Source: Desulfovibrio sp. (GTDB lineage: Bacteria; Desulfobacterota; Desulfovibrionia; Desulfovibrionales; Desulfovibrionaceae). From it: a stretch of 56,849 bases of DNA. Below are positions 1-56,849 of the stretch, piece by piece. Below the pieces are notes generated by a model, which saw nothing but the letters and a program-made list of their open reading frames with translations, had not been told where the DNA came from and made no database searches. The DNA lies in the NCBI GenBank assembly GCA_031287575.1, contig JAITSV010000017.1, positions 1-56,849 of the forward strand. The letters run 5' to 3'. The position numbers were made by a program, and so were the translations under genes. Within the stretch, counting starts at the first letter, position 1. Each line of letters opens with the position of its first letter.

Positions 1-20
1 AAAGTTTTGGGGGGAGGGGT

Positions 21-68
21 CCGGGGAGGGAGACCTTTTCCAAAAGGTCCCCTCCCCGGTCTCTTTTC
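21..68 (+). terminator. Intrinsic terminator of an upstream gene
   Basis: A 10-bp GC-rich arm at 21-30 pairs with 50-59, and an inner ACCTTTT/AAAAGGT stem closes the loop. A TCTCTTTT tract follows. It lies directly before the ribosome binding site of the first gene, so it most likely ends transcription from a gene left of the window. Confidence 0.75.
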
Positions 69-96
69 ATTCCGTAACCCATCAAGGAGCAGGCAC

Positions 97-1236
97 ATGA
101 CGTGGGAGAGCATCGAGCGACTGAAGACGGCGGCGGAGCGCAATGCCCTGGCCATCAGCGAGGCCAAGGCGGCGGGCCGCAAGGTGGTGGGGCTGTACTG
201 TCTGTACTCGCCGGCGGAGATCGCGCTGGCGGCGGGCGCGGTGCCGGTGGTGCTGTGCGGCACGCGCAACGATCCCATTGCCACGGCCGAGCAGGTGCTG
301 CCGCGCAACCTGTGCCCGCTCATCAAGAGCAGCTTCGGGTTTGCCATGGAAGGTTCGTGCCCGTACCTGTCGGCGGCGGACCTGGTGGTGGCGGACACCA
401 CCTGTGACGGCAAGAAGAAGATGTTCGAGCTGCTGGGCGAGATGAAGCCCGTGCACCTCTTGCACCTGCCGTCCACGCCGGGCGAGGAGGCCTTGCCCTT
501 CTGGCGTGAGCAACTGGCGGGCCTGGTGAAGCGGGTGGAAAGCGACTTCGGGGTGACCATCACCGAGCAGAACCTGACCGACGCCATCAAGCTGGCCAAC
601 CGCGAGCGCCGCGCGCTGAAGGCGCTGATGGACCTGCCGCAAATGGAACCGGCCCCGGTGACCGGCATGCAGATGCTGGAAATGCTCTTCAAGCTGGGCT
701 TCTTCCCGGACCGCGAAACCATCATCGAACTGGCCGAGGGTGTGGTGAACGAGGTGCAGGCGGCGGCCAAGGCCGGAACCCTGCCTGAACGCAAGGGCGG
801 CCCGCGCATCCTGCTGACCGGCGTGCCGGTGGGCATGGGTTCGCACAAGGTGGTGCGGCTCATCGAGGAATGCGGCGGCCAGGTGGTGTGCATGGAAAAC
901 TGTACCGGCTACAAGAAGGCCGACCTGGTGGCCGAGACGGGCGACCCGCTCACCGCGCTGGCCCGCCGTTACCTGTCCACGCCGTGTTCGGTCATGGCGC
1001 CCAACCAGGGCCGCTTCGACCTGCTGGAACAACTGGTGGCCGACTTCAGGCCGCACGGCGTGGTGGACCTGACCTGGCAGGCCTGCCATACCTACAACGT
1101 GGAGGCGTACAAGGTGCGCAACTTCCTGCGCGACAAGTTCGACCTGCCCAGCCTGCACATCGAGACGGACTACTCCGAGGCCGATGCCGAACAACTCAAG
1201 GTGCGCATCGAGGCGTTCCTGGAGATGGTGGGGTAG
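97..1236 (+). CDS. 2-hydroxyacyl-CoA dehydratase-like / double-cubane cluster protein
   Basis: This 379-residue protein resembles the HgdB/FldB-like family that includes E. coli YjiM and the double-cubane cluster proteins. The N-terminal half has YCLYSPAEIALAAGAVPV and then the conserved cysteines LPRNLCP, EGSCPYL and ADTTCDGKKK. That spacing is typical of the cluster ligands in this family. The second half repeats the fold (RILLTGVPVGMGSHK, CMENCTGYKK). Family members bind an iron-sulfur cluster and, with an ATP-dependent activase, perform low-potential reductions. The substrate here is unknown and no activase lies next to it in this window. The ATG at 97 was chosen because AAGGAG stands 7-8 nt upstream. 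An in-frame upstream extension would run through the preceding terminator. Cytoplasmic, with no signal peptide. Confidence 0.85.
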   Translation: MTWESIERLKTAAERNALAISEAKAAGRKVVGLYCLYSPAEIALAAGAVPVVLCGTRNDPIATAEQVLPRNLCPLIKSSFGFAMEGSCPYLSAADLVVADTTCDGKKKMFELLGEMKPVHLLHLPSTPGEEALPFWREQLAGLVKRVESDFGVTITEQNLTDAIKLANRERRALKALMDLPQMEPAPVTGMQMLEMLFKLGFFPDRETIIELAEGVVNEVQAAAKAGTLPERKGGPRILLTGVPVGMGSHKVVRLIEECGGQVVCMENCTGYKKADLVAETGDPLTALARRYLSTPCSVMAPNQGRFDLLEQLVADFRPHGVVDLTWQACHTYNVEAYKVRNFLRDKFDLPSLHIETDYSEADAEQLKVRIEAFLEMVG

Positions 1237-1296
1237 AAAACGGGAAACGGCACCGGCGCGGGCATCTGCCCGTGATGGGGGCTACATATGGATACA

Positions 1297-1323
1297 GGGG
1301 CCGTCCGCAAGGGCGGCCCCTTT
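1297..1323 (+). terminator. Terminator after the double-cubane gene
   Basis: A 10-bp stem (1297-1306 with 1311-1320, one G-U pair) closes on a GCAA tetraloop and is followed by TTT. It sits 61 bp after the stop codon at 1236. Confidence 0.8.
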
Positions 1324-1348
1324 GCCGTGCGTATGGCGTGCCCAACGA

Positions 1349-1398
1349 CATCGCCCCTTCGGGTGTTCGCGTGCGGCGCGAACCCCGAAGGGGCGATG
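1349..1398. repeat. Long perfect-type inverted repeat between convergent genes
   Basis: Arms 1349-1371 and 1377-1398 are complementary over 22 bp with one bulged base, around a 5-nt loop. There is no T tract on either side. It lies between two convergent genes and could act as a bidirectional transcription barrier or be a dispersed palindrome. The rest of the gap 1237-1550 shows no credible gene. Confidence 0.75.
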
Positions 1399-1550
1399 AG
1401 GGGGGCCGGGACGGACAGCCGCCGGAAGCGAGGAGCGGCATGCCTCCGGCGGAAGGGCGTCGTGCACGCGGTCGTGCCCGTCCCGGCGGGGTGTTGCGTT
1501 GCGGACCGCCGCACCCCTTGATGTGTCGTCAATCGTTGCGCCTTGCGGCG

Positions 1551-3821
1551 CTACAGTTCCACCTGCGCGCCGATTTCGATGACCCGCCCCGGGGGGATGC
1601 CGAAGAAGGTGGTGGCGTTCCAGGCGTTGCGCGACATGAAGGCGAACAGCGCCTTGCGCCAGCCCGCCATGCGGTTTCCGCCACCGATGAGCAGGGTTTC
1701 GCGGCCCACGAAGAAGGTGGTGGTTTCCATGCGCATGGGCAGGCCGCGAGCGGCGGCCAACTGCACCAGTTCGGGCACGCGCGGGGTCTGCATGAAGCCG
1801 TAGCGGGCCACCATGCGGTGGAACCCTTCGCCCAGGTTGTGCACCACCAGCCGGTCGGGCCGGGGCACGAAGGGAGACGGTTCGGCCACGATGGTCAGCA
1901 GCACCACGGTCTGGTGCAGGGTGTGGTTGTGCTTGTAGTGGTGCAGCAGGGGCAGCGGGGTGCCCGTGGGGTTCACGGACATGAACACCGCCGTGCCCGG
2001 CACGCGCAGGGGCTTGGTGCGGCGCACTCCGTCCAGGAAGGTGCCGAAGGGCACCGAGGCTGCGGCAAAGCGCACGGAAAGGGCGGCCCGGCCGTCGCGC
2101 CAGGTCAGCATCAGGGTCATGATGCCCAGGGCCAGCAGCAGGGTGAACCAGCCGCCGTCCATGATCTTGAGCAGGTTGGCGGACAGGAACGCCGCGTCGA
2201 AGGCCAGGAACAGCGCCACCAGCGGCACGGCCTGCCAGGCCCGCCAGCCCCAGCGCTGGCGCGCCACGGCGTAGTAGAGCAGCGAGGTCATGCCCATGGT
2301 GGCGGTGACGGCGATGCCGTAGGCCCCGGCCAGTCGGCTGGATTCGCGGAAGGCCAGCACCAGCCCCACGCAGGCGATCATCAGCAGCCAGTTCACGCCG
2401 GGCAGGTAGATCTGGCCGCGCGTTTCCTCCGAGGTGTGGATGATGCGCATGCGCGGCACGAAGCCCAACTGGATGCCCTGCTGCGTCAGCGAATACACGC
2501 CGGATATCATGGCCTGCGAGGCGATGACCGTGGCCACCGTGGACAGCGCCACCATGGGATACAACAGCGGGCGCGGCACCAGCGCGAAGAACGGGTTGAA
2601 GGACAGTTCCGGGTCGGCCAGCAGCACGGCGCCCTGGCCCAGGTAGTTGCACATCAGCGCGGGAAAGACCACGGCCATCCACGAAAGGCGGATGGGCCGC
2701 GCGCCAAAGTGCCCCATGTCGGCGTACAGCGCCTCGCCCCCGGTGATGCACAGCACCACCGAGCCCAGCACCACCATGCCGTGCAGGTGATTTTCCATGA
2801 AGAACCGCACGGCATAGGTGGGGCTGATGGCCGCGAACACCTGCGGGTTGCGCAGCGCGGCCATGATGCCCAACGCGGCGATGGCCGCGAACCACACCAC
2901 CATTACCGGGCCGAACACCCTGCCGATGCGCTCCGTGCCGTGCCGCTGGGCCATGAACAGCCCCACCAGCACACCGATGGTGATGGGCAGCACGAAGGGC
3001 GCGGCGGCTTCCGTGGCCACCTCCAGCCCTTCCACGGCGGACAGCACCGAGATGGCCGGGGTGATCACCCCGTCGCCATACAGCAGCGCTGCACCGAAAA
3101 TGCCCACCACCGGCAGCAGGCGCCGAAAGCGCGAGACGGCCGGGGCAGGGGGGGACTTCGCCGCGCCGCCGGGTGTCTTGTCGTCGTTGCCGGAGGCCTG
3201 ACGGGCCGCGCCGTCGCGCGACCCGTCGCGCAGGAGGGCCAGCAGGGCGAAGATGCCGCCCTCGCCGTCGTTGTCGGCGCGCATGATGAACAGCACGTAT
3301 TTCACGGTGACCACCACGGTCAGCGCCCAGAACACCAGCGAAAGCACCCCCAGGATGTTGGTGGGCGTCACCGGCAGGGCATGCAGGCCGTGGAAGCACT
3401 CCTTGATGGCGTACAGGGGGCTGGTGCCGATGTCGCCGTACACCACGCCCAGCGCGGCCAGGGCCAGCGGCAGCAGGCGGTTGGCGGCATGGGTGGGCAG
3501 GGTGGCACCAGGTTCGACGAATGGCGTGGGCGGCGTGGCCGGAGCGGGTGGCACCGAAGCGCCGGAGGACCCGAGCGAGTCAGACGAGCCGGAAGTGGAT
3601 GCTTGCGTGGACATGTGCTCATGACCGGCAACGGGCGCGGACCCGGCGGAAGGCACGGGCGATGCGCCCCCGGTGGTGGAGGCTTGCGGGGCGGTGTGCC
3701 CTGTGGTGAAGGAGGTGGCGGACGAGGACGCAACGGCATCGGTGCGCGGCGAGGCGCACGCGGTGCCGTCCGGCATGCTGCCGGACGCGGCTTCGCCCAA
3801 CGGATCGGAACCGGTGGACAT
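1551..3821 (-). CDS. kup: Low-affinity potassium transporter Kup
   Basis: A 756-residue KUP/HAK/KT-family H+/K+ symporter of the inner membrane. The hallmark motif ALGVVYGDIGTSPLYAIKE begins the transport domain near residue 122. About twelve hydrophobic segments follow, with GDGVITPAISVLSAVEG and QAMISGVYSLTQQGIQLG as further family motifs, and then a soluble C-terminal domain. The first ~115 residues are an unusual Ser/Thr/Ala/Pro-rich hydrophilic extension; most bacterial Kup proteins start close to the first helix. The ATG at 3821 follows GGAGG by 4 nt. A later in-frame ATG at 3614 has no ribosome binding site. The leader carries a probable c-di-AMP riboswitch and terminator (3823-4077), so expression is probably linked to c-di-AMP and potassium status. 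Confidence 0.95.
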   Translation of the reverse strand: MSTGSDPLGEAASGSMPDGTACASPRTDAVASSSATSFTTGHTAPQASTTGGASPVPSAGSAPVAGHEHMSTQASTSGSSDSLGSSGASVPPAPATPPTPFVEPGATLPTHAANRLLPLALAALGVVYGDIGTSPLYAIKECFHGLHALPVTPTNILGVLSLVFWALTVVVTVKYVLFIMRADNDGEGGIFALLALLRDGSRDGAARQASGNDDKTPGGAAKSPPAPAVSRFRRLLPVVGIFGAALLYGDGVITPAISVLSAVEGLEVATEAAAPFVLPITIGVLVGLFMAQRHGTERIGRVFGPVMVVWFAAIAALGIMAALRNPQVFAAISPTYAVRFFMENHLHGMVVLGSVVLCITGGEALYADMGHFGARPIRLSWMAVVFPALMCNYLGQGAVLLADPELSFNPFFALVPRPLLYPMVALSTVATVIASQAMISGVYSLTQQGIQLGFVPRMRIIHTSEETRGQIYLPGVNWLLMIACVGLVLAFRESSRLAGAYGIAVTATMGMTSLLYYAVARQRWGWRAWQAVPLVALFLAFDAAFLSANLLKIMDGGWFTLLLALGIMTLMLTWRDGRAALSVRFAAASVPFGTFLDGVRRTKPLRVPGTAVFMSVNPTGTPLPLLHHYKHNHTLHQTVVLLTIVAEPSPFVPRPDRLVVHNLGEGFHRMVARYGFMQTPRVPELVQLAAARGLPMRMETTTFFVGRETLLIGGGNRMAGWRKALFAFMSRNAWNATTFFGIPPGRVIEIGAQVEL

Positions 3822-3822
3822 G

Positions 3823-3868
3823 AGGCCTCCGAAAAGGGTGGGGAAAGCTTCCCCCACCCCGAGGCCTG
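3823..3868 (-). terminator. Riboswitch-controlled terminator / SD-sequestering hairpin of kup
   Basis: On the minus strand, GGGGTGGGG-type and CCCCACCC arms (3852-3859 and 3836-3843) form a stem followed by TTTT (3835-3832). The outer AGGCCTC/GAGGCCT arms (3862-3868 and 3823-3829) extend the hairpin over the GGAGG ribosome binding site of kup. An upstream segment, 3923-3934, can pair with 3855-3863 and would compete as an antiterminator. The pairing is visible in the sequence; the switching logic is inference. Confidence 0.7.
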
Positions 3869-3935
3869 TCCGTCCGGCGGTGGCCGCCCGCTGCATGACA
3901 ACGGACGGATGCACGGAAGGTGCTCGGAGGGGTGC

Positions 3936-4077
3936 TCTCCCTTCGACGCCTGCGAGGTTAGCTGACGGGCTCGGGCCGAAGAGATTGCCCTACGCCTTGC
4001 GGCGATGCGCCCCGTACCGGGTGACCGGCTGTTGGGTCCCCCGCTTCCGCCCCCAGGGCGGAACTCGGCGATTTCGA
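3936..4077 (-). promoter_or_regulatory. Probable ydaO/yuaA (cyclic di-AMP) riboswitch upstream of kup
   Basis: Read on the minus strand, the leader contains the ordered blocks I associate with the ydaO-yuaA class: CGCCGAG near the 5' end, GGGGGACCCAA, then TAGGGCAATC. The strongly conserved 3' block is split here as CCGAGCCCGTCAGC, TAACCTCG and AGGCGTCGAAGGGAG. These riboswitches bind c-di-AMP and often control K+ or osmolyte transport and wall-remodelling genes, so placement before kup fits well. It is followed by a terminator hairpin overlapping the kup ribosome binding site. Boundaries are approximate. Confidence 0.85.
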
Positions 4078-4081
4078 CGAG

Positions 4082-4110
4082 GGGCTACGCCTGTCCGCGC
4101 ACTCTGTCAA
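4082..4110 (-). promoter_or_regulatory. Putative sigma70 promoter of kup
   Basis: On the minus strand there is a perfect TTGACA (4110-4105), a 17-bp spacer and TAGCCC (4087-4082). The -10 is poor but correctly placed just upstream of the riboswitch. The stretch 4111-4458, up to the tRNA promoter, shows nothing I can support. Confidence 0.55.
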
Positions 4111-4458
4111 TGGGGCGCGAATGCCGTGTCTTGCAAGGGCTTGTGGGCAGACACGAAGGGATGGGCGCGGCGCGGGCAAGTGGTGGGGGGGGGGCGTGAA
4201 CGGGCAGGGGGGAGCCGCACGGGGTGTGTGCGGGGCGTCAGGCGGCGCTGGCGCCGGGCGGTTCGTGCGTGGCGGCGCGCATGCGGCCGTGGGGCAGGGG
4301 CATGCACCCATTGCCAGGGCCTGGCTGCTGCTTATCATGTAACGTGCGCGCGCGTAGGCGGCGTGGCCCCCGGGCCAGCCCACGGCGCCGGGTCAGCCGG
4401 GCGGCGGCACTCCGGCGAGCCTTTTTCCGTTTTTTCGGGCCTCGCGAAAGAAAACCGC

Positions 4459-4487
4459 TTGACGGTGACGGCGTGCGCATGTAGATA
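4459..4487 (+). promoter_or_regulatory. Promoter of tRNA-Val
   Basis: TTGACG at 4459-4464, a 17-bp spacer and TAGATA at 4482-4487. The tRNA 5' end lies 22 nt beyond the -10. Confidence 0.75.
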
Positions 4488-4508
4488 CCCCTCCTGCCTC
4501 GCAGGTGT

Positions 4509-4583
4509 AGGCGCGTAGCTCAGGGGGAGAGCACTTCCTTGACACGGAAGGGGTCAGCAGTTCAAATCTGCTCGTGCCTACCA
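4509..4583 (+). tRNA. tRNA-Val (GAC)
   Basis: A 75-nt cloverleaf. The acceptor stem AGGCGCG pairs with CGTGCCT (one G-U pair), followed by discriminator A and an encoded CCA. U8 and A9 precede a GCTC D stem. The anticodon stem CTTCC/GGAAG holds loop TTGACAC with anticodon GAC at 4541-4543. The T arm GCAGTTCAAATCTGC is canonical. GAC reads GUC and GUU valine codons. It has its own promoter upstream and a terminator 17 nt downstream, so it is probably transcribed independently of thrS. Confidence 0.95.
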
Positions 4584-4599
4584 CACCGAAAGCCCAGAG

Positions 4600-4626
4600 A
4601 GGGAGGTTCCAGCCTCCCTTTCTTGT
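4600..4626 (+). terminator. Terminator after tRNA-Val
   Basis: AGGGAGG at 4600-4606 pairs with CCTCCCT at 4613-4619 around a 6-nt loop, followed by a T-rich tract (TTCTTGTT). Read-through of this hairpin could also feed the thrS operon. Confidence 0.8.
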
Positions 4627-4672
4627 TATGGTGCGCGCGGCGGCAACAACAAACTCACCGAGGAGATTCGGC

Positions 4673-6607
4673 GTGAACGTGACCATCGAAGGACAGGTGT
4701 TCGACGTGCAGTCCGGCGTCTCCTGCCGTGACGCCCTCAAGGGCGCCCTGAGCGGGAAGAAATTCAAGAATGTCGCAGCCTGCCGTTGCAACGGCACCCC
4801 GCTCGACCTCACCGCCACCGTGCCCGCCGACACCACCACCATCGAACCGGTCTTCGCCGATTCGCCGGAAGGGATCGAGCTCCTCCGCCACTCCGCCGCG
4901 CACATCATGGCGGAAGCGGTGCAGAAGCTGTTTCCCGGCGTGAAGGTGACCATCGGCCCTGCCATCGACAGCGGGTTCTACTACGATTTCGATTACGAGC
5001 GCCCCTTCTCCGTGGACGACCTCGAAGCCATCGAGACGGAAATGCAGAAGATCGTGGCTGCCGCGCATCCCTTCACCCGCACGGAAATGACCAAGGACGA
5101 GGCCGTGGCCCTGTTCGAGGGCATGGGCGAGACCTACAAGGTCGAGATCGTGCGCGACATTCCGGCGGACACGGTGTCCGTGTACCGCAGCGGCGACTTC
5201 GTCGACCTGTGCCGCGGCCCGCACATTCCCGACACCAGCTTCGTGAAGGCGTTCAAGCTGCTCTCCGTGGCCGGTGCCTACTGGCGCGGCGACGAGAAGA
5301 ACCGCATGCTTTCGCGGGTGTACGGCACCGCCTTTGCCGACCCCAAGGCCCTGAAGGACCATCTGCACCAGATCGAGGAAGCCAAGCGCCGCGACCACCG
5401 CAAGCTGGGCCAGCAGCTGGATCTGTTCGCCTTCCACGAAGACGTCGCCCCCGGCATGGTCTACTGGCATCCCAAGGGCATGCTGCTGCGCACCATCCTC
5501 GAGGACTTCCTGCGCAAGGAACACCTGAAGCGCGGGTACGAACTGGTGCAGGGGCCGCAGCTTCTGCGCCGCGAGGTGTGGGAAAAGTCGGGCCACTACG
5601 ACAACTATCGCGAGAACATGTACTTCACCGTCATCGACGACAACGCCTACGGCGTGAAGCCCATGAACTGCGTCTCGCACATGCTCATCTACAAGAGCCA
5701 CCTGCGCAGCTACCGCGACCTACCGCGCCGCATGTTCGAGCTGGGCGTGGTGCACCGCCACGAAAAGTCTGGCGTGCTGCACGGCCTGTTGCGCGTGCGC
5801 CAGTTCACCCAGGACGATGCGCACATCCTGTGCCGCCCCGACCAGCTGGAAGCCGAGATCATCGGCGTCATCGCGCTGGTGCGCGACCTGATGGGCCTGT
5901 TCGGCTTCGACTACCGCATCGTCATCTCCACCCGGCCGGAAAAGTCCATCGGCTCGGACGAGGACTGGGACCGCGCCACCAACGCGCTCATCGGCGCGGT
6001 GGCCACGGCGGGCCTGTCGTACACCATCAATGAAGGTGACGGCGCCTTCTACGGTCCCAAAATCGACATCAAGGTCACGGACGCCATCGGGCGCGAGTGG
6101 CAGCTGTCCACCATCCAGGTCGATTTCACCTTGCCGGACAGATTCGACTTGGTGTACATCGGGCAGGATGGCGAGCGCCATCGCCCGGTTATGGTCCACA
6201 GGGCCATCCTGGGCTCGCTCGAACGCTTCATCGGCGTGCTTACGGAGCACTTTGCCGGGGCCTTTCCCACGTGGATCGTCCCGGTTCAGGCGCGCCTGCT
6301 GACCGTCACCGACGCCCAGAACGATTTCGCCATGGGCGCGCGTGACCAGCTTGCGGCCGCTGGCCTTCGCGTGGAGGCCGATACGCGCAACGAAAAGCTG
6401 GGCTACAAGGTCCGCGAAGCCCAGTTGGAAAAGATCCCCTACATCCTCGTGGTGGGGGACAAGGAAGTGGAGGCCGGGGGCGTCAACGTGCGGCTGCGCA
6501 CCGGCGAAAACCTTGGCCTCAAGACCCTTGCCGAAGTGGCGGAAATGATCAGGGCGGACTGCCAGGAACCGTTCAAACGTGGAGGAATGAGCTATAGCTT
6601 CTCCTAA
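4673..6607 (+). CDS. thrS: Threonyl-tRNA synthetase
   Basis: A 644-residue class II aminoacyl-tRNA synthetase (E. coli ThrS has 642) that charges tRNA-Thr in the cytoplasm. Domains in order: N-terminal TGS domain ([15 protein letters not shown]), the HxxxH/C editing domain ([11 protein letters not shown] near residue 72), catalytic core and C-terminal anticodon-binding domain. Zinc-ligand positions are present: Cys in KPMNCVSH (about residue 333), His in DDAHIL (about 383) and His in MVHRAILGS (about 509). Motif 2 reads [16 protein letters not shown]. The GTG start at 4673 was chosen because GAGGAG precedes it by 7-8 nt and translation then begins exactly with the TGS domain. An upstream in-frame ATG would extend into the tRNA. 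First gene of thrS-infC-rpmI-rplT-pheS-pheT; infC overlaps its 3' end. Confidence 0.97.
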
Positions 6608-7145
6608 CAACAGGATGCGCCGCGATATCCCGCAGGACACCGTGCGGCGTAATGAACAGGTCCGTGCCCGCGAAGTGCGGGTCATCGGAGCGGACGGCGA
6701 ACAGCTCGGCATCTTGTCGCGCAACGACGCCATCGCGCACGCAAAGGAGCTGGGCCTCGACCTTGTCGAGGTGGCCGCCACGGCCGATCCGCCCGTGTGC
6801 CGCGTGATGGACTACGGGCGCTTCAAGTACGAGCAGCAGAAGAAGAAGGCCGAGGCGAAGAAGAACCAGACCGTGATTCAGATCAAGGAGATCAAGGTCC
6901 GGCCCAAGACGGATGACCATGACTACGACACCAAGGTCAGGCACATCCGCCGCTTCATCGAGGAAGGCGACCGCTGCAAGGTCACCGTCTTCTTCCGCGG
7001 GCGTGAAATCGTCCACAAGGATCGCGGCCAGTCCATTCTCGACCGTATCGTCGAGGATACCAAGGACATCGCCAAGATGGACCAGGAGGCCCGCGCCGAA
7101 GGCCGCACCCTGTTCATGATGCTCGCTCCGCTGCCGAAGAAATAG
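6594..7145 (+). CDS. infC: Translation initiation factor IF-3 (probable AUA start)
   Basis: A 183-residue IF3 if started at the AUA codon at 6594; 176 residues if started at the ATG at 6615. IF3 binds the 30S subunit and enforces start-codon fidelity. The N domain ([20 protein letters not shown]) and the C domain ([23 protein letters not shown]) are intact and joined by a Lys-rich linker ([12 protein letters not shown]). GGAGGA at 6581-6586 stands 7 nt before AUA 6594, which is ideal. The ATG at 6587 abuts the Shine-Dalgarno and is in the thrS frame, and the ATG at 6615 is 28 nt from it. A poor start codon is the known basis of infC autoregulation (AUU in E. coli). The start overlaps the last codons of thrS, so translation is probably coupled. 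The start choice is inference; the gene identity is certain. Confidence 0.93.
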
Positions 7146-7363
7146 GCCGTTTCGGCCCTTGCTTCCGGCGCGTTTTTATCGCATTATGCCCCCTCTCGCC
7201 GGGGGTGCGGTCGCTTGCGCCGCTGCAACCGACCGGGAATTTTCGACGATCCAGTCCTTGAGAAGGCAAACCGGGTCCTCCGCCTTGCGCGGGGGGCTTC
7301 GTCATGTGTCCGTCGTCGCCTCTGGCGGCTTCGGCGCGAGCAGAGAACGGCAAGGAGTATCCA

Positions 7364-7561
7364 ATGCCCAAGATGAAGACCCGGCGTTCCGCCGCCAAGC
7401 GCTTCTCCGTGACCGGCAGCGGCAAGTTCAAGCGCCGCAAGCAGAACCTGCGCCACATCCTCACGAAGAAGAACGCCAAGCGCCGCATGCGCCTCGGCCA
7501 GTCCGCCACCGTGGACAGCACCAATGAGAAGGCTGTGCGCCGGATGATGCCCTACGCCTAA
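7364..7561 (+). CDS. rpmI: Large ribosomal subunit protein bL35
   Basis: A 65-residue basic protein, the normal length for bL35 of the 50S subunit. It begins PKMKTRRSAAKRFSVTGSGK and contains KQNLRHILTKKNAKRRMRL, both conserved. The ATG at 7364 follows AAGGAG by 7 nt. The 218-bp gap after infC is long for this operon and could hold an autoregulatory leader of the kind L20 binds in other bacteria, but I see no convincing match. A palindromic element begins at the last base of its stop codon. Confidence 0.95.
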   Translation: MPKMKTRRSAAKRFSVTGSGKFKRRKQNLRHILTKKNAKRRMRLGQSATVDSTNEKAVRRMMPYA

Positions 7562-7707
7562 CGAAGGCGTTCAAAAAAGTACTTTTGCCCTCCGGCTGCG
7601 TCGGACTCGCCTTTTGCTCCGGTCGAGTACCAAAGAGTACACTCCCTTCGCAAAAGACTCGTCCTCCTTGCCGGAGAACAAAATTCCTTTTTTTGAATCG
7701 CCTTCGT
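7561..7707. repeat. Palindromic element family A, copy 1 (rpmI-rplT gap)
   Basis: A 147-bp imperfect palindrome that begins at the last base of the rpmI stop codon. The outer arms ACGAAGGCG plus TTCAAAAAA pair with the right end (7688-7707) with one bulge. Inner stems are CTCCGGC 7590-7596 with GCCGGAG 7670-7676, and CTTTTGC 7611-7617 with GCAAAAG 7650-7656. The conserved family blocks are TTTTGCCCTC, TGCGTC, TCCGGTCGAGTACC, GTACACTCCCT, CCTTG and AGAACAAAAT. The same blocks with different stem sequences occur at 9252, 23449 and 34584. Confidence 0.85.
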
Positions 7708-7831
7708 CGGGGCCTCTGCCCCGGCAAGGCGTGCTCTCTGTCCAACGAGAGCGCATCCCGCACTTTACATTATCCGCTCCGCTGGCCCGGTCTCTCGCCT
7801 CGCGGAGTCAAGATCACGATGGAGGTATTCC

Positions 7832-8185
7832 ATGCGCGTGAAGAGAGGTCTCGCCTCCCACAGGCGTCACAAGAAGTATCTGGACGCGGCCAAGGGTTTC
7901 CGTGGCGGCCGCAGCAAGCTGTACCGCACCGCCCGCGAGGCCGTGGAACGTTCGTGGATGTACGCGTTCCGCGACCGCAAGGTGAAGAAGCGCGAATTCC
8001 GCAAGCTGTGGATCCTGCGCATCAACGCCGGCGCCCGCATGCACGGTCTGTCGTACAGCAAGTTCATGCACGGCCTCACCCTTGCCGGCATCTCCCTGAA
8101 CCGCAAGGTGCTTGCCGACCTTGCCGTGCGCGAGAAGGAAGATTTCGCGAAGCTGGCGCAACTCGCCGCCTCGAAACTCAACTAA
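7832..8185 (+). CDS. rplT: Large ribosomal subunit protein bL20
   Basis: A 117-residue basic protein, the standard bL20 length. It begins [15 protein letters not shown] and has [19 protein letters not shown] and [13 protein letters not shown], all conserved. L20 binds 23S rRNA early in 50S assembly and in some bacteria represses its own operon. The ATG at 7832 follows GGAGG by 7 nt. A 270-bp gap with palindromic element A1 separates it from rpmI, which is unusual because these two genes are normally nearly adjacent. Confidence 0.96.
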
Positions 8186-8206
8186 CCCCATACGGGGTCT
8201 CTACGC

Positions 8207-9244
8207 ATGGACCTTCTCAAGGAACTGGAAAGCCTGGTCCCGGAACTCGAAAGAGGCCTGGACCAGGCTTCGTCGTTGACGGAGCTTGAGGAACTGCGCG
8301 TCGCCTTCCTTGGTCGCAAGGGGCGTCTTGCGCAGATCATGGGCCGCCTGCCCGAACTTTCGCCGGAGGACCGGCCCCGCCTGGGGCAGGCCGCCAACGG
8401 CGTCAAGATGGCGCTCACCGAACGCTTCGAAGGCCGCAAGACCGCCCTCGAAGCCGCCAGCGAGGCCGCCGCGCTTTCCCGCTTCGACCCGACCCTGCCC
8501 GGCCGCGCGCCGTGGCGCGGTTCGCTTCACCCCGATACCCTGGTCATGGAGGAAATCTGCTCCGTGTTCCGGGGGCTTGGTTACGACATCGTGACCGGGC
8601 CGGAAGTGGAGATGGACCACTACAACTTCGAAGCGCTGAACATGCCCGCCGAACACCCGGCGCGCGACATGCAGGACACCCTGTATGTCACCGAGTCCAT
8701 CCTGATGCGTACCCACACCTCGCCGTTGCAGGTGCGCACCATGCTGGCGCGCAAGCCTCCGGTGGCCATCATCGCCCCCGGCAAGGTCTATCGCCGCGAC
8801 TCGGACATCACGCACACCCCCATGTTCCACCAGATCGAAGGCCTGATGGTGGACAAGGGCGTGAGCATGGCCGACCTGCGCGGCACGCTCACCTCGTTCC
8901 TGCGCACCGTGTTCGGCGGCGATACCAGGGTCCGCTTCCGCCCCAGCTTCTTCCCCTTCACCGAACCCAGCGCCGAGGTGGACATCTCGTGCTGCATCTG
9001 CGGCGGCAAGGGGCACGTGGGCAACGAACCCTGCCGGGTGTGCAAGACCACCGGCTGGGTCGAGATCCTGGGCTGCGGCATGGTGGATCCCGCCGTGTTC
9101 ACCGCCGTGGGCTACGATCCCGAAGAATACACCGGCTTCGCCTTCGGCCTCGGCGTCGAGCGCGTGGCCATGCTCAAGTACGGCATTGGTGACCTGCGCA
9201 TGTTCTTCGAGAATGATGTCAGGTTCCTGTCGCAGTTCAGGTAG
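8207..9244 (+). CDS. pheS: Phenylalanyl-tRNA synthetase alpha subunit
   Basis: A 345-residue class II catalytic subunit of the (alpha-beta)2 enzyme that charges tRNA-Phe. The N-terminal coiled coil (about residues 1-85) is followed by motif 1, motif 2 ([20 protein letters not shown]) and the motif 3 region ([16 protein letters not shown]). An insertion near residues 261-285 carries CxxC pairs (SCCICGGKG and [10 protein letters not shown]), a zinc-ribbon-like feature I associate with deltaproteobacterial PheS. It lies 21 bp after rplT in the same operon. A roughly 350-bp spacer with repeat elements separates it from pheT, its obligate partner. Confidence 0.96.
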
Positions 9245-9251
9245 CCACTGA

Positions 9252-9391
9252 CCCCGGATGGGTCTTTCGCCCGCTGGCGGCGTCGGGCGCGCCTTGTGCC
9301 CCTGTTGCGCGAGAGTCACGTACAGGAAAAGTACGCTCGCCTCGGCCAAGGCTTGCCCTTCTTGCCAGCGAACGAAATCCCTCATCCGGGG
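9252..9391. repeat. Palindromic element family A, copy 2 (pheS-pheT gap)
   Basis: A 140-bp palindrome starting 8 bp after the pheS stop codon. The outer arm CCCCGGATG pairs with CATCCGGGG at the right end. The inner stem CGCTGGC (9272-9278) pairs with GCCAGCG (9364-9370). Family blocks are TTTCGCCC, GGCGTC, a GTAC-AGGAAAA-GTAC centre, CTCGCCT, TTCTTG and GAACGAAATCC. Compared with copies 1 and 3, both sides of the stems change together. Confidence 0.8.
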
Positions 9392-9453
9392 CGGTTGCTG
9401 TCATGAACACTGTTTTTTGAATGCTTCTGCGGGGCAACCTGCCTCGTTCGGAA

Positions 9454-9556
9454 GGGGTGCAGGGGACAGCTTCCGCGCTGCGATCGCCATCCGTAAGGCT
9501 CGCGAGCTCGCCTAACGGCTGCCGTCCTTCCCGCGGAGGCGTAAAAAACGCCTGAC
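9454..9556. repeat. Degenerate family-B repeat with nested family-C unit (pheS-pheT gap)
   Basis: GGGGTGCAGGGG at 9454-9465 and CGGAGGCGTAAAAAACGCC near 9534-9552 match two blocks of the inverted repeat between murG and murC (GGGGTGCAGGGGG and CGGAGGCGTAAAGACGC). Between them, 9488-9521 is a family-C unit of the form ATCCGTAAGGCTCGC...CTCGCCTAACGGCT, also found inside element A4. The gap looks like a nest of inserted repeats. Confidence 0.55.
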
Positions 9557-9595
9557 GACCCCGCCCCTTCGCAAACTTTCTCATGGAGTAGCCCC

Positions 9596-12004
9596 ATGCT
9601 GCTGTCCCTTGCCTGGCTGCGCGAATTCGTTCCCTTCGAAGGCACCGCCGAACAGCTCGGCGACCGTCTGACCATGCTCGGCCTTGAACTGGAGGAAATC
9701 CGCCGCCCGTTCGACGCCATCCGCGCCATCGTGGTGGGCCACGTGGTGGAGCGCGCCAAGCACCCGGAGGCCGACAAGCTGTCGGTGTGCAAGGTGGACG
9801 CGGGCCAGGGCGAGCTGCTGGACATCGTGTGCGGCGCGCCCAACGTGGCCGCCGGCCAGAAGGTGCCGGTGGCCCTGGTGGGCACCACCATGCCGGGCGG
9901 CCTGGTCATCAAGAAGGCCAAGCTGCGCGGCCAGCCCTCGCACGGCATGATCTGCTCCGAGCGCGAACTGGGCCTCAGCGACGACCATGAAGGCATCATG
10001 GTCCTGCCGGAGCACTTCACGGTGGGCAGGCTGCTGGTGGACGAACTGCAACTGGACATGGAGGTGTGCGACATCTCCATCACGCCCAACCGCGCCGACT
10101 GCCTTTCGGTGCTGGGCCTTGCGCGCGAAGTAGCACTGGGCTTCGGCCTGCCGCTGACGCTGCCCAGGCTGAACCTGATGGAAGACGGCCCGGACTGCTC
10201 CGGCGAGGTGGCCATCGAAATCGCGGACCCGGCCCTGTGCCATGCCTACCACGGGCGCATTCTCGAAAACATCCGCGTGGGCAAGAGCCCGGCACGTATC
10301 CGCCATCGCCTCACCGCCATCGGCGTGCGCCCCATTTCCAACATCGTGGACGCCACCAACTACGTGATGATGGAACTGGGCCAGCCCATGCACGCCTTTG
10401 ACCTGGACCTGCTGGAAGGCGCGCGCATCGTGGTCTCCCCGGCGGTGGCGGGCGAGCGCATCGTGACCCTGGACGGCCAGGACCGCGCGCTGGTGGCGGG
10501 CGACCTGCTGATCCGCGATGCGGTGAAGCCCGTGGCCCTTGCGGGCGTCATGGGCGGCGCCAACTCCGAAGTTTCCGACGCCACCACCCGCGTGCTGCTG
10601 GAAAGCGCCGTGTTCCGCCCCGGCACCGTGCGCCGCACGGGCCGCAGGCTGGGCCTTTCCAGCGAGGCGTCGTACCGCTTCGAGCGCGGCGTGGATCAGG
10701 CGGGTGCGGTGTACGCCATGCATCGCGCGGCCCAGATGATGGCCGAACTTTCCGGCGCGCGGCTGCGCCCCGGCATGTGCAGCGCCGAACCGCGCCCCTG
10801 GGCCAGCCCCGCGCTGCGCTTCCGCCCGGCGCGCGCCCGCATGCTGCTGGGCATGGGCGAGGACACCATCGGTGACGCTTTCTGCGCCGACACCCTGACC
10901 GGCCTCGGCTGCGTGGTGGACAAAATCGACGCCGCTGACTGGAAGGTCTCCGCCCCCAGCCATCGCCTGGACTTCGAGCGCGAGGCCGACCTGATCGAGG
11001 AAGTGGGCCGCGTGTACGGGTTGGACGCCATTCCGCCGGTGCTGCCCAAGGTCATGCGTCCGTTGGACCAGGCGGGCGCGCCCGAGTCCGAGTACGATTT
11101 CTGGAAGCGCATCAAGGGCTGGGGCCGCGGCCTTGGCCTGAACGAGGCCATCAACTACAGCTTCGTGGGCCAGAAGGACCTGGATCACCTGGGTCTGTCC
11201 GCCGAAGGGCGCATCCCGATCATGAACCCGCTGTCGGAAGACCAGAACGTGCTGCGCACGGCGCTGGCCCCCGGCCTTCTGAACAACCTGCGCCACAACA
11301 TCGCGCAGGGCAATGCCGGGCTGCGGCTGTTCGAACTGGCGCGTATCTTCACCGCGGACGCCGCGTCGGAAACCACCGCTTGCGAGCGGGGGCGCCTGGG
11401 CATCCTGATGTACGGCGCGCGCCACGACAGCGCCTGGCCCAACCCGGAAGCCGACGCCGACTACCAGGACCTGAAGGGCGTGGTGGAACACTTCGCGGCC
11501 TTCCTGCACCTGGGGCAGCCGCACTGCGCCATGGCCGAGGCGCCGCACCCCTTCCTGGCCCCGAGCGTCACGGTGACGGTGCAGGGCAGGGTGCTGGGCG
11601 TCATGGGCCGGGTAAGGCCCGACCTTGCCGACGCCTACCACGCCCGCAAGGACGTGTGGCTGGCCGACATCGATCTGGATGCGGCGCGCCAGATGCACGA
11701 CGCGGTGACGGTGCGCTTTGCCGCGCTGCCGGTGTATCCGCCGGTGCGCCGCGACATCACGGTCATGGCCCCTGCCGCGTTGCAGGCAGGCGCGGTGCTG
11801 GACCATGTGCGCGGGATGAAACTGCCGCTGCTGGAAGGCGTCGAACTCATTGACGTGTTCGCCCCTGAAGACCGCGAGGAACGCAACCTGACCTTCCGCA
11901 TGACCTTCCGCCATGCCGGGCGCACCCTGAAGGACGCCGAAGTGGACAAGGAACGCGAGAAAGTGGCAAGTTCGCTCCAGCAGGCACTCCCCATCCGGCT
12001 TTAA
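9596..12004 (+). CDS. pheT: Phenylalanyl-tRNA synthetase beta subunit
   Basis: An 802-residue partner of PheS, normal for the long bacterial form. It starts MLLSLAWLREFVPFEG. Domains in order: N-terminal EMAP/tRNA-binding OB fold (about residues 39-150, VVGHVVERAKHPEADKLSVC), B3/B4 editing domain (GVRPISNIVDATNYVMMELG), B5 DNA-binding-like domain, the class-II-like core, and a C-terminal FDX-ACB anticodon-binding domain (YPPVRRDITVMAP to the end). The ATG at 9596 follows ATGGAGTAGCCCC. The long spacer from pheS means the two subunits cannot be coupled by overlap and may depend on mRNA structure or processing for balanced synthesis. Confidence 0.96.
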   Translation: MLLSLAWLREFVPFEGTAEQLGDRLTMLGLELEEIRRPFDAIRAIVVGHVVERAKHPEADKLSVCKVDAGQGELLDIVCGAPNVAAGQKVPVALVGTTMPGGLVIKKAKLRGQPSHGMICSERELGLSDDHEGIMVLPEHFTVGRLLVDELQLDMEVCDISITPNRADCLSVLGLAREVALGFGLPLTLPRLNLMEDGPDCSGEVAIEIADPALCHAYHGRILENIRVGKSPARIRHRLTAIGVRPISNIVDATNYVMMELGQPMHAFDLDLLEGARIVVSPAVAGERIVTLDGQDRALVAGDLLIRDAVKPVALAGVMGGANSEVSDATTRVLLESAVFRPGTVRRTGRRLGLSSEASYRFERGVDQAGAVYAMHRAAQMMAELSGARLRPGMCSAEPRPWASPALRFRPARARMLLGMGEDTIGDAFCADTLTGLGCVVDKIDAADWKVSAPSHRLDFEREADLIEEVGRVYGLDAIPPVLPKVMRPLDQAGAPESEYDFWKRIKGWGRGLGLNEAINYSFVGQKDLDHLGLSAEGRIPIMNPLSEDQNVLRTALAPGLLNNLRHNIAQGNAGLRLFELARIFTADAASETTACERGRLGILMYGARHDSAWPNPEADADYQDLKGVVEHFAAFLHLGQPHCAMAEAPHPFLAPSVTVTVQGRVLGVMGRVRPDLADAYHARKDVWLADIDLDAARQMHDAVTVRFAALPVYPPVRRDITVMAPAALQAGAVLDHVRGMKLPLLEGVELIDVFAPEDREERNLTFRMTFRHAGRTLKDAEVDKEREKVASSLQQALPIRL

Positions 12005-12073
12005 GGTCAGGCGGGGAGCGCCGCGTGCCCGCGCGGTTCGTGCGGGCGCACGGTCAGTGAAACGGGAGACGGC

Positions 12074-12832
12074 ATGGCGGAGCGGACATACCGGATAGGC
12101 GAGGCGGCGTCGCTGCTGAACCTGAAGACCTATGTCCTCAGGTTCTGGGAAACGGAGTTTCCCCAGTTGGTTCCGCTGCGTACCGAAAAGGGCCAGCGCC
12201 TCTATACCGAGGCGGACCTGGCCCTGCTGCGGCGCATCCGGTTTCTGCTGCACGAACGCGGCCTGACCATCGAAGGCGCGCGGCGCATGCTGGCCGAGCG
12301 GGGAGCACAATCCGGTACCGGCATGTCCGATACGGGCATGGCCGGTCTTGCTGACATGCCCGACCTTGCTGACAGGGCCGACAGGGCTGACTTGGCTGGC
12401 ATGTCGGATACGATGGGCACCGGGGTAGCCGGGCTGGTTGGCTTTGGCGATGACGACCCCGACGACATGCATCTGCCCGATGGGCAGGATGATGACGCTC
12501 TTGCTGATGACGATGCCGCCGCCGATATGGATGGCAACGCCCCGGCCACGTCCGGCCTGCAGGGCCGCGCCCTGTCTGCCGCTGCCTCGCGGGTGCAGGC
12601 GTGGGACCAGTACCTGCACGGGCTGCTGCTGCCCGATGACGGCGTAACGCCGCAATCGGGTACCCGAAGCGGCTTTACAGCGCCTTCGGCAGGTCAGGGG
12701 GCAACCCCGGATGGCGGCAGCGACAGCTTTTCAACAGACGGCTCTGTACCCGGCGCTGCCGACCCCGGAACGGTGCGCGAGATCATCGCGGAACTGGAGG
12801 CCATGCGCCGCCTGCTGGCTGGCGCGGACTGA
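12074..12832 (+). CDS. MerR-family transcriptional regulator with acidic low-complexity tail
   Basis: A 252-residue protein. Residues 1-78 form a MerR-type winged helix-turn-helix (YRIGEAASLLNLKTYVLRFW, then GQRLYTEADLALLRRIRFLL). Genes of this type are often found right after pheST. Residues ~80-150 are Asp/Gly/Met-rich with loose repeats (GMAGLADMPDLADRADRADL) and an acidic stretch DDDALADDDAAADMDG. The C-terminal ~90 residues (AASRVQAWDQYLHGLLLPDDG, then REIIAELEAMRRLLAG) look like a dimerisation helix. No effector-binding domain or metal ligands are visible, so the signal is unknown. It is 69 bp after pheT and probably in the same transcript. Confidence 0.85.
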   Translation: MAERTYRIGEAASLLNLKTYVLRFWETEFPQLVPLRTEKGQRLYTEADLALLRRIRFLLHERGLTIEGARRMLAERGAQSGTGMSDTGMAGLADMPDLADRADRADLAGMSDTMGTGVAGLVGFGDDDPDDMHLPDGQDDDALADDDAAADMDGNAPATSGLQGRALSAAASRVQAWDQYLHGLLLPDDGVTPQSGTRSGFTAPSAGQGATPDGGSDSFSTDGSVPGAADPGTVREIIAELEAMRRLLAGAD

Positions 12833-12956
12833 TTCCGCCATCTTTCCGCTCGGGGGGGGGGCTGCCGCCCCTTTCCGTTGCCCGTCGCCGCCACTGCCTT
12901 TTCCTTTCGCGCACTGCGCAACGGAGTACAATGGGCACGGCGTCATGCATCCGTCT

Positions 12957-13022
12957 GCGTCCCTACGCGTTACCACGCCTCCCCCGCGTCCTCACGCGTC
13001 CTTACGCATCCTTACGCAATCG
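12957..13022. repeat. Degenerate ~10-bp tandem repeat
   Basis: Several imperfect copies of a CGTCCTTACG-like unit run in tandem just before rpe (for example TCCTCACGCG, TCCTTACGCA, TCCTTACGCA). The repeat array is non-coding under the chosen rpe start. Confidence 0.6.
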
Positions 13023-13062
13023 GGCATTTCCCGCAACCGCGCATCCGCGCCACGAGCACCGC

Positions 13063-13722
13063 ATGATCCTTTCCCCTTCGCTGCTGTCCTCCGACTTTGG
13101 CCGCCTTGCCGACGAACTGGCCGCCCTGGAGGCTGCCGGTGTGTCCTGGGTTCACTGGGACGTCATGGACGGCACCTTCGTGCCCAACATCACCTACGGC
13201 CAGCCGGTCATCGGACATCTGCGCAAGCAGAGCCGCCTGTTTTTCGACGTGCACCTGATGGTGGAACGCCCGGAACGCTACCTGCACGAATTCGTGGATG
13301 CCGGGGCCGACATGCTGGTGGTCCACGCAGAGGCCACCCCCCATGTGCAGCGCGCCCTGGCCGAAATCCGCCGCCTGGGCGTCAAGTCCGGCGTGGCGCT
13401 GAACCCGCACACCCCGCTTTCGGTGCTGGACTATGTGCTGGACGACGCGGACATGGTGCTGATCATGACCGTCAACCCCGGCTTCGGCGGCCAGTCGTTC
13501 CTGCCCGCCAGCTATCGCAAGATCAGCGACCTGCGCGCCATGATCAACGCGCGCGGCCTGTCCACGCTCATCCAGGTGGATGGCGGGGTGGACCCGTCCA
13601 ACACGGCGCGATTGGTGAAGAGCGGGGCGGACGTGCTGGTTTCCGGCTCGGCCTTCTTCAAGTTTCCGCCGTATGCCGAGCGGTTGAAGGCGTTCGAGGC
13701 GGCGGCCAACTCCGTCCTCTAA
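13063..13722 (+). CDS. rpe: Ribulose-phosphate 3-epimerase
   Basis: A 219-residue TIM-barrel enzyme interconverting ribulose 5-phosphate and xylulose 5-phosphate. Family motifs are intact: ILSPSLLSSDFGRL, WVHWDVMDGTFVPN (metal-binding His and catalytic Asp), FDVHLMVERPERY, VHAEA, GVALNPHTPL, MTVNPGFGGQSF (catalytic Asp lies upstream) and IQVDGGVDPSN. The ATG at 13063 gives the usual N-terminus; an in-frame extension upstream runs through a tandem repeat and is not conserved-looking. The Shine-Dalgarno is weak (GAGCACCGC). It precedes tkt by 292 bp; both act in the non-oxidative pentose phosphate pathway. Confidence 0.95.
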   Translation: MILSPSLLSSDFGRLADELAALEAAGVSWVHWDVMDGTFVPNITYGQPVIGHLRKQSRLFFDVHLMVERPERYLHEFVDAGADMLVVHAEATPHVQRALAEIRRLGVKSGVALNPHTPLSVLDYVLDDADMVLIMTVNPGFGGQSFLPASYRKISDLRAMINARGLSTLIQVDGGVDPSNTARLVKSGADVLVSGSAFFKFPPYAERLKAFEAAANSVL

Positions 13723-14014
13723 CGTCGACGCGTGATGGGGTGGAGCTTTCGTGGCCGGTAACGCCATGGCGCATCCGCTGATGTGATTTTCCCGTTGCCA
13801 GATGGCGCGGAACGGACTAGTCGGGTGTGGGCGCCGCCGCAGGGCAGTGCCCACCTCTCGCATGTGCGGCACATCCCGCCGCATGCATGATCGTTGCGGC
13901 AGGACGCATGTGCCCGCCATCCGTGTATTTCCCGGCGCACCGCGCCGTACCGCTGCATAGCCAACGGCGCAGGGCGCCCGCCCGCCGCCGCACAGAACCC
14001 CGCTGGAGGTTGCA

Positions 14015-16009
14015 ATGCCGTCTCGCAAGGAACTCGCCAACGCCATCCGCGTGCTCAGCATGGACGCCGTGGAAAAGGCCAAGTCCGGGCACCCCGGTGC
14101 ACCCATGGGCATGGCGGACATCGCCGAAGTGCTCTGGAACGATTGCCTGAAGCACAACCCCGCCAACCCCAAATGGGCCGACCGTGATCGCTTCGTGCTG
14201 TCCAACGGGCACGGCTCCATGCTCATCTACGCGCTGCTGCATCTTTCCGGCTACGACGTGAGCATGGACGACATCCGCAACTTCCGTCAGCTGCACTCCA
14301 AGACCCCCGGCCACCCCGAGTACGGCATCACCCCCGGCGTGGAGACCACCACCGGCCCGCTGGGGCAGGGCATCGCCAGCGCCGTGGGCATGGCCATGGC
14401 CGAAAGACTCATGGCCCAGCAGTTCAACCGCCCCGGCTACGACGTGGTGGACCATGCCACGTACGTGTTCCTGGGCGACGGCTGCATGATGGAAGGCATC
14501 TCGCACGAGGCGTGCTCGCTGGCGGGCACCCTGGGCCTCGGCAAGCTGACCGCCTTTTATGACGACAACGGCATCTCCATCGACGGCGACATCGCCGGGT
14601 GGTTCGCCGACGATACCCCCGCCCGCTTCGAGGCCTACGGCTGGCACGTGGTGCGCAACGTGGACGGCCACGACGGCGAAGCCATTGCCGCCGCGCTCAA
14701 GGCCGCCCGCGCGGTGCCCGGCAAGCCCAGCCTGATCTGCTGCAAGACCTGCATCGGCCAGGGGGCGCCCACCAAGGCGGGCAGCCACAACTGCCACGGC
14801 TCGCCCCTGGGCGCCGCCGAAATCGCCGCCGCGCGCGAAGGCATGAACTGGCCGCATCCGCCCTTCGAGATTCCGGCGGACATCTACGCCGGGTGGGATG
14901 CCCGCCCGCGCGGTACCGCCGCAGAGGCCTCCTGGAACGACCTGTTCGTCCGCTACCGCGCCGCCCATCCCGAACTGGCCGCCGAGTTCGAGCGTCGCAT
15001 GGCGGGGGATCTGCCCGCCGACTGGCAGGCTGGCGTGGCCGCCGCCCTTGCCGCCACCGATGGGGCAAAGGAAACCCTGGCCACCCGCATCGCCTCGCGC
15101 AATGCCCTGAACGCCGTGGCCCCGCTGCTGCCCGAAATGATGGGTGGTTCGGCGGACCTTACCGGTTCCGTGGGCACCTGGCACAAGACGTCCAGGCTGG
15201 TCACCCCCGGTGATTGGTCCGGCAACTACATCTCCTACGGCGTGCGCGAATTCGCCATGGGCGCCATCATGAACGGCATGGCCCTGCACGGCGGGTTCCT
15301 GCCCTACGCGGGCACCTTCCTGATCTTCTCGGACTACGCCAAGAACGCCATCCGCCTGTCCGCCCTCATGGGCGCGCGGGTGGTCTGGGTGCTCACGCAC
15401 GACTCCATCGGCGTGGGCGAAGACGGCCCCACCCACCAGCCGGTGGAACAACTGGCCGGTCTGCGCCTGACCCCCAACGTGCAGGTGTGGCGCCCCTGCG
15501 ACACCGTGGAAACCCTGTCCGCGTGGAAGGCCGCCGCCGAATGCGCCACCGGCCCCACCTGCATCTCGCTGACCCGGCAGGACGTGCCCTTCGTGGAACG
15601 CACCGACGAACAGCGCGCCAACATCGCACGCGGCGGCTACGTGCTGCGCGACTGCGCGGGCACGCCGGAAGCCATCGTCATGGCCACCGGCTCCGAAGTG
15701 CAGTTGGCCCTTGCCGCCGCCGATGCGCTGGCCGCCAAGGACCGCAAGGTGCGCGTGGTGTCCATGCCGTCGTCCACCCAGTTCGACCGCCAGGACGTCG
15801 CCTACCGCGAGTCGGTGCTGCCGTCCGCCGTGCGTGCGCGCGTGGCCGTGGAAGCCGCCGCCGTGGACGGCTGGTGGAAGTATCTGGGCCTGGACGGCAA
15901 GGCCGTGGGCATGACCGGCTTTGGCGAATCCGCCCCCGGCAAGGTGCTGTTCGAGTACTTCGGCATTACCACCGAGAAGGTCATCGAAGCGGTGGAGTCT
16001 CTTCTCTAA
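14015..16009 (+). CDS. tkt: Transketolase
   Basis: A 664-residue thiamine-diphosphate enzyme that moves two-carbon units between sugar phosphates; E. coli TktA has 663. The N-terminal domain has [31 protein letters not shown] and the ThDP/metal motif [18 protein letters not shown]...NG (residues ~153-187). The pyrimidine-binding domain has the catalytic-Glu region [19 protein letters not shown] and [14 protein letters not shown]. The C-terminal domain begins near residue 535. The ATG at 14015 follows GGAGG by 7 nt. A strong terminator follows at 16061. Confidence 0.97.
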
Positions 16010-16060
16010 AGAGCGCAGCACCGCACGGGAGGCGGCCCCCGCCCCCCAGTCTGGACACCG

Positions 16061-16107
16061 GGCGCGAACGTGGTAGGATGCGAAAGCCACGTTCGCGCCT
16101 TTTCTTT
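16061..16107 (+). terminator. Terminator between tkt and pgk
   Basis: A perfect 13-bp stem (16061-16073 with 16087-16099) is followed by TTTTCTTTT. It separates tkt from pgk, so pgk probably has its own promoter or depends on read-through. Confidence 0.9.
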
Positions 16108-16148
16108 TGCCAACCAAATCAAGCCAATCGAGCAGCAGAGGTATATCC

Positions 16149-17330
16149 ATGGCCGTACTGAAGATGACCGACCTTGATCTGAAGGGGAAGCGCGTCCTGT
16201 TGCGCGAAGACCTCAACGTACCCCTGAAGGACGGCAAGGTGACCAGCGACAAGCGCATCCGCGCCGCGCTGCCGTCCATCGAAATGGCCCTCAAGGCCGG
16301 TGCCCGCGTGCTGCTGGTGTCGCACCTGGGTCGCCCCACGGAAGGCGAGTTCGACCCCGCCTTCTCGCTGGCCCCGGTGGCCGAACATCTTTCCAGGGCA
16401 CTGGGCTTTCAGGTGCCGCTGGTGCGCGACTACATCGAGGGTATCGAGGTGGCCGAGGGCCAGTGCGTGCTGTGCGAGAACGTGCGCTTCCTGAAGGGTG
16501 AAAAGAAGGACGACGAGGCCCTGGGCCGCAAGCTGGCCGCCCTGTGCGACATCTTCGTCATGGATGCCTTCGGTGCGGCGCACCGCGCCCAGGCCTCCAC
16601 CCACGCCGCCGTGCGCTTCGCCAAGGTGGCCTGCGCCGGTCCCCTGCTGGCGGCGGAACTGGACGCCCTGTCCCGCGCCCTGGACGCCCCGGCCAAGCCC
16701 ATGGTGGGCATCATCGGCGGTTCCAAGGTGTCCACCAAGCTGACCCTGCTGGATACGCTGTCCAAGAAGGTGGACCGGCTCATCGTGGGCGGCGGCATCG
16801 CCAACAATTTCATCAAGGCCGCCGGATACGAGGTGGGCCGTTCGCTGTACGAGCCGGAACTGGTGGACGAGGCCGCCCGCCTGATGGCCGCCGCCAAGGC
16901 TGCCGGGGGCGAGATTCCCGTGCCGATGGACGTGGTGGTGGGGCCGGAATTCGCGGATTCCGCACCGGCCACGGTACGCAAGGTGTCGGAAGTGAAGCCG
17001 GACGAAATGATCCTGGACATCGGGCCCGAAACGGCAAAGCTGTACCGCGACATCCTGATGCAGGCGGGCACCATCGTCTGGAACGGACCGGTGGGCGCCT
17101 TCGAGGTGGAGCAGTTCGGCCAGGGCACCAAGGCCCTGTGCATGGCCGTGGCCGACAGCCCGGCCTTCTCGCTGGCGGGCGGCGGCGACACCGTTGCCGC
17201 CATCGAAAAGTACGGCGTGGTGGACCGCATCTCCTACATGTCCACCGGCGGCGGGGCCTTCCTGGAGTTTCTGGAAGGCAAGACCCTGCCCGCCGTGGCC
17301 GTGTTGGAGGAGCGCTCCGCCAAGGGGTAG
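16149..17330 (+). CDS. pgk: Phosphoglycerate kinase
   Basis: A 393-residue two-domain glycolytic enzyme that makes ATP from 1,3-bisphosphoglycerate. Motifs seen: [100 protein letters not shown] and the C-terminal [13 protein letters not shown]...[19 protein letters not shown] with nucleotide-binding and Thr/Gly-rich loops. The ATG at 16149 follows AGAGG by 7 nt and gives the standard N-terminus. Confidence 0.97.
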
Positions 17331-17624
17331 CAGGCGGTAGGGTGCAGCGCCGGTATTGCGGGCAATCCCGTGGGTACACTGGCCTGCGGCATGTGTTTCA
17401 CGCGGCGCGCTTCCGTTGCCATGGTGGCCTGGGCCATCGGCAATGGGGGCGCGCCGTTGACGTTTCACGCCGCGTCAATGCATGGGGATGCGGCATGGAC
17501 GTTCAACCGACGCTCCGTAGCTTTCGGATGCGGACATGCATGGATCAGGGACGGGTAGGGCAGGCGGAAGAAAGGCCCCTGGCCGTTGCATTGCATCGGC
17601 GTCATGGGCATGGCCGATACGTTG

Positions 17625-17646
17625 TCGCAACGTGTTTCGCAACGTG
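17625..17646. repeat. Close direct repeat CGCAACGTG upstream of mucR
   Basis: TCGCAACGTG at 17625-17634 is repeated as TTCGCAACGTG at 17636-17646, with centres one helical turn apart (11 bp). This is compatible with a dimeric regulator site, but nothing links it to a known protein. Confidence 0.4.
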
Positions 17647-17784
17647 CGTGCGGTGCGCATGCCGTCAGGTTCAGGACCGGGGGGAAGCGGCCACTGACGC
17701 AGGTTTTCTTGGCAGCGTGCAGCGGGGGTGCGTGCTGCTGCGTTCATTTTGCGTTCCTGGTTTCGGTTTTCCGCTACGCTGTTG

Positions 17785-17813
17785 TTGACTTGCTGTAGTT
17801 GCGGATGTAAGAG
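17785..17813 (+). promoter_or_regulatory. Candidate mucR promoter
   Basis: TTGACT at 17785-17790, a 17-bp spacer and TAAGAG at 17808-17813, about 80 bp before the mucR start. The -35 is good and the -10 mediocre. Confidence 0.45.
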
Positions 17814-17891
17814 CGGCGAAGTGCCGTGACTGGTGTCGATGTTTCGGCGTCTTCGTTTCGGCCCCGTCGTTCAATTCCCGCGGAGGTCCAC

Positions 17892-18290
17892 ATGGATGAC
17901 TTTTTGAAGGAAGCCCTGGAAATCGTAAAGGCGCAGGCCAGTGTCCGGACCATGACGGAGGATGAGATCACCTCCATGGTGCAGAAGCTTGCCAATGGCA
18001 TTCGTGCCATCAGCCTTGGCGAAGCCGAGCCGGAAGAGGCGTGCGAAGCCTGCGGCGACCCGCGCAAGGCCGTGAAGGAAAAGTCCATCACCTGCCTCGA
18101 GTGCGGCAAGTCGTTCAAGATCCTTACCCGCAAGCACCTTGCGTCGCACGGCCTTGACGCCGTTGCCTACCGCGAGAAGTGGGGCCTCAAGAAGAGCACC
18201 CCGCTGGTGTGCAAGGCGTTGCAGCGTGAACGCCGCAAGAAGATGAAGGACATGAAGCTTTGGGAGAAGCGGCGCAAGCACGCTTCCTAG
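17892..18290 (+). CDS. MucR/Ros-family zinc-finger transcriptional regulator
   Basis: A 132-residue DNA-binding protein of the Ros/MucR family. The core is a C2H2-type zinc finger (CLECGKSFKILTRKHLASH: Cys-x2-Cys and His-x3-His) flanked by the family motif GLDAVAYREKWGLKKSTPLV and a basic C-terminal tail RRKKMKDMKLWEKRRKH. A second Cys pair (EACEACGD) lies before the finger. Family members repress exopolysaccharide, motility and virulence genes in alphaproteobacteria; desulfovibrios carry several paralogs whose targets are mostly unknown to me. The ATG at 17892 follows GGAGG by 5 nt; a longer in-frame start has no ribosome binding site. Monocistronic, with a terminator at 18369. Confidence 0.9.
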   Translation: MDDFLKEALEIVKAQASVRTMTEDEITSMVQKLANGIRAISLGEAEPEEACEACGDPRKAVKEKSITCLECGKSFKILTRKHLASHGLDAVAYREKWGLKKSTPLVCKALQRERRKKMKDMKLWEKRRKHAS

Positions 18291-18368
18291 GCGGGGGGCG
18301 CCGGCCGTGTGCCGGGCAGCCTCGGGAGGGCCGCTTGTTGCGGCGGCACCGCCGAGAATTCGCGACGG

Positions 18369-18404
18369 AAAAAGGCCGCTCTGCGTATGCAGGGCGGCCT
18401 TTGC
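18369..18404. terminator. Bidirectional terminator after mucR
   Basis: AAAGGCCGC-T-CTGC at 18371-18384 pairs with GCAG-G-GCGGCCTTT around GTAT. A and T runs flank it on the two sides, so it can work for mucR on the plus strand and possibly for the minus-strand lipoprotein gene. Confidence 0.8.
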
Positions 18405-18504
18405 CGTTGTTCGCGATACCCCGCGCGGGCGTGTTCCGCATGCGAGCCGCGGGACCGTGGCACGACCTGGATTGGTTTTTCCGAGGCATGCGGCCCGCGT
18501 ATGC

Positions 18505-18536
18505 GACAAACGAAGAACCGCCCTTGCGGGCGGTTC
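18505..18536 (-). terminator. Terminator of the minus-strand lipoprotein gene
   Basis: GAACCGCCC (18515-18523) pairs with GGGCGGTTC (18528-18536) around a 4-nt loop. On the minus strand the hairpin is followed by TTCGTTTG. It lies 34 bp after the stop at 18570. Confidence 0.75.
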
Positions 18537-18569
18537 GGAGATTTTGCAGGACGTGATGCGGGGCCGGTA

Positions 18570-19160
18570 TCAGTTGTCCAGCGCGCCTTCGCCCACGATG
18601 AGCGAGCGGCCGACGTCGCCAGGTTCGCTGCCGGACCCGTTGGGGCCGTCGGGGTTGGGGGCGTGTTCCGTGGCCACCATGCGATAGCCGAAGCTGACGT
18701 ACAGCGGCCCCTGATCGTCGGGGTCCAGGTAGAAGCGCGTCTCGAAGGGCAGGGAGCCCTCGTCGCCCACGGCGCGAGGCAGGTAGTCGTATTCCTCGGC
18801 GTCCAGCACCCGGCCCGAAGCATCGCTGAGGTAGACCATCACCGTGAGCTGCTCGTACCACGTGGCCCAGGCGGGCAGGGCGCCGGGTACAAGACTGGCC
18901 TGGCCGCGCACGCCTACCGATTCTCGCAGCGGCACCACGCGGTAGGTGAAGCGCAGGTATTGCATGGAGACGGTCTGCGGGGTGTCGGGCTGCAACTGGG
19001 CGCGCGCGAGATGTCCCACGGTCTGTTTGCCGCAGCCCGCGAGCAGGCCCGTGCACACCAGCAGCACGGCCAGCGCGGCCAGCATCCGGCATCCGGTAGG
19101 CCGCCGGGAAGAGACGGCATTGCCGCGGAAGGGGGAGAGCAAAGGGGAAAGCACGGGCAT
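18570..19160 (-). CDS. Putative lipoprotein of unknown function
   Basis: A 196-residue protein I cannot assign to a family. Residues ~24-43 form a signal peptide with the lipobox LLAGC, so the mature protein should be anchored by Cys43. The mature part reads as beta-rich (LRFTYRVVPLRESVGVRG, YEQLTVMVYLSDASGRVL, FETRFYLDPDDQGPLYVSFGYRM) with no catalytic motif. The tail is Gly/Ser/Asn/Pro-rich. The ATG at 19160 has GGAGA 5 nt upstream; a downstream ATG at residue 26 would shorten the signal peptide n-region and is also possible. It is followed by its own terminator. Confidence 0.75.
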   Translation of the reverse strand: MPVLSPLLSPFRGNAVSSRRPTGCRMLAALAVLLVCTGLLAGCGKQTVGHLARAQLQPDTPQTVSMQYLRFTYRVVPLRESVGVRGQASLVPGALPAWATWYEQLTVMVYLSDASGRVLDAEEYDYLPRAVGDEGSLPFETRFYLDPDDQGPLYVSFGYRMVATEHAPNPDGPNGSGSEPGDVGRSLIVGEGALDN

Positions 19161-19281
19161 GGCATCTCCGGCGGTTGCGAGACGTGCGGTTGCGCCGCAA
19201 GGGGAAAGCGCTGCGGCAAGCGGGCTGGACCCCGCCGCGCGGAGGAGCGTTATCCGCGCGAAATGGCGCGTTCAACGGGCC

Positions 19282-20031
19282 TTACGGCTTGGGCGGACCA
19301 TAGACCAGCATTTCCGCCAGCGTCAAGGAAACCCGGGGGGCAACCCGGGGGGCGCCTGCCTTGCCCGCGCCCCTGGCACAGTGTTCCATTTCCAGTTCCG
19401 CCAGGCGCCGGTAGAAGGGGGTGCGGTCCAGGGTTGGCACCGCCTCGTCGGGCTGACCGTCGGTCAGGCCGCAAAAGCGATGGCAACCGCGAAACAGCTG
19501 GCGTTGCCCGTCAGGACGCAACAGCACGTTGCGGGTGCCGTGCATGCGGCAGATCATCAGCCGGTGGGCGTACAGGCCGCACAGCCCGTCGTCGTTGACG
19601 GGGCACATCACGCGCGGCACCACTCCGGCGGCCCGTGCGGCTTCGCACTGGGCCACCACGTCGTGGGCGCGGCGCAGGTATTCGGCGCGGCGCGCCTCCG
19701 GCAGGGCCAGCATGCCCTTCCACAGGTAGGCCCACTCCACGTGGGTGTGATGCTGGAAATGGGTACGGCAGCAGTTGTCCTCGCAATCGGCGCAGGTCAG
19801 TCCGGCGGCGTGGGCGGTTTCCGCGTAGGTCCGTTCCATGTCGGCGTACAGTTCCGCCAGGCGGGCGAAGATGCCGGGGGCCTTGCGCCCCCCCCTGGTT
19901 GCCGGTTTGCCCGGCTGGGGCAGGCTGGCGGTGTCCTGCGCGGCGGCGATGCGACCAGCCGCCTTCACGGCGGCGGAAATGCGGGTAGACGCGAGGGCGG
20001 CAGGCTTGCGCCCGGATTGATGAGCAGACAT
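19282..20031 (-). CDS. YkgJ-like cysteine-cluster protein
   Basis: A 249-residue protein with the zinc/iron-chelating cysteine pattern of the UPF0153/YkgJ type: CADCEDNCC (about residue 75), CGLYAHRLMICRMHG (about residue 147) and GCHRFCG. An N-terminal basic region of about 50 residues is variable. The biochemical role of the family is not established; the pattern suggests a metal or Fe-S site. Its ATG shares its A with the TAA stop of the shikimate-kinase-like gene (TAATG), and GGGGAGG lies just upstream inside that gene, so the two are translationally coupled. No terminator is obvious after it. Confidence 0.8.
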   Translation of the reverse strand: MSAHQSGRKPAALASTRISAAVKAAGRIAAAQDTASLPQPGKPATRGGRKAPGIFARLAELYADMERTYAETAHAAGLTCADCEDNCCRTHFQHHTHVEWAYLWKGMLALPEARRAEYLRRAHDVVAQCEAARAAGVVPRVMCPVNDDGLCGLYAHRLMICRMHGTRNVLLRPDGQRQLFRGCHRFCGLTDGQPDEAVPTLDRTPFYRRLAELEMEHCARGAGKAGAPRVAPRVSLTLAEMLVYGPPKP

Positions 20032-20588
20032 TACGCCTCCCCGCCGGTCAGCCAGGCCACGATCAGTGCAGCACACCCGTTGGGAGACAGCGCATCGGCT
20101 GCCACGGTAAAGCTGGCGTAACGGCGGTACAGTGCAATGCGCTCGTTGTACAGGTCCTCGAGGGTCTGCCCCGGCGCGATGGCCAGCCCCCGTTCCGGGT
20201 TCATGGCGATGCGCTCAAGGATCAGCGGCAGGGAGACTTCCAGGTAGATCAGCGGCCCCAGCGCGGCCAGGTGGGCCATGGCTTCGTGGCGGTACACCAC
20301 GCTGCCACCGGTGGACAGTACGGTACGTCGCGCGCCGATGCGGCGGATGACGCCCGCCTCCACGTCCAGGAAGCTTTCCTTGTCCATGGCGTCGGCCACG
20401 GCTTGCAGCCGGGTGCCGTAGGTGGCCTCGATGAGGTTGTCGGTGTCCACGTGGGCCCAGCCAAGCTGCAAGGCCAGTTCGCGGCCCACGGTGGTCTTGC
20501 CGGCACCAGCCATGCCGATGATGCTGATGCACCCGTCGGGTGCGATGCGTGCGGGGTCGAGCGGGAGGGGGGCGGTGGGCGTGGTCAT
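20031..20588 (-). CDS. Shikimate kinase-like P-loop kinase
   Basis: A 185-residue small-molecule kinase of the shikimate kinase (AroK/AroL) fold. Seen: Walker A GMAGAGKTTVG, the substrate-Asp region HVDTDNLIEATYG and the lid region NPERGLA. The substrate motif usually written GGG is STGGSVVYR here. These departures make shikimate uncertain as the substrate. From memory, a shikimate-kinase-related protein has been linked to homoserine phosphorylation in desulfovibrios; I cannot confirm that this is it. The ATG at 20588 was preferred over an in-frame ATG at 20642 because conserved sequence starts soon after it; the Shine-Dalgarno is weak at both. It overlaps the downstream cysteine-cluster gene by one base. 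Confidence 0.8.
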   Translation of the reverse strand: MTTPTAPLPLDPARIAPDGCISIIGMAGAGKTTVGRELALQLGWAHVDTDNLIEATYGTRLQAVADAMDKESFLDVEAGVIRRIGARRTVLSTGGSVVYRHEAMAHLAALGPLIYLEVSLPLILERIAMNPERGLAIAPGQTLEDLYNERIALYRRYASFTVAADALSPNGCAALIVAWLTGGEA

Positions 20589-20777
20589 GTGCGGTCCTGT
20601 GGCGAATCGTGTGCGCTGTCTGGACGAATGTGAGCCGGGCACCGTGGCGGGAAATTCCTTGCGGCGCAGGCCCGGCGCGACTGCCTGTGTAGTCGGCGGC
20701 GGCGTGCGGTGTCAACAGGAGCCGGAGCATGGCCGCAAGGTGCCGTGCCCGCGTGCCGGGGGAGGGCGACCCAAATG

Positions 20778-20809
20778 CAAAAAGGCAGGCCCGCCGGAGC
20801 GGACCTGCC
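20778..20809 (-). terminator. Terminator of the rplM-rpsI operon
   Basis: An 11-bp stem (20784-20794 with 20799-20809) is followed on the minus strand by TTTTTG. It lies 24 bp after the rpsI stop codon. Confidence 0.9.
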
Positions 20810-20832
20810 CGAAAGGCAGCGTACGGAAGCGA

Positions 20833-21225
20833 TTAACGCTTGGAGTACTGGTACCGGGCGCGGGCAGCGCGCTGGCCGTACTTCTTGCGTTCCTTCTTGC
20901 GGGCGTCGCGGGTCAGGAAACCGGCGCGCTTCAGGGCGCCGCGCAGTTCCGGCTCGACTTCGAGCAGGGCGCGGGAAATGCCGTGGCGCACCGCTTCGGC
21001 CTGGCCGGTCACGCCGCCGCCGCAGACGTTGACCTTGATGTCGAAGCGTTCGACGTTCTTGGTCAGCACCAGGGGCTGGCGGATGATCATTTGCAGCGAC
21101 TTGCGCGGGAAGTAGTCTTCGAAGGGGCGACCGTTCACCACGATCTGACCGGAACCGGCGTACAGGCGGGTACGGGCCGTGGCGGTCTTGCGGCGACCGG
21201 TACCGTAGTTGAATTCGTTGGCCAT
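20833..21225 (-). CDS. rpsI: Small ribosomal subunit protein uS9
   Basis: A 130-residue uS9 of the 30S subunit. Motifs: [41 protein letters not shown] and the conserved C-terminal tail [18 protein letters not shown], which reaches the P-site tRNA. The ATG at 21225 follows GGAGAG by 5 nt. It is 22 bp downstream of rplM, the conserved rplM-rpsI pair, and is followed by a strong terminator. Confidence 0.97.
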
Positions 21226-21247
21226 GATTCTCTCCGGCTCGATCTGG

Positions 21248-21682
21248 TTAGTACTTGATGGCGAGCTGCTGCGGGTTCTGGGCGGCATGCGGATGCTCGG
21301 GGCCGGCGTAGACCTTGAGCTTCTTCAGCATGGCGCGGCCAAGCCGGTTCTTGGGCAGCATGCCCCGCACGGCGTTCATCAGCACGCGTTCCGGATGGGA
21401 GGCGAGCAGCTTCTCGAGGGTGATCTCGTGAAGACCGCCGACATACCCGGAGTGACGGTAGTATTTCTTGTCGGCAAGCTTGTTGCCGGTGACCTTGATC
21501 TTTTCGCAGTTGACCACGACGATGAAGTCGCCGTTGTCCATGTGCGGGGCGAACTCGGGCTTGTGCTTGCCACGCAGGCGATGCGTGATCTGGGTGGCAA
21601 GGCGGCCGAGAACCAGGTCGGAGGCATCGACCACGAACCATTCGCGGTTGATGTTCTCGGGCGTGGGGCTGAACGTTTTCAT
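21248..21682 (-). CDS. rplM: Large ribosomal subunit protein uL13
   Basis: A 144-residue uL13 of the 50S subunit, standard length. It begins [20 protein letters not shown] and has [36 protein letters not shown] and [21 protein letters not shown]. The ATG at 21682 follows AGGAG by 9 nt. First gene of rplM-rpsI, preceded by a near-consensus promoter. Confidence 0.97.
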
Positions 21683-21718
21683 CAGAGCGTACTCCTGTGC
21701 GAGCTCGAAAGAACGGTC

Positions 21719-21747
21719 TATGTATTGGGTTCCCCGCCCCTTGTCAA
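21719..21747 (-). promoter_or_regulatory. Promoter of rplM-rpsI
   Basis: On the minus strand: a perfect TTGACA (21747-21742), a 17-bp spacer and TACATA (21724-21719), about 37 nt before the rplM start codon. This is the closest match to the sigma70 consensus I found in the window. The remaining divergent gap to 22124 shows nothing else clear except a GAAGCG/CGCTTC palindrome at 22104-22118. Confidence 0.8.
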
Positions 21748-22124
21748 CAGAAAAAGGGCGTCGAAACGCGCGACGGACGATGCCGCCCCCGCAGGGTGGC
21801 ATCATGCGTGCGATGCTTGCCGTACCGGTCTGGACCGGATTGGGCCGGGGGGTGCCATTCGCCTGCGGTCAGGTTTTATGCGGGCAGTCCCGGTGCATGT
21901 CGCGGAAACGCGGGGTTCGCCTGGCGGTCGTCCACACTTCGGTCCCACTGGCGCGCCTAACGGGGCGGCTGGCCTGGGGAGTGGGCGACTTGCCCCGCGT
22001 GATGCGCCGAAATCGGCGGGCGGGGCGGCACCGGGCAGGCACCGCAAGAACACTGCCGGAAGGTTGGCTTGGACCGTCCGGCGGGCTTGCATGGCGTGAA
22101 CCCGAAGCGTATCGCTTCAAACTC

Positions 22125-22153
22125 TTGAGCTTTACACCATGACCGCATACATT
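22125..22153 (+). promoter_or_regulatory. Promoter of the HD-hydrolase gene
   Basis: TTGAGC at 22125-22130, a 17-bp spacer and TACATT at 22148-22153, 37 bp before the start codon. Confidence 0.65.
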
Positions 22154-22189
22154 GCCAAGAGATTTTCTTGAACCCCCTCGGGAGGACCC

Positions 22190-23449
22190 ATGCCCAGCAT
22201 TCGCAAGAGCCTGCTCCAGTTCGTCTTTTCCGGTGCGTACATGAAGCGGTGGAACGACAAGCTGCGGCCCGTGGAACTGATGGAGGTGGACAAGCAGGCC
22301 CACAAGATGATCGTGGCCTGGCTGCTGCTGCAACTGAACACCCGTGGCCTGCCCGCCGGGGAACGGCTGCGCCTTGGCGCCGAAGTGGTGGAAGGCTGCC
22401 TGTTCGACTATTTCTACCGGCTGGTCATCACCGACATCAAGCCGCCGGTGTTCTACCGCATAAAAGAGAACGAGGCCCACTACAGCGAACTTACCGAGTG
22501 GGTGGCGGAAGAACTGGAACACATCGTGCGCCCGCTGGACGAGGACTTCTGGCAGCGGCTGCTGACGTACATCCGCCGCCGCGAAAAGAACACCCTGCCC
22601 GACCGCATCCTGACCGCCGCGCACCTCTACGCCAGCGGCTGGGAATTCAACCTCATCAAGCCGCTGAACGGGTTCGACGACGAAATGCCGGACATCGACG
22701 GCTCGTTCCAGACCCGCCTGACGGCCATGGCCGACCTGGCCGGGGTGCCGGAACTCATCGGCGGCTCCAGCAACGCGCTGGGGCGTTTCGCCAACCTGTG
22801 CGGGCAACTGCGCTTTCAGAAACGCTGGTCGCAGACCCCGCGCATTCCGGAAACCTCGGTCATCGGGCACATGTTCATCGTGGCCTGCTACGCCTATTTC
22901 TTCAGCATCGCCGTGGGCGCCTGCCCCGCCCGGCGCCTGAACAACTTTTTCTGCGGCCTGTTCCACGACCTGCCGGAAGTGCTGACCCGCGACATCATTT
23001 CGCCGGTGAAGCGGTCCGTGAAGCAACTGCCCGAACTCATCCGCCAATATGAAGAGCAGGAAATGCAGGAACGGGTGTTCTCGTTGCTGGACAAGGCGGG
23101 CTACGGCGACGTGGCCAGCCGCCTGGGCTACTTCCTGGGGCTGGCCACCGGTTCGGAGTTCGACGAGACCGTGCGCGAGCCCGGACCCGACGGCACGTCG
23201 TCCGTTGTCCGCAAGGTGACCTTCGACGAGTTGCAGTCCACCTGCAACATCGACGCGCTGGACCCCAAGGACGGCCGCCTGGTGAAGGCCTGCGACACCC
23301 TGGCCGCCTTCATCGAAGCGCACACCTCGGTGCGCAACGGCGTGACCTCCAGCCATCTGCAAGAGGCCATCGCCCGGCTGCGCGGCGAGTACCGCCGGGT
23401 GACGCTGGGGCCGTTGCATGTGGGGGCGCTTTTTGCCGACTTCGACTAG
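22190..23449 (+). CDS. HD-domain phosphohydrolase (YfbR-like HD_3 type)
   Basis: A 419-residue protein. The HD signature is in the middle: VIGHMFIVACYAYFFS (first His, about residue 225) and GLFHDLPEVLTRDIISPVKR (HD pair, about residue 262). The LPEVLTxDIxxPVK pattern is like that of YfbR-type 5'-deoxynucleotidases, which are much shorter. The N-terminal ~200 residues and C-terminal ~110 residues are extra and unassigned, so the substrate is open. The ATG at 22190 follows GGGAGG by 5 nt. It has its own promoter at 22125 and a family-A palindrome begins at the last base of its stop codon. Confidence 0.8.
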   Translation: MPSIRKSLLQFVFSGAYMKRWNDKLRPVELMEVDKQAHKMIVAWLLLQLNTRGLPAGERLRLGAEVVEGCLFDYFYRLVITDIKPPVFYRIKENEAHYSELTEWVAEELEHIVRPLDEDFWQRLLTYIRRREKNTLPDRILTAAHLYASGWEFNLIKPLNGFDDEMPDIDGSFQTRLTAMADLAGVPELIGGSSNALGRFANLCGQLRFQKRWSQTPRIPETSVIGHMFIVACYAYFFSIAVGACPARRLNNFFCGLFHDLPEVLTRDIISPVKRSVKQLPELIRQYEEQEMQERVFSLLDKAGYGDVASRLGYFLGLATGSEFDETVREPGPDGTSSVVRKVTFDELQSTCNIDALDPKDGRLVKACDTLAAFIEAHTSVRNGVTSSHLQEAIARLRGEYRRVTLGPLHVGALFADFD

Positions 23450-23595
23450 GCGAGGCCCGTGCATGGGGGCTTTTGCCCTCTGCCTGCGTCAGAACGCCGT
23501 TTCATTCCGGTCGAGTACCACAAAAGTACACTCCCTCCATGAAACGGCGTTCTTCCTTGGCAGAGAACAAAATCCCCACCTGCACAGGCCTCGCC
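23449..23595. repeat. Palindromic element family A, copy 3 (after the HD-hydrolase gene)
   Basis: A 147-bp palindrome that begins at the last base of the stop codon. The outer arms GGCGAGGCC and GTGCA pair with the right end (TGCACAGGCCTCGCC). A perfect 15-bp inner stem joins 23491-23505 and 23539-23553, and CTCTGCC (23478-23484) pairs with GGCAGAG (23559-23565). The centre TCCGGTCGAGTACCA plus GTACACTCCCT is almost identical to copy 1, while the stems differ. The rest of the gap to 23956 has no gene; 23640-23665 may hold a decayed half copy. Confidence 0.9.
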
Positions 23596-23956
23596 TGTAG
23601 CGTTGGCTTGGCCGGTGCGTCCCTTTATGGTCCATCAAGCCGTGTTTTTCTTCGGCAGAAGCCAAACTGCGCTCTTGCGCCAGCACCAGTTGATCGCCCG
23701 GTATAGTCTCGGATTCTCCTGACTTGCGGCAGGATGCCGCGTCGGATGTGCGGAGTGTGGTGACGATCCCGCCCCGCATCCGGCCGCAGGGCTTGTGAAA
23801 GAGAAGACAAGCGGGGCGAGTTTTGATAACGATGACGCCATGCCCCATCCCGGCCTTATTCCGTCGAGAGGCCGGGGCGGCCCCGGAAACTTCGCGAAGC
23901 TCCGCTGGTGCTCCGGTCGGCCTGATGTCCATGAACACACTGCGAGGAGAGTGCCG

Positions 23957-24454
23957 ATGCTGTTGCGAAAGCGTGCCTGGGACATCGTACGGGAAGAATT
24001 CCCCAAGCTGCGCGAGGACGATTCGCTGGCCGAGGCCATGCGCAAGCTCAGTTCCTGCGTGGGGCCCGACGGCGGGGGCGGGGCGGGCTGCCTGTGCGCC
24101 CTGGTGTATGACGAGCGCGACATGCTGCGTGGCGCGCTTTCGGTGTGGGACACCGTGCGCTTCATGGAAGATTCGCTGCTGCGTAGCGGCTCGTTGCGCG
24201 GCATAGAGGAAGACGGCTTCGACCGCATCTACCGCAATGCCTGCAAGGTGGCCGGTTCCACCAAGGTGCGCGACGTCATGGACCGCGACATGACCCAGGT
24301 GGCTCCCGACGATCCGCTGCTGGTGGTGCTGGAAAGCTTCGTGAAGAAGGGCCGCAGCTACGCCGTGGTGACCGAGGCGGGCAAGGTGCTGGGTGTCATC
24401 ATGATCAACGACGTGTTCCGCGAGATCAGCGGCGAGATCATCAGCCGCGCCTGA
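23957..24454 (+). CDS. CBS-domain protein
   Basis: A 165-residue stand-alone protein with a pair of CBS motifs. The second is clear (VRDVMDRDMTQVAPDDPLLV then YAVVTEAGKVLGVIMINDVFREI). The first is diverged (EEFPKLREDDSLAEAMRKLS then CALVYDERDMLRGALSVWDTV) and carries a Gly-rich insertion (GPDGGGGAGCLC). CBS pairs usually bind adenosine nucleotides and act as energy sensors; no partner enzyme is adjacent. The ATG at 23957 follows GAGGAGAG by 6 nt; an in-frame upstream extension would be Pro/Arg-rich and unlike the domain. A terminator follows directly. Confidence 0.85.
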   Translation: MLLRKRAWDIVREEFPKLREDDSLAEAMRKLSSCVGPDGGGGAGCLCALVYDERDMLRGALSVWDTVRFMEDSLLRSGSLRGIEEDGFDRIYRNACKVAGSTKVRDVMDRDMTQVAPDDPLLVVLESFVKKGRSYAVVTEAGKVLGVIMINDVFREISGEIISRA

Positions 24455-24490
24455 TTCCAGCATCATTCCGGCCGGACAGTGCAATGAGGG

Positions 24491-24521
24491 CGGGCCGCTC
24501 CCGGAAGGAGCGGCCCGTTTT
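24491..24521 (+). terminator. Terminator after the CBS-domain gene
   Basis: A perfect 11-bp stem (24491-24501 with 24507-24517) and a TTTT tract, 37 bp after the stop codon, in a convergent gap. Confidence 0.9.
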
Positions 24522-24562
24522 GCTTGCAATGGCGGAGCAGGCGTGCGCTCGGCGGCGGGCGA

Positions 24563-25600
24563 TCAGGAGGTCCCTTCGGGTTTCGGTTCGGCCTTGGGCT
24601 TGCCGGTGGTGCCGAAGGCGTTGGTCACCAGCGCATTGAGCAGCAGCGAGGTGTAGCGCGCGTCGTAGCGCGCCTTGTCCGCCGCCAGTTCCTGCACGGC
24701 GGGCACCAGTTCCTTGGCCGGGGCATGGGCGCGCGCGCTGATCATGGCCGAGAACGAATCGGCCACGGCGCAGATGCGGCCCAACCGGCTGATCTGTTCG
24801 CCCTTCAGCTTCTGCGGGTAGCCGGAACCGTCCAGCCGTTCGTGGTGTTCCAGGGTGCACTGGCGCAACTCGTCGAAGGCCAGTCCCATCTTGTGCATGA
24901 TCTTGGCCCCCACCAGCGGGTGCAGGGGAATCTTGTCCTTTTCGTCGGGCTTCAGGGGGCTGGCCTTGGACAGGATGAACGCGGGCACCTTGGCCATGCC
25001 CAGGTCGTGCAGCAAGAGGGCCAGCGCCGACCGGTCGAGGTCGCGGCGCTTCAGGTTGTCGCCCATGGAGGTGACCAGCAGCCACAGCCCCACCGAAAGG
25101 GTGTTCAGCGAATGCCTGGCCAGCGAATGTTCGCGGTGCAGGCGACGCATGAACTGCTTTACCCGGTGCTTGTCCTGCCACAGGTATTCGGTCAGCACCA
25201 TCACGTCGCGGTACAGCACCTCGAACACCGGCTTCACCGGCTGGTCGATGAATTCGTTCACCCGCAGGGCCAGGGCCTGCTGGAAGATGTCGGCGACCTC
25301 GCCTTCCTTCAGGTTCTTGTCCACCAGCAACAGGTCGAGCTGGTGCACGATGTGCTGCGAATAGATGGGATGGTCCGAGCGCGAGACGAACAGGTCGCCC
25401 GCCTCGCACATGCGCTGCACTTCTTCCACCTGTTCGTTGGTAAGCCGCGCCCCCTTGCGGGTATACGGCTGCAACTGCGCGATGTCCTCGCGGAAGCGGA
25501 ACAGATCCACCGGGGGACGGTATTTGGGAAAGCTCGACAGGATCTCCGTGCTGATCTGGTAGTATTCCTCGGAGATGTTGTCGGGGATGGTTGCCTTCAC
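24563..25600 (-). CDS. HD-GYP domain protein, probable c-di-GMP phosphodiesterase
   Basis: 345 residues from the GTG at 25600. An in-frame ATG at 25720 would add 40 low-complexity residues; GTG was preferred because AGGGAG lies upstream and the region before it looks non-conserved. The C-terminal HD-GYP domain has ARHSLNT, LLLHDLGMAKVPAFIL, HPLVGAKIM, the hallmark HHERLDGSGYP, and ICAVADSFSAMIS. Most metal-ligand positions appear kept, though the usual HDIGK reads HDLGM-AK. The N-terminal ~150 residues are an unassigned helical domain with no membrane segment. Such proteins degrade c-di-GMP and affect motility and biofilm. It is 217 bp from pyk on the same strand. Confidence 0.85.
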   Translation of the reverse strand: MKATIPDNISEEYYQISTEILSSFPKYRPPVDLFRFREDIAQLQPYTRKGARLTNEQVEEVQRMCEAGDLFVSRSDHPIYSQHIVHQLDLLLVDKNLKEGEVADIFQQALALRVNEFIDQPVKPVFEVLYRDVMVLTEYLWQDKHRVKQFMRRLHREHSLARHSLNTLSVGLWLLVTSMGDNLKRRDLDRSALALLLHDLGMAKVPAFILSKASPLKPDEKDKIPLHPLVGAKIMHKMGLAFDELRQCTLEHHERLDGSGYPQKLKGEQISRLGRICAVADSFSAMISARAHAPAKELVPAVQELAADKARYDARYTSLLLNALVTNAFGTTGKPKAEPKPEGTS

Positions 25601-25817
25601 CGTGGGTAGCTCCCTTGTGGTGCTGCGTGACGTGCTCGTGCCGTGCTGCGTGGCGTATTCGTCGGGCCGCATGGCCCGCGTGGGATGCGCGGCTGCTGCC
25701 GTGGCATCCGGCCCGTTCATCCCGCCCGGTCAATTCCGCCCATTCTGCCCATTCTGATGATTCAGGCAGTCCGGTCCGTTCCGGCGGTTCCAGAGCGGGA
25801 CCGGACGCCGCCTGCCG

Positions 25818-27230
25818 TTACTTTCTGTATATCTTCACCATGTTGGTGCCGCGCGGCTTGCGGCCCGCCTTGGGCTGCCCGGCGGTGATGACCACGTTGT
25901 CGCCCTTTTCGAAGTCGGGGGCGGTGTCCACGAAGCGTTCGGCCCGCGCCACGTGGCCGGGGATGTCCAGCGGGATGTCCTGCGGCACGATGCCCCACGA
26001 GAAGTTCAGGGCGCGCAGGGCGGCCTGGTCGGGCGTCAGGGCCCAGACCATCTGGCGCGGGCGGCGCGACGAGATGAGCCGGGCCGAAGCGCCGGTCATG
26101 CTGTGCGAAACGATGCCCTTGGCACCGGTCTTTTCCGCCAGCAGGCAGGCCGCGTAGGCCAGGAAGTCCGCCGTGCCCTTTTCTTCGGCCGGCTCGGCAA
26201 GACGCTGCGTCTCGAAGTGCAGCTCTTCCGCCTTGGCGGCGATTTCCTTCATGAATTCCACGGTCTCCACGGGAAAGTTGCCCATGGCCGTTTCTTCCGA
26301 AAGCATCACGCAGTCGGCCCCGTCCAGCACGGCGTTGGCCACGTCGGTGGTTTCCGCGCGGGTGGGCGAGGGGCTGTTGACCATGGACAGCAGCATCTGG
26401 GTGGCCACGATGACCGGCTTGGCCGCGCGGTTGCAGGCGCGGATGATGCGCTTCTGCATGGCCGGCAGGGCGGGCAGGGGGCATTCCACGCCCAGGTCGC
26501 CGCGGGCCACCATGATCACGTCGGCCTCGGCCAGAATGTCGTCCAGCCGGTCCACGGCGTTCTGGCGTTCCAGCTTGGCGATGACCGGGATGTGCCTGCG
26601 GCCGCTGGCCGCGATGATTTCCTTGGCGTCGCGGATGTCTTCCGGCGTCTGCACGAAGGACAGGGCCACGGCGTCCACGCCCAGTTCCAGTCCGTCGGCC
26701 AGGTCCTTGCGATCCTTTTCGGTCAGGGCGGGCAGCCGCACCGACTTGCCGGGCAGGGCCAGCCCCTTGCGCGAGGTGATGATGCCGCTGTTGTCGGCCT
26801 CCAGTTCGAAGCACCCTTCGGGCGCGGTACCCAGCACGCGAAACTGCAATCCGCCGTCGGACAGCACCAGCCGGTCGCCGGCTTCCAGCCCGTTCAGCAC
26901 GGGCTGATTGGTGAAGGGGATGAACGGCAGCACGGCACCGGCAGGGGCCTTGGGGCCCAGCAGCACGCGGTCGCCCTTGCCCACGGAGATGGCGCCGTCC
27001 GGAATTTCGCCGATGCGGATCTTGGGGCCGGAAAGGTCCTGCAAGATGGTCACCGGGCTGCCGCATTCGGCTTCCAGTTCGCGCAGCAGGCGCACCAGAT
27101 CCACGAACATGGACGCGCTGCCGTGGGAAAAGTTGAGTCGAAAGATGCGCACTCCAGCGGCGATGAGGCGCGAAAGCACCTCGCGCGAGCGCGATGCCGG
27201 ACCTATGGTGGCGATTATCTTCGTTCTCAT
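25818..27230 (-). CDS. pyk: Pyruvate kinase
   Basis: A 470-residue glycolytic enzyme, phosphoenolpyruvate + ADP to pyruvate + ATP. Motifs: TKIIATIGPASRS, IFRLNFSHGS, LQDLSGPKIRIGEI, SFVQTPEDI, VIAKLERQNAVD (catalytic Lys), IMVARGDLGVECPL, ATQMLLSMVNSPSPTRAET and DCVMLSEETAMGNFPVE. The C-terminal domain (ACLLAEKTGAKGIVSHSMTG) is present, with a short Lys/Arg-rich tail. The ATG at 27230 has GGGTGG upstream. It is divergent from the mraZ-led dcw cluster. Confidence 0.97.
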   Translation of the reverse strand: MRTKIIATIGPASRSREVLSRLIAAGVRIFRLNFSHGSASMFVDLVRLLRELEAECGSPVTILQDLSGPKIRIGEIPDGAISVGKGDRVLLGPKAPAGAVLPFIPFTNQPVLNGLEAGDRLVLSDGGLQFRVLGTAPEGCFELEADNSGIITSRKGLALPGKSVRLPALTEKDRKDLADGLELGVDAVALSFVQTPEDIRDAKEIIAASGRRHIPVIAKLERQNAVDRLDDILAEADVIMVARGDLGVECPLPALPAMQKRIIRACNRAAKPVIVATQMLLSMVNSPSPTRAETTDVANAVLDGADCVMLSEETAMGNFPVETVEFMKEIAAKAEELHFETQRLAEPAEEKGTADFLAYAACLLAEKTGAKGIVSHSMTGASARLISSRRPRQMVWALTPDQAALRALNFSWGIVPQDIPLDIPGHVARAERFVDTAPDFEKGDNVVITAGQPKAGRKPRGTNMVKIYRK

Positions 27231-27487
27231 GATCCACCCCTGTGCAATAAGTTGTATCTTGTCAAGCCGTTTGTGCGTCGCGAAGGGTTCCGCCAGCCAT
27301 GCGGGGGCGCGTGGCGGATACCCCCGTATATCGTGCCGACACCCTTCGTGTCCTCATGCATTCCGTAAAAATATCAGCGCAGGCCGGGGCTTCGCGCCGC
27401 ATGGGGAGAAGGCGCGGGTCGTCGGGTGCGCCGAAATGCCGTGCGGCGGCGCACGCGCGGTCTCTGCAAGGGGGCCTGGCGTGGCCT

Positions 27488-27601
27488 TTGGCTTGTTGCG
27501 TTTTATTTTTGTATTATCGTGAAATTGTTTGATATATTTCGTGTATCTCATGAAGGTAAATCGCCATTAGAAATTTTCTAGACTCTGCCGGAGCCCACGG
27601 C
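27488..27601. other. AT-rich block upstream of the dcw promoter
   Basis: About 110 bp of clearly AT-rich DNA (for example TTTTATTTTTGTATTATCG and GTTTGATATATTTCG) in an otherwise GC-rich chromosome, in the divergent pyk-mraZ gap (27231-27788). Such a block could be an UP-element-like or regulator-binding region. No gene is visible in the gap. Confidence 0.5.
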
Positions 27602-27660
27602 TTGACAGTGCCAGACATATCATAGAGAAAGTGGGAAATTGTGGTAAAAGGTGGTAGAGT
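27602..27660 (+). promoter_or_regulatory. dcw promoter with three 10-bp MraZ-type operator repeats
   Basis: TTGACA at 27602-27607 is followed after 15 bp by TAGAGA. Immediately downstream are three direct repeats with exact 10-bp period: GTGGGAAATT (27631), GTGGTAAAAG (27641) and GTGGTAGAGT (27651). MraZ is known to bind TGGGN/GTGG-type direct repeats spaced by 5 nt in the promoter of its own operon. The site therefore predicts autorepression of the cluster. The -10 is uncertain; the repeats are clear. Confidence 0.8.
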
Positions 27661-27788
27661 CTCCCGGAAAAGGCCCCTTCCCTCCGATGAAAACATCCCC
27701 TGCGGTACGCGGGGGAAACGGTGGAAGCAGGGTCCGTAGTTTCGACACTTCGCGCAACGGCGTGAGATGACAGGCAAGTGGTGTTTCC

Positions 27789-28238
27789 ATGTTGTTCAGA
27801 GGCCGTTCCCACCGCAGTCTCGACCCCAAGGGCCGACTGATGCTGCCGCCGGATTTCCGCGACATCCTCGTGTCGCGTGCCGACGGCGGCAAGCTGGTGC
27901 TGACCAGCTTCGACGACTGCGTCATGGGCTACCCCCTGCCCGACTGGGAAGACTTCGAGCGCAAGTTCTCCACCCTCAAGAATCCTTCGCGCAAGATGCG
28001 CGATTTCCGCCGCCTGGTCATCGGCAGCGCCGAACTCATGGAACTGGACGGCCAGGGCCGGGTGCGCATTTCACGGTCGCACATGGACTACGCGGGCATC
28101 ACCAAGGACGTGGTGCTCCTGGGCCAGGGCAGCCGCTTCGAAATCTGGGACCAGGGCCGCTTCGACGGCATCGTGGCGCAGGACTTCGACGACGTGGCCG
28201 CCGAACTGGCCGACAGTGGCATAGAACTTTCCCTTTAG
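27789..28238 (+). CDS. mraZ: Transcriptional regulator MraZ
   Basis: A 149-residue AbrB-fold regulator, first gene of the dcw cluster. It begins [23 protein letters not shown], with the conserved DxKGRxxLP motif and a second copy of the fold near residue 80 ([20 protein letters not shown]). MraZ forms a ring that binds tandem GTGG-type repeats; such repeats stand 130-160 bp upstream. The Shine-Dalgarno is weak (AAGTGG). rsmH follows after 42 bp. Confidence 0.95.
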
Positions 28239-28280
28239 GCCCGGCAGGGCACAGCCCCTTAAGAGCAACAGGATACTGCA

Positions 28281-29366
28281 ATGACCGGCGCACCCGATTC
28301 CACCACACCGCAGGCCGCCCCCGCTTCCACGGAAGGGGCCCGCGCCGCCACGCTGCACGTGCCCGTGCTGCTGGACGAGGTGCTGGAAGCGCTGGCTCCC
28401 CACCCCGGCGGCCGGTACCTGGACGGCACCGTGGGGCTTGGCGGCCATTCCGCCGCCATCATGGAGCGCATCGGTCCGGACGGCGAACTGTGCTGCCTCG
28501 ACCGCGACACCACGGCGCTGGAACTGGCCCGCCAGCGTCTGGCCCCGTGGGGCGGGCGCGCGCACTTCTTCCACACCCGCTACGCGGACTTCGAGGCGGC
28601 GCTGGACCAGCTGGGCTGGGACAAGGTGGACGGCGCGCTCATCGACATCGGCGTGTCGTCCATGCAGATCGACATGGCCGACCGAGGCTTCAGCTTTCAT
28701 GCCGACGGCCCGCTGGACATGCGCATGGACCGGGACGGCGACGAGGCCCCGGCCTCGAAGCTGGTGAACCGGGCCACCGTGGATGTGCTGAAGGACATCA
28801 TCCTGCGCTACGGCGAAGACCCCATGGCCGGGCGCATCGCCCGCGCCATCGTGGATGCCCGCGCCGCAGGCCCCATCGAGACCACGGCCCAGCTCGCGGC
28901 CATCGTGGACCGGGCCTACCCGGCCAAGTGGCGCGCCACCTCGCGCAACCACCCGGCCACCCGCACCTTCCAGGCCCTGCGCATGGCCGTCAACGACGAA
29001 CTGGGCCAGCTGGAACGCTTTCTCGACCGCATCCTGGACCGGCTGAACCCCGGCGGACGGCTGGCGGTGATCACCTTCCACTCGCTGGAAGACCGCATCG
29101 TCAAGCACCGCCTGCGTGACGAATCGCAGGGCTGCGTGTGCCCGCGCAGCGTGTCCCGCTGCGAATGCGGCCACAAGGCCCGCGTGGACGTGCTGACCAG
29201 AAAGCCGGTCACCGCCGGCGAGACGGAACTGGCCCGCAATTCCCGCGCTTCCAGCGCCAAGCTGCGCGCGGCCCAGCGGCTGGCGGAGGGGCAGGCTCCG
29301 CGCCCCCGGCGGCGCAACAAGTACGCCCCGGAAGGCCGCGATGAAGCGGAAGGGGGCGCGTCATGA
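28281..29366 (+). CDS. rsmH: 16S rRNA (cytosine(1402)-N(4))-methyltransferase RsmH
   Basis: A 361-residue SAM-dependent methyltransferase (formerly MraW) that methylates C1402 in the ribosomal P site. Motifs: HVPVLLDEVLEAL, the SAM loop YLDGTVGLGGHSAAIM, IDIGVSSMQID, RGFSFHADGPLDMRMD, RNHPATRTFQALRMAVNDEL and FHSLEDRIVKHR. The N-terminal ~25 residues are an Ala/Thr/Pro-rich extension. The last codons overlap the start of ftsL (ATGA), so the two are coupled. Confidence 0.96.
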   Translation: MTGAPDSTTPQAAPASTEGARAATLHVPVLLDEVLEALAPHPGGRYLDGTVGLGGHSAAIMERIGPDGELCCLDRDTTALELARQRLAPWGGRAHFFHTRYADFEAALDQLGWDKVDGALIDIGVSSMQIDMADRGFSFHADGPLDMRMDRDGDEAPASKLVNRATVDVLKDIILRYGEDPMAGRIARAIVDARAAGPIETTAQLAAIVDRAYPAKWRATSRNHPATRTFQALRMAVNDELGQLERFLDRILDRLNPGGRLAVITFHSLEDRIVKHRLRDESQGCVCPRSVSRCECGHKARVDVLTRKPVTAGETELARNSRASSAKLRAAQRLAEGQAPRPRRRNKYAPEGRDEAEGGAS

Positions 29367-29650
29367 GCCACGGCGTGGGAAGCTGGGTGCTGGCCATGAT
29401 CCTGTCGGTGCTGACCAGCCTGGTGCTGGGGCTGTCACTGGTGTGGCTGAACATCGAACGCATGGACATGGCCTACAACCTGCGCAAGTTGCAGGGCGAA
29501 CTGGACGGCAGGGCGGCCCTGACCGCCAAGCTGGAAGTGGAACGGGACCGGCTGATGTCGCCATATGAACTGGGAAGGAAGGCGGAGGCCATGGGCATGC
29601 GGGGGGCACGCCCCGGCCAGATCCGCCGCATCGAGGAGGCGGGGCGCTAG
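29363..29650 (+). CDS. ftsL: Cell division protein FtsL-like
   Basis: A 95-residue bitopic membrane protein in the normal FtsL position between rsmH and ftsI. One transmembrane helix (residues ~7-29, WVLAMILSVLTSLVLGLSLVWL) is followed by a short coiled coil (YNLRKLQGELDGRAALTAKLEVERDRL) and the LMSPYELGRKAEAMGM motif typical of FtsL/DivIC C-terminal regions. FtsL links FtsB and FtsQ to the septal synthase. The assignment rests on architecture and synteny because the sequence is poorly conserved. Confidence 0.85.
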   Translation: MSHGVGSWVLAMILSVLTSLVLGLSLVWLNIERMDMAYNLRKLQGELDGRAALTAKLEVERDRLMSPYELGRKAEAMGMRGARPGQIRRIEEAGR

Positions 29651-29664
29651 CGCCCTGGAGCGTC

Positions 29665-31785
29665 ATGCTGCGAGCAGACAGGAAGTCACGCATACTCGGC
29701 AGGCCCGCGCCGCGCACCGCGCGCGACGCGCGTCCCTCTTTCGAAGCGCGCGCCCCCCGTGCCGCGCGCGTCCTGCGCAACAAGAAGGCACCCGGCGCAT
29801 CGTTCGGGGGCGGCCCCCGCTTCAATCCCTTTGCCCGCTTCGGCGAGGCGGACTGGAGCAAGGTGCGCCTGTACAGCGTGGGCTGCGTGTTCGCGCTGCT
29901 GTGGATGCTGCTGTGGTCGCGCGCCTGGTACGTGCAGGTCTACGACGGCGACCGGCTGGCAAGCCTTGCCCGCCGCCAGCACATGGCGGCGGAGACCGTG
30001 TCCGGCAGGCGCGGCGCCATCCTTGACCGCAACGGGCAGATCCTGGCCCGCAGCGTGGAGGTGCGCTCCGTGTACGTCCGCCCCGGTGAGGTCCGCGACG
30101 TGGACGCCACGGTCAACACCCTGGCCGCGGCCCTGGAAGCCCCGGTCAAGCAGGTGCGCGAGGCCATTGTCTCCAAGCGCGGCTTTGCGTGGGTGGCCCG
30201 CAAGGTGGACGACCTGGCCGCCGAAAACGTGCGCAAGGCCGGGCTGCCCGGCGTGTACCTGAGCAGCGAGTACGAGCGTATTTATCCCTTCAAGCAGATG
30301 GCCGGGCAGTTGCTTGGTTTCGTGGGCATGGAGAGCAAGGGCCTTGAAGGTCTGGAACTGACCTTTGACGAAGTGCTGAGCGGCGATTCCGCCCGCAACG
30401 TGGTGCAGCGCGACGCCGCCGGGCGCCGCCTGGACATGGACGGCGGGGCCGCGCGCGCATCGTTGCGCGGTCGTGACGTGCACCTGACCCTCGACACCCA
30501 GGTGCAGTTCTTTGCCGAGGAAGCCCTGGCCCGCTCCGTGGACCAGTTCGACGCCTCCTGGGGTGGTTGCCTGGTGGTGGACGTGGATTCCGGCGACATC
30601 CTGGCCTGGGCGCAGTACCCGTTCTTCAACCCCAATGCCTACCGCGACTACAAGGCCGACCGCTGGCGCAACCGCCTGGCCGCCGACGCGCTGGAGCCCG
30701 GCTCCACGCTCAAGCCGTTTCTGGTGGCCGCCGCCCTGCAAGAGGGCGTGGTCAAGGGCGACACCACGTTCAATTGCGAAAAGGGCCGCTGGAAGACCCG
30801 CTACATCACCATCCGCGACACCCACAGCTATGACGTGCTGCCGGTGAACAAGGTGCTGCGCTATTCCAGCAACATCGGCATGGCCAAGATAGGGCTTGAG
30901 CTTGGGTCCAAACGGTACTGGGAATACCTGAACCAGTTGGGCTTCGGCGACCGCACCGGCCTGCCCATCACCGAGAGCAAGGGCATCCTGCGCGATCCGC
31001 GCCACTGGTCCGAGCCGGACCTGATCACCACCTCGTTCGGCCAGTCCATCGCCGCCACCGGCGTGCAGATGGCCCAGGCCTATCTGACCCTGGCCAATGG
31101 CGGCGAACGCAAGCCGCTGCGCCTGGTGGCGGACACCGGCGACGACACCCCGGCCAACTCGGCCAGCCAGAAGGTGTACAACGACAAGACGGTGAAGCAG
31201 GTCATCTCCATGCTGCGCGAAGTGGTGGAGGAAGACGGCACCGGCACCCGGGCGCGCATCCCCGGCATCATGGTGGGCGGCAAGACCGGCACCGCGCAAA
31301 AGGCTGACGAAACGGGGCGTTACGGCCACAAACGGCTGGCTTCCTTTGTGGGTTTCGCGCCCATCGACAAGCCCAAGTACCTGATTTTGGTCATGGTGGA
31401 CGAACCCCAGAAAAATTCGTACGGCGGCGTGGTCGCCGCGCCCGTGTTCAAGCACGTGGCCATGCGCACCATGGCCTATCATGGCCTGCTGCCCGATGCG
31501 CCCGATCCCGAGGCCCCCACCTACGCCACGCCCATGGGCAAGACCGGCCCGGTGGAAGTGCGCCGCGAGGTGGCAGAGGCCGTGCGCGAGGCCCCCGACG
31601 GGGTGCCCAACGTGGTGGGCAAGTCGGTGCGCCGGGCCGTGGAGGTGTTTGCCCGGCAAGGCATGGTGCCCGTGCTCAAGGGCGCGGGGCAGACCGTGAT
31701 CCGCCAGACCCCGGAACCGGGCACCGAATGGCCCAAGGGCCAGCCCACGGGGCAGTGCGTCCTGTGGCTTTCCGAGAATTCCTAG
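29665..31785 (+). CDS. ftsI: Septal peptidoglycan transpeptidase FtsI (PBP3) with C-terminal PASTA domain
   Basis: A 706-residue class B penicillin-binding protein. An Arg-rich cytoplasmic N-terminus (~65 residues) is followed by one membrane helix (VGCVFALLWMLLWSRAWYV), the dimerisation domain starting GRRGAILDRNGQILARS, and the transpeptidase domain. The catalytic SxxK is EPGSTLKPFL, SxN is YSSNIGMAK and KTG is GGKTGTAQKAD. The C-terminal ~60 residues form one PASTA-like domain (VPNVVGKSVRRAVEVFARQG, then TPEPGTEWPKGQ). A PASTA domain on the septal PBP is common in Gram-positives and less usual in Gram-negatives, though seen in deltaproteobacteria. Starts 15 bp after ftsL. Confidence 0.95.
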   Translation: MLRADRKSRILGRPAPRTARDARPSFEARAPRAARVLRNKKAPGASFGGGPRFNPFARFGEADWSKVRLYSVGCVFALLWMLLWSRAWYVQVYDGDRLASLARRQHMAAETVSGRRGAILDRNGQILARSVEVRSVYVRPGEVRDVDATVNTLAAALEAPVKQVREAIVSKRGFAWVARKVDDLAAENVRKAGLPGVYLSSEYERIYPFKQMAGQLLGFVGMESKGLEGLELTFDEVLSGDSARNVVQRDAAGRRLDMDGGAARASLRGRDVHLTLDTQVQFFAEEALARSVDQFDASWGGCLVVDVDSGDILAWAQYPFFNPNAYRDYKADRWRNRLAADALEPGSTLKPFLVAAALQEGVVKGDTTFNCEKGRWKTRYITIRDTHSYDVLPVNKVLRYSSNIGMAKIGLELGSKRYWEYLNQLGFGDRTGLPITESKGILRDPRHWSEPDLITTSFGQSIAATGVQMAQAYLTLANGGERKPLRLVADTGDDTPANSASQKVYNDKTVKQVISMLREVVEEDGTGTRARIPGIMVGGKTGTAQKADETGRYGHKRLASFVGFAPIDKPKYLILVMVDEPQKNSYGGVVAAPVFKHVAMRTMAYHGLLPDAPDPEAPTYATPMGKTGPVEVRREVAEAVREAPDGVPNVVGKSVRRAVEVFARQGMVPVLKGAGQTVIRQTPEPGTEWPKGQPTGQCVLWLSENS

Positions 31786-31797
31786 GAGCATCGGCAG

Positions 31798-33294
31798 ATG
31801 ACCCGTATATCTTTTGATGACCTTCTGGCCCGTGTGCGCCAGAACACGCCGGAAATCCGTACCGATTCGCGCAGGGTGGGCCGGGGCGACGTGTTCGTGG
31901 CCGTGCCCGGCGTTGCCGCCAACGGCGGCGCGGGCGTGGACGGCGCGGACTTCATCGCCAAGGCCTGGGCCGCCGGGGCCGGGGCGGTGGTGTGCCTGCC
32001 CGGCAAGGTGGAAGCAGCCCTTGCCGACGCCCCCGAAGGCGCGGTGGTGGCAGGGCACGACGACCCGCGCGCGGCCATCGGCCTGCTGGGCCAGGCCCGC
32101 TACGGCACGGATGCGCTGCCCTTTCCGGTGGTGGCCGTTACCGGCACCAACGGCAAGACCACCATCACCTATCTGCTGGAGCACGTGTTTTCCGCCCTTG
32201 GCCGCCGGGCCGGAGTGCTGGGCACCGTCAGCTACCGCTGGCCGGGCTTTGCCATGGACGCGCCGCTGACCACGCCCGACTGCATCGAAACCCACGCCAT
32301 GCTGGCCCGCATGCGCGACGCCGGGGTGGACGTGGCGCTGATGGAGGTCTCGTCGCACGCGCTGGACCAGCGCCGGGTGGCGGGCATCCGCTTTGCCGGG
32401 GCCATCCTGACCAACCTGACCCAGGACCATCTGGATTACCACGGCGACATGGAACACTACTATGCCGCCAAGGCCCGCCTGTTCACCGGACTGCCCGACG
32501 CGGACAAGGCCTGCGCCGTCAATGCCGACGATGCCTGGGGCCGCCGCCTGCTGGGCGAGGTACCGCACGCCATCGGCTTCGGGCTGGATGCGGCGCCCGA
32601 TGGGGTAGAGTCCGTTCCCGGTCGCCGGTACCTGCACGGCGAAATGGTGCGCAACGCCACCTCGGGCCTCACGCTGCGCATGACCTTCGAGGGGCGGCAG
32701 TGGGAGCTTTCCTCGCATCTCGTCGGCGCGCACAACGCCTCCAACCTGCTGGCCGTGCAGGCGGTATGCCTGGGCATGGGCCTTGCGCCGCGGGATTTCG
32801 CCAGCCTGGCCGACTTCACCGGCGTGCCGGGGCGGCTGGAGCGCATCGTGAATCCGCGAGGGCTGGACATTTTCGTCGATTACGCCCATACCCCCGACGC
32901 GCTGGAAAACGTGCTGCGCGCGCTGCGCGCGGTGGGCTTTTCGCGCATCGTCACCGTGTTCGGCTGCGGCGGCAACCGCGACCGCACCAAGCGCCCGCTG
33001 ATGGGGCAGGCGGTGGCGCGCCATGCCGACGTGGCCGTGCTCACCTCCGACAACCCCCGCCACGAGGACCCGGAGGCCATCATGGCCGACGTGCTGCCCG
33101 GCCTTGCCGGGGCGCGCGAAGTGGTCAGCGACCCCGACCGGGCCAGGGCCATCGGCAAGGCCCTGGCGCTGCTGCAACCGGGCGACGTGTTGCTGGTGGC
33201 GGGCAAGGGACACGAAAGTTACCAGCAGATCGGCGACCGCAAGGTGCCGTACAGCGACCAGCAGGTCATCCGGGAGATACTGGGGTGCAACTGA
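31798..33294 (+). CDS. murE: UDP-MurNAc-L-Ala-D-Glu:meso-diaminopimelate ligase
   Basis: A 498-residue Mur ligase that adds the third residue of the stem peptide. N-terminal uridine-binding domain (TDSRRVGRGDVFVAVPG), ATP motif VTGTNGKTTITYLLEH, EVSSHALDQRRVAGI, NLTQDHLDYHG and YYAAKARLF with the lysine that is carbamylated in the family. The C-terminal domain has VDYAHTPDALENVL, FGCGGNRDRTKRP and DNPRHEDP; DNPR selects meso-diaminopimelate. Its stop codon overlaps the ATG of the 74-codon frame that stands where murF should be. Confidence 0.96.
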   Translation: MTRISFDDLLARVRQNTPEIRTDSRRVGRGDVFVAVPGVAANGGAGVDGADFIAKAWAAGAGAVVCLPGKVEAALADAPEGAVVAGHDDPRAAIGLLGQARYGTDALPFPVVAVTGTNGKTTITYLLEHVFSALGRRAGVLGTVSYRWPGFAMDAPLTTPDCIETHAMLARMRDAGVDVALMEVSSHALDQRRVAGIRFAGAILTNLTQDHLDYHGDMEHYYAAKARLFTGLPDADKACAVNADDAWGRRLLGEVPHAIGFGLDAAPDGVESVPGRRYLHGEMVRNATSGLTLRMTFEGRQWELSSHLVGAHNASNLLAVQAVCLGMGLAPRDFASLADFTGVPGRLERIVNPRGLDIFVDYAHTPDALENVLRALRAVGFSRIVTVFGCGGNRDRTKRPLMGQAVARHADVAVLTSDNPRHEDPEAIMADVLPGLAGAREVVSDPDRARAIGKALALLQPGDVLLVAGKGHESYQQIGDRKVPYSDQQVIREILGCN

Positions 33295-33518
33295 TGTTCA
33301 CGACCGCGCGCCATGACGCGCGGGGCCGCGCCGTGCCCCATGTGGCAGGCGGGCCCGGCCTTTCCGCCCGCACCGGGCTCTGCCCGCGCGCCTGCCTGGC
33401 CGCACGCCGGGACGTTCCGTCAGGCGCACGCAGGGTCGTTCCGTCGGACGCGCCCGTGGCCGGACAACCGGAAGGGCACGTGACCGTGCTCGCCACCGGG
33501 GGGCGCCATGCTGTATAA
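33294..33518 (+). pseudogene. 74-codon frame in the murF position; possible internally deleted murF
   Basis: Where murF (about 1.4 kb) normally lies between murE and mraY, there are only 213 bp. One frame is open across it: its ATG overlaps the murE stop (TGATG) and its end overlaps the first 11 bases of mraY, so it is tied to both neighbours as a real murF would be. The 74-residue product (MFTTARHDARGRAVPHVAGG at the start, ...[10 protein letters not shown] at the end) is Arg/Ala/Gly/Pro-rich and shows no Mur-ligase motif. It could be a murF remnant keeping the first and last codons, unrelated filler, or the result of a deletion in the assembly. I cannot tell these apart from sequence alone. 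Confidence 0.5.
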
Positions 33519-34584
33519 CCTGCTGTATCCCCTCAGTTCCGAATTCACGGTCCTCAACGTCTTCCGCTACATCACCTTCCGGTCGGTGTGGGCGCTGCTG
33601 ACGGCGCTGCTGCTGTCCATCCTCATGGGGCCGCGCTTCATCGCGTGGCTGCAACGCATCAAGTGCGGCCAGCACATCCACGAGGACGTCACCTGCCACA
33701 TGCAGAAGGCGGGCACCCCCACCATGGGCGGTCTGCTCATCGCCTTCTGCCTGACGTGCAGCGTGCTGCTGTGGGCCGACCTGACCAACAAGTACGTCTG
33801 GCTGACCATGCTCATTTTTCTGGGCTTCGGCCTGGTGGGCTTTCTGGACGACTACATCAAGATCCGCCGCCGCAACAACAAGGGCCTGTCCGCCCGCGCC
33901 AAGTTCCTGGGGCAGGTGGTGGTGGCCGCCGCGGCCATGTACCTGGTGGTCAGCGAGCCGGTGTATTCCACCCGGCTGGCCTTTCCGTTCTTCAAGGGCC
34001 TGGCGCCCGACCTCGGCTGGCTGTACATCCCCTTCGCCGTGACGGTCATGGTGGGTTCGTCCAACGGGGTGAACCTCACCGACGGGCTGGACGGCCTGGC
34101 CATCGGCCCCACCATCATCGCGGGCATGGTCTTTGCCGTGTTCATCTACGTGGCGGGCAACGTGCAGATGGCCAGCTACCTGCAAGTGCCCAACGTGCCC
34201 GGCGTGGGCGAGGTTACCGTGTTCTGCGGGGCGCTGGTGGGCGCAAGCCTGGGCTTTTTATGGTTCAACGCCTACCCGGCCCAGGTGTTCATGGGCGACG
34301 TGGGCTCGCTGGCCCTTGGCGGCGCGCTGGGCTTTCTGGCGGTGCTGTGCAAGCAGGAACTGTTGCTGCTCGTCGTGGGCGGTCTGTTCGTGGTGGAAAC
34401 CCTGTCGGTGATCCTGCAGGTGGGCTATTTCAAGTTCACGGGGGGCAAGCGCATCTTCCGCATGGCCCCGTTGCATCATCACTTTGAATTGCAGGGCATT
34501 CCCGAGTCGAAGATCATCATCAGGTTCTGGATCATGTCGGCGCTGTTGGGGCTGATGGCGCTGTCCGTTCTCAAGCTGCGCTAG
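33508..34584 (+). CDS. mraY: Phospho-N-acetylmuramoyl-pentapeptide transferase
   Basis: A 358-residue polytopic inner-membrane enzyme that transfers phospho-MurNAc-pentapeptide to undecaprenyl phosphate (lipid I). Motifs: [16 protein letters not shown], the Asp pair [57 protein letters not shown] and the histidine loop [11 protein letters not shown] with [11 protein letters not shown]. About ten hydrophobic segments. The start overlaps the preceding 74-codon frame by 11 bp. Element A4 begins at the last base of its stop codon. Confidence 0.97.
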
Positions 34585-34887
34585 GGGTTGTTTCGAAATT
34601 GTCCTTTCGCCCGTTGGCGGCGTCAAGCTTCGCCTGCCATTGCGTTGCTGTCCTTATCCGCGCGTTGCGGTCCCTATCCGTAAGGTTCGCTTCGCTCACC
34701 CAACGGCTAGGGCAAGATTCGCGCTACGCGCTCGCCTAACGGCTAAGGCTCGGTCAAATACGATAAGAGCGCTTTGCGGTCCTCATCCGTAGTGGCTCGG
34801 GGACTCGCCAACGGCTGAGGCATACTCCCTCATGGCAGGCTCGTTTTCCTTGCCAACGAACGAAAACCCTAATTTGGAAACAACCCC
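34584..34887. repeat. Palindromic element family A, copy 4, with nested family-C units (mraY-murD gap)
   Basis: Begins at the last base of the mraY stop codon. The outer arm GGGGTTGTTTC plus AAATT pairs with the right end (AATTT, GGAAACAACCCC). CGTTGGC 34612-34618 pairs with GCCAACG 34852-34858, and GCCTGCCAT 34632-34640 pairs with ATGGCAGGC 34832-34840. Family blocks TTTCGCCC, GGCGTC, ATACTCCCT, TTCCTTG and GAACGAAAA are kept. The ~190-bp centre is filled by three diverged family-C units (34669-34713, 34714-34749, 34776-34821) containing ATCCGTAAGG-like and ACGGCTAAGG-like blocks. It splits two genes that are usually adjacent. Confidence 0.85.
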
Positions 34888-34905
34888 TGGGACAAGGATA
34901 CGGCA

Positions 34906-36243
34906 ATGACCTGCGACAAGCACACGGCGCAAACCATCGGCAAGGGCGACCTTGTGGTGGTAGTGGGCGCGGGCCGCTCCGGCATGGCTGCCGCGCGGCT
35001 GCTGCACCGCATGGGGGCGCGCGTGCGCCTGCTGGAACGCAACGCCGACGGGGTGCCCGCCGACTTTGTGCGCTGGGCCGCCGAAGCCGGGGTTGAAATC
35101 GCCACCGGCGACCATGCGCCAGCGCAGTTCGAGGGTGCACGGGCCGTGGTGCCCAGCCCCGGCATGGCCGTGGCAAAGCTGCGCCCGCTGTTGCCGCAGG
35201 GGCCGGACGCTCCGGAAATCATGGCCGAAATGGAGCTGGCCTGGCGGCAACTGGACGGCGAGCCGGTGCTGGCCGTCACCGGCACCAGCGGCAAGACCAC
35301 CACGGTTTCGCTGTGCGCCGCCATGCTGCGCGCGCAGGGCCTTGCGGTGTTTTTGGGCGGCAACATCGGCACCCCCCTCAGCGAGTATGTGCTGTCGGTT
35401 GCGCAGGGCGGGGCGGACGGGCAGGGCAGGGCCGACGTGCTGGTCATAGAGATTTCCAGCTTCCAGTTGCAGGCCTGCACCACCTTTCGCCCGCGCGTGG
35501 CCATGCTGCTGAACATCAGCGAGAACCACCTCGACTACCACGCCGACATGGCGGAATACATCGACGCCAAGTTCCGGCTGTTCCGCTGCATGGAAGAAGG
35601 GGACCTGGCCATCTTCGGCCAGGGCGTGCGCGACCTGGTGGCCGCGCGCGAGCTGAAGCCCCGCACGCTGTTCTTCGATGCGTCTGCCCGGCGCTTTCCG
35701 CGTACCCGCCTGCTGGGCGGGCACAACCAGGCCAACATCGAGGCCGCGTGGCAGGCCTGCCGCGAGTTCGGCGTGACATCGAATGCGGCGGAACAGGCCG
35801 TGGCGGGCTTCGCCCCGCTGGAACACCGGCTGGAGGCCGTGGCCGAGCGCAACGGCGTGCTGTGGGTGAACGATTCCAAGTGCACCACGGTGGAAGCCCT
35901 GCGCGTGGCCCTGCAAGCCTTTGACCGGCCCGTGGTGCTGATGGTGGGTGGCAAGTTCAAGGGGGGCGACCTTGCGTCCCTGCTGCCGCTCATGCACGGG
36001 AGGGTGCGGGCCGTGGTGGGCTTTGGCGCCAGCCGCGAACATTTCGAAGGGGCCTGGATGGGGCAGGGCGATTTTTCCATGTCCTGGCATCCCGCCCTTG
36101 ACCCCGCCGTGGCCCAGGCTGCCGTGCTGGCCCAGCCGGGCGACGCGGTGGTGATGGCCCCGGCCACCTCCAGTTTCGACCTCTTCGCCAACTACAAGGA
36201 GCGCGGCCACGCCTTCCGCCGCGCGGTGGAGGCCCTGCCATGA
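34906..36243 (+). CDS. murD: UDP-MurNAc-L-alanine:D-glutamate ligase
   Basis: A 445-residue Mur ligase that adds D-Glu. N-terminal Rossmann domain (VVVGAGRSGMAAARLLHRMG), ATP motif VTGTSGKTTTVSLC, GGNIGTPLSEYVL, EISSFQLQ, NISENHLDYHADMAEYIDAKFRL, LGGHNQANIEAAW and C-terminal HRLEAVAERNGVLWVNDSKCTT and GGKFKGGDLASLL, all expected for MurD. The ATG at 34906 follows AAGGA by 8 nt. The stop overlaps the ftsW start (ATGA). Confidence 0.96.
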   Translation: MTCDKHTAQTIGKGDLVVVVGAGRSGMAAARLLHRMGARVRLLERNADGVPADFVRWAAEAGVEIATGDHAPAQFEGARAVVPSPGMAVAKLRPLLPQGPDAPEIMAEMELAWRQLDGEPVLAVTGTSGKTTTVSLCAAMLRAQGLAVFLGGNIGTPLSEYVLSVAQGGADGQGRADVLVIEISSFQLQACTTFRPRVAMLLNISENHLDYHADMAEYIDAKFRLFRCMEEGDLAIFGQGVRDLVAARELKPRTLFFDASARRFPRTRLLGGHNQANIEAAWQACREFGVTSNAAEQAVAGFAPLEHRLEAVAERNGVLWVNDSKCTTVEALRVALQAFDRPVVLMVGGKFKGGDLASLLPLMHGRVRAVVGFGASREHFEGAWMGQGDFSMSWHPALDPAVAQAAVLAQPGDAVVMAPATSSFDLFANYKERGHAFRRAVEALP

Positions 36244-37427
36244 GGTTCGGCGCGAACGCGGACGCCCATCCCTCCGCCGCACTGGCGGACCTGCGCCATG
36301 GCGGCGGCAGCTTTGGCGGCATCGCCCATGGCGATCACGGCCCGCAGAACGGCGTGGACTGGTGGCTGTTCGCCATCGCACTGACCCTGCTGGGCATCGG
36401 CCTGCTGATGGTGCTGTCCGCCAGCGGTATCGTGGCCGAGCGCTTCAACGCGGACAAGTACTACTTTTTCAAGCGCCAGCTGATCTTTGCCTGCGTGGGC
36501 GGCGTGGCCATGTTCACCGCCGCGGTGATCCCCCGCAACGTGCTGTACAAATTGCAGTATCCCATCCTGTTCGGGGTGCTGATCATGCTCGTCCTGGTGC
36601 TGACCCCGCTGGGCAACAAGGTCAACGGCGCGCGCCGGTGGATCCAGGTGGGTCCGGTGGCCGTGCAGCCCATGGAGTTCACCAAGATCGCCCTGGCCCT
36701 GTACCTGGCCTACTTCATGAGCACCAAGCAGGACATCATCAAGACCTTCAGCCGGGGGGTCATCCCGCCCTTCGCGGTGACCGGGGTGTTCTGCGCGCTG
36801 CTGTTGCGCCAGCCCGACTTCGGCGGCGCGGCCGTGCTGGCCATGATCCTGTTCTTCATGTGCCTGGTGGGCGGCACGCGGTTCTTCTACCTGGCCGTGT
36901 CCGGGGCGGCGGCGGTGGCCGGGGCCATCGTGCTGGTGGTGCATTCGCCATACCGCTTCCGTCGGTTCACCGCCTTTCTCGACCCCTTCGCCGACGCGCA
37001 GGATTCCGGCTACCAGCTGGTGCAGTCGCTGTTCGCGCTGGGGTCGGGCGGCATCACCGGCGTGGGCATCGGCGCCAGCCGCCAGAAGCTGTTCTATCTG
37101 CCGGAAGCGCACAACGACTTCATCATCGCCGTGCTGGGCGAGGAACTGGGCTTCATCGGCATGTCGCTGGTCTTCGTGCTGATGGGGATGCTGTTCTGGC
37201 GAAGCTTCCGTATCGCCGCCCGACAAGAGGATCTGCGCGACCGGTTCACCGCCTTCGGGGTGACCCTGGTGCTGCTGCTGGGCGCCGTGCTGAACATGGC
37301 GGTGGTCATGGGCGTGGCGCCCCCCAAGGGCGTGCCCATGCCCTTCCTGAGTTATGGCGGCAGCAGCCTGCTGACCACCCTGACCTGCGTGGGGCTGCTG
37401 TTGAACTATTCGCGGACGGCACGCTGA
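36240..37427 (+). CDS. ftsW: Septal peptidoglycan polymerase FtsW (SEDS family)
   Basis: A 395-residue SEDS glycosyltransferase that polymerises lipid II at the septum with FtsI. A His/Gly/Ala-rich cytoplasmic N-terminus (~40 residues) precedes about ten membrane helices. Motifs: LMVLSASGIVAERF, KVNGARRWIQVGPVAVQPMEFTKI (with the conserved Arg-Arg), LRQPDFGGAAVL, DAQDSGYQLVQSLFALGSGG, LPEAHNDFIIAVLGEELGFIG and the C-terminal GVPMPFLSYGGSS. Overlaps murD by 4 bp. Confidence 0.96.
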   Translation: MRFGANADAHPSAALADLRHGGGSFGGIAHGDHGPQNGVDWWLFAIALTLLGIGLLMVLSASGIVAERFNADKYYFFKRQLIFACVGGVAMFTAAVIPRNVLYKLQYPILFGVLIMLVLVLTPLGNKVNGARRWIQVGPVAVQPMEFTKIALALYLAYFMSTKQDIIKTFSRGVIPPFAVTGVFCALLLRQPDFGGAAVLAMILFFMCLVGGTRFFYLAVSGAAAVAGAIVLVVHSPYRFRRFTAFLDPFADAQDSGYQLVQSLFALGSGGITGVGIGASRQKLFYLPEAHNDFIIAVLGEELGFIGMSLVFVLMGMLFWRSFRIAARQEDLRDRFTAFGVTLVLLLGAVLNMAVVMGVAPPKGVPMPFLSYGGSSLLTTLTCVGLLLNYSRTAR

Positions 37428-37479
37428 CGGCGTGCCTTCGCCCGTTTTCGCCACCGTTCAAGATACCGGAGGAAACACC

Positions 37480-38625
37480 ATGCGCCGCGTCATCCTCACC
37501 ACGGGCGGTACCGGGGGGCACATCTTCCCGGCGTTGGCCGTGGCCGAGGAGATCACCCGCCGGTACCCCAAGGCCCGTATCCTGTTCCTGGGCGGACGGT
37601 ACGGGCCGGAAGCCGACCTTGCGGCCCGCGCCGGGCTTGAGTATGTGGGCCTGCCGGTGCGTGGGGTGATGGGGCGTGGCCTGCGCGCGCTGGCCGCGGC
37701 CGGGGCCATGGGCCTTGGCGTGTGGCGCGCCGTTTCCGTGGTGCGCCGGTTCGACCCGGACATCGCCGTGGGCTTCGGCGGCTACGCCGCCTTTGCCGGT
37801 GTGCTGGCCGCCCGACTGTGCGGCAGGCCCGCCGCCATCCACGAGCAGAACGCCATTCCCGGACTGACCAACCGCCTGCTGGGCCACGTGGTGCAGCGGG
37901 TGTTCCTGTCCCTGCCGGATACGGCGGGCGCGTTTCCCGCGCGGCGCTGCGTGGCCACCGGCAACCCGGTGCGCGCGGCCATCGTCGCGGCCGGGGCGAC
38001 CAGCACTGCCGACGCGGCGGACAAGGGCGACGCCCCGCGTTCCTCCCATTCGCGCCGCCTGCTGGTCATGGGCGGCAGCCTTGGGGCACGGGCCATCAAC
38101 GAGGCCGTGGTGGCCGCGCTGCCCACCCTGAGCGATGCCGGGGTGGAACTGTGGCACCAGACCGGCACCAGCGATTGGGAACGGGTGCGCACGGGCTACA
38201 AACAGGCCGGAATTTCCGAGGCCCGCGTCGAGGCATTCATCGACGACGTGGCCAGTGCCTACACCTGGGCGGACCTTGTGCTGTGCCGCGCCGGGGCCAC
38301 TTCCGTGGCCGAGCTGGCCGTGGCGGGCAAGCCCTCGGTGCTGGTGCCGTTTCCCTTCGCCACCCACAACCACCAACTGCACAACGCCCGGCACGTTGCC
38401 GACGCCGGGGCGGCACTGGTGGTGGAGCAGAAGGACGTGACGCCCGGTGCAGACGGCAAGCCCGCCGTGGCGCCCGTGTCATTGGACCGCGTGCTGGTCG
38501 AGCTTCTGGCCGACCGCCAGCGGCTGGCCGACATGGGCCGCGCCGCGCGCGCCATGGGGCGTCCGCAAGCCGCCGCCGCCGTGGTTAATGGCATGGAGAG
38601 CATCCTTGCGGGGCGTGGGAAGTAG
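37480..38625 (+). CDS. murG: UDP-GlcNAc:lipid I N-acetylglucosaminyltransferase
   Basis: A 381-residue GT28 peripheral membrane enzyme making lipid II. The N-terminal Rossmann domain has the G loop LTTGGTGGHIFPALAVAEE, PDIAVGFGGYAAFAGVLAA and IHEQNAIPGLTNRLL. The C-terminal donor domain has LLVMGGSLGARAINEAV, FIDDVASAYTWADLVLCRAGATSVAELA and PFPFATHNHQLHNARHV. The ATG at 37480 follows GGAGGA by 6 nt; an upstream in-frame ATG has no site. Followed by a 260-bp spacer with a large inverted repeat before murC. Confidence 0.97.
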   Translation: MRRVILTTGGTGGHIFPALAVAEEITRRYPKARILFLGGRYGPEADLAARAGLEYVGLPVRGVMGRGLRALAAAGAMGLGVWRAVSVVRRFDPDIAVGFGGYAAFAGVLAARLCGRPAAIHEQNAIPGLTNRLLGHVVQRVFLSLPDTAGAFPARRCVATGNPVRAAIVAAGATSTADAADKGDAPRSSHSRRLLVMGGSLGARAINEAVVAALPTLSDAGVELWHQTGTSDWERVRTGYKQAGISEARVEAFIDDVASAYTWADLVLCRAGATSVAELAVAGKPSVLVPFPFATHNHQLHNARHVADAGAALVVEQKDVTPGADGKPAVAPVSLDRVLVELLADRQRLADMGRAARAMGRPQAAAAVVNGMESILAGRGK

Positions 38626-38632
38626 GTTGGAG

Positions 38633-38692
38633 TTTTTTGTGTGACTCCGGCGGGGGCTGAGATTTTTTGTTTGCCTCCGGCGGGCAAGGGCT
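38633..38692. repeat. Direct repeat at the left edge of the murG-murC spacer
   Basis: GAGTTTTTTGTGTGACTCCGG (38633 on, split here as GAGTTTTTTG and TGTGACTCCGG) is repeated as GAGATTTTTTG and TTTGCCTCCGG from about 38660. It looks like a partial tandem duplication of the repeat edge. Confidence 0.5.
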
Positions 38693-38827
38693 TCGCGCTC
38701 TGCACCCCCGCTATGAAAAAGTATTTTGTTTGGTGCGCACCACGCATCAGTGATGCAGCAGAGAATAACGTAAGACAGCCCCACTGAAATGGGGGTGCAG
38801 GGGGCGAAGCCCCTGCCCGCCGGAGGC
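38673..38827. repeat. Inverted repeat family B (murG-murC gap), 37-bp arms
   Basis: The arms 38673-38709 and 38791-38827 are reverse complements over 37 bp with only three mismatches, around an 81-bp loop. Blocks are GCCTCCGGCGGGC, GGGCTTCGC and CTGCACCCCC. The structure resembles a short non-autonomous palindromic insertion. Similar blocks occur in decayed form in the pheS-pheT gap (9454-9556). It lies in the middle of the dcw operon. Confidence 0.85.
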
Positions 38828-38885
38828 GTAAAGACGCTTGCCTCGCCAAAGGCTGATCAAAAACACCAAAATCAGATAAAATGTT

Positions 38886-40253
38886 ATGAATAACAACAAG
38901 ATAAAGAAAATACACATGGTCGGCATCGGCGGCTCGGGCATGAGCGGCATTGCCGAGGTGCTGCTGAACCTGGGCTACGAGGTGCGCGGCTCGGACATGT
39001 CCGACGGCACGGTGGTGCGCCGTCTGCGCAAACTGGGGGCCGAGATCTACATCGGCCACGGCGAGGGCAACCTGACCGACGCCCAGGTGCTGGTGAAGTC
39101 CACGGCCATCGGCGACGAGAATCCGGAAGTGGCGGCTGCGCGCAGGCGCGGCATTCCCATCATTCCGCGTGCCGAGATGCTGGCGGAACTGATGCGCCTG
39201 CGCACGGGCATCGCCATCGCGGGCACGCACGGCAAGACCACCACCACCTCGCTGGCGGCGGCCATCTTCGACGAGGCGGGCACCGACCCCACGGTGATCA
39301 TCGGCGGGCGGCTGAACGCTTACGGCGCCAACGCGCGCCTGGGCGACGGCGCCTACCTGATCGCAGAGGCGGACGAATCGGACGGTTCGTTCCTGTGCCT
39401 GTTCCCCATCGTCACCGTGGTCACCAACGTGGACATGGACCACATGGACCACTACCCCTCGCAGCAGGCCATCGACGACGCCTTCGTGGACTTCATGAAC
39501 AAGGTGCCGTTCTACGGCATGAACGTGGTCTGCGGCGACGACCCCGGCGTGCGGCGGCTGCTGCCCCGCGTGAAGCGTCCGGTGGTCACCTACGGCTTCG
39601 GCGAGGGCAACGCCATCCGGGCAGAGGTGCTGGCCTGCGCGGACACCAGCCTGTTCAACGTCATCGTCAACGGCGACGACATCGGCCAGGTGCGCCTGGC
39701 CCAGCCGGGCCGCCACAACATTTTGAACGCCCTGGCGGCCATCGGCGTGGCGCTGGAATGCGACATCGCGCCCGAGAAGATCGTGGCGGGCCTGGCCAAG
39801 TTCGGCGGGGTGGGGCGGCGCTTCGAACGCAAGGGCGAACGCGACGGCGTGCTGGTGGTGGACGACTACGGCCACCACCCGGCCGAAATCGCTGCCACCC
39901 TTGCCACGGCGCGCCAGTGCTTTCCGCACCGGCGGCTGGTGGTGGTGTTCCAGCCGCACCGGTTCAGCCGCACGCAGGCGCTGTTCGGCGAATTCTGCAA
40001 GGTGTTCGACGGGGTGGACAAGCTGTTGCTGACGGAAATCTACCCCGCTTCGGAAAAGCCCATCCCCGGCGTGAGCGGGCAAAGCCTTGCCCAGGGCATC
40101 CGCCAGGTGTCCAGGACCGACGTGACCTACCATCAGGATTTCGATTCCGTGCTGGCGGCGCTGCCAGAGGTGCTGCAACCCGGCGATCTGCTGCTGACGC
40201 TGGGCGCGGGCAACGTGACCACCATCGGCCCCCGCTACCTGGAAAGGGAATAG
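38886..40253 (+). CDS. murC: UDP-N-acetylmuramate:L-alanine ligase
   Basis: A 455-residue Mur ligase that adds the first stem-peptide residue. Motifs: [21 protein letters not shown], the ATP loop [75 protein letters not shown] and [16 protein letters not shown]. The start region is unusual: ATG 38886 lies in an AT-rich stretch with no purine-rich Shine-Dalgarno, and the first eight codons are Asn/Lys/Ile-rich. An internal ATG at 38916, just before VGIGGSG, also lacks one. Translation may rely on an unstructured AT-rich leader. Confidence 0.96.
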
Positions 40254-40254
40254 C

Positions 40255-41175
40255 ATGCTTAAGGTTCTCGACGGCCCCGTGCTTGCGCACCGCACCACGC
40301 TCCGCCTTGGCGGCAGGGCGCTGGCGGAGGTGCGCGCGGCCGGGCCCCGGGACCTGGACGAGTTGCCCGGTGCGCTGGCCCGCCTTGGCGGAGAGCCGCG
40401 CATGCTGGGCTGCGGCAGCAACATCCTTGCCGACGACGGCGAACTGCCCGTGGTGGTGGTGGCGCTGGACAGCGGCGGCCCCTTCGAGGCCGCCCCGGAA
40501 GTGACCGGTGAAACGGAAGATGGCCGCGTGCTGGTGCGCGTGGGCGCGGCGCAACGGCTGCCGCGCCTGGTGTCGCGCCTGTCCGGGTGGGGGCTGTGCG
40601 GCATGGAGGGGTTGGCGGGCATACCCGGCGCCGTTGGCGGCGCGGTGGCCATGAACGCCGGGTCCTACGGGTGCGAATGCGGCGCCGTGCTGCATGCCGT
40701 TTCCGTGTTTTCGCCCGCGTTGGGCCACGTGATCCTGGGGCGCGACAGGTTCCGCCATGGCTACCGGCATTTCGAGGTGCTGGACGAGGCTGGCGCGCCG
40801 CTGGGCGGCTGGTATCTGGTCACGGCCGCCACCTTCGCGCTGTCGCGGTGCGACAGCGCCGTGGTGCACGCCGCCATGCGCGGCAACTACCTGAAGAAGA
40901 AAGCGACGCAGCCGGTGCTGTCCCACAGTGCGGGTTGCGTGTTCCGCAATCCCTCGCCGCAGAATCCCGCTGGCAAACTGCTGGACGCGGCGGGGCTGAA
41001 GGGATACCGCATCGGGGATATGGCGTTTTCCATGATGCATGCCAACTTCATGGTCAACGAAGGATATGGCACTGCAAAAGATGCTTTCAGTTTATTGCAG
41101 TTTGCAAGAGTTGCCGTGAGTGAACGTTTTGGAGTCGATCTTGAACTTGAAGTGAAGGTCTGGTCATGGCGATAG
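40255..41175 (+). CDS. murB: UDP-N-acetylenolpyruvoylglucosamine reductase
   Basis: A 306-residue FAD enzyme that reduces UDP-GlcNAc-enolpyruvate to UDP-MurNAc. Motifs: TLRLGGRALAEVRAA, MLGCGSNILADDGELPVVVV, GMEGLAGIPGAVGGAVAMNAGSY (split by the flavin site), SHSAGCVFRNPSPQNPAGKLLDAAGLKGYRIGD (given here only as its start SHSAGCVFRNP) and ANFMVNEGYGTAKD with the C-terminal Glu region. Length suits type II MurB. The last ~45 codons use more A/T than the rest. Overlaps the ftsQ start by 10 bp. Confidence 0.95.
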   Translation: MLKVLDGPVLAHRTTLRLGGRALAEVRAAGPRDLDELPGALARLGGEPRMLGCGSNILADDGELPVVVVALDSGGPFEAAPEVTGETEDGRVLVRVGAAQRLPRLVSRLSGWGLCGMEGLAGIPGAVGGAVAMNAGSYGCECGAVLHAVSVFSPALGHVILGRDRFRHGYRHFEVLDEAGAPLGGWYLVTAATFALSRCDSAVVHAAMRGNYLKKKATQPVLSHSAGCVFRNPSPQNPAGKLLDAAGLKGYRIGDMAFSMMHANFMVNEGYGTAKDAFSLLQFARVAVSERFGVDLELEVKVWSWR

Positions 41176-42005
41176 CGTTGTCGCGCGGAAAGAAAGGCGC
41201 GAAAAATGCGTACAGCAGGAAAAGCGTGAAGCCGCAAAAGGTCACGCTTAATCCCGGTAATGGGCTGCTGACGTTCGCCAAATGGATATTCACCATGGTG
41301 CTTTCCGTATCCCTGCTTATCGGTATAAGCGTAGGTTTGTTGTATCTCTACAGATATGCGACGAGAACTGAATATTTTGCAGTCAAAAGTATTGAAGTCT
41401 CCGGCAATTTGAGGTTAAGACAAGAGGAAATCCTGGGGTTGGCGGGCATTGCCCCCGGCGCGAACAGCCTTGCGGTGAACATCGCGGACATGGAGTCCGG
41501 GCTGCTGCGCAATCCATGGATTACGGAAGTATCCGTAAAAAGGTTGCTTCCTGACGGATTTGCGATAAAAGTCGCTGAACGGGAACCGAAGTTCTGGGTA
41601 CAGCGCGGCGCGGAGCTGCTCTACGCCGACGAACACGGCAACATCATCGCCCCGGTGGGGGCGGGCCGGTTCACCTCGCTGCCCACGCTGGAAGTCGAAG
41701 CAGGGGCGGAGGAAGCGCTGGAGCGGCTGCCCGAGATAACCGGCGATCTGAAGCGGGCCAGGCTGCCCGTGGACATCGCCCTGGTTTCGTGGGTGCGCCT
41801 CAGCCCCGGCAAGGGCGTGGAACTGTATCTGGAAAACAGCGACCTGCGACTCAGCGTCGCGCTGGAAGACTGGCGCGGCAACCTCGACAGGCTGGGTAAG
41901 GTGCTCGACGACCTTGCCCGTCGGGGCGAACTGAAGCAGGTGCGCGAGGTAAAGGCGGGGGGCGTCAACGTCTGGGTACAGAAGGACGCCGCCCTCGGCG
42001 GCTGA
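41166..42005 (+). CDS. ftsQ: Cell division protein FtsQ/DivIB
   Basis: A 279-residue bitopic protein of the divisome scaffold. A Lys-rich cytoplasmic tail (~38 residues) precedes one membrane helix (FTMVLSVSLLIGISVGLLYLY) and a POTRA domain (YFAVKSIEVSGNLRLRQEEIL, residues ~66-135), then the beta domain with FAIKVAEREPKFWVQ and LYADEHGNII. The first ~140 codons are clearly richer in A/T than the rest of the gene and its neighbours. Starts inside murB, so translation is coupled. Confidence 0.93.
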   Translation: MAIALSRGKKGAKNAYSRKSVKPQKVTLNPGNGLLTFAKWIFTMVLSVSLLIGISVGLLYLYRYATRTEYFAVKSIEVSGNLRLRQEEILGLAGIAPGANSLAVNIADMESGLLRNPWITEVSVKRLLPDGFAIKVAEREPKFWVQRGAELLYADEHGNIIAPVGAGRFTSLPTLEVEAGAEEALERLPEITGDLKRARLPVDIALVSWVRLSPGKGVELYLENSDLRLSVALEDWRGNLDRLGKVLDDLARRGELKQVREVKAGGVNVWVQKDAALGG

Positions 42006-42074
42006 CCCGGCAGTGCGAAACCGCACGGGCAGCCCCATGGCACCCGTTCGGCATCGCGTAAACAGGAGTAGCAG

Positions 42075-43301
42075 ATGCCCAAGTCGGATCTGATTGTCGG
42101 CCTTGATATCGGTACCACGAAAATCTGCGCGGTCGTGGGTGAAGCCACGCCCGACGGGGTCGATATCGTCGGCATCGGCACCAGTCCCTCCACCGGCCTG
42201 CGCAAGGGCGTGGTGGTCAACATCGAGCAGACCGTCCAGTCCATCAAGAAAGCTCTCGAAGAAGCCGAGCTGATGGCCGGCTGCGAAATCCGTTCGGTCT
42301 ATGCGGGTATCGCGGGCAGCCACATCAAGGGCTTCAACAGTCATGGCGTCATCGCCGTCAAGGGCGGCGAGGTGGGCCCCAAAGACGTGGAACGCGCGCT
42401 TGACGCGGCGAAAGCCGTGGCCATTCCGCTGGACCGCGAAGTCATCCACATCCTTCCGCAGGAATACATCGTGGACGACCAGCGCGGCATCGCCGACCCG
42501 CTCGGCATGGCGGGCGTGCGGCTCGAGGTCAAGGTGCACATCGTCACCGGCGCCGTGACGTCCGCCCAGAACATCGTGCGTTCCTGCCACAGGAGCGGGC
42601 TCGACGTGTCGGACATCGTGCTCGAGGCGCTGGCCTCCAGCAAGGCCGTGCTGACCGAGGAAGAGAGGGAGATTGGCGTCGCCCTCGTCGACCTTGGCGG
42701 CGGTACCACCGACATCGCCGTGTTCTCCAACGATTCCATCAAGCACACGGGCGTGCTTGCGCTGGGCGGACAGAACCTGACCAACGACATCGCGTTCGGG
42801 TTGCGCACCCCCATGGTTTCGGCCGAAAAGATCAAGGTCAAGTACGGCTGCGCCATGGCCGACCTTGTGCGCAACGACGACCTCATCGAGGTGCCGAGCG
42901 TGGGCGGGCGCGATCCGCGCCGCCTGTCGCGCCAGGTGCTTGCCGAGATCTGCGAACCCCGCATGGAGGAGATCCTGTCGCTGGTGGATCAGGAACTCGT
43001 TCGCTCCGGCTTCAAGAGCATGATCGGGGCGGGCGTGGTGCTGACCGGCGGCACGGCCCTCATCGACGGGTGCCAGGAACTTGGCGAGCAGATTTTCAAC
43101 ATGCCTACCCGCATCGGCTACCCCCGGAATGTGGGCGGGCTGCGTGACGTGGTGAACAGCCCGAAGTTCGCCACCGCCGTGGGGCTTTTGCGCTACGGCG
43201 CCGAAAAGGAGGGCCTTGAACTCAAGTTCCGCATCCGCGACGGAAACGTGTTCAACCGCGTGCTGTCGCGCATGCGCAAATGGTTCTCCGACATCTCGTA
43301 A
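42075..43301 (+). CDS. ftsA: Cell division protein FtsA
   Basis: A 408-residue actin-like protein that tethers FtsZ to the membrane. Motifs: [18 protein letters not shown] (phosphate 1), the SHS2/1C domain ([20 protein letters not shown]), [16 protein letters not shown] (phosphate 2) and [19 protein letters not shown] (adenosine). The C-terminus [16 protein letters not shown] is the expected amphipathic membrane-binding helix. The ATG at 42075 follows AGGAG by 7 nt. Confidence 0.96.
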
Positions 43302-43344
43302 ACCGTGGGTCCAACGGAATAGTCATTCGGACAAGGAGAGGCGT

Positions 43345-44634
43345 ATGGAATTTCACGAGATCGATGCCGAAAGCACTGCGAAGATCAAGGTCATAGGCGT
43401 CGGCGGCGGTGGCGGCAACGCGGTCCAGAACATGATATCCTCCGCGCTGAAGGGCGTTACCTTCATCGCGGCCAACACCGATATCCAGGCCCTCAGCCGG
43501 TCTTCCGCCGAACTCAAGATCCAGCTCGGCGACAAGCTGACCAAGGGCCTTGGCGCGGGCGCCAACCCCGGCATCGGCCGCGACGCCGCCCTTGAAAGCA
43601 TGGGCGCCATCAAGGACGCCATCGGCGAGGCCGACATGGTCTTCGTCACCGCGGGCATGGGCGGCGGCACCGGCACCGGCGCGGCCCCCGTCATCGCGCA
43701 GGCGGCCAAGGAACTGGGCGCGCTGACCGTGGGCGTGGTCACCAAGCCGTTCTTCTTCGAAGGCAAGAAGCGCCTTGAAGCGGCGGAAGTGGGCATCTCC
43801 GAATTCCGCGAGCACGTGGACAGCCTGATCACCATTCCCAACGACCGCCTGCTCTCCCTGGCCCCCAAGAAGGCCACCTTCGTGGAAATGCTGAAGAAGG
43901 CCGATGAAGTGCTGTACTTCGCGGTGAAGGGCATTTCCGACCTGATCATGGTGCCCGGCCTCATCAACCTGGACTTCGCGGACGTGAAGGCGGTGATGGG
44001 CGAATCGGGCCTGGCCATGATGGGCGCGGGCATCGCGCGCGGCGAATCGCGCGCCCGCGAGGCCGCCATGAAGGCCATCACCAGCCCGCTGCTGGAAGAC
44101 GTGTCCATCGACGGCGCGCGCGGCGTGCTCATGAACATCACCTGCGGGCCGGACCTGACCATCGACGAAGTCAGCGAAGCCGCCGGGATCATCCAGGAAG
44201 CCGCGCACGAAGACGCGCGCATCTTCTTCGGCACCGTGTTCGACGACACGGCGGGCGAGGAAATGCGCATTACCGTCATTGCCACCGGCATCGACGCGGA
44301 CATGGTGGGCGTCGAAGGCGCGGGCAAGTCCGGCACCGTCACCCCGTTCCGCAAGGGCGGCTCCATGGGCCAGGCCCAGCCCGCTCCCCGTTCCGCCGCG
44401 CAGCCGCGCGCCGAGCAGGTGCAGCAGGCCAAGCCCGCTCCCCAGTCCGTGCAGCCGCGCGGCCTCGGCGGCTTTTCCGACGATGACCGCAACATCCCTG
44501 CCTACCTGCGCAAGCAGGGCCAGGTGCAGGCCACGGTGAACCGCATCAATACCCACGCCCCCGGCGAAGAAGACTTCATCTTCGACGAGGACGAGTTCGA
44601 GATTCCGTCCTTCATCCGCAAGCAGGCGGACTAG
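43345..44634 (+). CDS. ftsZ: Cell division protein FtsZ
   Basis: A 429-residue tubulin-like GTPase that forms the Z ring. It has [18 protein letters not shown], the tubulin signature [15 protein letters not shown], the T7 loop [11 protein letters not shown] and the C-terminal globular domain. A ~75-residue Gln/Ala/Pro linker ([20 protein letters not shown]) precedes the conserved C-terminal peptide EIPSFIRKQ, which binds FtsA. The ATG at 43345 follows AAGGAGAG by 6 nt. Last gene of the dcw cluster. Confidence 0.98.
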
Positions 44635-44649
44635 CGGACGGAAGCCAGG

Positions 44650-44689
44650 CCGCATCCCCTTCCTGCCCATACGGCAAGGACGGATGCGG
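44650..44689 (+). terminator. Hairpin just after ftsZ
   Basis: CCGCATCC (44650-44657) pairs with GGATGCGG (44682-44689) with an inner CTTCCTGCC/GGCAAGG arm. There is no T tract, so it may stabilise the mRNA 3' end rather than terminate. Confidence 0.5.
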
Positions 44690-44823
44690 TCCCCGGCCCT
44701 GCGGAACCGGCGTACAACCGGGGGGGTACACCGCAGGCACCGGGTACCCGCGCGCCACGTGCGCACGATAGACCCCGCGCTCGGGACGAAGAAGACGCCT
44801 CTCCATCCCGGCACGGTTTACGG

Positions 44824-44853
44824 GAGGGCCGCCCCCAAAGGGCGGCCTTTTCT
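44824..44853 (+). terminator. Terminator of the dcw cluster
   Basis: GGCCGCCC (44826-44833) pairs with GGGCGGCC (44839-44846) around a 5-nt loop and is followed by TTTT. It is 190 bp after ftsZ. Confidence 0.85.
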
Positions 44854-44968
44854 CGTTGCGGGGGCTGGATTTTTTCGTGGCAGTGGTTACGCTGTATGCC
44901 GTGCGTGACTGCACGCTGTCAGCGTGTCTGCCGTAAAAAGGGCGTCGTGGTCCGCAAAGGAGACAACC

Positions 44969-45793
44969 ATGTTGACGTTGCGTCGTTCCGGGGTGGGCTC
45001 CACCCCCTCAGGTTCACGGTATTTGCGGTTCCTGCCGCTGGTTCTGCTGGTGCTGCTGGTGGCCGCCTGCGCGCCGCTTACCCGAGGAATGAGTGGCAAG
45101 GACATCGTGTCGTCATCGCGCCCGCCGGTGCTGGTGCGTCCGGCAGCCGGGTTCGACCTGCTGGGCAGCGGCGCCGCTGCCCCCCTGCTGGATACCGAGT
45201 TGGGGCTGCGCCATGCCGACGTGGGCTGGGCCTTCTACGCCGATGCCACGCGTGAACGGCAACTGGCCGTCCTGCTGAGCGAAGCCCCCAGCGGCTGGCA
45301 GTGGGAACTGGACGTTTCCAGCCCCTGGCGCGAGGTGCGGCGCGACGTGTACGCCTCCGGGCCCGCCCGCTTCGCCGGTGCGACCTTTCTGATGCCCGCC
45401 TCCGCCGATCCGTTCGCTCCCATGTTGCCCACGCCGCCCACGCTGCATGCCGACGAGGGCGAGTGGCGCTGGCTGGTGCGGCGCTACACGCAGCTGTTCG
45501 ACTTCCGGGCGGTGAAGCTGGTGGTGGAATACCGCGAACCCATACCCGCCGGGGTGGGGGAACAGCTGGCCGACGCCCTGGACGCCGGGCAGCAGCCTGC
45601 CGGACGCGCGGCGGCCCTGCTGGGAGAGTTCGAGGCGCGGTCCCGCGCGGCGTTCTCGGTGCTGGCCTACCCGGAAGGCGGGGTGGCTGCGGAGAACTTC
45701 GTGCATGATGCCAGCACGGTGCACGTGCGCAACCTGGCGGGCATGGCAGGGCGCATGGAGCCCATCCGCAATCTGCCCAGTGACGACAAATAG
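44969..45793 (+). CDS. Putative lipoprotein, tandem paralog 1
   Basis: A 274-residue protein of no family I recognise. The signal peptide ends in the lipobox LVAAC (residues ~20-35), so the protein should be membrane-anchored. The mature part begins GMSGKDIVSSSRPPVLVRPAAGF and contains LAVLLSEAPSGWQWELDV and WLVRRYTQLFDFRAVKLVVEYREPI. The same three blocks appear in order in the next gene. The ATG at 44969 follows AAAGGAG by 7 nt; an earlier in-frame ATG lacks a site. The region is beta-rich with no catalytic motif. Confidence 0.78.
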   Translation: MLTLRRSGVGSTPSGSRYLRFLPLVLLVLLVAACAPLTRGMSGKDIVSSSRPPVLVRPAAGFDLLGSGAAAPLLDTELGLRHADVGWAFYADATRERQLAVLLSEAPSGWQWELDVSSPWREVRRDVYASGPARFAGATFLMPASADPFAPMLPTPPTLHADEGEWRWLVRRYTQLFDFRAVKLVVEYREPIPAGVGEQLADALDAGQQPAGRAAALLGEFEARSRAAFSVLAYPEGGVAAENFVHDASTVHVRNLAGMAGRMEPIRNLPSDDK

Positions 45794-45963
45794 TGCCGGG
45801 CATTCGCCCGTGCGGGGGGGGCGTCGGTGACAGTCTGGACCATACTGTGTCCTGGCGAGACGCCCCCGCCCTTGCCGGCCATGCTCCACCGTCCGCCTTT
45901 TCGCTGGCGTGCCGTACGGCGCAGCCCGTGCTGGCCGCATCCCGCACAACCGCCAGGTGACCC

Positions 45964-46785
45964 ATGCCCAAACTGATCGTTTTCGCCCTTGTCCTGCTGC
46001 TGGCCGGTCTGGTCTACGCGTTCATGCACCGCAACCCGGTCCGGCGGGGCCTTGCCGGGGACATGCTGGCCTCTTCGGCACGCCCCGCGTTGCTGGTGCG
46101 CCCGGCATCCGGACTGGCGCCCGCAGGCGCGGGCGTGGCGGACATCGCGCCGGATACGGCCAGCGCCACCGGTTCCGCCAGGGTGTACTATGCCCTGCAT
46201 GCCAGCCCCACGCGCGGAGGGGGCAGCGGCGCTCCGGTCCGTCTGGCGGCCTTGCTGGCGGAAGCTTCCAGCGAATACCGCTGGCCGCTGGACGTGGCGC
46301 CGGGACCCGACGTGGTGCCCGATGTGGTGGCGGCCGAAGTGCGCACCGCAACCGGCCAACTGGCGGGCATGACCGTGCACGCCGCCACGTTCGCGCTGCC
46401 CCCGGACAGGGACGCGCTGTCCCCGGCCTTCGGCGACGATCCGGCGCCGTGGCGCGGGGGCGCGCTGGTGCGCAGGTTCACCGGCCTTGCGGAGATGCGC
46501 CACGTGAAGGTGGTGGTGGAATACCGCGAGCCGTTGATGATGGCGGGGGGTATGGCCGGAGAGGATGCGCCCCGCTTCGGCCGCCCGGCGGTGCTGGACG
46601 ACCCTGTCGCATTGGCGGCCTTCGAGGCGCGGGCGGAACAGGCCTTCCGCCTGGAGCGGCCCGGCGGCGACTGGGCCAAGGGCAAGGACATCGTCAAGGT
46701 GGACGCCGCGCCGGAACAGCTGAAGCGCCGCGAGATCACCCGCATGCTCGGCATCCTGGAACGCGACAGGGGTGACGATCGCTGA
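45964..46785 (+). CDS. Membrane-anchored or secreted protein, tandem paralog 2
   Basis: A 273-residue protein paralogous to the preceding lipoprotein: GLAGDMLASSARPALLVRPASG, LAALLAEASSEYRWPLDV and VRRFTGLAEMRHVKVVVEYREPL match the corresponding blocks in order. The N-terminus is a hydrophobic segment (LIVFALVLLLAGLVYAFMH) but has no lipobox Cys, so it is either an uncleaved anchor or a different signal. The charged C-terminal tail (LKRREITRMLGILERDRGDDR) is not in the first copy. The pair looks like a tandem duplication with changed anchoring. The ribosome binding site is weak (CAGGTGACCC). Confidence 0.75.
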   Translation: MPKLIVFALVLLLAGLVYAFMHRNPVRRGLAGDMLASSARPALLVRPASGLAPAGAGVADIAPDTASATGSARVYYALHASPTRGGGSGAPVRLAALLAEASSEYRWPLDVAPGPDVVPDVVAAEVRTATGQLAGMTVHAATFALPPDRDALSPAFGDDPAPWRGGALVRRFTGLAEMRHVKVVVEYREPLMMAGGMAGEDAPRFGRPAVLDDPVALAAFEARAEQAFRLERPGGDWAKGKDIVKVDAAPEQLKRREITRMLGILERDRGDDR

Positions 46786-46851
46786 GGGTAGGAGGCCAGG
46801 TCTCCCGCAAGGTTTCCCCTTTGCGCGCACATTGCGTGCTTGCACATGAAG

Positions 46852-46892
46852 AAGGGCGCCCGTGCCGTTTTCCGGCATGGACGCCCTTTCGT
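46852..46892. terminator. Bidirectional terminator between convergent genes
   Basis: AAGGGCG-CC-CGTGCCG pairs with CGGCATG-GA-CGCCCTT around TTTTC, with T runs on both strands. It separates the second paralog (plus) from the chemoreceptor gene (minus). Confidence 0.8.
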
Positions 46893-46958
46893 ATCCGGTT
46901 GTTGTCGCGGGCGGAAAGGCGGGCAAATCCGAACTGCTTCTCCGGCCCTTCCTGCAAA

Positions 46959-48722
46959 TCAGCCGTTGCGCAGCGCGCGGACCAGGTTTTCCAGTTCCTG
47001 GGTCTGCTGGGCCAGTTCTCCGATGGCCTGCGCCGAATGCTGCATGGCTTGCGAGGTCTCGCTGGAAATGCGGTTGATGTCCTCTATGGACCGATTGATC
47101 TCGTCACTGGCCGTGGACTGTTGCGACGACGCGGTGGCGATGGCGTTGACCTGGTCCGCCGCCACCTGCACCAGGTTGACGATTTCGCCGAGGGCCGTGC
47201 CCGATTCGCCCGACAGGGTGGTGGCCTCGCCGATGGTGCTTACCGCCCCGTCCACGCTCTGCATGCTGGTGCGGGCGCTGTCCTGGATGGCCCGGATGGA
47301 GTCGCCCACTTCCTTGGTGGCGTTCATGGTCTTTTCGGCCAGCTTGCGCACTTCGTCGGCGACGACGGCGAAACCCCGCCCGGCGTCACCGGCGCGGGCC
47401 GCCTCGATGGCCGCGTTCAGCGCCAGCAGGTTGGTCTGGTCGGCGATGTCGGTGATCACGTTCATGATCTGGCCGATGGATTCGGCCTGACTGCCCAGAC
47501 GCCCCATGTCGTCCTTCAGGGCTTCCGCCTGGCGGCGCACCGCATCGATGGCGTGCACGGCCTTGTTGACCACCTGCGCGCCCGTTTCGGCACGGGTGCG
47601 GGCGTTGCGGGCGTTGTCCGAGGCCTCGGTGGCGTTGCGGGCCACCTCCAGCACCGTGGCGTTCATTTCTTCCATGGCGGTGGCTGTTTCGCTCACGCGG
47701 CGGGTCTGTTCCTCTGCCCCCCGGCTGGCCTGTTCGACCTGGGCCGCCAGCTCGGTAGACGAACTGGAAAGCTGTTCCATGACCACTTCCAGGCGGGATA
47801 CGGCAGTCAGGATGGCCTCGCCCTTGGCCTCGGCATCCTTGCGGGCCACCTCCGCCTCGGCCATGGCCTTGCGGGCGCGCTCCGCCTCCTGTTCGGCCTC
47901 GCGCGACTTCTGCTCCGCGCCCTTCAACGCGGCCACGATCTTGGTGACCATCTCGCCAAAGGCGTGGTGCAGGGTGACCAGTTCACCGTGAAAAAGGGCG
48001 TCGGGCGGCAACGGGGTGTCGTAGGCGCCCCCGGCAAGGCGCTCCGCCGAAGACGCCAGTTCGGTCACGGGGCGGGCGATCAGGCGGCCCATGTACAGGG
48101 CGATGGCGGCGGCCACCAGTGTGGCGCCAATGGTCAGGCCGTACATGACGTTACGCGCGGTGGCGTAGGTACGGTCGCCTTCGTCGCTGGCGGCGGCGGA
48201 CCTGTCGTTGTTGGCTTCGATGGTCTTGCGGGCGGTGGCTATCATCTTGCGGTACAGCGCCAGCATTTCTCCGCCCATCAGGGCCAGGGCCTCTTCGTTC
48301 TTGTTGGCGCGCGAAAGTTGCAGAAATCTTTCGTGCAGCGAAAGGTAGCGAGTCCAGTCGGCCTTCAGCAGCGCGTAGTTTTCCTGCTCCACGAGGGCCC
48401 GTGGCAACTTTTCATACTCGCGCATGGTCTTTTCGAAGGAGTCGGTGGTTTCCTTCATCTCGTCCTCTGCCGCGCGCATGGATGCCGCATCGGTGGAGAT
48501 GTTGTGTTGGAACTGAAGTTGCCGGAATATGGTTACGTACTGGATCATCCGGTTGGTATACCTGATGGATGGCGTGAATGTTTCGTTCATTTCCGTGGAG
48601 ATGTTGTTGATGGAAGCCATCCTGGTAACACCGAACATGCTGATGAAGACCATGATGCAGATGATTGCCGCAAATGAAACGGCAAGCTTGGAGAAGATGC
48701 GCATCGATCTGAACATGGACAT
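46959..48722 (-). CDS. Methyl-accepting chemotaxis protein
   Basis: A 587-residue chemoreceptor. TM1 spans residues ~10-32 ([20 protein letters not shown]), followed by a ~155-residue periplasmic sensor that looks like a four-helix bundle ([40 protein letters not shown]). TM2 spans ~190-212 and leads to a HAMP domain ([21 protein letters not shown]). The signalling domain has the hairpin tip [21 protein letters not shown], with methylation-type helices on both sides. There is no CheR-docking pentapeptide at the C-terminus. The ligand is unknown. The ATG at 48722 follows AAGGAG by 7 nt, in an AT-rich leader. Confidence 0.92.
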
Positions 48723-49103
48723 ATGGTATCTCCTTGTGCATATATTTATCTATAATTTTGCGACGTTATGATTTACTGCATGTATTCTGAATGCCGCGCG
48801 GGCAGTTGTAAAGTATCAATTTCCCAAATGGCGTCACTTTTAACGTGCAATTTGAGGAAGTGATAATAAGCAAGGCTAATCATTGTCTCATGAATATCTC
48901 ATTGCATGAGATGTGCGACGTGAAAATGGCAGATGCTGTATCTGGCAGGCGCGGAAAGGTTTGGCGAACGACAATATCCTGTCGCGCCCTGGGGAGGCGG
49001 GGAAAAGGGGGTGTGGCAAGCGGCGGGAAGGGAATGGCAGAAACGCTGGCCGGCCTGAAAGGCCGAAAAATCCGGGCGGCAGGGATGGTGGTGGGTGGAG
49101 GTG
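48723..49103. other. Gene-free AT-rich interval upstream of the chemoreceptor
   Basis: The part next to the chemoreceptor (48723-48920) is AT-rich and holds a -10-like TATAGA on the minus strand and the palindrome at 48896. The part 48921-49103 is GC-rich and shows no gene. Confidence 0.45.
48896..48912. promoter_or_regulatory. Palindrome ATCTCAT-TGC-ATGAGAT, possible operator
   Basis: A perfect 7-bp inverted repeat with a 3-bp spacer, plus a further CTCAT half-site 10 bp upstream. It lies about 175 bp before the chemoreceptor start. The symmetry suits a dimeric repressor, but no cognate protein is identified. Confidence 0.4.
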
Positions 49104-49529
49104 CTATTCGGCGCGCTTCACGTAGCAGACGATGCGGCCTTCGGCCACGGCCACGCCGGGCGCGGATTCCGACGCGATGCGCACGAAGATGTTGCCGATG
49201 CGGTAGCCCTGCAAGCGCACGTCGGCCTCGGCTATCAGGTCGGCGAAGGGGGCGGGCCGCAGGAAGTCCACGCGCATGTCCACGGTGGAAACCATGTCGT
49301 TGGGGCCGAAATGGGTCCACAGGGCCACGTTGCCGCAGATGTCCGCCAGGGTGGAGATGACCCCGCCGTGCAGCGCCCCGCGCGACTTGTTGCCCGCGAA
49401 TTCCCCGCGGAAGGGCAAGCGTAGCCGGGCGTAGCCGGTGCGCACCTCCTCCACCCGGATGCCCAGGTGGCGGTGCCAGTCCACGTGTTGTTCGACGAAG
49501 GCGACAAGATCTTCATGGACGGTGCTCAC
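49104..49529 (-). CDS. PaaI-type hotdog-fold thioesterase
   Basis: A 141-residue single-hotdog protein of the PaaI/4HBT group, expected to hydrolyse acyl-CoA or aryl-CoA thioesters. The core HGGVISTLADICGNVALW has the HGG motif and following acidic residue that form the active site. Also seen: VSTVDMRVDFLRPA and AEADVRLQGYRIGNIFVRI. The GTG start at 49529 was chosen because GGGAGG stands 5 nt upstream; an in-frame ATG at 49571 would add a Pro-rich leader through a terminator. The substrate is not predictable. Confidence 0.88.
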   Translation of the reverse strand: MSTVHEDLVAFVEQHVDWHRHLGIRVEEVRTGYARLRLPFRGEFAGNKSRGALHGGVISTLADICGNVALWTHFGPNDMVSTVDMRVDFLRPAPFADLIAEADVRLQGYRIGNIFVRIASESAPGVAVAEGRIVCYVKRAE

Positions 49530-49553
49530 GGAGCCTCCCGGTGTATTGCGTGC

Positions 49554-49587
49554 AAAAGGGGCGGGGAACATTGCCCCGCCCCTTTGT
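49554..49587 (-). terminator. Terminator between htpX and the thioesterase gene
   Basis: A 12-bp perfect stem (49555-49566 with 49574-49585) around a 7-nt loop, with AAA/TTT ends. On the minus strand it lies 165 bp after htpX and just before the thioesterase start. Short GTCCGGCCC tandem repeats occupy 49678-49712 in the same gap. Confidence 0.8.
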
Positions 49588-49750
49588 ATATCCGATGCGT
49601 GCAGTGCACGCCACTGGCGGCGTTGCTGGCGCCGGTCTGATCGTGGGTTCCGGCCCTGCGCCGCGCCCCTCCCCCGGCCCGTCCGGCCCGTCCGGCCCGT
49701 CCGCTTGGTCCGGTTCGTTTGACCCGCGTCACCCGCGCAACGTTATTCGT

Positions 49751-50608
49751 TCAGCGTCTCGCGGCCATGGCCTGCAAGCGGGCGATGCGCTCTTCCATGG
49801 GCGGGTGGGTGCTGAACAGGCTGGCCATGCTGGCCCCGCTGAACGGGTTCACGATGAACATGTGCGCGGTGGCCTGGCTGCCGTGCTGCATGGGCACCTT
49901 CTGCGACCAGGCCTGCAACTTGGCCAGGGCACCGGCCAGATACAGCGGGTTGCCGGACAGCGAGGCGCCCGTCTCGTCGGCCAGATACTCGCGCGAGCGC
50001 GAGATGGCGAACTGGATCAGCGAGGCGGCGATGGGCGCCACGATGGCCATCATGATGGCCACCAGCGGGCTGGTGCCGCCCTCTTCGTCGTCGCTGCGGC
50101 CAAAGCCGAAAATGGCCGCCCACTGCATCATGTTGGCGATGGACACGATGACCGAGGCCAGCACCCCGGCCACGGTCTGCACCAGGATGTCGCGGTTGGC
50201 GATGTGCCCGATCTCGTGGGCCAGCACGCCCTTCAGTTCCTCCGGCGAGAGGATGCGCATGATGCCGTGGGTTACCGCAACCACGCCGTGGGCCGGGTCG
50301 CGCCCGGTGGCGAAGGCGTTGGGGGCGTCTTCGGGGATGACGCACACGCGCGGCTTGGGAATGCCCGCGCGGGCGGCCAGTTCCTCGACCATGGCGTGCA
50401 GCATGGGGGCGTCCTGCGGGGCCACTTCCTGCGCGCCGTACATGGAAAGGACGATCTTGTCGGAATACCAGTAGCTGCCGACGTTCATCACCAGGGCCAG
50501 GATCAGTGCGATCATGATGCCCGTCTTGCCGCCCATGGCCCCGCCAAGGACGATGATGATGCCCGAAAGAAGGGCAAGCAGCATGGCGGTCTTGATCTGA
50601 CTGGTCAC
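49751..50608 (-). CDS. htpX: Membrane zinc metalloprotease HtpX
   Basis: A 285-residue M48 protease of the inner membrane that takes part in quality control of membrane proteins. Two N-terminal helices (MLLALLSGIIIVLGG and IMIALILALVMNVGSY), the zinc motif LAHEIGHIANRD (HExxH), two further helices and the third zinc ligand region SREYLADETGA. The C-terminal FSTHPPMEERIARLQ is conserved. The GTG start at 50608 follows AAGGAG by 9 nt; a much longer in-frame ATG start would add an Arg-rich, non-homologous leader. It has its own promoter at 50789. Confidence 0.95.
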   Translation of the reverse strand: MTSQIKTAMLLALLSGIIIVLGGAMGGKTGIMIALILALVMNVGSYWYSDKIVLSMYGAQEVAPQDAPMLHAMVEELAARAGIPKPRVCVIPEDAPNAFATGRDPAHGVVAVTHGIMRILSPEELKGVLAHEIGHIANRDILVQTVAGVLASVIVSIANMMQWAAIFGFGRSDDEEGGTSPLVAIMMAIVAPIAASLIQFAISRSREYLADETGASLSGNPLYLAGALAKLQAWSQKVPMQHGSQATAHMFIVNPFSGASMASLFSTHPPMEERIARLQAMAARR

Positions 50609-50788
50609 GGTCTTGTGCTCCTTGCGTGAGGTAGGCGCGGGGTGCCCGCGCGGTTGATGTCGGGCGGATGGCGGGGCGCGGGCCGGAGGCTGCCGAACCT
50701 GAACGCGCCAAAGGGCGCTGGCCTGAATGGGCCGAAGGGCCATGGCATGGCCGCACGGCACGTCTTTCCGTCCGTCCGCCTGCGCAAC

Positions 50789-50816
50789 TATGTAATATCG
50801 CAGCGGGAGAAGGCAA
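50789..50816 (-). promoter_or_regulatory. Candidate promoter of htpX
   Basis: On the minus strand: TTGCCT (50816-50811), a 16-bp spacer and TACATA (50794-50789). The leader would be about 175 nt. The motif CCTTGCC...ATATTACAT is only a partial match to heat-shock sigma32 promoters. The rest of 50609-51088 shows no gene. Confidence 0.5.
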
Positions 50817-51088
50817 GGGGGGTGACGCCGCAATACTGCGCCAGGGGGCTGCGAGGGAAGAGGGTGGCGCTTTCGCCGTGCGGAACGGATGGGGCAGGGG
50901 CGTGTCGGTTCGCAGCGGCACTGCATCCATCCATTGCGGAGGGATATGCGTGGCGCAAAGGTCCGGCAACGGATGCGGAATGCGTGCATCCCGGCCCCCC
51001 AGAAAATGGGCGCCGGGATGTGTCGTGGATGGTGCGTTGCCTGCGTGCGCAACGCAAAAGTGAGGGAGGATCAGGGAAGCAGTGCCCC

Positions 51089-52096
51089 CTAGTGGGTAAT
51101 CATGCCCGCCCGCAGCATCATGTGGAAGCGGCGGGCCATGGACTGCGGCAGGGGCGAATCCCACATGCCCAGCGCCTGCGCCACGCCCCAGGCCGCCAGC
51201 AGCACCAGCACGCACCCGGCGGCGATGGACCACGCGGGCAGGCGGCGCTTGCCGGGCAGGGTTACCGACAGGCAGCCGTTCACCGGGCAGGCCGCGATGC
51301 ATTCGGTGCAGCCCACGCATTCGCCGGACGACACCCGCTCCAGCCGCTGCACGGGCAGGGCGGCGGGACAGGCGCGCGTACAGCGCCCGCAGTCCACGCA
51401 GGTTGCCGGATCGCGCCGCACCGCCACCGGAGAAAGGCGCGCCAGCAAGGACAACAGCGCGCCGTACGGACACAGCACCCGGCACCAGAAGTAGGGCAGC
51501 ACCAGGGAACCCACGCCCAGCACGGCGAACACGGTGAGCGCGGTGTTGCTGGGCGCCAGAAAGAACTGGAGCATCCGGGTATCCGCCACGAAGTTGTAGG
51601 GCGAAAGCAGGAAGCCTTCTATGGATTCCACGTCCATGGACACCACGGAAATCCAGGCGAACTGGGCCAGCAGCAGGTACTTGGGCAGCGAGAGCAGGCG
51701 CGCTGCGCGCGGCCCGGTGCGCCGGGCGATGCCAAGCCGCGTGCCCAGCCGGGCCAGCAGCGACGAGACGAAGCCCACGGGGCAGATGTACCCGCAAAAG
51801 CCCTTGCGCAGCAGCAGCGCCATGCCCAGCACGGCGATGAAGATGAACAGCCCCGCCGGGTGCACCGGGTCCCACTGGCCGGTGAGCAGCAGACGCTTGA
51901 AGGCGATCAGCGCGCTGATGGGCAGAAAGCCCTCCACGGACGGGGGCTTGGGCACGAAGTCTTCGGATTCGCCCATGGCCCAGCGCACATAGAGGAAAAA
52001 GCGCCACCCGGCATACAGCAGGAACAGGGCATAGGCGGCCTGCACGCCAAGGCGGACGCGGGCTGGGGACGGCAGGCGGGACGGGGAATGCGGCAC
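51089..52096 (-). CDS. NapH-like membrane polyferredoxin
   Basis: A 335-residue integral membrane iron-sulfur protein. Several membrane helices (AAYALFLLYAGWRFFLYV, LFIFIAVLGMALLL, ALTVFAVLGVGSLVLPYF and one near the C-terminus). Membrane-side cysteines FCGYICPVGF and WCRVLCPYGALLS are typical of NapH/NosR/CcoG-type proteins. Two 4Fe-4S clusters follow: CVDCGRCTRACP and CVGCTECIAACPVNGC. It probably passes electrons from the quinone pool to a partner; none is adjacent. The GTG start at 52096 follows AAGGAG by 6 nt; an in-frame ATG far upstream would add ~97 unrelated residues. Confidence 0.87.
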   Translation of the reverse strand: MPHSPSRLPSPARVRLGVQAAYALFLLYAGWRFFLYVRWAMGESEDFVPKPPSVEGFLPISALIAFKRLLLTGQWDPVHPAGLFIFIAVLGMALLLRKGFCGYICPVGFVSSLLARLGTRLGIARRTGPRAARLLSLPKYLLLAQFAWISVVSMDVESIEGFLLSPYNFVADTRMLQFFLAPSNTALTVFAVLGVGSLVLPYFWCRVLCPYGALLSLLARLSPVAVRRDPATCVDCGRCTRACPAALPVQRLERVSSGECVGCTECIAACPVNGCLSVTLPGKRRLPAWSIAAGCVLVLLAAWGVAQALGMWDSPLPQSMARRFHMMLRAGMITH

Positions 52097-52595
52097 GGAA
52101 TGCTCCTTGGGACGGATGCAGGCGAAAATGGCCGAGGGGTTTGACTGACGGACGGCTTGCGATGCGACGCGCGCAGGACAGCCGAGCGGGTGAGGCCGGA
52201 GCCTGTCCGGTTTGTCGCGTGGCGGCAGCGGCCTGACGGCGGAAACACAGCGCCCCACGCGGCGGTTCTGCACCTTGCGGTCGTTGGTGTCCGTCGGGCA
52301 GCCGACAGTTGCGGCACACAGTCCGGATACGCAGGTAATGAAGGCTGCGCAGCGCACACGCAACGGCGGCAGGCTCGCTGCCACCATGGTCCGTGGCGGC
52401 GGATGCGTCCGTGACCTGGGTCACGGTGAATCAGGCTGGGCGTTGCGTCCATGCCGTGGCGGCGGCGAAAACCGCCATGCCGGGTCAGGCGGGACCGCAC
52501 GGCGCCATGATCATGGCCGACAAGGCAGGGGGCCGACAAGGCAGGGGGAGGTCCGCCTGATGTGCGCGGGGGAGAGGGGCTGGCCGGAAAACGCG
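52097..52595. other. Gene-free interval upstream of the polyferredoxin gene
   Basis: High-GC DNA with several open frames but no ribosome binding sites, conserved-looking protein or clear promoter. Nothing I can support. Confidence 0.45.
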
Positions 52596-52624
52596 AAACG
52601 GACGGCCAGAGCCGTCCGTTTCCT
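52596..52624 (-). terminator. Terminator of the 31-residue peptide gene
   Basis: AAACGGACGGC (52596-52606) and GCCGTCCGTTT (52611-52621) form a perfect 11-bp stem with a 4-nt loop. On the minus strand it is followed by CGCGTTTTCC. It lies about 70 bp after the small gene. Confidence 0.8.
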
Positions 52625-52689
52625 GCGCGGGCCGTGGCCGGGTGTAAACCTGGCGCAGGCCGCATGCCCGTGAGGGCGAAAACCGTGCT

Positions 52690-52785
52690 TTAGTGGTGGT
52701 GCGGTGCGTTGGGGGTGGTGCACTTGATGTAGCGCAGCGCGATGGCCACGCCCAGAATACCCGCGATGAACCATGCGAAATCCAT
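52690..52785 (-). CDS. 31-residue single-pass membrane peptide
   Basis: A very short gene supported by its signals rather than by homology. The product starts MDFAWFIAGILGVAIAL, a single hydrophobic helix (residues ~3-18), continues RYIKCTTP and ends NAPHHH. The ATG at 52785 is preceded at 5 nt by AAGGAGG, one of the best Shine-Dalgarno sequences in the window. A promoter (52856-52884) and a terminator (52596-52624) enclose it, so it is an independent transcription unit. The FAW-x-x-x-G-x-LG pattern loosely recalls small oxidase subunits such as CydX, but no oxidase genes are near. The His tail and Cys could bind metal or heme; this is speculation. Confidence 0.7.
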   Translation of the reverse strand: MDFAWFIAGILGVAIALRYIKCTTPNAPHHH

Positions 52786-52855
52786 GACAGCCTCCTTCTG
52801 GTGCCCCGGCGCGGACGCGCGCGGGTTGTGCGCAATTTCCCAATCCTCAATGCGA

Positions 52856-52884
52856 GGTGTAGCGGAAAGAATCAGGAAGTTCAA
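52856..52884 (-). promoter_or_regulatory. Promoter of the 31-residue peptide gene
   Basis: On the minus strand: TTGAAC (52884-52879), a 17-bp spacer and TACACC (52861-52856), 71 bp before the start codon. Confidence 0.6.
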
Positions 52885-53045
52885 GGGCCTTGCCGCAGGA
52901 GGGGGAAGGAAGCGTGCGACCGGTGACGTGTGGCCGGCGGCGTGCGACCGGTGGCGTGCGCCGGACGGCATGCAGTAGACACCGGGTGTGCAGGCCTATC
53001 TGGATGCAACTGGCGCCGGAAGTTGCCGGAGGCGCAGGAAACGCG

Positions 53046-53804
53046 TCAGGCCCTGGCCCCGAGCAACCCCGCCTCCGCAAAACCCAGCCGGGCCTCGGCC
53101 ACGAAGCGGCGCAGCCGGTCCGGGCACTTGCGGCCATCCGGGCCTTCCACGCCGGTGTGCGCGTCCACCCCTGCCGGGCGCACCCGCAGGATGGCCGCGC
53201 GCACGTTGTCCGGGTCCAGGCCACCCGCCAGGATCACCGGGCGGGGCGAGCACCGCACCAGTTCGGCGCTTACGGACCAATCGTGGGTGAGGCCGGTGGC
53301 ACCGTCCGCGCCGGTGGCGGGGTTGTGCGTGTCGGTGATGAAGGCGTCTGCCAGGTCGGCAAGTTCATACACGGTGTCCAGCAGTTCCGGCAGGTTGCCG
53401 TCTGCCCGTACCACCAGGCTCTTGATCAGGAACAGGTCCGGAATTTCTCGACGCAGCCGGGCCAGTTCGCTGGCTGCCACGGGGCCATGCAGTTGCAGGC
53501 GGCGCAGCCCCAGCGTGCGGCAGAACTCCGCCGCCTCGGCCCCATCGGCAATGTAGGTGATGCCCACGGCCAGCAGAGGCGGCGCGGGCAGGTGTTCCAC
53601 CGCCGTCACCAGCCGGGCGGCCTCGGTTTCGGTCAGGTCTTCCGCGTTCACCGGCAGGCGCAGGGGCAGGCCCATGGCGTGCACCCCGGCCTCGCGCAGG
53701 GCCAGTGCCTCGGCCATGTCGTGCACGCCCGCCACCTGGATCAGCCCGGCGAAGGGCGCGCCGTGCTCCAGCCGGGGGGCCTCGAAAAGCGGGCCGCCGG
53801 TCAT
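53046..53804 (-). CDS. TrpF-like TIM-barrel protein lacking the catalytic cysteine
   Basis: A 252-residue protein related to phosphoribosylanthranilate isomerase. The C-terminal signature is well kept: PVILAGGLDPDNVRAAI and VDAHTGVEGPDGRKCPDRL. The N-terminal catalytic motif, normally VKICGI with the general-base Cys, reads LIQVAGVHD here, so the Cys is replaced by Ala and the Lys by Gln. The acidic residue region reads FITDTHNPATGADGATGLTHDW. It may be a diverged isomerase with another substrate or a non-catalytic binding protein. The start overlaps the stop of the ABC-ATPase gene by 4 bp (ATGA), and no trp genes are adjacent. Annotating it simply as trpF would be risky. Confidence 0.8.
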   Translation of the reverse strand: MTGGPLFEAPRLEHGAPFAGLIQVAGVHDMAEALALREAGVHAMGLPLRLPVNAEDLTETEAARLVTAVEHLPAPPLLAVGITYIADGAEAAEFCRTLGLRRLQLHGPVAASELARLRREIPDLFLIKSLVVRADGNLPELLDTVYELADLADAFITDTHNPATGADGATGLTHDWSVSAELVRCSPRPVILAGGLDPDNVRAAILRVRPAGVDAHTGVEGPDGRKCPDRLRRFVAEARLGFAEAGLLGARA

Positions 53805-55507
53805 GCGGATTCGTCCCGCACCAAGCCGTCGCCGCCATCACCGCGCGGGCCGCAGTGGGTGACGCGGCCATCGGCCAGACGCAGCACGTGGCTGATTTCC
53901 GGAATCAGGTCGCCATCGTGATGGGTGACCAGCACCATCTGCACGCCCGCGCGGGCCAGTTGCCCCAGCAGGGCCAGGAACGCGGCGCGGCTGGCCGGGT
54001 CCAGCCCGGAGCAGGGTTCGTCCAGCAGCAGCAGGTCCGGCGCGCCCGCCAGGGCGCGGGCCAGCAGCACCCGGCGCAACTGTCCGGTGGACAGGGTGCG
54101 GATGCGCTGCCCGGCAAGCCCGGCGGCGCCCAGCATGCGCAGCCAGTGGGCGGCCTCGGCCCGCTGCTCGTCGTCCGGCTCGTCGTACAGGCCGATGGTG
54201 CCGGAAAACCCGGTCAGCACCAGTTCCTCGGCGGTCAGGTCGTAGCCGTAGGTGGCCTGCAACTGGTCGGACACCAGGGCCACGCGACGGTGCAGCAAGG
54301 GCAGGTCGCGCAGGGACGCCTGTTGCGGCGGCTCGCGCCGGGCCACCCCGCAGGACGCCTCGTCCGCGAACCACACGATGTCGCCGCCCACGGCCACGTT
54401 TTCCTCGCCGTGCAGCAGGCGCAGCAGGGTGGACTTGCCGGATCCGTTGGGGCCGATGACGCACCAGTTCTCGCCCCGCCGGATGGTCCAGTCGATGGCG
54501 CGCAGCACGTGCACCCGCTCCACGTACACGTCGGCGCGCTCGATGCGGGCCAGCACGGGGGCCGGTGTCGGCGCCGAATCGCCATCCGCGCCAGACATGC
54601 CGGGCATGCCGGACATGCCAGACATGCCAGACATGCCGGAAAGGGCAATGTCCGCCGTATCCGGGATATCCATCCCATCTCCCCCGCACACGCCGGAGTC
54701 GGCGGGCAGGTTGTCCATGACCTCGGCCAGCGGGCCTTCCGCCGTGATGCGCCCGCCCTGCACCAGCAGGGCGCGGCTGAGGCAGGCGGGCAACTGGTCG
54801 GTGCGGTGGGTGGCGAACAGCACGGTCACCCCCAGCGCGGCGGCCTGGTCCACGACCCCCAGCACGGCGGCGCGGGCCGTTGCGTCCAGCCCTTCGCATA
54901 CCTCGTCCAGCAGCAGCACGGCGGGCTGGCGCACCAGGGCGCGGGCCACCAGCATCAGGCGCAGCTGCCCCTGCGACATGGCGGGCACCCTGGCGTCCAG
55001 CAGGTGGGCGGCCCCCAGGCGGCGGGCCAGGTCGCGCGCGGTGGCGGTGCGCTCCGCGCCGGGGTCTTCATAGAGCAGGGGGGTGTCGAAATAGCCGGTA
55101 AGCAGCAATTCCTCGCCGGTGAGCAGCCAGCCCTGGCGCATGTAGCGTTCCTGCTGGGCCGAGGACACGCTGGCGCACAGGGCACGCCCGGTCAGCGGGG
55201 ATTTTTCTCCGGCGGACGTTTCTCCGTGCGGTGCCTCACCGTGCGGTGCGGTTTCTCCGCCGCTTGCGGGCGGGTACCAGGTCACCTGGCCGCCGTCGAT
55301 CTGGTCGGGCCGGGTGGTACCGCGCACCACGCGCAGCAGGGTGGACTTGCCCGCGCCGTTGCGGCCGAACACGGCCCAGCATTCCCCGGCGCGCAGGGTC
55401 CAGCTTGCGCCGTCCAGGGCGCGGCGCCCGCCGAAGCTGACGCGGACGTTGTCCAGCACCGCCAGCGGGGCGGCGGGGTCGGTATGATGCATGGGGGTGG
55501 TGGTCAT
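53801..55507 (-). CDS. ABC protein with two fused ATPase domains (ModF-like)
   Basis: 568 residues with two ABC ATPase domains and no membrane domain. Domain 1: Walker A GRNGAGKST, signature MSQGQLRL (in place of LSGGQ), Walker B VLLLDEVCEGLD, H-loop FATHRTD. Domain 2: Walker A GPNGSGKST, signature LSTGQLRR, Walker B LLLLDEPCSGLD, H-loop VTHHDGD. The linker (~residues 275-310) contains MSGMSGMSGMPGMSG, encoded by a 9-bp tandem repeat. The arrangement is like E. coli ModF, whose role is unclear. No permease or binding protein is adjacent. The ATG at 55507 is followed by a second at 55492; neither has a clear Shine-Dalgarno. Overlaps the TrpF-like gene by 4 bp. Confidence 0.88.
   Translation of the reverse strand: MTTTPMHHTDPAAPLAVLDNVRVSFGGRRALDGASWTLRAGECWAVFGRNGAGKSTLLRVVRGTTRPDQIDGGQVTWYPPASGGETAPHGEAPHGETSAGEKSPLTGRALCASVSSAQQERYMRQGWLLTGEELLLTGYFDTPLLYEDPGAERTATARDLARRLGAAHLLDARVPAMSQGQLRLMLVARALVRQPAVLLLDEVCEGLDATARAAVLGVVDQAAALGVTVLFATHRTDQLPACLSRALLVQGGRITAEGPLAEVMDNLPADSGVCGGDGMDIPDTADIALSGMSGMSGMSGMPGMSGADGDSAPTPAPVLARIERADVYVERVHVLRAIDWTIRRGENWCVIGPNGSGKSTLLRLLHGEENVAVGGDIVWFADEASCGVARREPPQQASLRDLPLLHRRVALVSDQLQATYGYDLTAEELVLTGFSGTIGLYDEPDDEQRAEAAHWLRMLGAAGLAGQRIRTLSTGQLRRVLLARALAGAPDLLLLDEPCSGLDPASRAAFLALLGQLARAGVQMVLVTHHDGDLIPEISHVLRLADGRVTHCGPRGDGGDGLVRDESA
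54590..54645. repeat. 9-bp tandem repeat inside the ABC-ATPase gene
   Basis: About five copies of a GACATGCCR unit (plus strand GACATGCCG/GACATGCCA) in tandem encode the Met-Ser-Gly repeats of the interdomain linker. The copy number is likely to vary between strains by slippage. Confidence 0.75.
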
Positions 55508-55549
55508 GATGAAAGACTGGCGGCGGAACCGACCGGGGGCTGGAGGATG

Positions 55550-55586
55550 AAAAAACGCACGCCGGGGCCATGGGGCGCCCCGGCGT
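55550..55586 (-). terminator. Terminator after the PHP-phosphatase gene
   Basis: On the minus strand, ACGCCGGGGC pairs with GCCCCGGCGT (55577-55586 and 55559-55568), followed after 3 nt by TTTTTTC. It separates the phosphatase from the ABC-ATPase gene 43 bp further on. Confidence 0.88.
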
Positions 55587-55610
55587 TGCGGGCGGAACAT
55601 GTTTCTGCGG

Positions 55611-56435
55611 CTAGAACGACCTCTGGTGCATCACACCCTTCCGGAACCACACGCTGTGCGTGTAGCCGAAGCGGCGGGCGTATTCCTCCAGCTGGTCGAA
55701 GCCCCAGGCCACGGTGGAGGTGCAGTGCGCGTCCGAGCCGAAGGTGATGGGCAGTTCCAGTTCGCGGGCCATCTCCATGATGGTGGGGCAGGGGTAGATT
55801 TCCTTGCACAGCTTGCGCAGCCCGGCAGAGGATATTTCCATGGCCATGCCCGCCGCGCGCAGGGTGGCCAGCGCGTCGTGCACCCGCTGGCGCGATTCCG
55901 GGCGGTCCAGCCATTCGTGGAAGGCCTCCACCGCGAAGATCTTGATGATGTCCGGGTGGGCGGCGATGTTGAACATGCCCGATGCCCCCATGCGGCGCAG
56001 GCTGTCGAAGTAGCGCTCGAAGGCGTCGTTGGCCTGTTCCGGCGCAAGGTCCTTCCAGTCGTCCACGGTGCAGTCGAAGCCCCAGGTGCCCAGAAAGTGG
56101 ATGCCCCCGATGATGTAGTCGAACGGGTAGCGGTGGATGGTTTCCGCCGTGAAGGGCTCCTGCCCCGGCAGCCAGTCCATTTCCAGGCCCAGCAGCACGG
56201 TCTTGCCGTCCTGGCGCCCGTCGGCCAGGGCGCGCACCTCGTCCACGTAGCGGGGAAAGCCCGCCGTCAGCTTTTCGCGGTAGTCCTTGGGATAGGAATA
56301 GGCGAGGGGACGGGGCGAGTGTTCGGAAAAGCCGAAGATTTCCATGCCGCGATCCATGGCGGTGGCGAACATTTCCTCCACGGTGGCCTGCCCGTGGGAG
56401 TGGCTGGTGTGGGTGTGCAGATCGACGGTGATCAC
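55611..56435 (-). CDS. PHP-domain phosphoesterase, histidinol-phosphatase type
   Basis: A 274-residue PHP-superfamily hydrolase resembling HisK/HisJ histidinol-phosphatase. Metal-binding motifs in order: MITVDLHTHTSHSHGQ, FSEHSPRP, LGLEMDW, IIGGIHF, NIAAHPDIIKIF and FGSDAHCTSTVAWGF, all consistent with a trinuclear site. Histidinol phosphate is the likely substrate (histidine synthesis, step before histidinol dehydrogenase), but PHP enzymes are diverse and no his genes are adjacent. The ATG at 56435 starts exactly at the first motif. Ends in a strong terminator. Confidence 0.85.
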   Translation of the reverse strand: MITVDLHTHTSHSHGQATVEEMFATAMDRGMEIFGFSEHSPRPLAYSYPKDYREKLTAGFPRYVDEVRALADGRQDGKTVLLGLEMDWLPGQEPFTAETIHRYPFDYIIGGIHFLGTWGFDCTVDDWKDLAPEQANDAFERYFDSLRRMGASGMFNIAAHPDIIKIFAVEAFHEWLDRPESRQRVHDALATLRAAGMAMEISSAGLRKLCKEIYPCPTIMEMARELELPITFGSDAHCTSTVAWGFDQLEEYARRFGYTHSVWFRKGVMHQRSF

Positions 56436-56557
56436 GGCGGTGTGTCCATGGCCGCCCGGTGGTGGCGGGGCGGGTTGCGGTAAAAGGCGGTGCGCGGCCC
56501 AGACGGGCCGGCAGACGGGCCGGGCAGTTGATCCGCTCGGGCCGCGCGGGGCGCTGA

Positions 56558-56848
56558 TTATTCCTTGGGACGTTCCATGACCCGCACGAAGGCGTTGCGC
56601 ACGGATTCGACGATCTGGTCGTCGCGCACCGGGTCGCGCAGCACGATGGTGCCGGTCTGGGCGTAGCGCGGGGTCAGGTTGTTCAGCGCCAGCGCGTAGA
56701 TGTCCTGAACGTCCTTGGGGTCGGGGGTGTACACCGGGGGCTCGCGCAGGACCTGCTCGATGGCCTTGATGACCCGCAGTTCGTTGCGGTTGCGGATGTC
56801 GGTCAGGTCGATGTCGCCGATGCGGTACTTCTCGCTTCTGGGCGCCAT
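56558..56848 (-). CDS. ComFB-domain protein
   Basis: A 96-residue protein whose core ELRVIKAIEQVLREPP and DIYALALNNLTPRYAQTGTIVL resembles the ComFB (late competence development) domain, which is short, helical and normally lacks enzymatic motifs. The two Cys often seen in zinc-binding family members are absent. The ATG at 56848 lies one base from the window edge, so the ribosome binding site cannot be judged and a longer upstream start cannot be excluded. It precedes the PHP gene on the same strand by 122 bp. Confidence 0.7.
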   Translation of the reverse strand: MAPRSEKYRIGDIDLTDIRNRNELRVIKAIEQVLREPPVYTPDPKDVQDIYALALNNLTPRYAQTGTIVLRDPVRDDQIVESVRNAFVRVMERPKE

Positions 56849-56849
56849 G

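Follow-up and report, generated by a model that had tools for sequence, protein, structure and literature searches.

The window analysed here, by which we mean the whole 56,849-nt stretch of Desulfovibrio sp. contig JAITSV010000017.1, carries four copies of a long palindromic element on the forward strand, each placed at a stop codon. Three of them occupy the gaps of the rpmI/rplT, pheS/pheT and mraY/murD gene pairs and one follows a 419-aa ORF, for which NCBIfam gave a 5'-deoxynucleotidase match at sub-threshold level only. The features are as follows.

7559..7561, forward strand: TAA stop of rpmI, marking the start of copy 1 (sequence; NCBIfam rpmI; the translation terminates there)
7561..7707, forward strand: copy 1, palindromic element in the rpmI/rplT gap, outer arms ACGAAGGCGTTCAAAAAAG / CTTTTTTTGAATCGCCTTCGT
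9242..9244, forward strand: TAG stop of pheS, marking the start of copy 2 (NCBIfam pheS; the core lies 20 nt on)
9245..9394 (ends approximate), forward strand: copy 2, palindromic element in the pheS/pheT gap, covariance-model match 9243-9402
23447..23449, forward strand: TAG stop of the 419-aa ORF, marking the start of copy 3 (sequence, ORF)
23449..23595, forward strand: copy 3, palindromic element, arms GGCGAGGCC...GGCCTCGCC, inner stem of 15 bp, perfect
34582..34584, forward strand: TAG stop of mraY, marking the start of copy 4 (sequence; NCBIfam mraY)
34585..34889, forward strand: copy 4, long variant of 305 nt in the mraY/murD gap, TIR-like outer arms GGGTTGTTTC / GAAACAACCC
34714..34889, forward strand: part of copy 4, made up of a nested hairpin module and the element's right half; many more matches to it occur in each genome

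The four copies had been proposed in a sequence-only reading of the window, and all were found where it had placed them, splitting gene pairs on which the NCBIfam models agree. It had also noted that elements begin at the last base of the preceding stop codon, which holds for copies 1, 3 and 4. The start that it gave for copy 2, 8 bp after the stop, marks the strongest part of the stem and not the left end of the element; the pheS TAG lies 20 nt from the conserved TTTCG block (9265), and the same distance is 21 nt in copies 1 and 3. Copy 4 contains extra nested hairpins and gave a TIR match; being a long variant, it is not in the genome-wide list of covariance-model matches used below.

The element is ~150 bp long, reaching ~375 bp in copies with nested hairpins, and its first base is mostly G. 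Outer arms of ~20 bp are followed by a small mismatched loop, beyond which come a TTTTG/CAAAA or TTTCG/CGAAA stem, a second mismatch and a 7-bp stem. A junction in which GCGTC faces TTCCTTG is conserved, the inner stem measures 15-17 bp, and the apex has the conserved form GGTC-RM-GTAC...GTAC-R-CTCCC. The ordered blocks reported for the four copies were seen again in an alignment of 18 copies, with conservation in the junctions and the apex and with varying sequences in the stems. The outer arms fall into subfamilies, and a TIR is common to copies only within a subfamily, as in one large subfamily with GGGGCTGTTTCYAAATTG. By eye, copies from other genera look like AGGGCNTGTTNACACTATGG, and long variants carry additional hairpins inserted in the junctions and apex. 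The flanks of several copies, also judged by eye, have a separate terminator-like hairpin farther downstream. A tandem array in genome G068 showed an apparent internal duplication, its first copy standing at a stop codon.

Copy number and distribution

A blastn search with copy 1 against its own genome (G000) returned 43 matches at E ≤10, 37 of them at E <0.003, the query itself counted. A covariance model (R1), built from the 18 aligned copies with a consensus structure taken from individual folds, gave at least 123 matches in G000 at E ≤0.1; 150 of 1238 candidates were scored in this search, by which long variants can be missed. Further copies, for which a covariance-model search of related genomes had been suggested from the sequence, were abundant. 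Each of the seven other genomes of the genus, with no more than 52 candidates scored in any one, had at least 50 R1 matches, and under strict filters, with no more than 12 scored per genome, at least 67 of the 247 genomes in a sample of the class contained matches. All 67 carriers belong to one order, 58 to the same family and nine to other families of that order. The exact apex pattern occurred in Nitratidesulfovibrio oxamicus (4 stretches), N. liaohensis (6), Desulfovibrio sp. A2 (4), one Desulfovibrio MAG (1 stretch) and a MAG labelled Clostridia (3).

Copy 1 had no match among the PLSDB plasmids or the INPHARED phages. Searched against Rfam, the whole window at gathering scores yielded only a c-di-AMP riboswitch and tRNA, and the four loci at E ≤1 yielded tRNA, SRP RNA and three sub-threshold matches, none of them at the elements. 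A literature search found no paper that describes the family. As far as these searches show, the elements make up a large and undescribed repeat family in sulfate reducers. The counts given below for G000 refer to a rerun of R1 over 98 sources (stretches around most of the matches), which gave 134 matches, comprising 108 distinct copies and 26 duplicate or opposite-strand matches.

Paired changes in the arms

The stems had been described as covarying on the basis of four copies, and the covariation was real in the larger alignments. Among the 18 copies, 36 of 50 pairs had changed on both sides, and double-change cells numbered 189 compared with 74.3 (sd 6.8) in shuffles; the 134-row alignment had 1665 such cells compared with 585 in shuffles. 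None of the three outcomes named beforehand as speaking against the family (no more copies, no significant covariation, identical stems) was seen.

Covariation of this strength, together with the stable predicted folds and the sense orientation of the copies, would fit a structured RNA in 3' UTRs and operon gaps, kept by RNA folding and acting as an RNase III or RNase E site, an exonuclease block or an attenuator. Frequent G.T on the element strand in two pair columns (65/82 and 41/108 copies) would fit it as well. RNA folding is expected to favour G.U over A.C. In the variable outer pairs, however, counted outward until two successive mismatches and minus the innermost pairs, the 84 canonical-core copies had 897 Watson-Crick, 50 G.U, 69 A.C and 65 other pairs; only with one fixed G.T position included did the count become 140 G.U to 85 A.C. 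The inner stem gave G.U:A.C of 52:27, a count driven by two fixed positions and made with poor ungapped registration, and 13 variable inner columns gave 65 G.U and 41 A.C, with one column alone holding 41 of the G.U. Intermediates were few. One inner pair was G-C in 49 and A-T in 59 of the 108 distinct copies, with no intermediate, and one apical pair was split 49 to 47 with a single G.U. At the rpmI/rplT site the eight genomes of the genus have a near-identical interior and two arm pairs, four genomes each.

Because the variable pairs do not favour G.U over A.C and intermediates are rare, the arms appear to behave as a DNA palindrome and not as paired RNA, and the alignments point to both halves being rewritten together. 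The arms drift fast but in step, for which the best account is that one arm is copied onto the other at the DNA level; a template switch would be the means. On the wobble count we rejected RNA-level selection as the main cause of the paired changes; the earlier suggestion of RNA elements serving as RNase III sites is not supported by these counts or by the pairs that flip from G-C to A-T. A structured RNA would also have to be reconciled with the absence of the element from the same genes in sister species, its scatter over unrelated genes and the lack of any Rfam match at the elements, and we consider this explanation quite unlikely. For RNA discovery there is a caution here, in that DNA palindromes can give very strong covariation, and the count of G.U to A.C helps to separate the two kinds of pairing.

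Position at stop codons

Of the 108 distinct copies in G000, 92 have a coding-like sense ORF that terminates no more than 70 nt upstream of the core, its stop being TAG in 74, TAA in 12 and TGA in 6. The distance from stop to core ranges from 10 to 34 nt and is 20 nt in 32 copies and 21 nt in 13. These 45 copies have 41 TAG, four TAA and no TGA stops, compared with TAG:TAA:TGA of ~91:33:56 among the other genes called in the same stretches by a crude gene caller; zero TGA among 45 would have a chance of ~5e-8 under this background, a rough figure that takes the copies as independent. An opposite-strand ORF that ends no more than 80 nt from the right side accompanies 8/108 copies, two of which have no sense ORF. 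No sense ORF was called for 16 copies (~6 of these are, by eye, misregistered long variants), and a TAG 19-22 nt from the core was found in none of the 16.

One way to arrive at such a distribution would be for a mobile element to enter any TA in either direction, with position and orientation set later by selection on the transcript, the hairpin being tolerated or mildly useful only in sense behind a stop, as with ERIC in Yersinia. TGA, which contains no TA, is indeed missing among the copies with full spacing. Moreover, 57 of the 81 copies with a called next gene stand before a same-strand gene, so that the hairpin is probably transcribed in many copies, and passages of a review describe ERIC as co-transcribed and orientation-dependent in its action (PMC2229807). 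On the other hand, the fixed spacing of 20-21 nt would demand very fine selection. Counted on both strands, TA occurs 681 times and TAG 259 times in the non-coding DNA of the stretches, and 86/108 copies lie at TAG or TAA stops compared with the 24-39% expected, given the crude gene caller, if all non-coding TA or TAG were equally usable. This excess indicates that plain tolerance cannot account for everything.

Thirty copies each were examined in two genomes of other genera, G015 and G033. In G015, a coding-like sense ORF ends within 45 nt before 24 of the 30 copies, and a TAG lies 19-22 nt from the core in 14, of which 13 are coding-like stops. In G033 the ORF was present in 17/30 and the TAG in 22/30, and only 11 of these 22 TAGs are coding-like stops. 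The five most alike G033 copies all have the TAG, with a called ORF ending there in two. In each genome, 2/30 copies had an ORF end on the antisense strand only. A smaller set from G026 had 11 of 12 matches after a sense ORF (TAG 8, TAA 3); the 12 include two additional matches that are weak.

As the left-end TAG in G033 is often away from called stops, it is part of the insertion site or of the element end, and stop codons are probably favoured or surviving sites, gene ends not being the target as such. A symmetric TA target does not predict this TAG, and entry at any TA followed by selection, although possible, seems to us rather unlikely. The description of the elements as MITE-like palindromes that target gene ends is largely borne out for G000, by dispersal, by empty sites at the same stop (see below) and by the 92/108 copies in sense after a coding-like ORF; as to gene ends, it suits G033 less well. 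The same copies disfavour stop-codon targeting as such, and we find it very doubtful that the stop codon, in frame and on its strand, is the target in this lineage, with entry tied to termination or an mRNA intermediate and the stop rebuilt so that the host is spared.

Mobility and relation to known systems

Syntenic gaps in close relatives, whose comparison had been suggested from the sequence, showed presence and absence of the element at the same stop, in comparisons that are unpolarised (gain and loss were not placed on a tree). The mraY/murD gap was readable in six genomes. G000, G003 and G007 have the element, the latter two holding a shorter version than copy 4, and G001, G004 and G005 lack it; in these three the mraY TAG continues directly into the flank found after the element in G000. 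Copy 1 is present at rpmI/rplT in 8/8 genus genomes, and the pheS/pheT gap holds an element in four of the six readable ones, G000 counted. A search for joined flanks at 32 sites in two genomes provided 12 site-genome pairs with a joint-crossing match that were examined (the match at the L117 site in G005 is not among these). Six pairs, from four sites, were clean or near-clean absences, one with 8 nt of other sequence and one shorter by a base; one pair held a remnant, the left arm of another subfamily, and five were rearranged. A further site, compared across eight genomes, was empty in G002, held one subfamily in six and had a different element in G003. The most similar pairs of copies (92-95% in G000, 97-98% in G033) have unrelated flanks. 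Since the empty sites end at the same stop and similar copies lie in unrelated flanks, the element is mobile. The notion, suggested by the L199 site, that the arms copy the target flank was dropped because the site is empty in G002 and other genomes have a different element at the same stop.

At the mraY and L123 sites only T stands before the old flank; the exact joint that we infer there fits insertion, free of duplication, either between stop-codon bases 2 and 3 or directly behind the stop. At the L056 site in G001 there is an apparent TA duplication at the right flank. A joint of the first kind would fit a TA^G cut, as if the stop codon were targeted through an RNA or ribosome step in which a RelE-like mRNA cut in UAG marks entry. 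The order TAG > TAA > TGA in G000 agrees with such a step, and RelE was, according to passages of PMC5224514, first reported to favour UAG, CAG and UCG and to cut after the second A-site base. This idea fails to explain the 11 of 22 TAG-bearing G033 copies off coding-like stops, which include three of the five most alike; pairing statistics of the DNA type and the TA duplication, which fits a DNA transposase, also count against it, and we hold it to be highly improbable.

We favour, with a probability of roughly 0.66, a family of non-autonomous, MITE-like mobile palindromes that enters directionally at TAG or TA and is kept mainly at TAG stops. A copy would enter at TA or TAG with its left end adjoining that TAG, and this position of the left end implies that insertion has a direction. 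At a TAG or TAA stop, entry would leave a stop, with the element mostly starting with G, and the protein would be unchanged. Copies of this kind, always in sense because the TAG target is directional, would persist and predominate in G000, and selection may be what retains them at stops. A dedicated enzyme would mobilise the family. It probably recognises the folded-out or mismatched interior, as it is the inner mismatched junctions that are conserved and not the terminal repeats. The family enters essential operons (rpmI/rplT, pheS/pheT, mraY/murD) and leaves their proteins unbroken. Whether an element with a TAG-like target ends up marking stops by choice of target or by selection can be tested on this example.

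Alternatively, the palindromes could be repeats of the REP/BIME type, whose single-stranded hairpins would be the substrate of a REP-associated Y1 (HUH) transposase, with the TAG corresponding to the GTAG head of REPs. The many copies, the mismatches in the palindromes, the nested and modular copies and a TAG that adjoins the stem foot even away from stops are all consistent with this, and PMC2817692 includes statements that REPs keep complementarity and a GTAG-type head. Y1_Tnp, however, gave one partial match in G000 (positions 71-121 of 121) despite at least 123 copies, and its strong matches are in G012 and G032, where the element has none; the base 5' of the stop is not fixed either (C 30, G 15, T 9, A 1; n = 55). 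We therefore regard a REP-type origin as improbable. DDE_3 (PF13358) was absent from the carriers G000, G018, G024 and G026 and present in the carriers G015 and G033, as well as in non-carriers such as G022 and G023. Neither domain tracks the family, so that both candidate mobilisers are unsupported: a RAYT partner was set aside because Y1 genes do not follow the element copies from genome to genome, and a RUP-like IS630 (DDE_3) partner because the transposase is missing in several carriers. No autonomous element or IS was seen at 14 TIR sites that were read (in 13 regions, from 49 pattern matches). Solitary or widely spaced TIRs as the ends of an autonomous transposon were likewise discarded, the 14 being long, truncated or ordinary copies.

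Integron attC sites are long imperfect palindromes that stand right after a stop codon and have variable arms and conserved unpaired bases, all of which the present elements share. Here, however, the element is gained or lost alone and mraY and pheS stay; an attC cassette was rejected since the element does not travel with the preceding gene. Rickettsia palindromic elements, which passages of PMC2229807 describe as palindromes of 105-146 bp in unrelated genes with mobility unexplained, are similarly dispersed over unrelated genes. According to the same passages they lie in frame within coding sequences, whereas the present elements lie at the stop or outside genes.

REP/BIME and RAYT systems, as far as passages of PMC2817692 describe them, resemble the family in exceeding 100 copies, in palindromes whose mismatches are conserved, in complementarity held while the sequence drifts, and in modularity. 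The present unit is much longer and has a strong one-way tie to stops, carrier G000 has no matching Y1 transposase, and in place of the GTAG/GTGG head of REPs a varying base precedes the stop. Bacterial MITEs and small mobile sequences, among them ERIC, RUP, Correia/NEMIS, RPE and YPAL, are reviewed in PMC2229807, passages of which describe MITEs as non-coding, shorter than ~200 bp, present in many copies and palindromic with terminal inverted repeats, with TA at the ends in several families and with positions in operon gaps, ERIC being co-transcribed. The present family has these features in common, its copies being short, non-coding, dispersed and similar in unrelated flanks. It differs in having variable terminal repeats around conserved mismatched junctions, in its one-way placement at stop codons in G000, and in that no donor IS came to light at the TIR sites read. 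Although it works like a MITE, the family is assigned to no named family, because these sites revealed no IS ends in common with it, neither a REP nor an IS630 partner passed its test, and the evidence on target duplication is mixed. What is unusual about it is the combination of conserved inner junctions with arms that drift yet stay matched, and its one-way fit to TAG, as a result of which most G000 copies stand at stop codons.

Repeats in the pheS-pheT gap

Between pheS and pheT, a separate repeat lies downstream of copy 2 of the mobile palindrome; dozens of related matches to this repeat were found among the genus genomes. Copy 2 itself is missing in G006 and G007, two of these genomes, and the gap there is occupied by other G-rich palindromes (GGGGGGCGGGGAAGGG...).

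Window 9454-9548: separate repeat, pheS-pheT gap, downstream of copy 2
L093, L096 (pheS-pheT gap of G006 and G007): G-rich palindromes in place of copy 2

Hairpins nested in the palindrome

We also observed a shorter hairpin family, distinct from the palindrome (approximately ATCCGTAAGG...CCTAACGGCT), with numerous copies in each genome. As judged by eye, these hairpins are inserted at the junctions and apex of the palindrome in both orientations.

Window 34714-34889; also loci L248, L250, L251, L254-L260: second, shorter hairpin family

Tandem copies and copies in a Clostridia-labelled MAG

At least four palindromes form a tandem array with a period of 152 bp in G068, a genome from the wider class draw, the first lying directly after the TAG stop of a 437-codon ORF.

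L261, from position ~1314 (G068:C1:14613) on: tandem array

In a MAG that bears the label uncultured Clostridia, three contigs (L232, L235, L245) had the apex together with, in part, GCGTC/TTCCTTG-like segments, and these elements had matched arms of their own. This reflects either a mislabelled bin or spread of the palindrome beyond the single order matched in the class draw.

Other features of the window

Two further features lie in the window.

38673-38827: inverted repeat, 37-nt arms, 92% complementary, spacing 81 nt
3932-4080, minus strand: c-di-AMP riboswitch (RF00379, 89.2 bits)
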